Shown: positions 1-64,000 of the stretch, piece by piece
How positions within the stretch are numbered: the stretch's first letter is position 1
How the letters are laid out: every line of letters starts with the position of its first letter
NCBI GenBank assembly: GCA_964023275.1
Contig: OZ029914.1
Coordinates: 51,414,530-51,478,529 of the forward strand
Direction of reading: 5' to 3'
Source of the DNA: Norana najaformis
Lineage: Eukaryota; Annelida; Clitellata; Crassiclitellata; Hormogastridae
DNA length: 64,000 nucleotides
Position numbers and translations under genes: made by a program
The notes under the pieces: model-generated
The model's database searches: none
What the model saw: only the letters and a program-made list of their open reading frames with translations
Told to the model about the DNA's origin: nothing

Positions 1-816
1 TAACTCTGGAAAGTGCATAGTGCATCCACGGCGCTGCCTACCTACGTGTTTGCTGAGTTCCTCCATGATGCATATGTCACTCGGTTGCGAACTAAACGAC
101 CATTCTTTCTTATAACTTCATGACCACTTAGAACTCGAAGTGCGCCTTTGAAGCTTTACAGTAAGGTAAAGTACAATAAAATAATACAATACTAATATTG
201 CATTTCAGTCTTATTGTAAAGAAGAGATTCGTTTTCTTTGTCGGTATACTGCAAAAAAATTCCGTTTTAATACGAGTATTTTAACGGTTTTTTTACGGTT
301 CAATAACCCCATTTTCAGCTTACGGGTAAACGCCCGTTTTAATTTATGCCTTTCGGCTTATTTTGGCCGCTATTCAGCCTACTTGCATTGTTCGTAATTT
401 GTATGCATGTGTGCAAAATATAGTTCGTGTACAGCCGTGCAAACTAGCGAGTCGAACATTGTAAAAACAATTATAGAAAGTAATTAAACATCTTTTATAT
501 GATGTAGTATTAGCTACAGATAAAAATAAACACGAAAACACGATTATAACATGATCGATACTTTCTGAAGAAACCGCATTACTTAAAGCAAACTGCGCAA
601 GGATACGCCGTACATGTCTGACCCCCAATCAACGCGGCGGTCATTTCGAAGGCTTCACTGCCTCAAACCTGTTTCTGACATGCAATAAGACATTAATAAA
701 ACAAAAAATACAGTGATTGTCACACTGGCGGACAAATAAGCGAACACTTAAATATATAAGCATGCTAAATGGCACCACTCTGCGGCTAATAAAGAGTTGA
801 ATATCTGTTTTAAGCG
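1..816. other. Non-coding stretch, nothing recognised
   Basis: AT-rich sequence with only short chance reading frames. I see no domain, RNA gene or mobile-element motif here. The missing first exon of the receptor gene could lie here or farther upstream, but no hydrophobic leader followed by a phase-1 splice donor is evident. Confidence 0.4.
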
Positions 817-827
817 TTGATTAGCAA

Positions 828-905
828 ATATATAACGTTAGCTCACCTTGTTGAGCTGCGCGAACGTCAGTACAAGAGTTTGAGGTTCGCGGTTCGAATC
901 CCATA
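828..905 (+). repeat. tRNA-like SINE head (degenerate)
   Basis: The stretch has a plausible pol III A box (TTAGCTCACCTTG) and, about 45 bases on, a near-perfect B box (GGTTCGAATCCC). The flanks do not pair as an acceptor stem, so this is better read as the head of a tRNA-derived SINE or a dead tRNA than as a working tRNA gene. Confidence 0.45.
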
Positions 906-1339
906 CATCACTTTTCCAAATTCAATTTTAAACTTATTTACAATAAAACTTACTGATATTGTCAATAATTTCTTCACAAAAGAAATTTTTATTATAATCA
1001 TTATGCTATGCAGCAAATACTAAATTTTAATAAGACACACATCTCACTCACACAGGGACAAATAAGCGAACTCTTAAATAGATAAGCGTTCAACAAGCGC
1101 ACGCGCGTGATTTTAGGGAATAGATATTGAAAAATGAATTATCACATCAGTAAATGTAATAGTCTGGCATGCGCTGCCAAATATAACTAAAGCTGCTACG
1201 TTATGGTGTCTCTCAGAGTTGGGCTGGCTTATCCAGCGGATTTTCTTTATTACGATTCAGTTGAAGACCATCGACTGACGTCTTGGGCATTACGATAAAG
1301 GCATTATAAAAGCTGCTCGATTAGATTAGAGAAACCCAG

Positions 1340-2110
1340 TATTTGTAATGTTCGTAATCGTAATCGTAATCGTAATCGTAATCTCGAGATTTCTACAGCG
1401 CTCAACGAAAGCCAAGTCGCGGGAACCAGCTTATTCACAGGCGCTCAGTCAAAACAAAATCGATAGGCAAAAGGGTCAAGATCCAGGAGTCAGGCACTCA
1501 GACAGTCGGACGGCTACGGTGGATGCTGTTTGAAATTGAAGCGAGAAGAGAGATAAGAGGAAGAGGAAGAATCAGGATAAGATTTTTGGAAAAGAAGTGT
1601 TTTCAGTCTTGAGTGAAAGACCTGCGCAGAAACTGAAAGAGGTGAAGTGTTGGTGAGTTCGTATGATGGACCAGACAACTGTCGCAATTCTGGCGGGAGT
1701 TTATTCCAAAGGGGTGGGGCAGCTATGGCTATCGAGCGATTTCCAAATTTTAAGGATGAGGTGACGGGAGGGCGAAGAAGTGTTAGGACAGATGAGGAGC
1801 GGGTTGAACGGAGTGGTTGGATAGTAAATAATTGACGAAGATAGGAGGGTTGGGAGGATTGAAGTGTGTTGTAGGTGAGGGATAAGACCTTGTACTCAAT
1901 TCGTTCTGGTATTTTAAGCCAGTGCAGTGATTTGAGAACAGGGGTGATGTGATGGTGTTTGGGGGTTTTGGTGACAGCACGTGCGAGAGCATTCTGGATA
2001 GCTTGTAGGCGATGTATCTGGGTTGTGTCAATATTGAGGAAAAGTGAATTGCAGTAGTCAAGTTTTGCATGGACTATGGATGTGGCAATGATAGATGCGG
2101 TTTTGAAGAT
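1340..2110 (-). mobile_element. CR1/L2-like LINE, 3' part with microsatellite tail
   Basis: Read on the minus strand, the sequence encodes the C-terminal part of a non-LTR retrotransposon reverse transcriptase, with recognisable blocks AKLDYCNSLF near 2070-2040 and ITPVLKSLHWLKIPERIEY near 1960-1895. The coding part runs to a stop near 1520. The element seems to end in a (CGATTA)n tail at about 1384-1350, as CR1/L2-like elements often end in short tandem repeats. It is 5'-truncated. A related copy in the same orientation lies at about 61770-62130. Confidence 0.7.
1350..1384. repeat. (CGTAAT)n hexanucleotide repeat
   Basis: About five to six direct copies of a six-base unit. It sits at the 3' end of the minus-strand LINE fragment and is probably that element's tail. 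Confidence 0.85.
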
Positions 2111-2119
2111 TACCGAAAA

Positions 2120-2990
2120 TGCATCAATATCACTATTCTCACACTATCAAACGTGAAAATACAGTGAAGACATGTATTGCGGCAGTTGTGTAATTTTCAC
2201 CGAAATAACAATAGACAGGCTAATAAATACACGTTGGCTCACTTAATGGAACCAAATATGAGCGAGTGTCGTTAACTGCAAAATATAATTTACCATCACC
2301 TCGCGAATACTTTGGACAACCTACCTGATTTGATGCATTTCTCGTGAATAAGTAGGAGACTTGCGTTTAGCTTTAAGGTAGCGCTTTATAAATTTCCAGT
2401 TTACGATAAGGATTCTCGAGTACTCGCCAAAGTAATCGATCCCTAAATCAAAAACTTTCGTTGTCAGTAGGCTTAAAAATCTGTGAAATTTTGGGAAAAC
2501 TCTTATAGGTAAGATAATATATGTTTTGAAACATAATCGAGTGCTCATAAATTTATTCCAATTATAATAAAAGATTTTCATTTTATCAATGCAATGATGA
2601 ACTATGTTTACTGCGCATGGATACACACTTGTAATGTGGTCAGCTGCAACCATAATCGGCGGCAAACTGTCGCCCGGCGTATAGATATCTCTTTATGACT
2701 CAGCCTCGCCAGACCAATGGGCAGCGCGAATTTCAAGGCTACTTCCTTTCTTCGGTGGTTGAATTCTGCGACTTTCGTTGTAAAAGGCACACGTGTGAGT
2801 TCTGCTCTTAATTTTCAATTACCACAAGTACGATAAACTTTGTAATCCAGAGGCTAAACTTTTACGAAGACGTGGGTCACATAAATTTCTTATAGGTATA
2901 ACTTTATTAAGCTTAGCTTTGTTCTTCCTTTGATATTTACTGTAGTCATAAAGCGTACACCAGGTGACTCAGTAACCAAAATTTAAAAAG
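2120..2990. other. Non-coding stretch, nothing recognised
   Basis: Two short minus-strand open frames occur here, but neither shows a recognisable motif or splice context. I see no RNA gene or mobile-element signature. Confidence 0.4.
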
Positions 2991-2997
2991 TATAGCA

Positions 2998-3306
2998 ATG
3001 TCTACTTATCAATGTCAGACTTGTAGTTTCAAAACAATGTATGTGAAAAGGTATGTTTTGCATTGTAAGTTGCACTCGGGCACTGCAAATCAATGTTTCT
3101 GTTGTGGAATTCATGGCTGCACTAGACAATTTTCAACATATTCTGCCTTCAATTCTCATATTACAAGGCTTCATCCTGAAACTAGGAATTGTGTGACTTA
3201 TATTGGTAAAAGTGTCAGATTTGTTTGTCCAATTGCTTTCTGTAAGCAAAATCAGCCCATACATGAGTACTCTGGTACATGCTTTGTGATTATTGCAAAG
3301 CACTAA
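2998..3306 (+). CDS. C2H2 zinc-finger protein fragment (first exon?)
   Basis: A 102-codon frame starts with ATG and carries two C2H2 fingers. The first, residues 6-26, has spacing C-x2-C-x12-H-x3-H. The second, about residues 40-62, has C-x4-C-x12-H-x4-H. The frame ends at a TAA at 3304-3306, but the real exon may end earlier at a donor such as GTAAGC at 3242 or GTAAAA at 3206. N-terminal finger pairs of this kind occur in multi-copy animal genes whose C-terminus resembles the exons at 3488-4982, so this may be the 5' part of the same gene. I could not find a splice join in a consistent frame, so the middle exons are either missing or not recognised. Confidence 0.5.
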   Translation: MSTYQCQTCSFKTMYVKRYVLHCKLHSGTANQCFCCGIHGCTRQFSTYSAFNSHITRLHPETRNCVTYIGKSVRFVCPIAFCKQNQPIHEYSGTCFVIIAKH

Positions 3307-3487
3307 TGTTCAAGCCGACTTATTATGGTTCAGAATCAACTGTAATGTGTCACACTCAGGTTAAAGGACTTGGATGTTTTTGGTCTGTGTGCACAATGTC
3401 ATATTTTATGAGTGAATCCATTTTTGGTCTATGAACACAACTGACATTTTTTGATGCATGCTATTATTAATTGGATTGTTTTTGTAG

Positions 3488-4982
3488 GATGTTGTCGGTC
3501 AAAAGAAGATGCAGGACAAGGGGCATATCTACCTTCACATCGCATGTGCCGGTAGGTTCTATTTTCTTATTAGTCTGGCTTGATTTTCCACTACTATTAC
3601 TGATGGCATGCAGATTTCCATGCATAGAATAATATATCTTTCAGATATCGTTTGTTATTCAAGCTGTACAAATTGCCTTTCTCATTTTTTTACAAGCAGC
3701 TGTCTAATATTTGTTTTATAAATATGAATAGAAGGACCTATAACCAATAACCACATTTTATGCCAATATTAAATTCAGGGTAAGAAGAGTTTGTTAGTTC
3801 ACAAAGTACTCCATTTAATTCATCCGACTTTTCTGTGTGTTGGATATTCTTGATAGCTTGTCCTAGACCTGGGAAATGCTTCTCAGTTAAATTTCTCTTG
3901 TCAGTTCTTTGATGTCCTTCACATCATTTGTCCTTCACTCATTTGTTTCAACTTGTACCCACTCAGACCGTATGTATATCGACTTAGCTTCTTCAATGGT
4001 CTATGAATTTAACAATGATTTCACTTAAAGTAACCATCAGTAGAAGCCTTGTCAATATGATAATGGGGCTATCAAGGCCTTTAAATTAGATTTGATGTGC
4101 TTTTTTGAAAAGTAATCTGTGATATTATGTGTTTAATTTGCAGGAGATGATGTGTTCAGAAGCGATTGTTATGTGGTGATTGATCAACATGGTCTGGATC
4201 CATGTGACTTCGGGACTGCAGTTACTGTTCTGTTTGCCGCTTACTATGTCTTCAATGTGGCATATCCCGATTCCAGTGTAAACACGCTGGAATTCGTCCA
4301 GCGGTAAGAAGAATTTCTAGTCTACTTTTGTGCCAACTGTAACTTAAAAATTAGTATTGCCTTATGTTTTGGTTATATCCAGCTATATTGTACTAATTGT
4401 TATAGCAGTGTATTTACTTCTGCAGTAAACTGGTCAGCTTGTGTAGACAAAAAGATTTTTGTGTTACCATTGATCTTTGTTAACTCCATTAATAATTGTA
4501 TTTTTGAAGCTTAGGATTAAACATCAAAATAGCCAGGCAACGGCATAACTTTTGAGGGCCCTAGAGCATTTATGTATAGGAGTACCTGGAGAGTTTACAA
4601 AATTATTATTATGGTCAGTATTATAGTTTTTATTCATATAGCACCATTTTGTAAGGTGTGTATCTGTAGGGTAGGTAAACACATGAAGCACATTGTGCAG
4701 TATCAGAATCCACCATGGAAAGCTTACATTTTTCAAAGGTTAAGGTTGAATCTGATTAATAAGATGCCACAATGTCTATGAAGGTTATGGCAAATTTTCA
4801 AATCCAGTTTTGGGAAAGGGCTATATTGAAGATGAGCTGTTGTTAACTGTGAAAATGTTTTTTGTTTCAGTGCTCTTGCTGATATTAATCCTTCGTGAGG
4901 AACAAAACGTTTCAACACAAAGTCTCGGAATATTCCTCCTGCCATTCTGCATCTCTTGTCAGAACTTCTGACATTAAACTAA
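3488..4982 (+). pseudogene. Degraded 3' part of a multi-exon gene linked to the C2H2 ORF
   Basis: Three exons splice in frame. The first, 3488-3551, is flanked by TAG and GTAGGT and runs phase 0 to 1. The second, 4144-4303, is flanked by CAG and GTAAGA and encodes a block containing AAYYVFNVAYP and NTLEFVQR. The third begins at 4871 after TTTCAG. It reads R-A-L-A-D-I-N-P-S and then meets TGA at 4896-4898. After that TGA the same frame stays open for 27 codons (GTKRFNTKSRNIPP...) to a TAA at 4980-4982. From memory, the family (C2H2 plus a conserved C-terminal block, multi-copy in fish) continues past INP with RG-S/T-K, so the TGA looks like a CGA-to-TGA change at a CpG. I therefore call it a pseudogene. 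A real early stop or a polymorphism is possible. Confidence 0.5.
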
Positions 4983-6159
4983 ATTCTGCATCATGAACTA
5001 ACTATAAACAATTCGACATACATTCTGTCTTTATTTTCATCGTAGAAGTTTGGTTTTAGAATTGTTGTTATAATAATGTGTATTTTAGCACTATTACAAT
5101 GCTGCATGGAATACTGAATGTGCTTTAATTTTACATCAATTTCAGTTGGTGTCCTGTCTTTTTATGCATGCTTGCATGCCAAATTAAAATCTGATTTTTA
5201 TTGTCATCGTGATTAACTTAGTTTAACATACAGAGTAGCAAAATAATACTCTGTAAGGAATTGGATGGGGAGGTCAGCAATGTTCACTGCGGTTTGCTTT
5301 AAGATGAGCCCTGTCCATTATTTTAATGGACTGCCCACAAACAGTGAATTAGAAAATCAAAAACTTCTTTGATTTTCTATAAAAGCTACATCTTGATGTA
5401 ATGATGTTCTGAGGTAATTTTGAAAATTGTTTTGTATGAATGTTTAAAAGAATCATTATGCCAATCAACTTTGTCAAAAACTGAAACGCTCATGATACAA
5501 AGCAGTCCAACAACTCGAAAGTCAAGAACAATTATTTTTTAACGAGCGAAGTAATGTCTCTGCAAATGGCAGACTATTTTTGAAGTAACTTTATGCAGCG
5601 CCTAAATTCAGAAAACCTGCACCCGAATAAGCTTTGTGAATTCTAACTATGACTAATGGCAACACTGCTTGAGCGCCATAGAGAAAATTCTCTGTTGCAC
5701 TTTGTGTATAGCTGCCAGTCAGATGACGACACGGATTGATGAACGAGTGAGAAGCTTTTTAAGAAATTTAAACGAAGCTTGTGGCGAAAGCGATTAGACC
5801 ACCTTGTTGAACATTAGAAACACAATACAACTGACATTTGACAATGTCCCTTATAAGGTTAAGAAGTGTACATTATAAGCCGGGCAACAGAAGACAATAT
5901 TGCTGGCGAGAAGCGTCATCGAGAAGTGAAGCTCTATAAAACGTTTATTTCAATTACATCAAAACCATTGCATTGTTATATATTTGGTTCGTGACTTGGT
6001 TTTCAAAGTGATAAGATAAGTGATAAGTGACATAGCCAAAGATTGCCGAACAGAATACTGACAAATGCATGAGCAGTCTCTTAAGGATGCTCAATGTAAA
6101 ATGTAGATAGCAGTTGCAGTCTTTTACGAAGAGCTCACATCATTGACTTTTCATTGTAG
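4983..6159. other. Region just upstream of first recognised receptor exon
   Basis: No convincing leader exon, promoter element or repeat was seen. A signal-peptide exon ending in phase 1 is expected somewhere 5' of 6160, and I could not find it here. Confidence 0.4.
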
Positions 6160-6480
6160 GTGTCCATGGTCAGTGTTCGACGCCGCCAATAAATCAGGCC
6201 GTTTACGAAGGAGCTCTGGACACATTAATGACCTGCAATAGACAAGTACCTGCATTTTGGCAGGTTATTCCAACTTCAGATGAGATGTCTACTACTGCTA
6301 TCACAAACTCTGCCGATACTGTTAATCCTTTGTATACGAGCATGTATGGAGCCAGCCAGACAGGTCTGACTATAAAGACGGCAACAACAATTCCAGGAAC
6401 AGATCCTTTTGCAACTGCTGGCTTGTATATCATAAGAAACACTACCACTGTCAGGCGGGGCGCCAAATTACTTGTCGTTC
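6160..6480 (+). CDS. Exon V1: divergent V-like Ig domain
   Basis: The exon follows TTTTCATTGTAG and ends at GTAAGT, phase 1-1, about 107 residues. It has an N-terminal Cys (GQCSTPP), a Cys in the expected B strand (LMTCNR), a Trp (AFWQVIP), the block ATAGLYIIR and the terminal strand GAKLLVVR shared with V2-V4. Unlike the other three it lacks the Cys after AGLY and keeps a B-strand Cys, so its disulphide pattern must differ. It is the most divergent V exon in the gene. The reading frame was chosen by the conserved ends and by both splice phases. The signal peptide is expected in a preceding exon that I did not identify. Confidence 0.75.
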
Positions 6481-6674
6481 GTAAGTAGACATATATACTA
6501 CTGAATATTATGGTGGTGAACTTATGAAAATCATAAAATTGTGAAGAGCGTGATGATTTTAGTGGGAGGGTTGGCATGGTAAAGCATGTCCGTGGCTACC
6601 ATCTTTCATTACCAACCTTCCAGGCTACTATAGCACAGTCCTTTCTTGCTTGGTAGGCAGGAATTTGTGTGCAA

Positions 6675-6815
6675 CTTCAACTTAACAAACTATGACAATA
6701 CTCTTTTTCTTCCATGACCACTGGTGTGACAATGTTTGACCCTACTACAATTCAAATTGAAATGTGATACCAACTGCCGGGTTGTATATTACATAGTTTG
6801 TATTATCCAGAGACA
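6675..6815 (+). pseudogene. Decayed V-like exon in the V1-C1 intron
   Basis: About 200 bases after V1 the sequence again resembles a V exon. It reads LTNYDNT (compare ITNYDGT in V3), then, after shifts and stops, a CTACTACAATTC stretch like that of V1, then IPTAGLYIT (compare PISTAGLYIG). Stops and a frameshift break it, and no usable donor remains. Confidence 0.55.
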
Positions 6816-6899
6816 TATATAGCGCATTTTAAGAACCGCATAAAGGCGCTGCATCCTGACTAGCTATCTAACAGTAGTAGAATGTGCGTTTTGAGATAG

Positions 6900-8175
6900 G
6901 CTGACAATGTTTCTTGAGCCGTTACAGGCGAAAGATTTCGAATTTTCATAGGAAGATTGTTCCGGATGGACGTTCCAATGCAAGCAATAAGATCATGCCA
7001 CAGCAGTCGGAAGGGAATCCGGAATTGAAACCTCCACGAGCAGCCGAAAACTGAAATCCGATACTTACTGCGGGGTTGTCGGTTCGGTTGGAAGAAGAAG
7101 CTCGCGGTTGTATTCTGGGGTCGAATAGAATATCGAGGTCCTCCCTATTAGAAGAATATTGAATTCTCTGCTAAACCGGAAGGCCATGCAGTGTATCTCG
7201 TATATAGTTCAAGATATGCGACAATTTTGGCAAATTTACCACAATCCGGGCAGCGCATTTGAGGACAGACTGAAGCTGGCGAGCCTGCAAGGACTGCGTT
7301 ACAGTAGTCAGGGCAAGTCATAATGAAAGAGTAACAAAGATCATTGCTGCGTCATATGATAGATTACGCCGAATGACTCTGCTCTGGCGCAGTTCGTAAA
7401 ACTAGAACCTATAGAGAGAAAGAGTTGACATGGGTCACCATCGATAGGTCTTCATCCAGGAGCACTCATAGGTCCCGGACGACATGCAATGGTTCCCAAC
7501 TCAAGAATACAGCCGCTATCATCTCATTGTGTATCTTTGATCGCTTCTGTCAGATGCCAAATCCCATGAACTGCATTTTGCGGGATACAGACGTAGCCGA
7601 TTCGATGACAACTAGATCTGTACCTTCATCACATTGGTCTGTTTCTTTGACAAACAAGTAAGTACATCCGATGGGCGACAAGTTAAGTGCAGCTGAACAT
7701 AATCAGAATATTGATGAACCATGGTTTTAAGAGCTGTGATGGCTTACGTCAAGTCGGCTGTCTACAATATGTACAGAAGAGGTCTAAGGACGGAGCCTTG
7801 TGGGATACCGCAGAGGATTGGCGCCCACTCCGACCTCTTCACTCCATTTTGGACCTTTATGGAACGCCCATCCACAAAAGAGCCTAGCCATTTCAACGGC
7901 TGACCGACAATTCTCTAGGTAGCACTGAGTCGAGTCAACAAGACGTTGTGGTCCACCGTGTCAAACGCGGCTCTGACGTCGAGAAGAGCCAGCAGCGCGA
8001 CTTCTTCAAAGTCCATGGTATAATAGATATCGAGATAGGCGGCCGGAACATGATCGTCTCAGTTGAATGGCCATTCATAAACCCCAACTGCAGTTTTGGC
8101 ATAAGGTTGCACTATTCGAGATAGCGCAATGTCTGCTGAGCCACTGTTTTCTCTTCCGTCTTTGAGATAAACGTG
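6900..8175 (-). mobile_element. CR1-like LINE relic in the V1-C1 intron
   Basis: The minus strand encodes broken reverse-transcriptase blocks: AFDTVDHNVLLTRL near 7975-7935 (catalytic block A region) and GIPQGSVL near 7815-7785. Between and beyond them the frame is interrupted by stops and indels. It is an old, non-autonomous fragment inserted antisense to the receptor gene. The plus-strand open frames in this stretch are chance readings. Confidence 0.7.
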
Positions 8176-8597
8176 AGATTGGACGATAGCTATTGATACA
8201 AATACAGTATGCAAACACTAGCAAGATTGTAAGCGCCAACGTTATTGTTGTCCTTGAGTTTTGCGCCAGTAGTTTCTGTGTAGGTGTTTTTCAAAGATTT
8301 TCGTATAGCTTGCTTAGAGTGTAATACTGCAAGTCAACATACCAAGATGACCATACAAATGAAACAAGGATTTTCTTAAAGAGTGAAAGCTAAAAACCTA
8401 AAGAATTTTTTGAAGAATGAACCTTGGATTTTTGAGATGCACTTTGAAATAATTAAACAACAAAAAAGAATCTCCTGTTGGCTTTCAACTATAGTATAAT
8501 GAACTTTTCTCATTGCCCTAATTCGACAACATGTGTACGTCTAAAATCTTTTAATTTCTTCGCCGTAATAATTTGTGTCTGATCAAATCTGCCACAG

Positions 8598-8921
8598 GCG
8601 AAGGTCCAACGTGTGCATGCAATACGACCAATTCAACTGCCCTCATTCAACTGAGCTGCAGCATCAAGTACGCCGATAGCAGTTTTCATCCTATCATGGC
8701 AGTTATGAACTGGACGTCCAACGGTAATTTCTACTACTCGGAAACGCCGACGAGGACGAGAGTTGACACATACTGGTTCGTATCAACATCAACGATCACA
8801 GTCGACGCCAATGTTGCAGCAAACTACCAATGCAATGTAACATTTGCGAAACCGACGAACATCCAGTACGCCTTTGTTGCAACAAATGCACCCGCGTTCA
8901 GTGCATCCTGCACAGTACCTT
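8598..8921 (+). CDS. Exon C1: C/I-like Ig domain
   Basis: The exon follows GCCACAG and ends before GTGAGT, phase 1-1, 108 residues. It begins GEGPTCAC and carries the canonical Ig pair LSC and YQC, with a Trp between them (VMNWTSNG). Further shared blocks are IKYADS, STSTITVD and FVATNAPAF, ending in SASCTVP. Five Cys lie in the exon and a sixth, at the start of the next stalk exon, is conserved in all four modules, so three disulphides are possible. Several N-glycosylation sequons are present. C1 pairs with V1 as the membrane-distal Ig unit. Confidence 0.88.
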
Positions 8922-9413
8922 GTGAGTTTGATGTCAATCTACATCAGCCTATTCTTAAAAGTCTAAATAAATTACCAAATCTTAATTAATCATTATTAAA
9001 AGACCTTCAGAAAAAAGGCAAATAATTTTCAACATCAATGCATAAACACCTGACTTTCTCTAAAGCTGAATAGAGCTGTCTTTTCATAAATATTCCACTA
9101 TTAACGAAACTTAGCTGCATTAGTTAGACCACTGCAAAGAACGGTGATGAATAGTGCCGTTTCAAGCGTAGAAATATTACATTGTGTCAACAAAAGCAAA
9201 TACACATAAAACAGAGACACAGAATCAAAATGCAACAAGACACAAAATGGCAAAAAAAACAACAAAAAAGACAACGCTGCACATAATACAGGTGCCAGAT
9301 TCAAATTCTAAACAAAAACAAATCAACAGGAAAGAAACAAAATCACATACCACACGAACAAAAAAATATAAAACAGATACTTAAGTGAACACATTTGAAA
9401 AATATTTCTTTAG

Positions 9414-12400
9414 TTTGCGGACCAACAACGGTTCAGTCAACGACTATAGCAGCAACAACCACTGTAAGAACATCAACCCCCAATCCCACGTCTACGACAC
9501 CAACCACGACCACAACACCGCCCACGACTACCACTACGCCACCAACCACGACCACAACACCGCCCACGACTACCACTACGCCACCAACGACGACCACAAC
9601 ACCGCCCACGACTACCACTACGCCACCAACCACGACCACAACACCGCCCACGACTACCACTACGCCACCAACCACGACCACAACTCCGCCCACGACTACC
9701 ACTACGCCACCAACCACGACCACAACACCGCCCACGACTACCACTACGCCACCAACCACGACCACAACACCGCCCACGACTACCACTACGCCACCAACCA
9801 CGACCACAACACCGCCCACGACTACCACTACGCCACCAACCACGACCACAACACCGCCCACGACTACCACTACTACGCCACCAACCACGACCACAACACC
9901 GCCCACGACTACCACTACGCCACCAACCACGACCACAACCCCGCCCACGACTACCACTACGCCACCAACCACGACCACAACACCGCCCACGACTACCACT
10001 ACTACGCCACCAACCACGACCACAACACCGCCCACGACTACCACTACGCCACCAACCACGACCACAACCCCGCCCACGACTACCACTACGCCACCAACCA
10101 CGACCACAACACCGCCCACGACTACCACTACGCCACCAACCACGACCACAACACCGCCCACGACTACCACTACGCCACCAACCACGACCACAACACCGCC
10201 CACGACTACCACTACGCCACCAACCACGACCACAACACCGCCCACGACTACCACTACGCCACCAACCACGACCACAACACCGCCCACGACTACCACTACG
10301 CCACCAACCACGACCACAACACCGCCCACGACTACCACTACGCCACCAACCACGACCACAACACCGCCCACGACTACCACTACGCCACCAACCACGACCA
10401 CAACACCGCCCACGACTACCACTACGCCACCAACCACGACCACAACACCGCCCACGACTACCACTACGCCACCAACCACGACCACAACACCGCCCACGAC
10501 TACCACTACGCCACCAACCACGACTACAACACCGCCCACGACTACCACTACGCCACCAACCACGACCACAACACCGCCCACGACTACCACTACGCCACCA
10601 ACCACGACCACAACACCGCCCACGACTATCACTACGCCACCAACCACGACCACAACACCGACCACGACTACCACTACGCCACCAACCACGACCACAACAC
10701 CGCCCACGACTACCACTACGCCACCAACCACGACCACAACACCGCCCACGACTACCACTACGCCACCAACCACGACCACAACACCGCCCACGACTACCAC
10801 TACGCCACCAACCACGACCACAACACCGCCCTCGACTACCACTACGCCACCAACCACGACCACAACACCGCCCTCGACTACCACAACGCCACCAACCACG
10901 ACCACAACACCGCCCACGACCACCACTACGCCACCAACCACGACCACAACACCGCCCACGACCACCACTACGCCACCAACCACGACCACAACACCGCCCA
11001 CGACCACCACTACGCCACCAACCACGACCACAACACCGCCCACGACTACCACTACGCCACCAACCACGACCACAACACCGCCCACGACTACCACTACGCC
11101 ACCAACCACGACCACAACACCGCCCACGACTACCACTACGCCACCAACCACGACCACAACACCGCCCACGACTACCACTACGCCACCAACCACGACCACA
11201 ACACCGCCCACGACCACCACTACGCCACCAACCACGACCACAACACCGCCCACGACTACCACTACGCCACCAACCACGACCACAACACCGCCGACGACTA
11301 CCACTACGCCACCAACCACGACCACAACACCGCCCGTGACTACCACTACGCCACCAACTACGACCACAACACCGCCCACGACTACCACTACGCCACCAAC
11401 CACGACCACAACACCGCCCACGACTACCACTACGCCACCAACCACGACCACAACACCGCCCACGACTACCACTACGCCACCAACCACGACCACAACACCG
11501 CCCACGACTACCACTACGCCACCAACCACGACCACAACACCGCCCACGACTACCACTACGCCACCAACCACGACCACAACACCGCCCACGACTACCACTA
11601 CGCCACCAACCACGACCACAACACCGCCCACGACTACCACTACGCCACCAACCACGACCACAACACCGCCCACGACTACCACTACGCCACCAACCACGAC
11701 CACAACACCGCCCACGACTACCACTACGCCACCAACCACGACCACAACACCGCCCACGACTACCACTACGCCACCAACCACGACCACAACACCGCCCACG
11801 ACTACCACTACGCCACCAACCACGACCACAACACCGCCCACGACTACCACTACGCCACCAACCACGACCACAACACCGCCCACGACTACCACTACGCCAC
11901 CAACGACGACCACAACACCGCCCACGACTACCACTACGCCACCAACCACGACCACAACACCGCCCACGACTACCACTACGCCACCAACCACGACCACAAC
12001 ACCGCCCACGACTACCACTACGCCACCAACCACGACCACAACACCGCCCACGGCTACCACTACGCCACCAACCACGACCACAACACCGCCCACGACTACC
12101 ACTACGCCACCAACCACGACCACAACACCGCCGACGACTACCACTACGCCACCAACCACGACCACAACACCGCCCGTGACTACCACTACGCCACCAACTA
12201 CGACCACAACACCGCCCACGACTACCACTACGCCACCAACCACGACCACAACACCGCCCACGACTACCACTACGCCACCAACCACGACCACAACACCGCC
12301 CACGACTACCACTACGCCACCAACCACGACCACAACACCGCCCACGACTACCACTACGCCACCAACCACGACCACAACACCGCCCACGACTACCACTACG

Positions 12401-15400
12401 CCACCAACCACGACCACAACACCGCCCACGACTACCACTACGCCACCAACCACGACCACAACACCGCCCACGACTACCACTACGCCACCAACCACGACCA
12501 CAACACCGCCCACGACTACCACTACGCCACCAACCACGACCACAACACCGCCCACGACTACCACTACGCCACCAACCACGACCACAACACCGCCCACGAC
12601 TACCACTACGCCACCAACCACGACCACAACACCGCCCACGACTACCACTACGCCACCAACCACGACCACAACACCGCCCACGACTACCACTACGCCACCA
12701 ACCACGACCACAACACCGCCCACGACTACCACTACGCCACCAACCACGACCACAACACCGCCCACGACTACCACTACGCCACCAACCACGACCACAACAC
12801 CGCCCACGACTACCACTACGCCACCAACCACGACCACAACACCGCCCACGACTACCACTACGCCACCAACCACGACCACAACACCGCCCACGACTACCAC
12901 TACGCCACCAACCACGACCACAACACCGCCCACGACTACCACTACGCCACCAACCACGACCACAACACCGCCCACGACTACCACTACGCCACCAACCACG
13001 ACCACAACACCGCCCACGACTACCACTACGCCACCAACCACGACCACAACACCGCCCACGACTACCACTACGCCACCAACCACGACCACAACACCGCCCA
13101 CGACTACCACTACGCCACCAACCACGACCACAACACCGCCCACGACTACCACTACGCCACCAACCACGACCACAACACCGCCCACGACTACCACTACGCC
13201 ACCAACCACGACCACAACACCGCCCACGACTACCACTACGCCACCAACCACGACCACAACACCGCCCACGACTACCACTACGCCACCAACCACGACCACA
13301 ACACCGCCCACGACTACCACTACGCCACCAACCACGACCACAACACCGCCCACGACTACCACTACGCCACCAACGACGACCACAACACCGCCCACGACTA
13401 CCACTACGCCACCAACCACGACCACAACACCGCCCACGACTACCACTACGCCACCAACCACGACCACAACACCGCCCACGACTACCACTACGCCACCAAC
13501 CACGACCACAACACCGCCCACGACTACCACTACGCCACCAACCACGACCACAACACCGCCCACGACTACCACTACGCCACCAACCACGACCACAACACCG
13601 CCCACGACTACCACTACGCCACCAACCACGACCACAACACCGCCCACGACTACCACTACGCCACCAACCACGACCACAACACCGCCCACGACTACCACTA
13701 CGCCACCAACCACGACCACAACACCGCCCACGACTACCACTACGCCACCAACCACGACCACAACACCGCCCACGACTACCACTACGCCACCAACCACGAC
13801 CACAACACCGCCCACGACTACCACTACGCCACCAACCACGACCACAACACCGCCCACGACTACCACTACGCCACCAACCACGACCACAACACCGCCCACG
13901 ACTACCACTACGCCACCAACCACGACCACAACACCGCCCACGACTACCACTACGCCACCAACCACGACCACAACACCGCCCACGACTACCACTACGCCAC
14001 CAACCACGACCACAACACCGCCCACGACTACCACTACGCCACCAACCACGACCACAACACCGCCCACGACTACCACTACGCCACCAACCACGACCACAAC
14101 ACCGCCCACGACTACCACTACGCCACCAACCACGACCACAACACCGCCCACGACTACCACTACGCCACCAACCACGACCACAACACCGCCCACGACTACC
14201 ACTACGCCACCAACCACGACCACAACACCGCCCACGACTACCACTACGCCACCAACCACGACCACAACACCGCCCACGACTACCACTACGCCACCAACCA
14301 CGACCACAACACCGCCCACGACTACCACTACGCCACCAACCACGACCACAACACCGCCCACGACTACCACTACGCCACCAACCACGACCACAACACCGCC
14401 CACGACTACCACTACGCCACCAACCACGACCACAACACCGCCCACGACTACCACTACGCCACCAACCACGACCACAACACCGCCCACGACTACCACTACG
14501 CCACCAACCACGACCACAACACCGCCCACGACTACCACTACGCCACCAACCACGACCACAACACCGCCCACGACTACCACTACGCCACCAACCACGACCA
14601 CAACACCGCCCACGACTACCACTACGCCACCAACCACGACCACAACACCGCCCACGACTACCACTACGCCACCAACCACGACCACAACACCGCCCACGAC
14701 TACCACTACGCCACCAACCACGACCACAACACCGCCCACGACTACCACTACGCCACCAACCACGACCACAACACCGCCCACGACTACCACTACGCCACCA
14801 ACCACGACCACAACACCGCCCACGACTACCACTACGCCACCAACCACGACCACAACACCGCCCACGACTACCACTACGCCACCAACCACGACCACAACAC
14901 CGCCCACGACTACCACTACGCCACCAACCACGACCACAACACCGCCCACGACTACCACTACGCCACCAACCACGACCACAACACCGCCCACGACTACCAC
15001 TACGCCACCAACCACGACCACAACACCGCCCACGACTACCACTACGCCACCAACCACGACCACAACACCGCCCACGACTACCACTACGCCACCAACCACG
15101 ACCACAACACCGCCCACGACTACCACTACGCCACCAACCACGACCACAACACCGCCCACGACTACCACTACGCCACCAACCACGACCACAACACCGCCCA
15201 CGACTACCACTACGCCACCAACCACGACCACAACACCGCCCACGACTACCACTACGCCACCAACCACGACCACAACACCGCCCACGACTACCACTACGCC
15301 ACCAACCACGACCACAACACCGCCCACGACTACCACTACGCCACCAACCACGACCACAACACCGCCCACGACTACCACTACGCCACCAACCACGACCACA

Positions 15401-18400
15401 ACACCGCCCACGACTACCACTACGCCACCAACCACGACCACAACACCGCCCACGACTACCACTACGCCACCAACCACGACCACAACACCGCCCACGACTA
15501 CCACTACGCCACCAACCACGACCACAACACCGCCCACGACTACCACTACGCCACCAACCACGACCACAACACCGCCCACGACTACCACTACGCCACCAAC
15601 CACGACCACAACACCGCCCACGACTACCACTACGCCACCAACCACGACCACAACACCGCCCACGACTACCACTACGCCACCAACCACGACCACAACACCG
15701 CCCACGACTACCACTACGCCACCAACCACGACCACAACACCGCCCACGACTACCACTACGCCACCAACCACGACCACAACACCGCCCACGACTACCACTA
15801 CGCCACCAACCACGACCACAACACCGCCCACGACTACCACTACGCCACCAACCACGACCACAACACCGCCCACGACTACCACTACGCCACCAACCACGAC
15901 CACAACACCGCCCACGACTACCACTACGCCACCAACCACGACCACAACACCGCCCACGACTACCACTACGCCACCAACCACGACCACAACACCGCCCACG
16001 ACTACCACTACGCCACCAACCACGACCACAACACCGCCCACGACTACCACTACGCCACCAACCACGACCACAACACCGCCCACGACTACCACTACGCCAC
16101 CAACCACGACCACAACACCGCCCACGACTACCACTACGCCACCAACCACGACCACAACACCGCCCACGACTACCACTACGCCACCAACCACGACCACAAC
16201 ACCGCCCACGACTACCACTACGCCACCAACCACGACCACAACACCGCCCACGACTACCACTACGCCACCAACCACGACCACAACACCGCCCACGACTACC
16301 ACTACGCCACCAACCACGACCACAACACCGCCCACGACTACCACTACGCCACCAACCACGACCACAACACCGCCCACGACTACCACTACGCCACCAACCA
16401 CGACCACAACACCGCCCACGACTACCACTACGCCACCAACCACGACCACAACACCGCCCACGACTACCACTACGCCACCAACCACGACCACAACACCGCC
16501 CACGACTACCACTACGCCACCAACCACGACCACAACACCGCCCACGACTACCACTACGCCACCAACCACGACCACAACACCGCCCACGACTACCACTACG
16601 CCACCAACCACGACCACAACACCGCCCACGACTACCACTACGCCACCAACCACGACCACAACACCGCCCACGACTACCACTACGCCACCAACCACGACCA
16701 CAACACCGCCCACGACTACCACTACGCCACCAACCACGACCACAACACCGCCCACGACTACCACTACGCCACCAACCACGACCACAACACCGCCCACGAC
16801 TACCACTACGCCACCAACCACGACCACAACACCGCCCACGACTACCACTACGCCACCAACCACGACCACAACACCGCCCACGACTACCACTACGCCACCA
16901 ACCACGACCACAACACCGCCCACGACTACCACTACGCCACCAACCACGACCACAACACCGCCCACGACTACCACTACGCCACCAACCACGACCACAACAC
17001 CGCCCACGACTACCACTACGCCACCAACCACGACCACAACACCGCCCACGACTACCACTACGCCACCAACCACGACCACAACACCGCCCACGACTACCAC
17101 TACGCCACCAACCACGACCACAACACCGCCCACGACTACCACTACGCCACCAACCACGACCACAACACCGCCCACGACTACCACTACGCCACCAACCACG
17201 ACCACAACACCGCCCACGACTACCACTACGCCACCAACCACGACCACAACACCGCCCACGACTACCACTACGCCACCAACCACGACCACAACACCGCCCA
17301 CGACTACCACTACGCCACCAACCACGACCACAACACCGCCCACGACTACCACTACGCCACCAACCACGACCACAACACCGCCCACGACTACCACTACGCC
17401 ACCAACCACGACCACAACACCGCCCACGACTACCACTACGCCACCAACCACGACCACAACACCGCCCACGACTACCACTACGCCACCAACCACGACCACA
17501 ACACCGCCCACGACTACCACTACGCCACCAACCACGACCACAACACCGCCCACGACTACCACTACGCCACCAACCACGACCACAACACCGCCCACGACTA
17601 CCACTACGCCACCAACCACGACCACAACACCGCCCACGACTACCACTACGCCACCAACCACGACCACAACACCGCCCACGACTACCACTACGCCACCAAC
17701 CACGACCACAACACCGCCCACGACTACCACTACGCCACCAACCACGACCACAACACCGCCCACGACTACCACTACGCCACCAACCACGACCACAACACCG
17801 CCCACGACTACCACTACGCCACCAACCACGACCACAACACCGCCCACGACTACCACTACGCCACCAACCACGACCACAACACCGCCCACGACTACCACTA
17901 CGCCACCAACCACGACCACAACACCGCCCACGACTACCACTACGCCACCAACCACGACCACAACACCGCCCACGACTACCACTACGCCACCAACCACGAC
18001 CACAACACCGCCCACGACTACCACTACGCCACCAACCACGACCACAACACCGCCCACGACTACCACTACGCCACCAACCACGACCACAACACCGCCCACG
18101 ACTACCACTACGCCACCAACCACGACCACAACACCGCCCACGACTACCACTACGCCACCAACCACGACCACAACACCGCCCACGACTACCACTACGCCAC
18201 CAACCACGACCACAACACCGCCCACGACTACCACTACGCCACCAACCACGACCACAACACCGCCCACGACTACCACTACGCCACCAACCACGACCACAAC
18301 ACCGCCCACGACTACCACTACGCCACCAACCACGACCACAACACCGCCCACGACTACCACTACGCCACCAACCACGACCACAACACCGCCCACGACTACC

Positions 18401-21400
18401 ACTACGCCACCAACCACGACCACAACACCGCCCACGACTACCACTACGCCACCAACCACGACCACAACACCGCCCACGACTACCACTACGCCACCAACCA
18501 CGACCACAACACCGCCCACGACTACCACTACGCCACCAACCACGACCACAACACCGCCCACGACTACCACTACGCCACCAACCACGACCACAACACCGCC
18601 CACGACTACCACTACGCCACCAACCACGACCACAACACCGCCCACGACTACCACTACGCCACCAACCACGACCACAACACCGCCCACGACTACCACTACG
18701 CCACCAACCACGACCACAACACCGCCCACGACTACCACTACGCCACCAACCACGACCACAACACCGCCCACGACTACCACTACGCCACCAACCACGACCA
18801 CAACACCGCCCACGACTACCACTACGCCACCAACCACGACCACAACACCGCCCACGACTACCACTACGCCACCAACCACGACCACAACACCGCCCACGAC
18901 TACCACTACGCCACCAACCACGACCACAACACCGCCCACGACTACCACTACGCCACCAACCACGACCACAACACCGCCCACGACTACCACTACGCCACCA
19001 ACCACGACCACAACACCGCCCACGACTACCACTACGCCACCAACCACGACCACAACACCGCCCACGACTACCACTACGCCACCAACCACGACCACAACAC
19101 CGCCCACGACTACCACTACGCCACCAACCACGACCACAACACCGCCCACGACTACCACTACGCCACCAACCACGACCACAACACCGCCCACGACTACCAC
19201 TACGCCACCAACCACGACCACAACACCGCCCACGACTACCACTACGCCACCAACCACGACCACAACACCGCCCACGACTACCACTACGCCACCAACCACG
19301 ACCACAACACCGCCCACGACTACCACTACGCCACCAACCACGACCACAACACCGCCCACGACTACCACTACGCCACCAACCACGACCACAACACCGCCCA
19401 CGACTACCACTACGCCACCAACCACGACCACAACACCGCCCACGACTACCACTACGCCACCAACCACGACCACAACACCGCCCACGACTACCACTACGCC
19501 ACCAACCACGACCACAACACCGCCCACGACTACCACTACGCCACCAACCACGACCACAACACCGCCCACGACTACCACTACGCCACCAACCACGACCACA
19601 ACACCGCCCACGACTACCACTACGCCACCAACCACGACCACAACACCGCCCACGACTACCACTACGCCACCAACCACGACCACAACACCGCCCACGACTA
19701 CCACTACGCCACCAACCACGACCACAACACCGCCCACGACTACCACTACGCCACCAACCACGACCACAACACCGCCCACGACTACCACTACGCCACCAAC
19801 CACGACCACAACACCGCCCACGACTACCACTACGCCACCAACCACGACCACAACACCGCCCACGACTACCACTACGCCACCAACCACGACCACAACACCG
19901 CCCACGACTACCACTACGCCACCAACCACGACCACAACACCGCCCACGACTACCACTACGCCACCAACCACGACCACAACACCGCCCACGACTACCACTA
20001 CGCCACCAACCACGACCACAACACCGCCCACGACTACCACTACGCCACCAACCACGACCACAACACCGCCCACGACTACCACTACGCCACCAACCACGAC
20101 CACAACACCGCCCACGACTACCACTACGCCACCAACCACGACCACAACACCGCCCACGACTACCACTACGCCACCAACCACGACCACAACACCGCCCACG
20201 ACTACCACTACGCCACCAACCACGACCACAACACCGCCCACGACTACCACTACGCCACCAACCACGACCACAACACCGCCCACGACTACCACTACGCCAC
20301 CAACCACGACCACAACACCGCCCACGACTACCACTACGCCACCAACCACGACCACAACACCGCCCACGACTACCACTACGCCACCAACCACGACCACAAC
20401 ACCGCCCACGACTACCACTACGCCACCAACCACGACCACAACACCGCCAACGACTACCACTACGCCACCAACCACGACCACAACACCGCCCACGACTACC
20501 ACTACGCCACCAACCACGACCACAACACCGCCCACGACTACCACTACGCCACCAACCACGACCGCAACACCGCCCACGACTACCACTACGCCACCAACCA
20601 CGACCACAACACCGCCCACGACTACCACTACGCCACCAACCACGACCACAACACCGCCCACGACTACCACTACGCCACCAACCACGACCACAACACCGCC
20701 CACGACTACCACTACGCCACAAACCACGACCACAACACCGCCCACGACTACCACTACGCCACCAACCACGACCACAACACCGCCCACGACTACCACGGCG
20801 CCACCAACCACGATTACAACACCGCCCACGACTACCACTACGCCACCAACCACGACCACAACACCGCCCACGACTACCACTACGCCACCAACCACGACCA
20901 CAACACCGCCCACGACTACCACTACGCCACCAACCACGACCACAACACCGCCCACGACTACCACTCCGCCACCAACCACGACCACAACACCGCCCACGAC
21001 TACCACTACGCCACCAACCACGACCACAACACCGCCCACGACTACCACTACGCCACCAACCACGACCACAACACCGCCCACGACTACCACTACGCCACCG
21101 ACCACGACCACAACACCGCCCACGACTACCACTACGCCACCGACCACGACCACAACACCGCCCACGACTACCACTACGCCACCAACCACGACCACAACAC
21201 CGCCCACGACTACCACTACGCCACCAACCACGACCACAACACCGCCCACGACTACCACTACGCCACCAACCACGACCACAACACCGCCCACGACTACCAC
21301 TACGCCACCAACCACGACCACAACACCGCCCACGACTACCACTACGCCACCAACCACGACCACAACACCGCCCACGACTACCACTACGCCACCAACCACA

Positions 21401-24400
21401 ACAACACCGCCCACGACTACCACTACGCCACCAACCACGACAACAACACCGCCCACGACTACCACTACGCCACCAACCACGACCACAACACCGCCCACGA
21501 CTACCACTACTCAACCTACCACGACCACAACACCAACCACGACTACCACTACGCCACCAACCACGACCACAACACCGCCCACGACTACCACTACGCCACC
21601 GACCACGACCACAACACCGCCCACGACTACCACTACGCCACCAACCACGACCACAACACCGCCCACGACTACCACTACGCCACCAACCACGACCACAACA
21701 CCGCCCACGACTACCACTACGCCACCAACCACGACCACAACACCGCCCACGACTACCACTACGCCACCAACCACGACCACAACACCGCCCACGACTACCA
21801 CTACGCCACCAACCACGACCACAACACCGCCCACGACTACCACTACGCCACCAACCACGACCACAACACCGCCCACGACTACCACTACGCCACCAACCAC
21901 GACCACAACACCGCCCACGACTACCACTACGCCACCAACCACAACAACACCGCCCACGACTACCACTACGCCACCAACCACGACAACAACACCGCCCACG
22001 ACTACCACTACGCCACCAACCACGACCACAACACCGCCCACGACTACCACTACTCAACCTACCACGACCACAACACCGCCCACGACTACCACTCCGCCAC
22101 CAACCACGACCACAACACCGCCCACGACTACCACTACGCCACCAACCACGACCACAACACCGCCCACGACTACCACTACGCCACCAACCACGACCACAAC
22201 ACCGCCCACGACTACCACTACGCCACCAACCACGACCACAACACCGCCCACGACTACCACTACGCCACCAACCACGACCACAACACCGCCCACGACTACC
22301 ACTACGCCACCAACCACGACCACAACACCGCCCACGACTACCACTACGCCACCAACCACGACCACAACACCGCCCACGACTACCACTACGCCACCAACCA
22401 CGACCACAACACCGCCCACGACTACCACTACGCCACCAACCACGACCACAACACCGCCCACGACTACCACTACGCCACCAACCACGACCACAACACCGCC
22501 CACGACTACCACTACGCCACCAACCACGACCACAACACCGCCCACGACTACCACTACGCCACCAACCACGACCACAACACCGCCCACGACTACCACTACG
22601 CCACCAACCACGACCACAACACCGCCCACGACTACCACTACGCCACCAACCACGACCACAACACCGCCCACGACTACCACTACGCCACCATCGACGACCA
22701 CAACACCGCCCACGACTACCACAACGCCACCAACGACGACCACAACACCGCCCACGACTACCACTACGCCACCAACCACGACCACAACACCGCCCACGAC
22801 TACCACTACGCCACCAACCACGACCACAACACCGCCCACGACTACCACTACGCCACCAACGACGACCACAACACCGCCCACGACTACCACTACGCCACCA
22901 ACCACGACAACAACACCGCCCACGACTACCACTACGCCACCAACCACGACCACAACACCGCCCACGACTACCACTACTCAACCTACCACGACCACAACAC
23001 CAACTACGACTACCACTACGCCACCAACCACGACCACAACACCGCCCACGACTACCACTACGCCACCAACCACGACCACAACACCGCCCACGACTACCAC
23101 TACGCCACCAACCACGACCACAACACCGCCCACGACTACCACTACGCCACCAACCACGACCACAACACCGCCCACGACTACCACTACGCCACCAACCACG
23201 ACCACAACACCGCCCACGACTACCACTACGCCACCAACCACGACCACAACACCGCCCACGACTACCACTACGCCACCGACCACGACCACAACACCGCCCA
23301 CGACTACCACTACGCCACCGACCACGACCACAACACCGCCCACGACTACCACTACGCCACCAACCACGACCACAACACCGCCCACGACTACCACTACGCC
23401 ACCAACCACGACCACAACACCGCCCACGACTACCACTACGCCACCAACCACGACCACAACACCGCCCACGACTACCACTACGCCACCAACCACGACCACA
23501 ACACCGCCCACGACTACCACTACGCCACCAACCACGACCACAACACCGCCCACGACTACCACTACGCCACCAACCACAACAACACCGCCCACGACTACCA
23601 CTACGCCACCAACCACGACAACAACACCGCCCACGACTACCACTACGCCACCAACCACGACCACAACACCGCCCACGACTACCACTACTCAACCTACCAC
23701 GACAACAACACCAACCACGACTACCACTACGCCACCAACCACGACCACAACACCGCCCACGACTACCACTACGCCACCGACCACGACCACAACACCGCCC
23801 ACGACTACCACTACGCCACCGACCACGACCACAACACCGCCCACGACTACCACTACGCCACCAACCACGACCACAACACCGCCCACGACTACCACTACGC
23901 CACCAACCACGACCACAACACCGCCCACGACTACCACTACGCCACCAACCACGACAACAACACCGCCCACGACTACCACTACGCCACCAACCACGACCAC
24001 AACACCGCCCACGACTACCACTACGCCACCAACGACGACCACAACACCGCCCACGACTACCACTACGCCACCAACCACGACCACAACACCGCCCACGACT
24101 ACCACTACGCCACCAACCACAACAACACCGCCCACGACTACCACTACGCCACCAACCACGACAACAACACCGCCCACGACTACCACTACGCCACCAACCA
24201 CGACCACAACACCGCCCACGACTACCACTACTCAACCTACCACGACCACAACACCGCCCACGACTACCACTCCGCCACCAACCACGACCACAACACCGCC
24301 CACGACTACCACTACGCCACCAACCACGACCACAACACCGCCCACGACTACCACTACGCCACCAACCACGACCACAACACCGCCCACGACTACCACTACG

Positions 24401-27400
24401 CCACCAACCACGACCACAACACCGCCCACGACTACCACTACGCCACCAACCACGACCACAACACCGCCCACGACTACCACTACGCCACCAACCACGACCA
24501 CAACACCGCCCACGACTACCACTACGCCACCAACCACGACCACAACACCGCCCACGACTACCACTACGCCACCAACCACGACCACAACACCGCCCACGAC
24601 TACCACTACGCCACCAACCACGACCACAACACCGCCCACGACTACCACTACGCCACCAACCACGACCACAACACCGCCCACGACTACCACTACGCCACCA
24701 ACCACGACCACAACACCGCCCACGACTACCACTACGCCACCAACCACGACCACAACACCGCCCACTACTACCACTACGCCACCAACCACGACCACAACAC
24801 CGCCCACGACTACCACTACGCCACCAACCACGACCACAACACCGCCCACGACTACCACTACGCCACCAACCACGACCACAACACCGCCCACGACTACCAC
24901 TACGCCACCAACCACGACCACAACACCGCCCACGACTACCACTACGCCACCAACCACGACCACAACACCGCCCACGACTACCACTACGCCACCAACCACG
25001 ACCACAACACCGCCCACGACTACCACTACGCCACCAACCACGACCACAACACCGCCCACGACTACCACTACGCCACCAACCACGACCACAACACCGCCCA
25101 CGACTACCACTACGCCACCAACCACGACCACAACACCGCCAACGACTACCACTACGCCACCAACCACGACCACAACACCGCCCACGACTACCACTACGCC
25201 ACCAACCACGACCACAACACCGCCCACGACTACCTCTACGCCACCAACCACAACAACACCGCCCACGACTACCACGACGCCACCAACCACGACAACAACA
25301 CCGCCCACGACTACCACTACGCCACCAACCACGACCACAACACCGCCCACGACTACCACTACTCAACCTACCACGACCACAACACCAACCACGACTACCA
25401 CTACGCCACCAACCACGACCACAACACCGCCCACGACTACCACTACGCCACCAACCACGACCACAACACCGCCCACGACTACCACTACGCCACCAACCAC
25501 GACCACAACACCGCCCACGACTACCACAACGCCACCAACCACGACCACAACACCGCCCACGACTACCACTACGCCACCGACCACAACAACACCGCCCACG
25601 ACTACCACTACGCCACCAACCACGACAACAACACCGCCCACGACTACCACTACGCCACCAACCACGACCACAACACCGCCCACGACTACCACTACTCAAC
25701 CTACCTCGACCACAACACCAACTACGACTACCACTCCGCCACCAACCACGACCACAACACCGCCCACGACTACCACTACGCCACCAACCACGACCACAAC
25801 ACCGCCCACGACTACCACTACGCCACCAACCACGACCACAACACCGCCCACGACTACCACTACGCCACCAACCACGACCACAACACCGCCCACGACTACC
25901 ACTACGCCACCAACCACGACCACAACACCGCCCACGACTACCACTACACCACCAACCACGACCACAACACCGCCCACGACTACCACTACGCCACCAACCA
26001 CGACCACAACACCGCCCACGACTACCACTACGCCACCAACCACGACAACAACTCCGCCCACGACTACCACTACGCCACCAACCACGACCACAACACCGCC
26101 CACGACTACCACTACGCCACCAACCACGACCACAACACCGCCCACGACTACCACTACGCCACCAACCACGACCACAACACCGCCCACGACTACCACTACG
26201 CCACAAACCACGACCACAACACCGCCCACGACTACCACTACGCCACCAACCACGACCACAACACCGCCCACGACTACCACTACGCCACCGACCACGACCA
26301 CAACACCGCCCACGACTAACACTACGCCACCAACCACGACCACAACACCGCCCACGACTACCACTACGCCACCAACCACGACCACAACTCCGCCCACGAC
26401 TACCACTACGCCACCAACCACGACCACAACACCGCCCACGACTACCACTACGCCACCAACCACGACCACAACACCGCCCACGACTACCACTACGCCACCA
26501 ACCACGACCACAACACCGCCCACGACTACCACTACGCCACAAACCACGACCACAACACCGCCCACGACTACCACTACGCCACCAACCACGACCACAACAC
26601 CGCCCACGACTACCACTACGCCACCGACCACGACCACAACACCGCCCACGACTAACACTACGCCACCAACCACGACCACAACACCGCCCACGACTACCAC
26701 TACGCCACCAACCACGACCACAACACCGCCCACGACTACCACTACGCCACCAACCACGACCACAACACCGCCCACGACTACCACTACGCCACCAACCACG
26801 ACCACAACACCGCCCACGACTACCACTACGCCACCAACCACGACCACAACACCGCCCACGACTACCACTACGCCACAAACCACGACCACAACACCGCCCA
26901 CGACTACCACTACGCCACCAACCACGACCACAACACCGCCCACGACTACCACTACGCCACCGACCACGACCACAACACCGCCCACGACTAACACTACGCC
27001 ACCAACCACGACCACAACACCGCCCACGACTACCACTACGCCACCAACCACGACCACAACACCGCCCACGACTACCACTACGCCACCAACCACGACCACA
27101 ACACCGCCCACGACTACCACTACGCCACCAACCACGACCACAACACCGCCCACGACTACCACTACGCCACCAACCACGACCACAACACCGCCCACGACTA
27201 CCACTACGCCACCAACCACGACCACAACACCGCCCACGACTACCACTACGCCACCAACCACGACCACAACACCGCCCACGACTACCACTACGCCACCAAC
27301 CACGACCACAACACCGCCAACGACTACCACTACGCCACCAACCACGACCACAACACCGCCCACGACTACCACTACGCCACCAACCACGACCACAACACCG

Positions 27401-30400
27401 CCCACGACTACCTCTACGCCACCAACCACAACAACACCGCCCACGACTACCACGACGCCACCAACCACGACAACAACACCGCCCACGACTACCACTACGC
27501 CACCAACCACGACCACAACACCGCCCACGACTACCACTACTCAACCTACCACGACCACAACACCAACCACGACTACCACTACGCCACCAACCACGACCAC
27601 AACACCGCCCACGACTACCACTACGCCACCAACCACGACCACAACACCGCCCACGACTACCACTACGCCACCAACCACGACCACAACACCGCCCACGACT
27701 ACCACAACGCCACCAACCACGACCACAACACCGCCCACGACTACCACTACGCCACCGACCACAACAACACCGCCCACGACTACCACTACGCCACCAACCA
27801 CGACAACAACACCGCCCACGACTACCACTACGCCACCAACCACGACCACAACACCGCCCACGACTACCACTACTCAACCTACCACGACCACAACACCAAC
27901 TACGACTACCACTCCGCCACCAACCACGACCACAACACCGCCCACGACTACCACTACGCCACCAACCACGACCACAACACCGCCCACGACTACCACTACG
28001 CCACCAACCACGACCACAACACCGCCCACGACTACCACTACGCCACCAACCACGACCACAACACCGCCCACGACTACCACTACGCCACCAACCACGACCA
28101 CAACACCGCCCACGACTACCACTACACCACCAACCACGACCACAACACCGCCCACGACTACCACTACGCCACCAACCACGACCACAACACCGCCCACGAC
28201 TACCACTACGCCACCAACCACGACAACAACTCCGCCCACGACTACCACTACGCCACCAACCACGACCACAACACCGCCCACGACTACCACTACGCCACCA
28301 ACCACGACCACAACACCGCCCACGACTACCACTACGCCACCAACCACGACCACAACACCGCCCACGACTACCACTACGCCACAAACCACGACCACAACAC
28401 CGCCCACGACTACCACTACGCCACCAACCACGACCACAACACCGCCCACGACTACCACTACGCCACCGACCACGACCACAACACCGCCCACGACTAACAC
28501 TACGCCACCAACCACGACCACAACACCGCCCACGACTACCACTACGCCACCAACCACGACCACAACACCGCCCACGACTACCACTACGCCACCAACCACG
28601 ACCACAACACCGCCCACGACTACCACTACGCCACCAACCACGACCACAACACCGCCCACGACTACCACTACGCCACCAACCACGACCACAACACCGCCCA
28701 CGACTACCACTACGCCACCAACCACGACCACAACACCGCCCACGACTACCACTACGCCACCAACCACGACCACAACACCGCCCACGACTACCACTACGCC
28801 ACCAACCACGACAACAACACCGCCCACGACTACCACTACGCCACCAACCACGACAACAACACCGCCCACGACTACCACTACGCCACCAACCACGACCACA
28901 ACACCGCCCACGACTACCACTACGCCACCAACCACGACAACAACACCGCCCACGACTACCACTACGCCACCAACCACGACCACAACACCGCCCACGACTA
29001 CCACTACGCCACCAACCACGACCACAACACCGCCCACGACTACCACAACGCCACCAACCACGACCACAACACCGCCCACGACTATCACTACGCCACCAAC
29101 CACGACCACAACACCGCCCACGACTACCACTACGCCACCAACCACGACCACAACACCGCCCACGACTACCACTACGCCACCAACCACGACCACAACACCG
29201 CCCACGACTACCACTACGCCACCAACCACGACCACAACACCGCCCACGACTACCACTACGCCACCAACCACGACCACAACACCGCCCACGACTACCACTA
29301 CGCCACCAACCACGACCACAACACCGCCCACGACTACCACTACGCCACCAACCACGACCACAACACCGCCCACGACTACCACTACGCCACCAACCACGAC
29401 CACAACACCGCCCACGACTACCACTACGCCACCAACGACGACCACAACACCGCCCACGACTACCACTACGCCACCAACCACGACCACAACACCGCCCACG
29501 ACTACCACTACGCCACCAACCACGACCACAACACCGCCCACGACTACCACAATGCCAACAACCACGACCACAACACCGCCCACGACTACCACTACGCCAC
29601 CAACCACGACCACAACACCGCCCACGACTACCACTACGCCACCAACCACGACCACAACACCGCCCACGACTACCACTACGCCACCAACCACGACCACAAC
29701 ACCGCCCACGACTACCACTACGCCACCAACCACGACCACAACACCGCCCACGACTACCACTACGCCACCAACCACGACAACAACACCGCCCACGACTACC
29801 ACTACGCCACCAACCACGACAACAACACCGCCCACGACTACCACTACGCCACCAACCACGACCACAACACCGCCCACGACTACCACTACGCCACCAACCA
29901 CGACAACAACACCGCCCACGACTACCACTACGCCACCAACCACGACCACAACACCGCCCACGACTACCACTACGCCACCAACCACGACCACAACACCGCC
30001 CACGACTACCACTACGCCACCAACCACGACCACAACACCGCCCACGACTACCACAACGCCACCAACCACGACCACAACACCGCCCACGACTATCACTACG
30101 CCACCAACCACGACCACAACACCGCCCACGACTACCACTACGCCACCAACCACGACCACAACACCGCCCACGACTACCACTACGCCACCAACCACGACCA
30201 CAACACCGCCCACGACTACCACTACGTCACCAACTACGACCACAACACCGCCCACCACTACCACTACGCCACCAACCACGACCACAACACCGCCCACGAC
30301 TACCACTACGCCACCAACCACGACCACAACACCGCCCACGACTACCACTACGCCACCAACCACGACCACAACACCGCCCACGACTACCACTACGCCACCA

Positions 30401-31193
30401 ACCACGACCACAACACCGCCCACGACTACCACTACGCCACCAACCACGACCACAACACCGCCCACGACTACCACTACGCCACCAACCACGACCACAACAC
30501 CGCCCACGACTACCACTACGCCACCAACCACGACCACAACACCGCCCACGACTACCACTACGCCACCAACCACGACCACAACACCGCCCACGACTACCAC
30601 TACGCCACCAACCACGACCACAACACCGCCCACGACTACCACAACGCCACCAACCACGACCACAACACCGCCCACGACTACCACTACGCCACCAACCACG
30701 ACCACAACACCGCCCACGACTACCACAACGCCACCATCCACGACCACAACACCGCCCACGACTACCACAACGCCACCATCCACGACCACAACACCGCCCA
30801 CGACTACCACTACGCCACCAACCACGACCACAACACCGCCCACGACTACCACTACGCCACCAACCACGACCACAACACCGCCCACGACTACCACAACGCC
30901 ACCAACCACGACCACAACACCGCCCACGACTACCACAACGCCTCCAACCACGACGACAACACCGCCCACGACTACCACAACGCCACCAACCACGACCCCA
31001 ACACTTCCCACGACTACCACAACGCCACCAACCACGACCACAACACCGCCCACGGCTACGAGTACACCGCCAACCACGACCACAACACCGCTCTCGACTA
31101 CCACTACTCCAGTTACGACGACCACAACACCGCCTTCGACTCGTCTTCCGCTTTCCTCGACGAGCGTTTCTCAACTCTCAACTGAACCTCCTG
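9414..31193 (+). CDS. Exon stalk1: giant Thr/Pro mucin-like exon, about 7,260 residues
   Basis: A single exon of 21,780 bases follows TTTCTTTAG and ends before GTAAAT, phase 1-1. It opens with CGPTTVQSTT, like the other stalk exons, and then repeats TTTTTPP about a thousand times. It leaves the repeat near 31020 and ends with a short mixed Ser/Thr region (SVSQLSTEPPG). The repeat part has no charged residue and no stop. Thr-rich, Pro-spaced repeats of this type are dense O-glycosylation sites that make stiff rods, so this should hold module 1 far from the membrane. Other frames are also long because the 42-base unit is a multiple of three. Splice phase, the shared start and variant tolerance identify this frame. 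Copy number may be imperfect in the assembly or variable between alleles. Confidence 0.85.
11290..12210 (+). repeat. 840-bp internal duplication in the satellite
   Basis: A trio of rare variants (CCGACGACT, CCCGTGACT, CCAACTACG) at about 11290-11365 recurs at about 12130-12205. The spacing is 840 bases, exactly 20 units. Confidence 0.85.
25135..28500 (+). repeat. Long internal duplication in the satellite, offset 2,178 bp
   Basis: An ordered series of rare variants at about 25140-26320 recurs at about 27318-28498. It includes TACCTCTACG, CACGACGCC, CTACTCAACCTACC, CTCCGCCACC, CTACACCACC, CGCCACAAACC and CGACTAACACT. The offset is 2,178 bases, six less than 52 units, which fits two single-codon losses inside the block. 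Confidence 0.85.
26200..27000 (+). repeat. Three tandem 336-bp higher-order repeats
   Basis: The variant pair PQT (CCACAAACC) and TNT (CTAACACT) occurs three times, with the PQT marker at about 26201, 26537 and 26873. The spacing is 336 bases, eight units. Confidence 0.8.
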
Positions 31194-34091
31194 GTAAATG
31201 ATTATGCAGCGTTTTTTGTCGTTATATTAGTTTTCTTTTTAATGTTTTGTTTTTTGCCGTGATTTTTGGAATGTTCTTTTCTAGTGTCTAACAGTTTATT
31301 ATTGTATTTGGCATTTATTCTTGATTCACGTTTTAAAAGATTTTATACGCTATCATCCTGATCAGGTCTTTAATTTTAATGCCTCGATGGTTTTCTGTTT
31401 TGGTCATATATGTTTATGTTTAAGGCAGTTATCTTTTTTGGGTTGTTTTTGAATTTGGATTGGATTTCTCTTATTTGAAGTTTTAAATTGTGACAGTCAT
31501 GTTGTGAATTTCCTATGTGCACATAAGTATATGTATATTACATTTATTCATTAGAGAAGTTGAAATTTTCGTAAAAATGTCTTGCTGCAACTCGGAATAG
31601 CAGTTCGTGTCATAAAAATCTAACATGGTAAGAAGGTAAGCGGTATTTTACCACTTTAAGGTTCCCACAAGTCGATGAAAGATTTTTCTAAGCATGGGTT
31701 TCCTGTTGTACTGTGTCATGACAGAAAGATGAGATCCTGGACGCAGCAAAGCAAAATATATTTGCTAGTATTTCTTGATGTGTGTTAAGATAGGCCTACT
31801 TAGTCAACAATCTTGAGGTTCGAAGACAAATTTGCCAGCTTAAGCTAAGCAGCATATCCTTGCCTTTGTGCAATGTGGTGAATGCTAAGTCCTTATCCTG
31901 AGCAACTTGCAGTAAATTGTGTTTTCGCTGTTCATTGTTTGACAAATGTGAGGTGTTATCGTTGATCGAGATCAAATTGCCGCGTCATTGACAACCTTAC
32001 ATTCCATCACGATTTATCGGGAAGCAAGATTGCTTTGGGTTTCATTCCAGCTGTCTACTGAGAGATGCAGGTTGAATTCTTCAGTTCCAGCATGTGCGAA
32101 AATGTTTCTATGTTTCTCTGCTGGTAGTAGCACAAAAACTCAAAAGACTATTAAGAATAACCGATGTCCACTTAAACTTCAGAAGCGTGAGCTCCGATCC
32201 TCCTTGTCTTTCTTTCTAGTGAACTTAAGCTTTGGATGAAAGAAGGCTACCTCAATTGTGAATTCACTCAAGTATCCTATATGTCGATGGAACGCTATAA
32301 TAGTGGTCTGATGAATGTCTTGGTTTCTGTGTTCGGTCAGCAATCAAAGGAAAAGAAAATCACTGCAGAGGCAAAAATGGCACAGTGTGCCTGAACAACA
32401 GCTGGATGAAATTTTTACAGATGAATATAAAAACTGAAATCTGACGAAACATCCATATCTGGAATGAATGTAAAATTTACGCTACACATCGAGCCCGTAT
32501 CTGGAATGAATAGACGATTCTTGCCACCCATCGAGTTCTTTGCGCTATTAAGTGAATATTAGAGATGGAATTTTGCCAAGAAGGATTGCTATTAATTCCA
32601 CAAGTTCTTTTTAGTTATATGGGGGATGATGGATTCAAGGATTACCTCTGCAGATGCAATAACTCACTCTATGAACTCCATAATCTCGGTCATATAAACT
32701 ACTGTTAAAATGTAGTGGCAGTTTTATTGGAAACCTAGCAATATCTGACCCGGTGGAGGCAGAAATTCTCAGGATAATGAATTTCTTTACAGCTCTGATT
32801 TCCATCACATGGTGACGACCTGCTATAGTATATGAAATAAGCCTACACTCTGGGCAACTATCTTCAATATCAAAGCACGTGGGGCAGCATGCGGACCGGT
32901 ACTGCTGGTTGTCGATCCACCTTCTCAGTAATCAGATATACCAGGCAACAGTTTATCTATCCAATGAACAACCAATGCAGAATCGGTAGAAAATTTAATT
33001 TTTCTTGCTTCTACGCAATGAAAAGTCCTAAAACTCATGACTTAGACTCTTAGAGCTGGAGCAGCCAACAGACATCGTGCTTTCCTGTCAGTGAATTCAG
33101 TTCCATCCAAAGCTACAGCCACCTAATCAGTAGCAAAGGCTGAGGTTTTCACAAAATGAATTCTGCTTTTGCTTTATCAATCTCTGTCATACATTATCAC
33201 ATTCTTGATCACTATATCAGCTGTATTCATACTGCTTAACTCCGATTAAACAGCGATGGCTATGAATTCAATTTTCTTTTTTATCTCTACCGGTTTGCTC
33301 CTCGAACTCTGTCTTCCTAGCTTTCAGTCCCATTTCCCGTATTATATCGATTGAAAAGTTAATCTAACATCTTTAAAAAAGTAGAAAATCAAATTTATTA
33401 ACAAGGTAGCCATGCTTATACTCGACTTTCCATTCACCATATAGATGAGCGAAAGATAGGCGAAACGACATACTGAGTGGAACTGCAAGGAAACTTTGCA
33501 ACCTTTAATTTTCTCCAGTTTATTTCGAATTCAATCTGAATGTTGTTTCTATATAGTGGCGTTATTTGGCATTTTGCATTGTTCAAAAATATAAACTTTA
33601 TTTCTACCATATAAGTGAGCACCACTGTAATATAAAAAACATACAGTACATACATACATATATATTGATTCGTAATTGTACACTTATTATTGTGGGCCTT
33701 AAAGTAGTTCCTTTGTACGTATATTTTCTATTGCATAATGCACCGCCCTTCAAACTGTTGGCATCACATTTGACAGAACAGGAATTGGATTGCAAATAGG
33801 TTTATGTCATTATTTATTATGCAGTCATTAGGATTTGCCAAAAGCCAAAGATATGACGAGGCCGTTTAGAAGATAAATAAAATAGCATTGTTGAAAAGCA
33901 GAACACATTTTAACGAAATAATGTGTAATAAACTGAAGTAGACTATGAAATAGGATAACACAGGTCAAGGATATATTTTGTACAAACTTAAGAGTAGCCT
34001 TATAAAATATTGAAAGAAAAACAAATTGAGGACATAATGTACAATCATCGATTCGAATAACGTTAACTAAACCAAAGTAATTGTTTTTTAG
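31194..34091. other. Stalk1-V2 intron (2.9 kb)
   Basis: The intron has a GTAAAT donor and a TTTTTTAG acceptor. Most of it shows nothing recognisable. On the minus strand around 33100-32750 there is a faint retroelement-like reading (FSTDSALVVHWIDKLLPG, resembling an RNase H segment), broken by stops. I would not assign it to a family. Confidence 0.5.
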
Positions 34092-34430
34092 AAGACCAGT
34101 GTTCACAGAATTTGCAGAATGTCAAGAACATAGCGGTTTATGAAGGACAGCTGAATACAATAATGAATCTATCAAGTAACCCACAAAACGTGAAGTGGTC
34201 AATTAAACCAACGAATGACGAAATAGAAATTTACCCTATAACCAGTTATGACGGCACTATAGATCCCTCGTTGGTTGGGCTCTTTGCCATAAACGAGACC
34301 GGTCTAATAGTAAAGAACGCGACAACGACTGAAAATTATGATAAAGGTGATCCGATATCAACGGCTGGGTTGTACATCGGACAATGTGCTAACAATCCGA
34401 ACAGGACCGGCGCCAAGTTACTCGTCGTTC
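34092..34430 (+). CDS. Exon V2: V-like Ig domain
   Basis: The exon follows TTTTTTAG and ends before GTAAGT, phase 1-1, 113 residues (an acceptor three bases downstream is equally possible). Blocks are QCSQNLQNVKN, AVYEGQLNTIMNLS, VKWSIKPTNDE, YDGTIDPSL, LFAINETGLIVKNATTT, STAGLYIGQC and GAKLLVVR. There is no Cys in the B strand (IMNLS). The two Cys are at the N-terminus and three residues after the AGLY Tyr. The exon is nearly identical to V3, with similarity running into the following intron, which indicates recent duplication of the module. Confidence 0.85.
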
Positions 34431-35642
34431 GTAAGTTCTTTGATTATTTCATCTGTATTTTTTATTCTGTTTATCTTGTAACTGGAAAATGTAATGGAAA
34501 ATTACTGGTAATTACTATATCGGGTAAACTGAGTGAACTATTTGTTTACATCATAAATTGGAAGTTCTCGCAAAGGCGCCTTTTCATTTCTGTACGTCAT
34601 AGAAATCTGTGTTTATCTTAATCAATTTGGTCTTATTGCAATCGCAATTAGGGTCATTGCAAATTATTGATCACAGTGGCCTCTGATTCATTGAGGTTTT
34701 GCATTAATGCGGATCAAATTTGATCTTGTGGCCAAACCCGCTTTTCTTCAGTCTGAGATTCGATCCTGTTATCCTCATACATCTGACCCAAAATATCTTG
34801 ACCAAACAAGACACCTCGCTTAACTGATACTCTGTGGTGTACCCTTTTGGCGCAAATTAGCGAGTTTTTTTCTCTTTTAAACTCGTTCTACTTATTTAAA
34901 AGAGCAAGCTGATACAGCATCAAATGACGGGGCAATTGTCTTTCCTTGTGCTAAGTCTTTTCCTTGTGCTGCAAATTAGAACAATTCCGATTTATAGCTT
35001 AGTTTTGCCAATTGCGCACCGGCGTTTGTGCAACAGCCTACGGATTGAGTTCAGAAATGCAAGATATGTGAAAGCTCCAAATTTATTTTTTGTGTGTCAC
35101 CAAGCCATCATGTGAGCACTGGAAAAAGGACTAGTCATGTAAACGCGGCGTGTAGAAACCTTCGTAAGCCCGACGCATGAAGTATAAGAGCTTTAAATTA
35201 CTTGTTTTCTCCAACCTAATCGCTCTGTGGAGGTTAATGCCTTTGCAGTTGGTGAGGGTTCCAAATTCTACCGCTTATTGACACAAGTTTTCCAAGTACG
35301 TTTTTCTCGTTACAAAGTCCACTCAGCTTGCCAGATGTGCGCTCTGAAATAATAATGTAGTAGTCTTTTGGATTCGGCATTCCTCGATGGAGATTTTTTA
35401 AACGGATTTTTGATGATTTATAATATTTCAAAGTCTTGCTAATTGATAGATCAAACCTGCGAAGATGTATGCGTTTCAAAATGATAGACGATTTGTGTTT
35501 CAAAACGCCTCTCTAGAATTTAATACGACATAACTGTCAAGTAGTCCACTACAATTGCATAACTGAACAGGTACTATAGAGAAAGTTTTGAAATAACAAG
35601 CTAACAATGTTCATTTGTCGTTTGAAACTATGTATCTTGCAG
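34431..35642. other. V2-C2 intron
   Basis: The first 100 bases resemble the start of the V3-C3 intron. The rest shows no recognised element. This is the one V-C intron of the four in which I see no decayed V copy. Confidence 0.5.
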
Positions 35643-35963
35643 GGGAAGGTCCACTCTGTTCATGCGTTTCGGACAACCTAGCTACTTCCAATGTATCCTG
35701 TAACATCACTTACGCTGACAGCACTCTTCATCCGATAAATCCGCGAATGACCTGGAAAGTCAATGGAGTCGTTGTGGACACAAAGGTAGCCGAGAGGACG
35801 AGGATTGATCCGTATGTGTTCGCTGCCACATCAACGATTACAGTCGACAGCAGCGTTCCTGCGACCTACGAATGCGAACTGACGTTTGAGCCACCAACAG
35901 ACCCACAGTTCTCATTCGTCGCCACGAATGCACCGGAGTTTAACGAATCGTGCTCAACACCAG
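35643..35963 (+). CDS. Exon C2: C/I-like Ig domain
   Basis: The exon follows TCTTGCAG and ends before GTGAGT, phase 1-1, 107 residues. It opens GEGPLCSC and carries the canonical pair VSC (B strand) and YEC (F strand), with Trp in RMTWKVNG. It then has FAATSTITVDSSV and FVATNAPEFNESCSTP. The five-Cys pattern matches C1, C3 and C4, with the sixth Cys at the start of stalk2. Confidence 0.88.
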
Positions 35964-36491
35964 GTGAGTTCGCATGTCACCAAATATAAGAGAATGAGAA
36001 CAGCGTACACGTGAGTAGGTTTCAGCATCGACAGAAGGCTCGTAAAAGATTTCTGGTGCTGTAGAGACGCACAACAGGAAATTACTATTGCAGTTTAGAG
36101 TGCGGTATTAATTGGATAGAAGGTACAACTTATGTCACATGTAGATAGAAAATGTATGAACATTCTGTTTAGCGTCATGCAGAATAGACCGAGAGCTCAG
36201 GCCTTAAAAAGAGAAATGAGTGATGTAACAAGGCAACAGTAAGCACCAGAACTTTTCGATTCTTCAGCTTCGAAAGGCGACCAGTAGCCAAGTCACCTTC
36301 AGTTTTTAAAGTAATGCCATTTGTTTTTAATCTGCTCATTAACAAACTCCTTAAGGTGAAACAAACGAAATATTACAACGATTTTATGCCACTGAAATTT
36401 GAAAAGTTTATTGGTAATGATTTCGTCTCAGCCGAGTTATAAAACGCTAATACCAAGAAGGAGAATTCAGTTGCTAATATTCATTTTTCAG

Positions 36492-37121
36492 TATGTGCAC
36501 TCACAACAACAGGCCAGTCAACGACAAGTACAACTCAGTCACCGACGACAAATACTCCTTCGTCAACAACAACTACTCCCCCTACAACCACTACGCCACC
36601 AACCACGACCACTACTCCACCAACCACGACCACAGCACCGCCCACGACTACCACTACGCCACCAACGACGACCACAACACCGCCAACCACTACCACTACG
36701 CCACCAACGACTACCACAACACCACCAACCACTACCACTACGCCACCAACGACGACCACAACACCGCCCACGACTACCACTACGCCACCGACCACGACCA
36801 CAACACCGCCCACGACTACCACTACGTCACCAACCACGACCACAACACCGCCCACCACTACCACTACGCCACCAACCACGACCACAACACCGCCCACGAC
36901 TACCACTACGCCACCAACCACGACCACAACACCGCCCACGACTACCACTACGCCACCAACCACGACCACAACACCGCCCACGACTACCACTACGCCACCA
37001 ACCACGACCACAACACCGCCCACGACTACCACTACGCCACCAACCACGACCACAACACCGCCTACGACTTCCACTACGCCACCAGCACCTACTTTCGAGC
37101 AAACGACTACCGCACAAACAG
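36492..37121 (+). CDS. Exon stalk2: Thr/Pro mucin-like, 210 residues
   Basis: The exon follows TTTTTCAG and ends before GTCAGT, phase 1-1. The correct frame begins CALTTTGQSTTSTTQSP, runs through TTTTTPP repeats and ends in APTFEQTTTAQTG. It has no internal Met early on, so a search for ATG-started frames misses it and reports frames that are out of register. The repeat uses the same 42-base dimer as stalk1. It also carries two adjacent rare variants (ACGTCACCAAC and CCCACCACTACC, 36824-36860) seen together at 30225-30262 in stalk1, so the two exons share a block by duplication or conversion. Confidence 0.85.
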
Positions 37122-37904
37122 GTCAGTATAAAATAACATTTCGCCTCAATTGTTTAAATTTATTTTGTGATCTAAATATTCAAAAGTGTTTTGAAAATTC
37201 AAATTAATGAAGTTTTAAGCAGTTTTGATGTTGAGCTAGTAAGATAAGGAAGCCGTTTAAACAGTAGTCTTCAGTGTGTTTTTTCATCGATCAATCTATT
37301 TTAAGTTGTTTTACTGAATCTTTTTGTGACTTTCTTCAAATCGCTGCAGTTTGCATTATGTCAAAATGAAAATATTCAGCATAACTGTTTTGGTTGTGAT
37401 CATCAAACAGGAACTGAAATGTGTTCCTTCTCAAACTTGCTCGACCAAGGAGTGGTAGAGTTTATTAAAAGTACCCTATACCCAAATCAACGAACTTATT
37501 GCTAATATCTTTAACTTTGGTGACTGTACGTGGCCGTGCTTTGGGTTTCACTTTAGATTTTCGCTCAATGTCTAGTGACTGACAAATTGGAAGTTAAATT
37601 AAAGCCTCTTTTAAAACAGAAAATTCAACAACATTCCTATTTTCTGTTTGACGACTTTGAGAAGTACTCCCTGTCAAGACTGTTGGTGCATGACCTTAAG
37701 TGTTTACAAATATCGGAAGATAAGTCTTGATACTTTTTCAAAGCAAATTCGGGTATTAGGCTAACCTGACTGCCATTTTATGAATCAATGTTAACACTAA
37801 GCTCAAGTAAATTTTAAAAGTACCAACAGGTTTATTATTGTCAGTTTTCTGTGTCTTATCTGGAATAGGAATTAAAAAGAAGTAAAACAGTTTGTTTCTT
37901 TCAG
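37122..37904. other. Stalk2-V3 intron
   Basis: The intron has a GTCAGT donor and a TTTCTTTCAG acceptor. Nothing else is recognised. Confidence 0.6.
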
Positions 37905-38243
37905 TTATCAATTGTTCAGAGAATCTGCGGAATGTCAAGAACATAGCGGTTTATGAGGGACAGCTGAATACAATAATGAATCTATCAGCTAACCCACAAG
38001 ACACAATGTGGACAATTAAACCAACGAATGACGAATTTGAAACTTACTCTATAACCAATTACGACGGTACTATAGATCCCTCGTTGGCTGGGCTCTTTGC
38101 CATAAACGAGACCGGTCTAATAGTAAAGAACGCGACAACGACTGAAAATTATGATAAAGGTGATCCGATATCAACGGCTGGGTTGTACATCGGACAATGT
38201 GCTAACAATCCGAACAAGACCGGCGCCAAGTTACTCGTCGTTC
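37905..38243 (+). CDS. Exon V3: V-like Ig domain
   Basis: The exon follows CTTTCAG and ends before GTAAGT, phase 1-1, 113 residues. It differs from V2 at few positions (for example INCSENLRNVKN, MWTIKPTNDE, ITNYDGT) and has the same two-Cys pattern with no B-strand Cys. The nucleotide identity with V2, including silent sites, shows that these modules separated recently or are kept alike by conversion. Confidence 0.87.
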
Positions 38244-38345
38244 GTAAGTTCTTTGACTATACTTATCTCTTTTTTCTTCCTTTTATCATGTGTCTGGAAA
38301 TTGTAATGGAAAATTAATGATAGGTAAGCTTTCGGGAAAACTTAT

Positions 38346-38426
38346 TTGACATTGACGGTTGGGTTATACATCGACACAATGTGCCAAAAAACACGAACAA
38401 GACTGGCGCCAAGTCACTCGCCTCTC
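38346..38426 (+). pseudogene. Decayed 3' end of a V-like exon in the V3-C3 intron
   Basis: About 100 bases after V3 the last 80 bases of a V exon appear again, from GGTTGGGTTATACATCG through GGCGCCAAGT to a GTAAGT donor. A one-base shift relative to V3 changes the frame, so it could not supply the normal C-terminal strand. No intact upstream half is visible. Confidence 0.75.
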
Positions 38427-38724
38427 GTAAGTTTAATCGAATTTGGTGTGCAAACTATAACTGGATGCGATGCCGAAATAAAATTGGAAGTATGAAAACG
38501 AGGGACTGTGTTTGAACCAAATGTACCTGTAATGCTGTTTATCTTTGTCTAATACCAACTTTACTTTACAGAATACTGTGAGTGGATGGTAATAAATGAC
38601 AACAAACTTTGTTTAAACTGAAAATTGACCTTTGGCTTTGACAAAGAAGACTAAACAAATATTTTTTCACTGAACTTGTTCCGTAATTCATTGCATATTT
38701 GTGTTATGTAATCTTATCTTACAG

Positions 38725-39048
38725 GCAGTGGTCCACAATGTTCATGCAGTCCCATCAATTTGAACAACAGCGTCAACCTGTCATGCAGTGTCTCTTTTGC
38801 CGATGGCACCATCCACCCTATCCCTGCTGTTATGACATGGATAGTCAACGGAGCATATCATTCAACGGAGACACCTACTCGGAATAAGACGGACGGATAT
38901 GTCTTCGTGGCAACGTCAACCATTACAGTTGATAGCAGCGTTGTCAGTAATTATCAATGTCTACTGACATTCGGTGCACCAACTGATATTCGATATAATT
39001 ATATCGCGGTGAACGCACCAGAGTTCAACGAATCTTGCTCAACGCCAG
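38725..39048 (+). CDS. Exon C3: C/I-like Ig domain
   Basis: The exon follows TCTTACAG and ends before GTGAGT, phase 1-1, 108 residues. It opens GSGPQCSC and carries LSC and YQC as the canonical pair, Trp in VMTWIVNG, FVATSTITVDSSV and NAPEFNESCSTP. It is closest to C2, in keeping with module 2-3 duplication. Confidence 0.88.
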
Positions 39049-39285
39049 GTGAGTTTGAACTAGGAAATTAAAAAAAAAACTCAACAGGAAAATACCAAAT
39101 GAGGAAATACGTTAATTAAGTTATAAATATTAGCCCATTAGTCTACTATGAAATTCCAGTATTCCACATTATTAAGTGTTATTAAGGTTTATCATGTGTT
39201 TTATTCCCTCGCTTGCTGAGAATTTAAGGCAATACTATTTTCGGAATATTCATCAGTTACATAATTTTCTACATATTGTTTTCAG

Positions 39286-39339
39286 TGTGCGGCAGTCAGT
39301 CAACGACAACAGCCGTTTCAACTGCTGCAATGACAACAA
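39286..39339 (+). CDS. Exon stalk3: minimal 18-residue stalk
   Basis: The exon follows TTGTTTTCAG and ends before GTAAGA, phase 1-1, only 54 bases. It reads CGSQSTTTAVSTAAMTT, with the invariant leading Cys and the QSTT motif shared with stalk1 and stalk2, but no TTTTTPP array. It may show the state before satellite growth, or a collapsed array. Confidence 0.75.
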
Positions 39340-39599
39340 GTAAGAAGACTTAACATTAAAAAGTGGATATATGGCTTTTTATTACAGTTTAGGTTATTCG
39401 GTGGAAGTGTGAATGCGACTCGGCCGTTTAACATTAATTTATTATATTCGTGTAATAAAACCTATTCATAACGTCATTTTATTAAAACATTGTGCACAAT
39501 AGTAATGTTAATCGCTAACTCGACAATTTTAAGCGTTATTATTATTATTGGGCGCAGTGTACAAGCTTAATCACGCGCGGGGGTTATTTAAATCCAGAG

Positions 39600-39970
39600 A
39601 TTTCATTTGAACTATATCCGGTTTCGACGGAAGTGAACAGAGAATTTGAGGAATTCAGGAAGAAGATCGTTCCAGCGTCGACCTGCATTGTAGTAAATGG
39701 ATCGGTTAGAGACTTTAAGATCACTGAAGGCGGGAAGGAGTGAGGTAAGAGGATGATCGAGTAGAGCGGGTGACTGGATAATGAAGAGTTTGCAAAAACA
39801 GTTGACAGTATTGCTGAGGCTTATTGGTTAGCGGAAAATTTGAAAATAAATGCTTTCTGGGATTTTCAGCCAGTGGAGTGATTTAAGAATAGCATTGATA
39901 TGATGAAAAACTTTGCTACAAAGATGCCATGTCTTCTTCGCATGACAGCCCTCCGACGAAAGCACACTGA
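39600..39970 (-). mobile_element. LINE 3' fragment (same family as 1340-2110)
   Basis: The minus strand reads AILKSLHWLKIPES near 39900-39850, matching the block at 1960-1895, followed by a decayed C-terminus and 3' sequence. It lies in the stalk3-V4 intron. Confidence 0.55.
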
Positions 39971-40354
39971 AGTGATATGTTTTATTTGATTTTTCGAATA
40001 ATACATAATTCAATAATGCTGTAGCAAAACAAACCGTGCAAACAGCTAGTGCATTCCAAACGTTGTGGAGAAGGAACATTGACCCACGCCATGAAAACTA
40101 CTAAGAGAAGATGCTAGCAATGAAAATATTATACCAATGAAAATAATAAAACAATGAGAATATTAACAGAATTAAAACACTAAGAACCAACGAGAAACAA
40201 TGAACAGTATGCAGATTTTTGCTAGTCTACACACCATAAGACTAAATATGCGAGAATGAATCCAAAAATATATAATGATGCTGTTAACTGGCAGAGCTCT
40301 GCGAAAAGAAAGCTAATTAATTTCTGTCTTGAATGTAACTAGAGACGGAGCTTC

Positions 40355-40380
40355 AGTAAGTAAGTAAGTAGTAAGTAAGA
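40355..40380. repeat. (GTAA)n simple repeat
   Basis: Short run of GTAAGTAAGTAAGTA units. Confidence 0.8.
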
Positions 40381-40639
40381 CATTTGTTAACACGCCATAT
40401 GTCCATCGGCGGAGCGAGGAATCGTAGGCGTGGATGAGTCACTTCGATCAGACAACAAAAGCAAAACGGTACAAATAGGTCTTAAGCCGCTTTACGAAAA
40501 TGTCTAATGAAATGTTGCTGTGAGTGATGTGAACAGGAAGACTGTTCCAGATGACTGGTGCAGAATTGGTGAATTCAGACCGGTAGTCACGGATGTCAGG
40601 AAGAGACAAATGGCTTTTTGTAGCCGAACGCAGATATCC

Positions 40640-42110
40640 GGATGGCTGATAGCGCTGTAAGGACGATGACAGATAAGCAGGCTGACCGGTTGAGAGAGTC
40701 TTCTATGTAAGGAGAGCTATTTTGTAAGTGATCCTGGAACTGATAGGCAGCCATTGTAACTTTGCGAGTATAGGAGTGACATGATCAAACCTGCGGTTTC
40801 CTGTCACTAGTCGGGCCAGCGAGTTCTGGACTCGTTGCACTTTGACAATGTTGGACTTTGTAGTGCTGTACAATAGGGAATTACTGTAGTCAAGTTTTGC
40901 CTTCGCAACACTACAAGCGAATGTTTTCATTAGTTCGGGTGGCAAGCACGATCGAATATGACGCATGGCTTTAATATGGAAATACGAAGCCTTGCAGACA
41001 GTGGTGACACGCTGGTTGAATGTTAGTTTAGAGTCGAGTGTCACTCCGAGATTCTTAAATGTTCCTGATAGTGGGATGTCCGTGCAATGTTGCTTGTTTT
41101 TAAATCCGCGATCGATTTTATTGATGAGGAAGTGCCGAGTCAATGACTTCAGAATTCTTTAGATTTAGACACAGTCCATTAGTTAGAAACCAGCAGCGTA
41201 CTGCTTCGGTATATCGTGTTAGATTACTGGTATCAGAGTCAATGTGATCAAGCGCTATGTATAGTTGGGTGTCATCGGCATACTGGTGGTGATTGATGCC
41301 GTGTGCGGAAACTACGCCAGCGACTGAAGCCAGATACAACGTGAAAAGAATCGGGCCAAGAACTGACCCCTCTGGGACACCGTATTCGCAGGTAGTCGGC
41401 TGCGACCTCGATGATCCAATGCTGACACGTTGTGTCCGGTCAGACAGGTAGCTACGGATCCAATCTGATTCAACACCGCTGATGCCGAATGTCTTCTGCA
41501 GCCTAGTGATGTGTGTTGTTTTGTCGATCGTGTCAAAGGCAGCGGAGAGGTTGAGGCCGATAAGTAGGGTGGGCTGCAGTCGTCCGGAAGCGGTGTAGAC
41601 ATCATCTAGGATCTTCAGTAAGGCCTTTTCAGTCGAGTGATGCCCACGGTAAGCTGATTGATCACTGTTAAAGTTACTGGGGGTACTGACATGCGGCAGT
41701 AAACGAGCAGAAAGACACGTTCCAAAATTATTGACAGTGTAAGTAGATTTGAGATCGGCCTATAGTTAGAAGGATCATCAGGGTCAAGGCCTCCTTCTTC
41801 AGCAAAGGTGTAACAGAGGCAGGTCTGTAGCAGGTTGGAAACCGTCCACAACTGAAAGACAAATTGCAGCTCTAGACGAAAGATTATTGGAGTGAACACG
41901 TCCACACATGACCTTAGCAAAGACGATGGAAAAGCATCCATCGGAGATGATTTTCAGCCAAGGAAGACAGTAGCTTGAAGATTTCTGCGACATCCACAGG
42001 TCTGAGGTGATCAAGATGTGTGTCGACAAAGTCCCTATCTAATGCAAGAGGGTCTATGGGTTGTCCGGTCAGCTGCTTGGCAATTGATGCCTTTACTGGC
42101 TTCAGCCACA
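40640..42110 (-). mobile_element. CR1-like LINE relic, reverse-transcriptase domain
   Basis: On the minus strand, in several frames, are NYRPISNLLTLS (about 41760-41720), the catalytic block HQYADDTQLY (about 41295-41260), and C-terminal blocks VAKAKLDYSNSLL and RVQNSLARLVTGN (about 40900-40790). The order is correct for a single element broken by frameshifts. It is the longest retrotransposon relic in the window and lies antisense in the stalk3-V4 intron. Confidence 0.8.
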
Positions 42111-42179
42111 AACAGAGAGAGTTCGTTTAAGATATTAACAAAAGAACTAGAGAAGAAATATATACGAGCATCAGTTCAT

Positions 42180-42750
42180 AGAGAGGACCAGCTTCGCCAT
42201 CCTGAGACAGCTGAGATCTGTCTCTCGGTCCCTCACAAAGGACGTAATTCGCCTACTTGTACAAAGTCTGGTCCTAAGCCGAATTGACTACTGCATCATT
42301 GCCTTCGCTGGCTTGCCACAGTGCAGAACCCTTCGGCTTCAGGCAGTCATCAACGCCGCTGCTCGTCTGGCCACTCGGACTAGCAAATCCGACCATATCA
42401 CGCTTATGCTTCCGGATCAACTTCAGTGGCTTAGGATCAGCGAGCGCGTAAAATTCAAGCTTTGCCTTCTTGCGTACAAATGTCTGAACAACTGTGCACC
42501 ACGCTATCTTGCAGAAAGCATCAGGCCACTATCTGATGAACCCAACCGACTGCGACTGCGATCATCAAAATCCGCCAATGTCTTCGTACCGGCAACTAAG
42601 ACTAGAACGCGTGATCGGGCCTTTCGGGTCGCTGGTCCGCGTGCCTGGAACAGCCTTCCGGCATCCATTCAGGAGTCCAAAAGTGTCAAACTCTTTAAAA
42701 ATCAGTTGAAACTCTACTTCATAACTCCTAGTATTTGGGCAGACTTTTGA
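42180..42750 (+). mobile_element. CR1-like LINE C-terminal fragment
   Basis: The plus strand encodes the C-terminal part of a non-LTR reverse transcriptase. Blocks include SRIDYCIIAFAGLP, INAAARLATRT, LQWLRISERVKFKLCLLAYK and RAWNSLPASIQESKSVKLFK, ending in LKLYFI. The main frame from 42313 is open for 145 codons. It is a younger copy than the neighbouring minus-strand relic and is oriented head to head with it. Confidence 0.82.
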
Positions 42751-42751
42751 C

Positions 42752-43390
42752 TTTGTAAAGATCACGTTAAATGGAGAAGAATTGGAAAGGGTGGAGAAGT
42801 TCTGCTATCTGGGAAGTATGGTTACGGACGATGCAAGGTGCCAAGTGGAAATAAAAAGAAGGATAGCTATGGGAAAAGATGCATTTTATAAAAGGAGGGA
42901 GCTACTCAGAGGCAAACTAAGCAGGAAGCTAAAAAAGAGAATGGTTAAAACATTGGTATGGAGTGTCGTCCAGTATGGCTCAGAGACGTGGACAATGCGG
43001 AAGGAGGACATTAAAAGACTAGAGGCCTTCGAGATGTGGATTTGGCGTAAAATGGAGAGAGTCAGCTGGAGGGAGCGAAGAACCAATGAAGAAATATTGC
43101 AGCTGGTAGAGGAAAAAAGATCCTTGATAGGCACTATACGCGGACGACAGAGAAAATGGATCGGCCACATCCTGAGAGGGGACACCCTATTAAAAGACAT
43201 CATCGAGGGAAGAATGGAGGGAAAAAGAACACGTGGAAGACCAAGAGCAATGCTACTGGACTGGATGATGACAGAGGAGGGATACAGTGGACTGAAGAGA
43301 GAGGCACAGAACAGAGAAAGATGGCGTCATTGGACATACGAACCTGCCGAGGGGCAGAGAACATAAAGAAGAAGAAGAAAGCACCCTAGA
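42752..43390 (+). mobile_element. RTE-like LINE, C-terminal end of ORF2
   Basis: An open stretch (194 codons from 42782 to a TAA at 43364-43366) has the C-terminal region common to RTE-like animal LINEs. Blocks are [56 protein letters not shown] and [11 protein letters not shown]. It ends in a GAAGAAGAAGAAA tract that may be the 3' tail. It begins directly after the CR1-like fragment, within two bases of its end, so one element probably inserted beside or into the other. Confidence 0.85.
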
Positions 43391-43747
43391 AGTAGCCTGC
43401 TACTAACGATGCTATATAAATTGTCGTCATTACATTATATTACATTACATAGTCATCTATACGTAGAATATGACCTCGAATGCTTAAAAATTTTAATGCA
43501 ATTACTCTCTTAGTCATTTAAAATTGTTCGATGTTAAAAGTAGACCGGTAAAGAGTTTCATTTCAAAATAAAAATAATTCAGAGCGATGATATTGTGATC
43601 AGGAAACTTAATTATCTGGGATTCTAAAGTGCGATTATTATTCGTGCATCTCTTGTTTCTCAAAGAATCATTGCTCGAATCTTGAATTTGATAACACATG
43701 GCAGGAAACTGATGCGATCTTTAACCACAAATTTCCGTTTATTTCAG

Positions 43748-44077
43748 CTTCGATTGCTCCATGCTCAGCGCCACTCAAGAACACCGCCGTTAAAGAGGGA
43801 GATCTGAATACACTCCTATATTTTCCAGCTGACCCGAACAACGTTAAGTGGACGGTTACTCCAACGACGAATGAGTTAGACGAATACGTGATCACAAATT
43901 TTGACGGTACAGTAGATCCTTCTATGGCGGGAGACTATGCAATTGGTCCATCCGGTTTAACGGTACTCAATGCAACAACAACAGCCGAAGATCCACATCC
44001 GTTATCAACGGCTGGATTGTACAAGGTACAATGCGCCGGCGAAACCGTAGTCCGCAGCGTCAAGCTTCTTGTCGTCC
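43748..44077 (+). CDS. Exon V4: V-like Ig domain
   Basis: The exon follows ATTTCAG and ends before GTAAGT, phase 1-1, 110 residues. Blocks are APCSAPLKNTAVKEGDLNTLLYFP, VKWTVTPTTNE, FDGTVDPSMAGDYAIGPSGLTVLNATTT, STAGLYKVQC and VKLLVVR. It has two Cys in the V2/V3 pattern and no B-strand Cys (a Tyr sits there instead). Its sequence lies between V1 and V2/V3 in divergence. Confidence 0.85.
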
Positions 44078-44410
44078 GTAAGTAACTACTGTTCCATGGC
44101 CAATCTTTCGCCATCTTCGTCACTCATTATTTCAGTATTTGTCAACGCAGTGTTTGAAAAATGCCTTAACTAAAGCACCGAGTCTGCTGTGTTCATGGTA
44201 TCGTTGTTCCTTTGACCTATCAGACAGATATCTAAGTTCAGAAAATATTGTTTATTATAACCAAGTGAATGATTGCTGTTTTGTGATGGTTGGTTACTTT
44301 TAAGCAGCGGGTTCACAGCCCCTTGAATCATTCTTGAAGGTCAGATTCGTTTAGGCCGCATTTACGTTATTGACTTTAATCCACGCAGGCACTACCTGCC
44401 TAGTACTGTT

Positions 44411-44528
44411 AGCTAACCATTGGGTTATACAAATGTACTAGGTACAAAGTGCCGACTGCCCAAAAACGCCAAGTTTTTTGTCGTTCGTAAGTTATTCGAA
44501 TTTCAACAGCCAATCTTTCGCCATCTTT
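44411..44528 (+). pseudogene. Decayed 3' end of a V-like exon plus intron start, V4-C4 intron
   Basis: The sequence TTGGGTTATACAAATGTAC through AACGCCAAGTTTTTTGTCGTTC to GTAAGT at 44487 repeats the end of V4. The copy continues past the donor, because CCAATCTTTCGCCATCTT occurs both here and after V4. The short reading (KCRLPKNAKFFVVR) is open with a phase-1 donor, but the 5' two thirds of the exon are missing. Confidence 0.72.
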
Positions 44529-44529
44529 G

Positions 44530-45795
44530 CCAATCCGACTCTTCTGTCCAGGCTATGTCCACGGCTCCCGGGTTGGGGGCAACTCCCTGTCCTAGAGAGC
44601 CAAGGTTCGAGATATCTTCTGGACGCTGGACGGTATCTACTAGCTGGGACCTCCAACAATTTCTTCGGCCATGCTAGAACCTCGGGAGACCCTTCACGGC
44701 GCTCCATAAACCTCTCCAACAGGGCTTCTCCCAGCATATGAAATTGTTTTAACATTTCTTCCCTTAAACTGGTGGATATCGGAGCTATTAAGGGGGATGT
44801 TTCGTTCGTACCCACTGGAATGTCTTGGTTTGTGTCTGCTTGCCTTACCTCTCGTAGATCCATATTCACACAGATATTTATAACGTACAGATTTGATTTA
44901 TCTATTTATTGCAAGCCTCTCAAAACAACCAATTACGCCACCTGGCGAACATAAACGATATACAAGAACTTAATCTTATACTATAAAGGACTTAAATGTT
45001 CTTACTCTATAAATCTACGCTACCTCCTGAGATGCGTGCAAACCTGGAGCATCGTAAATTCACTCTTTTCGCTTTTAGGGTCTACTTTTGTGCATTTCTA
45101 ACCCTATATAAATTTTCCCCATATCGGGTCTTATTCGGTAGGCTACCATAAAGATCACAGTCGCTCAACTCACCCAGTGGTAGAGTTATGGATTCACCAC
45201 TCGATCTAGTACAGCAGCGAATGCGAGTCGTGGTCTCTCGACACAGTACTTAGATGACAAAGGCTCCACGCGACAGCCAATCCACCCTATTCCTTTCGAA
45301 TCCGTACACAGCCGAAGACTTAATCCGAACGCACAACGTTTCAAGATCGATTATAAGTTATACGGCTGAACTATTAATCCAGTACTTCAAGGGATTCCCC
45401 ACGGCAAGACTAAACCATTGCCAGACGTTGGCCGATCGAACATATAATTTCCAGCGAAGCGATTAATCCAGTAATCCACGTATTTCTGATCCCACACGTC
45501 CAGTAGTCTTCCGTCGAATCGCTCTCGGTCTGTTGAACTGCGCAGTATTTATAGGAAACGTTTCTCGGTCAGTTATGTGACTGTCCGCAACACTATGAGC
45601 CGGGAAGGTTTGTCCTTTTGACTTTCATACACGCCCCTTTCGCCGTACCGTCTGTGACCTGTCGTCCATTCGTGCCTGTAAGTGACCTTACGTCCGTTCC
45701 GGCTGCACTTATTAACCTATGCTGCCCTAGTTTCTTGTATCTACGTGTGGGCACAGTTATTGAGCGCTCGGGTACGAACGTTGGTTCGTTACAGA
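44530..45795 (-). mobile_element. Possible LTR-retrotransposon 5' end (LTR plus start of gag-like ORF)
   Basis: A minus-strand frame starts with ATG at 44869 and runs 125 codons, including TSLREEMLKQFHMLGEALLE, which has the look of a gag-like helical segment but no diagnostic motif. Upstream on the minus strand, the sequence from 45795 begins TGTAACGAACC, a possible LTR start. No matching second LTR, pol or primer site could be confirmed. The rest of the element is absent, so this is a truncated insertion at best. Confidence 0.3.
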
Positions 45796-46027
45796 GCTAT
45801 GATGCATTCAATACGGTGCCATTTTGGTCTTTAAAGTGTATCTTTCTATATAACTGAACTGTATATTGTGCCTTTGAAAACCTCAAACAAGCGATTTGTT
45901 TAGCCATGATTAAGTTACTGGATCATATAGTTATTATTTGCATAATTTACATAAAAATTCAAACATTAAGCAACTTATTTCGGTAAACTCAGACTGCTAA
46001 CCTCTAAGCTAAAACGTTGTGTTGCAG

Positions 46028-46354
46028 ATGAAGGTCCAACGTGTACGTGCACTCCGGGCAGTTCCTCAACCAGCGTTGATTTGTCGTGCGGTGTTATTTA
46101 TGCTGATAGCACATACTCTCCTATCCCACCAGTTTTTACATGGTATCGTGATGGTATTTTCTATGCTAATTATACGCCTGACGTCAGGACTCCCTCTGAT
46201 GACAGTTTATACGCCACTGAGAAATCCACCATTACGGTCGATGATAGTACGACTTCGACCTATAGATGCGTTCAGACATTTGGCCAACCAAAGGACATTC
46301 AGGAGAATGTTGCAACGAACGCGCCGGAGTATAGTCAGGACTGCACACCATCGG
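46028..46354 (+). CDS. Exon C4: C/I-like Ig domain
   Basis: The exon follows GTGTTGCAG and ends before GTAAGT, phase 1-1, 109 residues. It opens DEGPTCTC and carries the canonical pair LSC and YRC, Trp in VFTWYRDG, STITVDDSTT and VATNAPEYSQDCTPS. It is the most divergent of the C domains, though its Cys pattern is intact. It is the membrane-proximal Ig domain. Confidence 0.87.
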
Positions 46355-46539
46355 GTAAGTTTAGAGCTAATTAATTTCATTGTTACAAAGCTCTAGTGGT
46401 CTTTTGGTAAAGATAGAAGTTGGTGTTGTTCTAACAATAGATGTGAGTTTCAGTTCTGAATGCTCGTAGGAATTTGTTCAGAATATCATCTTTCCTCATC
46501 TAAATAAGATAAGTGTCCATGGCTCAGTCATACAATGAA

Positions 46540-47860
46540 TGAATTCGTCAATTAGCTGTCCGTTCCTGGGCAGCTCTGCAATTCGTCGTTGACTGAAGGA
46601 TTTTTACCAGCAGATCAAAAGCGCGCGATTTTTCAACCCTCGCTGAAGAAGCCTGGACTAGATCCGGAAAATAGCATAAATTACCGGCCAATCTCGAAGT
46701 TTACATTTTCATCGAAGGTAATTGAGAAAATTATTGCTCACAAGATGGAATGATGTATTTATGAGATGGTGACCTCGTGCCGAGCCTACAGTCAGGCTTC
46801 AGACATGAACATTCTACGGAGACGGTCTTGCTAAGACTCACCTCGATTCTCTTTGACGCCATTGATTCTGGCTGCGTCAAGCTTCATGCTGTCTCTGACG
46901 TTAGTGCGGATCATGACATCCGAATCCCTTGCGGATTCACTGGACGACCTCTTCCTGGACAAACAGACAATGCTGGTGACCATTGGCTCGGACTGCACGG
47001 CATGGAAGCCATGTTTTTAGGCATTACACAATGCTCATTACTCGGGCCTCTCCTGTGCATCTTATACACGGCCTTATGCTTATTATACTTAAGACGTGCA
47101 ACTGTACTATGCAAGTAATTCGTCTGATGCACATGATTGTGTCCTCTGTGCGGGTCATCAGAACGGAAGTAGGCCTACAGAATTGGATATCTTCAAATCT
47201 GCTGCGACTGAATCCGAAAAAGACCCAGTATCTATGGCTGAGCACGCCACAGGTGCCGACGAAGACTGATAATTAATCGATTACATCGCAATTTCCTGAT
47301 TGGGATCAACAGTTTATCTTCCGCAGGCTGGGTTTGGTTAAAGATGGAGATGCTTATGGGTGTGGATGCCTATAGGTGGAGATGGGGATCACGTAGACCA
47401 TCTTTGAAGGTCCTGTTTCTACTAGTTGCGCCAGATCATACAGTCTGTCGTACAGCGATTCAATGATCCTCGTTCACGCATTCACAATGATGCGCCTGCA
47501 TTATTCAATTCTGTCGTTGGCAAATTTCCGCTTACGCCAAATCCAGTCCATCTTTTACTGCGTTGCTCACGTCGTAGCCAGACAGCTGAAATGTTCGGGT
47601 AGAAGTGGATGTACTTGTATGCGAGACACATGTACTGGCTTCCTGATGTGGCGCGCATTGCAATTAAGATCGTCATACTGGCACGAGCGTCAGTTGTTGT
47701 CAAAGTCCCGGCATACACCAAAGCGCACTTTGTTATAGCCCAGAGTCAGATGAGATGGCGATCGTTGCTCTCTGCGGCCAGTGGAGATATGCAAGTTGCT
47801 CCAAAGCACTATGCTACTTTTCCAAAATATAAGAACTTTGGTTATTGTTATTGCTGCTGA
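46540..47860 (+). mobile_element. Heavily decayed CR1-like LINE in the C4-stalk4 intron
   Basis: Plus-strand fragments in shifting frames include NYRPISK near 46680 and the reverse-transcriptase motif QSGFRHEHSTETVLLRL near 46790-46840. Weaker C-terminal pieces run to about 47550. Stops and frameshifts are frequent. Confidence 0.65.
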
Positions 47861-48292
47861 GCAACCTTATGATGTCATAAGAAGCGACTAGAATTTGCTA
47901 AATTTCAAATGAAATGAGAAAACACATGACACATTTATAAAATTAATGCGACCATCATATGTCCTGGTAAAATGTCAAACATCACACGCAATAAAATTTC
48001 AATACGGCCTATAATTGCAATCAACGATTTGTCCCAGAACGACATAAATTCAAGTGTCCTATTGCCTTGTCGTTGGCTATGAAACATATAAGCATGTTTA
48101 GATGTACGTTCTATGGTTTCTGAAAAGAATATGAAAAACTAAAAGAGTAAGGTTAGGACGGTTTTTCGTTCTCGTGCCATAGTATATGAGTGTTTGTCGA
48201 GAGCGGCAGCGTTTATGGTTTGATTTTAAATGTCTGAATGTTCCTATTTGATTATTCAGTGTTTAACGAATTGTGTTTCTCAATCTGTTTAG

Positions 48293-48403
48293 CATGTGGA
48301 CCCACTGCTCAATTCCTACAGCTTCCTGTTGTTCCAGCACCTCAAGACCCTCCAACTGCAACGACCCTCCAACCACAAGGGGTCGTTGCTTCAACCACAA
48401 GAG
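48293..48403 (+). CDS. Exon stalk4: 37-residue juxtamembrane stalk
   Basis: The exon follows ATCTGTTTAG and ends before GTCAGT, phase 1-1. It starts with the invariant Cys (CGPTAQFLQLPVV) and continues Pro/Thr-rich (PAPQDPPTATT, then VVASTTRG), without the 42-base satellite. It joins C4 to the transmembrane exon. Confidence 0.75.
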
Positions 48404-48802
48404 GTCAGTTTTGTCATTCGTCTATTCGCCTCCTCAGGCTGAAACAATCGCAATAGGGCAGGTGGGCTTTGCAACAAGTAAGAAAACGTCTGCTCATTTG
48501 TCAGAATGGTACCACTTTGCATTTCAGCTGAAAGATCATTCACAGCCGCATAGTTGCACCTATTACAGCTAATCAGGTTTATTTCACATCGTTTCATCCG
48601 ATGTAGCATATTATAGAGCGACATGAACACCAGAGCTTCATTAAAGTTTAGGGTAAGAGTTATTCTGGTCAAGTGAAAAGCATAAACCTTAATTGTAGCT
48701 CGAACTCTTCATGTATAAGCTTATAATTTATCTTGCTCGCCAGTTAAATGAGCATTGAGCAGGCTGTATGATATGTGTTCTGTTCTGGTGTTGATCTTGT
48801 AG

Positions 48803-48932
48803 ATTCTGCTCTGACGACTTTGGAAATTGTACTGATTGTTATTGTCGGGTGTTTGCTTCTGACGGTTCTTGCCTTCTTCATTTGGTGTTGTCGGTTCTGT
48901 TCTGGAGGAAAGCGAATTATAAGAACTCACTG
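48803..48932 (+). CDS. Transmembrane exon
   Basis: The exon follows TTGATCTTGTAG and ends before GTAAGC, phase 1 to phase 2. It encodes DSALTTLE, then a hydrophobic span of about 20 residues (IVLIVIVGCLLLTVLAFFIW). A Cys-rich basic inner flank follows (CCRFCSGGKRIIRTH), as expected for a type I single-pass protein. The juxtamembrane Cys are possible lipidation sites. The splice phase and position make it the membrane anchor of the receptor. Confidence 0.87.
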
Positions 48933-49089
48933 GTAAGCACCATCTAAGCACAAGTCACCATTTATCGTTAGATTTTCTATTGTTTTTCTAATACAAACCT
49001 TTTCATTTTCGAACTGATGATATATAATTGGTTGACCTCCTTTCTATATGAGCGCAAGCTCTGTGTTGTTTATGGCCAATCCCGCTCAC

Positions 49090-50090
49090 CTTGGGTTCCT
49101 TCCTTGTTTGGATTGCCTCAGGGGTCAGTTTTGGGTCCCTTTATATACTGTTTACTGCTTACCTTGGCTCTGTGGTAGCCGCGAGCTCGGCTTCAAGCCA
49201 GTCCTATGCTGATGATGTGCAGGCCTATATTCATTGTTCTGCTTCTGATGCCGCAGTTGCTGTTCGAGCTATGTGTTGTGCTTCTGACTCCCTTGTGGCT
49301 TGGATGTCTATAAATCGATTGAGATTGAATCCTTCCAAGACTCAATATATTTGGTTGGGCACTAGGCAGCAATTGGCTAAAATCAATCTACCTGAACTGC
49401 ATTTAGAGTTTCCTCACATCACCTTCTCAGTCACTGTTTATGACCTTGGCATTGAGCTAGATCAGGAGCTCTCTTTTAAGGCTCAGGTTCATCGTCTCTG
49501 TCCTAGTTGCTACTACCAGCTACGGCAACTTCGTGTTGTCTCACGTTCTGTCTCAGTTACCTCATCTAAGACTCTGGTTCATGCATTTGTCACTAGTCGG
49601 TTGGATTACTGCTCTTCTTTATATGTTGGACTCCCTGATGTACGGCTTTTGTGCCTGGAACGTGTGTTGCGGGCGGCTGCACGGATTATTGGTGGTATCT
49701 CTAGATTTGGTCATGTCTCCGATTTCATGCGGGATGAGTTGCACTGGCTTCCTATGAGTCAGCGCATCCACCATAGGGTCATTGTATTTGTTTGGAACTC
49801 GTTGTTGGGTATTGCCCCCTCTTATTTACCCCGGTCTAATTTGGGACGTGCTTCTCTTCGTTCCGCCGTTAGCGGTAATCTATTAGTGCTGGCCCAACCC
49901 TCTGGAATGGACTTCCTCTTACTCTACGTCTTCTACCCCGGGATTTTACTTCTATCTTGTATCTTCTATTCTTCTCTTAAGACTGTTCTCTTTCGCGGAG
50001 GTTGGTTTGGGAGCGCTTCTGAGTAGTTTTCTTAAAGGGGCGCTATATAAGTGTTCTGTATAAATAAATAAAATAAAATATAAAAACAGT
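49090..50090 (+). mobile_element. CR1-like LINE, C-terminal reverse transcriptase, in the TM-tail intron
   Basis: An open frame of 311 codons carries the catalytic block SQSYADDVQAYIH (about 49195-49235), then LRLNPSKTQYIWLG, TSRLDYCSSLYVGLP and RDELHWLPMSQRIHHR. It ends in a 3' region with GGGAGCGCTTCTGAG and an AATAAATAAAATAAAATA tail near 50060-50090. It is 5'-truncated and comparatively young, as its frame is nearly intact. It is not part of the receptor. Confidence 0.85.
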
Positions 50091-50409
50091 ATTACTGATT
50101 GCAATCACTCTGGATTTGTTTTCTCTTAATTCTCACCCTAAAAATGGTGAGAGTAAGAGGAAAATTTCTGACCTCTAATGATACAACGAATTTAACTGAA
50201 ATCCAGGAACTGGAAAAAAGCTTACTGTCAAAAGCCTATTACAAGAATGTCTGCACTTTTAATTTTTATCAGTGGCTTTTTGGAAGCCACCAGTGATACA
50301 TAATCTCGAATCTCTTGACAATATATTGTGAGATCGATATACGGCCTATGCTAAGGCTTCTTCAGCGAAAAATTTACGCTGTATAATAGTTTCTGTTCTT
50401 TGACTGCAG

Positions 50410-50605
50410 GAACAGGCGTGAAAGCTTGGAGCCGTACAATGCGTGGGATTACAGTTTGGAAGGAAGAGCGAGAATCCAGATGCCGGTGAATCGCTCTTGG
50501 GTGCTGTCTTCCAATTCCTTTAATTCGCAAGAAACGCCGTACGGATTTCGCCTTCCACAAACAGACCCTCGGATCAAATTTCGATACATGCGCTCATTGG
50601 TCTAG
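50410..50605 (+). CDS. Terminal exon: cytoplasmic tail
   Basis: The exon follows TTTGACTGCAG and starts in the phase needed by the transmembrane exon (the split codon gives Trp). It stays open for 64 codons to TAG at 50603-50605. The tail has four Tyr, in contexts EPYNAW, DYSLEG, TPYGFR and RYMRSLV, several Arg, and many Ser. None of these is a textbook ITAM or ITIM, so signalling through them is only a possibility. The exact match of phase, the acceptor with a pyrimidine run and the open frame support the call. No clear AATAAA follows within about 150 bases. Confidence 0.7.
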
Positions 50606-50859
50606 GTAGAAAAGGAGCACTAACAACTAACACTAGGCTGAACAAACGTTCTTCTTCTGAGGTCTTGCACATTAGAGTAGAGCTTCGTTTTTAACTGGGG
50701 TCTTATATGTATTGTTTCAGTTTAAAAACTGGGCTTGTAACATGTACACATAAATATTAATGTCTGAAAGCTCTCACCTCCACACAAATCAAGTCCGCAA
50801 GAGCCAGACTGTTTGATCAGTTTGAGTGCCAGGTCAGAATCTGGGAGACAGTATTGGGC

Positions 50860-51220
50860 TGCTGTGGAAACGCTGGAGGTGGTAGCCATGAGATACTGCA
50901 GAAGCGAAAGCATGATAGGATAGTTTGAAGAGTTCAGTTTTGGTTTTGAGTGAAAAGCTGCAGGAGAGAGGATGCGCGAAGGAGTCCTTTTATTGGCAGA
51001 CGAGCCAGTGGGATGGATAACTAGAGAAGGTCTTTTGGACGTTCTTTGCAAAGAGCTGGAGCTGCATAGATTAAAGAGTAGTTGCAGAATTTGAGAGAGG
51101 ATGAGAGAGAGAGTAACGTTTGAGGCAGAACGAGTAAATGTGAGAGACTGGATAGTGAATAGCTGGCGAATGTAAAAGAGTTGAAAATTTTGAAGGGCTT
51201 TTTATGTAACAGATACATTT
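50860..51220 (-). mobile_element. LINE 3' fragment (1340-2110 family)
   Basis: Read on the minus strand, blocks YIRQLFTIQSLTFTRSA (about 51185-51130) and AFHSKPKLNSS (about 50970-50935) match the C-terminal region of the LINE fragment at 1340-2110. The frame shifts between them. Confidence 0.5.
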
Positions 51221-51229
51221 TTGTAGTGG

Positions 51230-54100
51230 ATTTTTCCTATGAGAACAGGTGTATTGGAGAATACGTTATACTAAATAATATAGATATATATAATAATATA
51301 GATATATATATAATATGTTAGGTATATTTTTAAGCTATTCTGCAAAAACCAACGAATCCTTTCGCACGAACTCTAAAGTTCCAAAAAAGGACATGGTGTA
51401 AGAAAAATGGTGGCATATTTGCATTCGATTTCGTTTCGTTGCCCGACACCGTCCTTTTTGTGAACCATAAGCCGACATTTGATTGAATGTTATTGATGTT
51501 CAGGGTATGAATTATTGATTTCTGTGAATGTCTATTATATAACCAGACTTCTTAATAATTATAACGATATGATATATTCGCAGATTAGTATCACTTCCCC
51601 GTTTAGGCCAAACCTGGAACAGTAGCTGATTTTTCAGCACTAGCTTCATAGAAGCCTCCTTTCCCATATAGTCGAAGTCCAAGTTGGCCACGTCTGACAC
51701 AAATTTCGACCACAATAGGAGTTAATTTTTATTTAAGAAGAAATCAATTTCATACCAAATTACACAAGGTAGATCAATGAAACGTAATATCAAGCTACAG
51801 AACAAAGATTTATTTCATTACTACACTGGTCTCCAAATATCATGCCAATATCACACAGTCTATGTATGGTATGGTTATAAATTCTTAGTTATATTCCTAA
51901 AACTCAATATATCCATATTGCTAGACTCGCATGCCTGTAGAAATCATATATGTAGCCCAAGCCATAGATTTTTACGTGCCTTATTTATGAACGTGTTTAC
52001 CTGTGTAATTTTGCAGTAGTCTGTAGAGGGTGTGGATGAACGAGGATAGTTAGCGACGCCCAGTAAAATAGAAACCCTGCATAGGGCGATTATTTGTGAT
52101 CTGCCAACCGTGGACAAAAAGGCATTAAATGCATCGGCAGACAATGATATGACTTATTTACTCGACCCGTTTTTAGAAATGCGCATAGTGCTTATGAAAT
52201 TCCTTTTATCATTCAGTGCGAGTCTTTCATGTGCATTTCGCGCAAGTGAAGCAATATGGCAAGCACGTGTGAGGCACATGGGTTGAACAGTAGCCCTTGA
52301 GGCGAACTATGGTAGTTTGAGCCTCCCCCCCGTCTGATCACTGTGCGTGTACCTTGAGAGTCTTTAAGAATAAACACAATGACTCCTCTCTGACTTTTAT
52401 GATGCCACTGAATACGTATTTATCACGATGCAATCTCTTTTAGACAATAAGGCAGCACTTGATACGATGAACCACATTACCGTGCATGTTTTCAATGACG
52501 CCATTCTTTGGTTGGGAAAAACGATGCCCAGACTGGGTGGATTCTTAGTGTATAATAAATGAAAGTCTATAAATCGACCATGTCAACTCCCTCTTCTGAT
52601 CTTACGCCAAATCGGGGCAAAACATTTTTTCATTATGAATGATAGCCAACCAACTTGAACTTTTAAAGTTATTATATCTTATTTTCTGAGTTACAACACG
52701 GGATACAGTCTGTCGTCTGCTTTGATATTTCATAAAACTCAATACACTCGCTGTACCTGAACAACACAGCATTTATGGATATAAATTATATCGTATATCA
52801 TCTATCATAATCCGACATGTATCTTCTCCCGTCTATCATCGATTATCTCACAGAATCAAGAAACCCGTGTGTTTCTACAAGACGGTAGTAACTCAGGTTG
52901 TTGAAGCGATACAAATAGTTCATAGACCACAAAAATAACATCTTGCAAGCTGGCAATGCTATGAACAAACTGTGGCGGAAAACTAGTCGACGATGTAAGC
53001 TAGTCGTAAATAATGCAAGTAATACTGGGGCTCAGTGACAATAACGGCCATGTTGAAGCCTCGTAGAGTTTCGTGCAGACCAAACTGTATTAACCATCAA
53101 TGTCATCGAGGCTGATTTTATAAATCGACATGCAATCAGGAGAATATATAATAATTGGCACAAAATCAGTCGACATTAGCAACAAAACAACGTTCAATTT
53201 TGAACCAACTTTGATCTGATAAGGTACGGGTTTCATTTAAAGCAGTTGGATGACATTCAAGCAAGTTTCCAGATTACGAATTTATTTAACCAAATTCAAT
53301 TCCAGACCACTGAGGATCAAAATCAATACAGTGATAGTCATGGCGATCGTCAATACGCGAGCACATCATCTGCTCAATACTGACAGTCAATGTTAGAAAC
53401 ACTATTAGGTCATCTGTTACATTCACAACCAGAATGCAATTCCTGAAGCAGTTTAACCTTATATTGGAAGCTTGTCATTTATCAAGTTATTATCAACCAA
53501 CGTCTCATAAAAGCGATTATAGAAAAACTTCGATCAAAATACAGAAACTAAAGCATTACTGACTGTTTTTTTTATAACATATAAGAATGCAGAACCTTTA
53601 ACTGTATTCAGACTTGCACCCGATTTCGTGTTATTACTATTATCACTGCTATTGTTGTTATTACTATATGGGCATTTAATCTTCACGGTTCTTGTAAACT
53701 AGGCTGTCACAGGCTTGCTCAAAACGACCCTGCGACAGGATATCAATTGCGCTGAGCAATACTTATTGTGAGTGAAGGATTGCTGAAGTATTACTTATTG
53801 TGAGTGAAAGATTGATCAAGGTCCCTACACAGTAACCGGCTCGAACCCGTACTCCCCGCGATACAAGCCATATGATCTAACCAATCTGCTACCGTGCCCA
53901 AAACTATTGTGTAGACTTGGTTCTATATTTAGCATAAACCATAACTAATTGGATTCATGCGCATTCATAGTCTAAATCTGAACGCATCATAAGCGTGTAT
54001 TCGTCATACCAATATAAATGTTGCAACAAGGAAGTTATAGCTGTTGCTTTATATACTCAAAAGTTTCTCTGTATGCACATTTTAAAGCCAGAAACATAAA
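51230..54100. other. Intergenic DNA with tRNA-like piece, otherwise nothing recognised
   Basis: Includes a TA-rich patch at 51275-51320 and a tRNA-like piece at about 53850-53905 (separate entry). The short open frames have no motif or splice support. Confidence 0.4.
53845..53905 (-). repeat. tRNA-like SINE head, minus strand
   Basis: The reverse complement reads GGTAGCAGATTGGTTAGATC (A-box region) and ends with GGGTTCGAGCC (B box) at the expected distance. Flanks do not form an acceptor stem. Confidence 0.55.
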
Positions 54101-54135
54101 GAAAGAGGAAGGCATAGATCGTCTTTGAAACTGTC

Positions 54136-54235
54136 GCCCAAATGTATTTGGGCGATGATTAAGGACCTTCAAGTTGGCTTCATTGGGCCCTTAGCCTCTG
54201 ACAAAAGCCGGGCGTAAAATTGACGCCCAGCACTG
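54136..54235. other. Two GC-rich inverted repeats
   Basis: The arms TCGCCCAAAT and ATTTGGGCGA, separated by two bases, form a near-perfect palindrome at about 54136-54157. About 50 bases on, GGGCGT and ACGCCC flank a seven-base loop. These could be hairpins of an unidentified element or RNA. Confidence 0.5.
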
Positions 54236-54504
54236 TGACAAATGAAGTTGGGCAAAGACAGACAATGGATGCTAACAATTCACTCAGTCAGTTGGTAAGG
54301 CGATATTATTAAATATATTTAAATCTTGGAAGTTGTTCCATGCCATCTTCATTTGCAGCTCGCGCGTTACTCGGGTGTCGGTTGAATATCTAAAGGCACA
54401 AAGTTCGGTCTGTAGATGAACCTAACTGGACGACTGTCGGCATCGTTCCTAGTGTATGCCGTTCGATGCTCAATGTGACTGGTCTTCCCTTGATCCTTTC
54501 TTTT

Positions 54505-54640
54505 TTCTCATATCGTCTTCGTCGTCATCATCGCCATCATTATTGTCGTCGTCATTATCATAGCCAACAGTATTGTCGTCATCATGACCATCATTACCAT
54601 CACCACCATCACCATTTTCATTTTCATTATTATTATCTCA
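54505..54640. repeat. Imperfect CAT/CGT trinucleotide repeat
   Basis: Runs of TCATCATCG and CACCATCACC units. The Met-rich and His-rich frames here come from the repeat. Confidence 0.85.
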
Positions 54641-54984
54641 GTGGCCGATCCTCCGAAGATTCGAATCCATTCAGCTTCGACTCCTAGAATTTCGCGAGAT
54701 TTGTAGCTCACCGTTATCTCTATAAAAGGCACAAAGTCTTTCGATTTTCTAATGATTGCAAATAGGCTTATATTCTTCGTCCATTGATGCTAATCTGACT
54801 GCAGTTTTATGCAGAAATAACACAACAAAGAGTATTCAGAAAGAAGTGCAAACGCACAAAATGAACGCAGTGAATAACAGAAGTTTCGACTTAGACGTGT
54901 GCTTATCATTGATGACAGCCAATTGAGTTCACTTGTGAGAAACGCCGTAGATAAAATTTCAGCAATACACATTGCGTAGGTGTA

Positions 54985-55050
54985 TGCTGGTACATACATA
55001 CACACATACATGCATACATATATACATACAAAAATACATGCATACAAACA
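54985..55050. repeat. (ACAT)n simple repeat
   Basis: Imperfect tetranucleotide run of CATACATACAC and TACATGCATAC units. Confidence 0.85.
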
Positions 55051-55220
55051 TGCGGCTTGAGTTCCTCAGTTTGTCCCTTCCGCAGTTTCGCAAGCGCCTG
55101 GTCTGTATTATTTGAGTGGTCTCACTGGTTCGGGTCGGGAGCGCCTCTGATGAGTATATTCTTGAAGTGGCGTTTTATAAATGTCAGATTACAATTACAA
55201 TACAATTACAATACAAACAT
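55050..55220 (+). mobile_element. CR1/L2-like LINE 3' end with ATTACA tail
   Basis: Contains the C-terminal motif around FRSFASAWSVLFEW, then GGGAGCGCCTCTGATGAG and TTTATAAATGTCAG, ending in a tail of ATTACAATTACAATAC units. It shares this 3' end with 55590-55825 and, more weakly, with the LINE ending near 50090. Confidence 0.65.
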
Positions 55221-55589
55221 ACAATCGTACCGTGGCTTTTTGGTTAACAGTGCATCAGGACTTCAACAATGATGTTATTAAGAAGAAAGAACAGACAGTT
55301 CTATAGTACAAGTCTCTCCTGAACGAGCCAATGAAAGGATTGTCATCAAATCTTTGGTGAAACCAACCATCTTCAATCGGAGATCTTGTCAAAACCAGCT
55401 CAAGGACGCCAAGAAATTCGCTCAGTTCATCGGTCATGCATTTTACAGGGGCACTGGACAGCGCTATAGAAGTCTTTAGATTAGATCAAAGTTCGTTCTA
55501 AACATCGCTGGATGTACGATCGGGTTCGAATTGTTATTGTAGGGCACAGTAATCGAAAAAAATTCAATGTCTTTTATTTCGATTTTTAT

Positions 55590-55825
55590 GACGCTAAGCA
55601 GACATTCTTGCCCCATTCTTCGCCTACGTTGGTCCCACTTGCTGGAATCGTCTCCCTCAAGAATTGCGACTTGAGCTCCTTTCTCTACCCCTCTCAGTGT
55701 TCCGTAGGCGCCTGAAGACTGTACTCTTTAACAGTGATTTTACTCCTACGGGTCGGAAGCACCTCTGTTGAGTTTATCCTCTAAAAGGCGCTTTGTAAAT
55801 CTCAAATTACAATCACAATTACAAA
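55590..55825 (+). mobile_element. CR1/L2-like LINE 3' end with ATTACA tail (second copy)
   Basis: Contains WNRLPQEL-like sequence (CTGGAATCGTCTCCCTCAAG), then GGTCGGAAGCACCTCTG, GGCGCTTTGTAAATCTCA and a tail ATTACAATCACAATTACA. It belongs to the same family as 55050-55220. Confidence 0.65.
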
Positions 55826-56080
55826 GTTGTCTGTAAGACCTTGTAATTTTCGTAGTTAAGATTTAAAATGTATACATAACAACGTCACCATTGCACTGCA
55901 TATTAATTGGTTGCCCTAATTAAGCGGGACTATGGTTCCTTCTGGGTCTACCGCTTGTTCCTGATAACCTGACAATGTTTCATGTCAAATGTGTATATTG
56001 ATTGTTGTTAATTTCTTTTTTTTGGATCAATAAAGGAAACGAATAAGAGGTTGATACATTCGTCCTTGTGGGTTTCCTTA

Positions 56081-56158
56081 TGGCCTTCCAATCTGGCCTT
56101 CCAATCTGGCCTTCCAATCTGGCCTTCCAATCTGGCCTTCCGATCTGGCCTTCCGAAG
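56081..56158. repeat. 13-bp minisatellite, about six copies
   Basis: Unit TGGCCTTCCAATC, with the last copies changed to TGGCCTTCCGATC. The reading frames that span it on both strands are products of the repeat. Confidence 0.92.
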
Positions 56159-56199
56159 GGCATTGCAATAAGGAAAACTAGACTGTTAGCGTCGAATGA

Positions 56200-57730
56200 A
56201 CACATTATATCAATTAGAGTCATCTACTGCATTACAGCATACACGAATGCACGAAAACAACAAAATAATGCGTGAATAAGTCCATAGATCAATAATTAAT
56301 TTTTATTAAGCGAGAAGAATTCAACTGACGCAAAACTGGCATCGAGACAGAGTTACAGTCACGTGTAAAGATACCATAAACATCGGGGAATGTGATGCCT
56401 GGTTTTGATGTCGTTTCTCGGTAAAGCAACGCCCTCTGTTGATATTAAACAATATTCAAACTCGTTGCAAGAATATGTCGACTCATGTTGAAGATACCCT
56501 ATGCAAAATCACGCAATGCAATAAAATCCGGCTGAAAGCAACGACGTTCCAAACAGCCTTTGCCGCCCATATTATAATCAGACTGTTGCTTAGATCATCG
56601 GCATTACCGGGCCATAAGTCAACGTCAGCTTGCTAGACGAATCTTTCTCGCATTCATAACCATTTAATTGGATTTTTATGCCCTTAAAATGACGTCACTG
56701 ATGGCAATGTTCGGGGAGAAAAACACGTGCGAACAATCTGTGTTGTTTTTGTTTACAGTGGTTAAGGCCCTAAGAGCAAAAATAATGAGAAACATGTTGT
56801 TCAGATGGCATAAAATGCCACTTGCTGACACGAAGCCCATTTCTGATGCTTAATATCGATGGAAATTTTTAGGCTTCATTCCTAGACAGAAGATCGACGA
56901 GAGCATCCAGGCATTTTCCATCCAAGCAGTAAAATCTATTTCATGAATTGATTTTTACATTCGTATGCTTTTTACTAAAAACATTTGAAGTAATGATTCC
57001 TCGAAAGTGCCTAACAGTTTAAAGCGATTTACCTCAGTCCAAATTTCAGCAAACTGCAACATAATTTTTAATCAAGATCAGTTCTGTAACCCAGCCCCGA
57101 TAAGCATTCATGCCTGTGAAGTGTTAAAGGCTTGATTTTTCTTAGCCCTGTCACCGCCTTCTTAAGGGCGGATGATCAGCCCTGTCCCTCGCTACCTGGT
57201 ATTACCATCGACAGTGTACGGTCAGTGTACTCATCTAAAACCGAGTTAGCTCTGGCGCTCTAGTGAATCAGAATTCTGTAAACAATTTACTGTCATGGCG
57301 AGAATTAGAACTCCGACGTCAGGGCTAACAGTGGAGCATGTTACCAGCAATGCCATCGCGCCTCTTAATGTTCAATAAAGAATGGTATTATATCATACGG
57401 CATGATTTCCAATTTTCAAATTATTGTAATGCGATGTAATGGGCATATGACTTTAGTCAAGACGAAAACAGTTTCTCCACTGATGGATCAAGTTCAGCTT
57501 TTCTCACAGTTACACTTGAAGTCCGTTTGAGTAGCTAATAATTCGCGAACTGTCTTGGCTTTCGCTTTATCTGCATTACGCGATGCCAGGCCTAATCCAT
57601 TACATATCAACATTCTGTAATAAACCGGTGCAAACCCGAAGTGGGAACGAATCTGAGTTTAATTTTCGCCATCGAGCTACTGTAGATTCGTTTGTCTTCG
57701 TGTTTGCAAAAGTTTAGCGCAACTTTAATA
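56200..57730. other. Intergenic DNA with one tRNA-like piece
   Basis: The only recognisable item is the tRNA-like piece at about 57300-57362 (separate entry). No gene is supported. Confidence 0.4.
57296..57366 (-). repeat. tRNA-like SINE head, minus strand
   Basis: The reverse complement reads GCGATGGCATTGCTGGTAAC (A-box region), then GGAGTTCTAATTCTCGCC (B-box like). Confidence 0.45.
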
Positions 57731-57959
57731 GCGAACAATTGACAGCAAGAGTGACGGCACAACCAAACAATACCACGGACCACCATCCACGCAACGGCGA
57801 TAAAATCGAGAAATGCAAAGCAAATATAGGCGACGAAGACCGCACAAGCACAATGAAAGGCAAACAACAACATCAAATGCAGTCATATATCCACCGACAA
57901 CAGAAAATGAAAAACAACAACTATTACAACGACAACACAAACACAGAGAGAGCATTATT

Positions 57960-58255
57960 TGGTTAACCGCCAGCAACTAATCAGTCACCAGCAACAAGTC
58001 CAGTAGTAACAGATAGCGAAGCAGAAACAACTATGTTGGATTCAAACACATCTAATCAAATCAGCATCACCAATACAAACAGAGACCGCCAGCGAAGAAG
58101 AAACAGTCATTCTAGCTTCAACTACATCGAATCCTTCACCAATACTAAAGTAGCTACTAAGTTGCTACTAAAATAGCAACAACCAGTTAAAAAGAAACAA
58201 CTACTCTATCTTACACTCAGCTACATCGACTCATTTACTGAACGCTTAAATGGAC
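57960..58255 (+). pseudogene. Possible relic of a Ser/Thr-rich stalk sequence
   Basis: Readings PATNQSPATSPVVTDSEAE, then in another frame TETASEEETVILASTTS, then KETTTLSYTQLH resemble diverged, tandem Ser/Thr/Glu-rich units of about 65 bases broken by frameshifts and stops. It could be a dead stalk exon of a receptor paralogue, or simply low-complexity DNA. Confidence 0.25.
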
Positions 58256-58436
58256 ACAAAGCGGGGAAAGATATTTCATATTTAACCATGTACAGCGTTC
58301 TTTCGCCTGCCTCGGTAGTCTATGGGGCTATATAAATCATCTTATAATAAGCATAATAGAAATACTAACACTGAGGTAGAACTTAATGAAGAATATTATT
58401 CTTTTCATCATAGATTATTAGTGGATTTCAGTTTAG

Positions 58437-58781
58437 ATGACAAATCTGGGACGTTGGGAAGCTGTTAGCATTGGTCGGGAAAGATATTGTAGTTCTTCAG
58501 AGACAGCATTCTATTTTTTTGAAAGTTTTGAAAGTTTAACTAGTCTACTCTATGTGTTAATTAAGTCTGGAATGAACTTTAGAAAAACCAATCGTGACGT
58601 CAAAAGTCATTCAGTATCAATGGATATTAAAATGGAATTTGGTGCGAAGTTGAGCCTACTTGATTGGACTGTTTATAAGAAGAGGAAATCACAAGATCAA
58701 CGTTTGCAGAAAACGCCTACTGCAGAAGCAGAACTCTCAAATGATCTTACTTTCATAAAATTCACAAGGAACTCATTTTGA
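58437..58781 (+). other. 114-codon open frame, unsupported
   Basis: The frame starts with ATG and contains no recognised motif, signal peptide or splice context. In AT-rich intergenic DNA of this length such a frame can arise by chance. Confidence 0.12.
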
Positions 58782-59243
58782 CCTTCGAAAAGTCATAAAT
58801 TTAGCTAAAACACAAGCAGACGTTACCGCAATCACAACTTAACATATATACACCAAATAAATACCAAATGAATAAATATAAATACGGATAAGCCCAACAC
58901 ATAATGAACAAACACAGAAGTTCATGAAAGTATTTCTAATTCTTTTATCTGGCCTCGATTCAAAAGGAGAACAATTCATAAACTGCCCATGATAGCTTGA
59001 CACACCTGTCTAAGCTTTAGTCTACACCTTACGTTCACTCTCTTGAATGACCTACCTAAGCTACTCCCAGTACGAGAGACCTAAGCAGTAATCAAGAGCA
59101 AAAATCTTCATGCATAAGTCCGTATACTATTTGGCAGCTTTAAAATGTCTGTAGAGATTACTTATTTCAGTTTGAATGATGTGAGATTTCTATTCAGCTG
59201 TTGAATTTCTTTTGCTGCGCTCACTTCAGCCAGGAGATCTGTC

Positions 59244-59395
59244 TCATATTGTATTGTATTAGAGTGTATTGCATTGCATTGCGTTATATTGCGTTGTATC
59301 ATGTTGTATTATATTGCATGGCATTATATCGTATTGCATTGGAATGGGACGCATTGCATTGTATCGTATTGCAAAATACACCAAGAGAACATCGA
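59244..59395. repeat. Imperfect (ATTGC/ATTGT)n repeat
   Basis: Pentanucleotide-like run of TATTGCATTGCATTGC and TTGTATT units. Confidence 0.85.
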
Positions 59396-59399
59396 TTGA

Positions 59400-61600
59400 T
59401 GTCTTAGGCTTTATGATAACGACGCTGTAGAAAGTCAATTAGTATTACATTACATTGTAGTGCTAAAGGCATGTAGTGCCTCTTGAGAAACAATCTACTC
59501 AAAAGCATCACTTCTGGTATAACAGCTCCGCAATTATCATCCATTGTGTGTCGCTGTTATTCGGGTGATACATGTACAGCTATCATGCGGGGATCATGCG
59601 GGGTCCAGAATTGCAACTTGTCTCGAAAGACGACAGAATCGGAGGTAATTCTGGCCTAAACAGCTGAGAGGCACTTCAGGGGAACACTTGTTTCACAATC
59701 TAGTCCTGTAAGAAAGTGTGGCATTGTTTTGTAGATTTATATATTCGACTTAAAGTGTTTGTGGAGACACACGATTAGAAAAGACTCGACTAGTGTTGGA
59801 GACTTCGTATATTTACTGATACACACAAGCCATTTATGTATGACGTGTATTAATGGATTTTTTTGCGCCGGGTTCAAGAAATAGCAATTGCAATTGATTG
59901 ATTTATAAACGTGTTTGCTTGGCTAGCGGCATATACTCAGGGCGTGGAGGGAAAGCTATTGTCACCCGGAATTTCTGGCATAGTATTAATTTTGGCTGCA
60001 AGTTGTGTTGGTAGGTGGTCGTCTGACAAGAGACCCGCAACGCGCATCAAGGGGCATCAGTTTGTCTCAGAGCCCTGTTTTGTACTGTGTCTACTCACTG
60101 TTCAATTCCTTTCACCACAAGGCAGTCATTTTATTGAAGCAACGTGAGAAAGCAGTTTGCAAACTTAGGGGAGGCACAAATATCGCGAAACACAGTCCGG
60201 TCTTTTTATGCATTGGAGGAGTTGCTATTTACCAACAACAAAGAAGGGGCGTCGGCCGTAACACTCATGACTTCGTCATTCATCGGCTCCATGCGGGTGT
60301 GGTATCTCTAAATTCATGTTTAGTACACGTGCAATGAGTCAATGATCGGAATCTGCTGTGTGCTTAACCTGTAAATAGACATATGACATTTGACAAACAT
60401 ACCATTTTCAACTTCCTCCTATTTGTTGCAACACAGGCCGGTAACCCACTTGAAATTCAAAAACTGATGAATATTCATAATGCAATAGTGTTTTTCGATT
60501 AGTTAGCTTTTTGTTAGCCATCGAATAATCAGAAATCTACAGTTTTCAGTATAACTTCGATAATTTCTTATAACCAACTCCGATAATGTTTCTAGAGCAA
60601 TTTGGGTGAAAAAGATGAAACCACTTTTAATGTAGAACCTTTTTGAGGTCCCAAAATCTAATTGAAACATTCAGTTGATTAGAGGGATCAACCTGAAAGG
60701 GGCAAAATTGAAATGCTGAATATCAGATTTAAAACAGTGGACGGATTGCTTGTAAAAGGCATATTAATGTTGCGTGTTGTTGTTCAGGTATATTCACGTC
60801 ACACTTTCGTGCTTACAATTGAAAACAAGCCGAAATGAATAGGCGCCGGAAAGAGATGACCTAGTTCTTCAATTTGCTCAACCTGGGTTGAAAACAACTC
60901 CACCTGAAGGCCTGCTGTGTTCATATTGTTATAATTTCACATAACGTATGGGCGGTGTCTCAGTGTGCCTCGTTCTCTTGAGTTCACAGATTCAATATGA
61001 AGTCTCAGCATACAATGGCTATTGTTATCTATTAAACGTGCCCACTTGAATGCAAAGATCATGTTTCCAAATACCTGGCGACCTTCAAAAACAAGATTTC
61101 AAACCTATTTTTCATAAATTAAAATTTTGCAAATTATTGCATGACAATTCCCTATTGCTTTCAGCATCTGTTTCTTCTGTCTCTTCCCACAGAACCGATC
61201 CCGCGTTTCGGATACCTTAAAGTTGCGTAGTTAACCACCACTAATTGTTAACATTACAAGATACAGTTATCGGGCAATTTGGATGAAAAAGTTGAAAGTT
61301 CCCCACTTTTTTAGACTATTTCACATTAAAGATACGTTTTTCTTTAGCGCATATTTTTCATCGTCTGCAACTCTGACTGTACAAATTCACTGCTGTTTGT
61401 AATAAGAAATCTTTTATGTTCACGATTAAAATTAACACACGGTTTATCAAGCCTGATATTAGAGAGTTGGGCACAGGATATTGAATAAGATAAGTAAGAT
61501 TTCAAATTGTTTGTTCATAAGCAAGACTTCATAATAACTATTTGTTAATAAGGTTTCTTTCAGAAAAAGAAAACAATCAGACGAGTATTACTTAAGTGTC
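59400..61600. other. Intergenic DNA, nothing recognised
   Basis: No domain, RNA gene or element motif was seen. Frames near 59911-60337 lack any supporting feature. Confidence 0.4.
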
Positions 61601-61606
61601 TTAACT

Positions 61607-61662
61607 ACATGCATACATACATACATACATGTATACATACATGCGTGCATACATACATACTT
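61607..61662. repeat. (ACAT)n simple repeat
   Basis: Tetranucleotide run of CATACATACATACATAC with a few changes. Confidence 0.9.
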
Positions 61663-61769
61663 TTTCGGACTTCAGAATAAATATACGCACCAAAATGTGT
61701 GCACCAGCACTTAAATATAATACCTATTAACATATACACTTAATCATAATCGTAAGCGCATGATTAATA

Positions 61770-62130
61770 CAGTGTCCTACGAAAGCAAAGTCGCGGTAAC
61801 CAGCTTATTCACGGGCGCTCGATCAAAAACAGAGATAGACAGGAAGGATCAGAATCGATCGGTTCCAGGTCAAGATCCAAGAGGCAGGCAGGCAAACGGA
61901 TGGTGTTTGAGACTGGGTAGGTAGGACAGATAGGGAGAAGAAGAGGAATCAGGATATGATCTGCGGAAGAGGAATGTTTCAGTTTAGAGTGGAAGACCTG
62001 CCCGCAGATTGCACGGGGTGAAGTGTTGAGAGTTCATAGGATGGCTCAGATAATTGTCGTAATTCTGCTGGGAGGTTATTGAATGCTGATGTCTTGTGTC
62101 TGTTTCTTCTGATGCCATAGAAGTAGATAG
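61770..62130 (-). mobile_element. LINE 3' fragment, copy of 1340-2110 family
   Basis: Shares long stretches with 1405-1710, such as CCAGCTTATTCAC, GGTCAAGATCCA, GGAATCAGGATA, GGTGAAGTGTTG and GTCGTAATTCTG, in the same orientation. It is diverged and has small indels. Confidence 0.7.
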
Positions 62131-62139
62131 ATTAAGTAG

Positions 62140-63740
62140 GACAAAGTAAACAAGTAATTTGAGGGTCAACCTTACGATCAGATGTGCATTTTCTTTACGC
62201 GGTGCATAGTTCTTGGTCTTCGTCGCTGTGATTCAAAGTGAAATTGACTTTTTCAGTTATACCGAACCGATAGCAACTTTTAGTTCTTCTCTGTTGAGTA
62301 GCAGGTTCTTGCACGTGCAGACTTTTTCTTAGTTTCAAATGCAAACTATAGAAATGATTGGTATAATTGTTGTTATTGTAAACAAGAGTGAACATTGTTC
62401 AAGATTCTGATGGTTTAAGTTCGATAAAAAAAAGTCAAAGTTGCATTGGGTAGTTTAAGAATAATTTCAGAAGAAAAATAGATCCTGGATTATATTAATC
62501 TTTTATTTTTACTAAGTTAGTCTAGTAATTCTTATGACAATGCACTATCAGTGTCCAACAATAATTGGTTGACAATTTAGATCTTTATACGATGTACTGA
62601 TATTACTCTAGTTTATTAGCACAGGACCGCCATAGATATGATTTTGAGAAATGGTTTCTAACACCACAGAAGGGGTTGTCGCAAAGTTTTGGAAGCTATA
62701 CAACGCGACTAGGAATGTTTGTTGAAAGCATAGAACCCCATAGCTAAGGGCAAACAAAACAATACTCCTGCCATACAGTACTCTTCATATGTTCACCCAT
62801 ATTTGGGTCGCAAAACAGTTCAACAGAAAAATGAACCTTTGTCTTTCTAAATACAGTAGAATCTGGCCAGTCAGGCATAGTGGCTCCATGCAGTGGGCTC
62901 TAAGAAAGGGCTGCGTATGGAGCGCATAAAACAAAACTTAGTGAACCAAAAGCTTTAAGTGAAGCGATCGTTGTCAAAAATCACGCGTGTTGTCATATTT
63001 CTGTCAGTGTCATGGGCCTGGCTATTTCACATTATAGCTTGGACTATAAATATTTACATCAAGCGTACAACTGATTTAATGGCCGGGTTGTAATTCGCCC
63101 GACAAAAACGCGAAGCAGAGCAACGACTGTACAGTCAACAGTAAATAATAAAGCAAACGACGCCTTTTGACTTGGCGAATGCGTTGCAGTTAACCTACGC
63201 TGCTGATACGATTTTGGCATTTCTGAAAAGGCTTTGAACACTGTTTTTAACTTTCAGATTATATAATTTACGAAGGTAAAAATTGCTATTGTTTTACTAG
63301 TCGACATTCAAAATAAGATATAGATGAACTGAAATTTCGTTTTCAGGAATTTTTTCCAAAACACTTAATTATCAAATCTAAACAGCATAACTGGCGTTGT
63401 TTCGTAGCTAGTCGGTAGACTTATTCATAATGAATTATGATGCGTAGATATCTTCCAAGTAATAGCGCTGAGCTCTTTTCCAATAATTTTGAAGCGATTA
63501 CTTTCGGATTTTGACAAGTCGATTTATGCTACTTAATATGTTGCGCTAGATTGCTGTTTTCCTGCTTTGCTGCAAGGCCTACTTTGTGGTGCCAAATGTA
63601 AAACTATAACCTTGTTCCTTGCAAGCTATTTGCTCTGACTTTCAACTTTAGTTTCTTTCTTATGTCTGCACAGTGAAAAGGCGATATCAACGGAAATTCT
63701 GAGCACTGGAACTTAATCCGTCTGACTGACGGCTATAACA
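62140..63740. other. Region upstream of the next gene
   Basis: AT-rich, no supported reading frame or element. It should contain the promoter of the gene starting at 63746, but I see no clear TATA box or initiator. Confidence 0.4.
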
Positions 63741-63745
63741 GAAAA

Positions 63746-63797
63746 ATGTTACTTAAAGTGGCATTCATTCTGCTTTTATTCGCCTTCTTAGAGAAGG
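63746..63797 (+). CDS. Signal-peptide first exon of a downstream gene
   Basis: ATG opens a 17-codon leader, MLLKVAFILLLFAFLEK, with a basic Lys near the start and a hydrophobic core. It runs directly into the donor GGTAAGT at 63797-63798 in phase 1. A short signal-peptide exon ending in phase 1 is the usual start of secreted or membrane proteins made of phase-1 Ig exons, and it would splice in frame to exons such as V1-V4. I infer a neighbouring paralogue of the receptor on the same strand. The following exons lie outside the window (none is seen by 64000). Confidence 0.6.
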
Positions 63798-64000
63798 GTA
63801 AGTAGCTATACGACATCTCAATAGAAGTTATTAGTATCTACTATGGGCATTTAAACTGCCATCATTGCAGCCGGCATGTTGGACTGACTGACCTACATTA
63901 AATTTGGTCTGTTGCAAATCTGCCATTCGCTTGTTGACTTTGAATAGGGGCATCGCTCCAAATCGCTTGGTCCATGAAATCTCGAGAGTATAGCCGGTCA

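Follow-up and report, generated by a model that had tools for sequence, protein, structure and literature searches.

We wondered whether the exons between positions 6160 and 50605 of a 64,000-nucleotide stretch of Norana najaformis DNA (contig OZ029914.1; hereafter the window) form a single gene, and what purpose its product might serve. The original prediction had proposed that 14 exons assemble without a break into an Ig-mucin receptor of about 8,500 residues. Indeed, joining the exons gives a single open frame (8,508 codons with the stop counted, 8,507 residues), whereas 57 and 64 stops interrupt the two remaining frames. AG/GT signs accompany every exon and the last one closes with TAG. 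The proposed layout was also right: V-C-stalk repeated four times, a transmembrane segment and a 64-residue tail, with long Thr/Pro repeats confined to stalks 1 and 2. As anticipated for the extracellular exons, introns 1-12 (12 of 13) are in phase 1, and the intron between transmembrane segment and tail is in phase 2. A six-frame profile scan recovered four V and four C exons, with no match better than E 0.6 elsewhere in the window; Rfam and tRNA scans returned nothing. The features are as follows.

5934..5941, + strand: TATA-like CTATAAAA, 226 bases ahead of V1
6160..6480, + strand: V1 exon, phase 1-1, V-like Ig domain (exon joining, profile scan)
8598..8921, + strand: C1 exon, C-like Ig domain (profile scan, paralogue comparison)
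9414..31193, + strand: stalk 1, a single 21,780-base exon of 7,259 full codons
34092..34430, + strand: V2 exon (exon joining, profile scan, genome-wide V matches)
35643..35963, + strand: C2 exon (exon joining, profile scan, paralogue comparison)
36492..37121, + strand: stalk 2, 209 residues, with the 42-bp unit of stalk 1 at 36587-37084
37905..38243, + strand: V3 exon, protein 87% identical to V2
38725..39048, + strand: C3 exon, predicted Ig fold, nearest mainly to C1-set
39286..39339, + strand: stalk 3, 17 residues (paralogue comparison)
43748..44077, + strand: V4 exon (exon joining, profile scan, paralogue comparison)
46028..46354, + strand: C4 exon (exon joining, profile scan, paralogue comparison)
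48293..48403, + strand: stalk 4, 36 residues
48803..48932, + strand: transmembrane exon, a hydrophobic stretch followed by CRFCSGGKR
50410..50605, + strand: cytoplasmic tail exon, 64 residues and stop

The stalks are thus very unequal in length. The sequence of exon 48803-48932 reads as a single C-terminal transmembrane segment with a basic stop.

The exons from 6160 to 50605 are coding. Among 12 paralogous V-V and C-C exon pairs, the eight older ones gave dN/dS values of 0.16-0.44, the V2-V3 pair reached 1.07 and three C pairs were saturated. Young paralogue pairs had pN near or above pS (V1, 0.073 vs 0.044; C4, 0.066 vs 0.047). Tails showed pN/pS of 0.25-0.92 in 14 of 15 pairs and of 1.75 in the youngest pair. 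The high values for the young pairs, V2-V3 and the youngest tail pair reflect either diversification or relaxed constraint.

Profile searches and structure prediction had been named as checks of the original prediction. The former stayed below the Pfam cut-offs: none of nine exon proteins passed, the best being PF00047 with 18.9 vs 21.8 bits, and among 114 family members at E 0.1 we found Ig_3 in three and ig in two (best E 0.0019). The latter gave Ig-like folds for the two models considered, C3 of the window (pLDDT 92.1) and the V-C relative P0001 (pLDDT 93.8). Both models match Ig proteins and are predicted to adopt the Ig beta-sandwich. The folds nearest to the C3 model were mostly C1-set (MHC, IgNAR, CL, CH2), with D4 of nematode SYG-2 in third place by Foldseek; for C3 alone Foldseek found no match at E 0.001 or better. 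When the C profile was compared with solved structures, all seven weak matches (E 0.03-1) lay in antibody or MHC chains, whose domain set is an assumption; the V profile had one unrelated match (E 0.82). With V2-C2 as a single-sequence query, the V part matched 7awy_A ('Scone-R') at E 3.2e-4, though no stretch passed by itself, and the C part matched an antibody light chain at E 0.018. The P0001 model resembles PD-L1 and antibody light chains, with TM-scores of 0.31-0.46 in whole V-C alignments to solved chains. The predicted heads nevertheless differ from PD-L1, B7-1, SIRP-alpha and the antibody light chain, with 10-22% identity in the rows shown and whole V-C TM-scores below 0.5. Moreover, these proteins have no mucin stalks, and most V members of the present family lack the B-strand Cys. 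The canonical B-F disulphide is absent from the family pattern: the F-strand Cys occurs in 86% of 101 V rows and B-strand columns carry at most 10% Cys. In V1 the B-strand region does contain a Cys, and the F-strand Cys is missing. Of 13 V segments that we marked off ourselves, the BC and FG loops were the most variable (2.12 and 2.28 bits), compared with 0.64 bits for strand G.

The gene is not alone. Genome-wide, 88 V matches including fragments were found; 67 of them lie in a single cluster near a chromosome end, 66 of these on one strand. At least six cluster genes have a common transmembrane exon and tail: a match to the transmembrane exon precedes all six tails, which are of equal length. 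V1 of the next gene is 93.4% identical to V1 of the window and contains no stop. One paralogue carries about ten near-identical tandem V3-C3-stalk 3 modules, four of them damaged, followed by V4-C4-stalk 4, transmembrane exon and tail. The Lys/Glu-rich end of another relative, P0002, was considered as a stalk and rejected, as it resembles sequence behind the C donor. No relative was confirmed in the genome contigs and viral contigs searched. Botryllus was considered as the source of the DNA and dropped on weak grounds: a 20-base botryllin primer (PMC9966394), which could span a splice, had no site in this genome when up to one mismatch was allowed, and GH6 gave no match here or in any control genome. 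For COX1, the genome yielded broken nuclear copies only, on C15, with a sequence suggestive of annelid COX1.

Coding tests, predicted folds and the exon order kept in the paralogue together give good support to the view that the gene encodes a giant modular Ig-mucin membrane protein, as first proposed. As for its role, we have about as much confidence as doubt that the members of this clustered multigene family are type I recognition receptors, with four V-C heads in the window gene, acting in immunity or self/non-self discrimination. Recognition of this immune or self/non-self kind is probably what such a receptor family would serve, and by analogy with other recognition systems the multigene cluster and the module amplification strengthen the idea. 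The protein would be displayed at the cell surface as four V-C Ig-like heads parted by Thr/Pro stalks, of which one is of enormous length. O-glycosylated stalks may keep the heads far off the membrane, the V loops would most likely bind ligands carried by other cells or by microbes, and the tail, short and conserved, could link binding to signalling in the cell. The V-C-stalk unit is the putative unit of duplication; as it is bounded by phase-1 introns, heads could be gained or lost without damage to the frame while V exons diversify.

The same gene might instead encode a structural glycocalyx or adhesion mucin serving spacing, lubrication or constitutive adhesion, with Ig heads that cross-link. 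The composition of stalk 1 (5,142 Thr and 2,048 Pro among 7,259 residues) fits such a product, and by eye we recognised no known signalling motif in the six tails; ITIM, hemITAM and YxxL/I/V, by their usual definitions, were absent. Giant mucins such as MUC16 are likewise membrane proteins with one huge in-frame exon of tandem repeats, but are not known to carry Ig heads. Against this reading, the credible stalk exons following other C exons in the examined portion of the cluster measure just 17-36 residues, although after about ten C exons our search rules detected none or a doubtful one, the 42-mer core of stalk 1 was not found in the 200 kb upstream, and the tail is conserved. We also judge it unusual for a structural mucin to form a clustered family whose V-C modules are amplified, and consider this identity unlikely.

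We infer that all of the modules reside in one transcript. In the spliced-looking relative P0021, V, C and a Thr/Pro stalk are united at predicted junctions; V1-C1-stalk 1 is tied to the later modules by phase and order only. Since all extracellular exons are in phase 1, any subset of them stays in frame, so the V-C-stalk exons might be alternatives, or V1-C1-stalk 1 might belong to a separate transcript, and the 8,500-residue product would be made rarely or never. It fits this idea that no relative matched a multi-module query of 602 residues, with no long multi-module one among 7,994 scored, and that P0001 and P0002, which appear to continue beyond the C donor, could represent a short V-C form. 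Yet the order from V3 to the tail is preserved in the paralogue, and stalk 1 holds its frame over 21.7 kb, whereas in the next gene the corresponding region appears decayed. The open frame of stalk 1 by itself proves nothing, since none of the three forward frames of the 42-bp array (about 516 copies, 9492-31141) is closed over long distances. Its changes, however, are distributed 34:29:119 over the codon positions (119 of 182 at third positions), and its ten length changes each amount to a net three bases, with split gaps as read. These two properties support coding. Distinct substitution types (15:11:24, p 0.07) show a weak third-position preference, weak because array copies share changes. 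Separate use of the modules seems to us quite improbable. That the assembly mis-sized the array, or that it is mostly a passive satellite inside the exon of a far shorter protein, is suggested by units about 98% alike and signs of 2,178-base higher-order copying, but is very hard to reconcile with the net-three length changes, the third-position bias and the in-frame 42-bp unit of stalk 2.

We then compared the putative recognition receptor with described systems. The Hydractinia Alr family, whose 41 members carry V-set and I-set domains, is similarly a clustered multigene family of IgSF receptors in an invertebrate; the review's passages on Alr mention no repeated V-C-stalk modules (PMC11999971). 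The predicted C3 domain of the window is nearest mainly to C1-set folds. Botryllus fester co-receptors (FcoR), tied to histocompatibility, are also a large family of type I membrane proteins with V-type Ig; they comprise 520-610 residues, with one sushi domain, a pair of C2 domains and in some cases ITIM or hemITAM in the tail, features that were not seen in the window gene (PMC12065747). VCBPs are V-domain immune proteins of invertebrates that have a chitin-binding domain (PMC4757023). Pfam at E 1 detected no such domain among the nine exon proteins scanned, all outside the stalks. Titles and abstract openings in the literature yielded no description of a V-C-stalk receptor family, and our alignment matches were all unlabelled proteins resembling the family itself. 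The original claim that no described family fits is therefore supported as far as tested: judged from sequence, the gene appears to represent a family without a passing Pfam model.

If true, this would be an Ig receptor family not yet filed. Counts of its cassettes could then be compared from one individual to the next, which would allow joint tests of copy number, V variation and recognition behaviour. C1 sets are not known outside jawed vertebrates; a search of titles and abstract starts found no literature on this confinement. If confirmed by a solved structure, C1-set-like domains outside jawed vertebrates would bear on the origin of the V-C receptor architecture. Tentatively, and with considerably more doubt than confidence, we suggest that clustered germline receptors with V and C1-set-like domains arose in an invertebrate lineage independently of vertebrates. 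Antigen receptors and the proteins that partner them have this architecture. Such receptors might be built from shuffled phase-1 cassettes, in one gene with a stalk of thousands of residues, and their immune or allorecognition function might be diversified by head copy number.

At the 5' end, the open frame of V1 starts at 6147, with no Met ahead of V1 in frame. One candidate signal-peptide exon (4572-4650) was noted; it is unsupported and falls within none of the three stretches in common with the DNA upstream of the next gene. The TATA-like element at 5934..5941 recurs ahead of V1 of the next gene, in an alignment to genome coordinates C2:51479525-51480539, and possibly represents a promoter.

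The original prediction was a gene of 14 exons at 6160-50605 of the window, encoding four V-C-stalk modules, a transmembrane (TM) segment and a tail in about 8,500 residues. Indeed, all 14 exons are present on the + strand with AG/GT signals. Joined, they give one open frame of 8,507 residues, with 57 and 64 stops in the other two frames. The claimed phase 1-1 of the extracellular exons also held, with 12 of 13 introns in phase 1 and the remaining one, between TM and tail, in phase 2. A six-frame profile scan of the window detected V and C exons, four of each. Full codons number 106-112 per V exon, 106-108 per C exon, 42 for TM, 64 for the tail and 7,259, 209, 17 and 36 for stalks 1 to 4 (S1-S4). 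The V1 open frame lacks Met and the protein start was not found there; one candidate signal-peptide exon was seen, unsupported. The case for one gene is best supported over the stretch between V3 and the tail, and V1-C1-S1 is its weakest part.

The window gene is coding and not a product of chance. Eight of 12 V-V and C-C pairs within the window have a dN/dS of 0.16-0.44, the young V2-V3 pair reaches 1.07 and three pairs, all of C exons, are saturated. As the 42-bp array of stalk 1 is free of stops in three frames over long stretches, the openness of this stalk was left out as evidence. We instead compared the array with its consensus unit and found 182 substitutions, distributed 34/29/119 over codon positions 1/2/3. 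When every change type was counted once the distribution was 15/11/24 (p 0.07), a weaker third-position bias because changes are common to several copies. Length changes, which the aligner had broken into one- and two-base pieces, read by place as ten three-base events, two of them gains and eight losses. The losses are spaced in a way that suggests a higher-order duplication of 2,178 bases within the array (window 9492-31141).

Behind C1 of the next gene, no stalk exon was found by the search rules and Thr/Pro pieces are interrupted by stops; the core of the 42-bp array was not found in the 200 kb of upstream DNA examined. These observations suggest that the giant stalk is, as far as seen in the sequence, peculiar to the window gene. 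At the rise of 0.2-0.25 nm per residue typical of mucins, the length of stalk 1 would be well above one micrometre.

The host genome comprises 608 Mb in 17 contigs, with contig C2 accounting for 51.80 Mb; the window occupies C2:51414530-51478529. V2 gave 88 genome matches (broken pieces counted), 67 of them within C2 51.04-51.71 Mb and 66 of these on the + strand; the other 21 are divided between a different part of C2 (36-42 Mb) and contig C6. Throughout the 284 kb of cluster examined, intact V and C exons alternate; the exceptions are fragments of V, modules with damage and a C-like group that stands apart. Judged from position only, the window gene has four V exons, and the four gene ends that come after it account for 9, 7, 5 and 4 V matches. 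TM and tail occur in six copies, all on the + strand, at C2 51.23-51.65 Mb. The six tails are 64 residues each, with no known motif recognised. Of their 15 pairs, 14 have a pN/pS of 0.25-0.92, and the youngest pair stands at 1.75. Eleven exons were compared with the cluster DNA examined; for each of them the best match over the full length was stop-free, with nine gapped codons in total (two in C1, six in C2, one in V4). The V1 exons of the window gene and the next gene are 93.4% identical, and the DNA preceding them is 66% identical in alignment, with CTATAAAA common to both. Young paralogue pairs have pN near pS, which may reflect diversification or relaxed constraint. C2:51109746-51167462 holds five divergent exons of C-like type, spaced at 11-21 kb and with no V match listed between them; they are perhaps a second Ig family within the cluster.

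One paralogue, ending at 51230623, carries ten V3-C3-S3 modules followed by V4-C4-S4-TM-tail.

C2:51201903-51223466, ten V3-C3-S3 cassettes, spaced about 2,239 bases apart

Its protein is identical to that of the window gene at 94% (S4), 98% (TM) and 91% (tail). The first four cassettes are 99.96-100% alike and four of the ten modules, in mid-array, are damaged as assembled, reflecting either recent amplification or assembly trouble. Because each extracellular exon is phase 1-1, whole V-C-stalk cassettes can be duplicated with the reading frame intact, and the tandem gene shows that such copying has occurred. Short V-exon relics close behind intact V exons (C2:51202340-51202399 and equivalents; E 1.1e-3 in the tandem gene) suggest birth and death of V exons. 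Window relics at ~38340-38430 and ~44400-44490 were noticed by eye, and their profile scores are not significant.

A V2-C2 query retrieved 20 relatives among 169 candidates and an alignment query 107 among 4,677, all at E <= 1.9e-17 and none of the 107 with a Pfam label; a 602-residue multi-module query found none. The majority of 42 relatives inspected look like single exons continuing into their introns. At the protein sequence level, the 412-residue relative P0021 runs from V through C into a Thr/Pro stalk, and both of its joins fall at the junctions predicted from the window, with Arg following the V domain and Val-Cys preceding the stalk. Its residues ~285-412, after this unit, are Cys-rich and gave no Pfam match at E 0.5. 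In two further relatives, P0001 and P0002, C follows V without an intron and the sequence apparently reads beyond the C donor; a short V-C form, incompletely spliced RNA or a case of intron loss may explain them.

The predicted product would present four V-C heads on Thr/Pro stalks, with a single membrane anchor and a conserved short tail; surface display, O-glycosylation and signalling are presumed. V segments are most variable in the BC and FG loops. We regard ligand recognition by the heads, most likely immune or self/non-self, as an evenly balanced prospect. Clustered IgSF receptors are a known kind, and passages on the Hydractinia allorecognition family Alr (PMC11999971) and the Botryllus fester co-receptors FcoR (PMC12065747) describe families that resemble this one in that respect. 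The V-C-stalk cassette, the C1-like C domain and the giant stalk fit no system found in the literature searched, in line with the claim of an unmatched family.

Other features noted in the genome include LINE-like reverse transcriptase fragments within and beside introns of the window gene and, upstream of it, an open frame resembling a zinc finger.

Window 1514-2143 and 7762-8058, - strand, LINE-like reverse transcriptase fragments, recognised by eye
Window 42150-43370 and 49052-50026, + strand, LINE-like reverse transcriptase fragments, recognised by eye
Window 2968-3306, + strand, C2H2 zinc-finger-like open frame (PF24757, E 4.7e-4, below cut-off)
C15:412069-412726 and C15:570464-571281 (contig C15), broken nuclear copies of mitochondrial COX1

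The one LINE-like fragment scanned matched no Pfam family. Intact COX1 was absent among four genome matches, and the flank of the copy at C15:412069-412726 reads like COX2.
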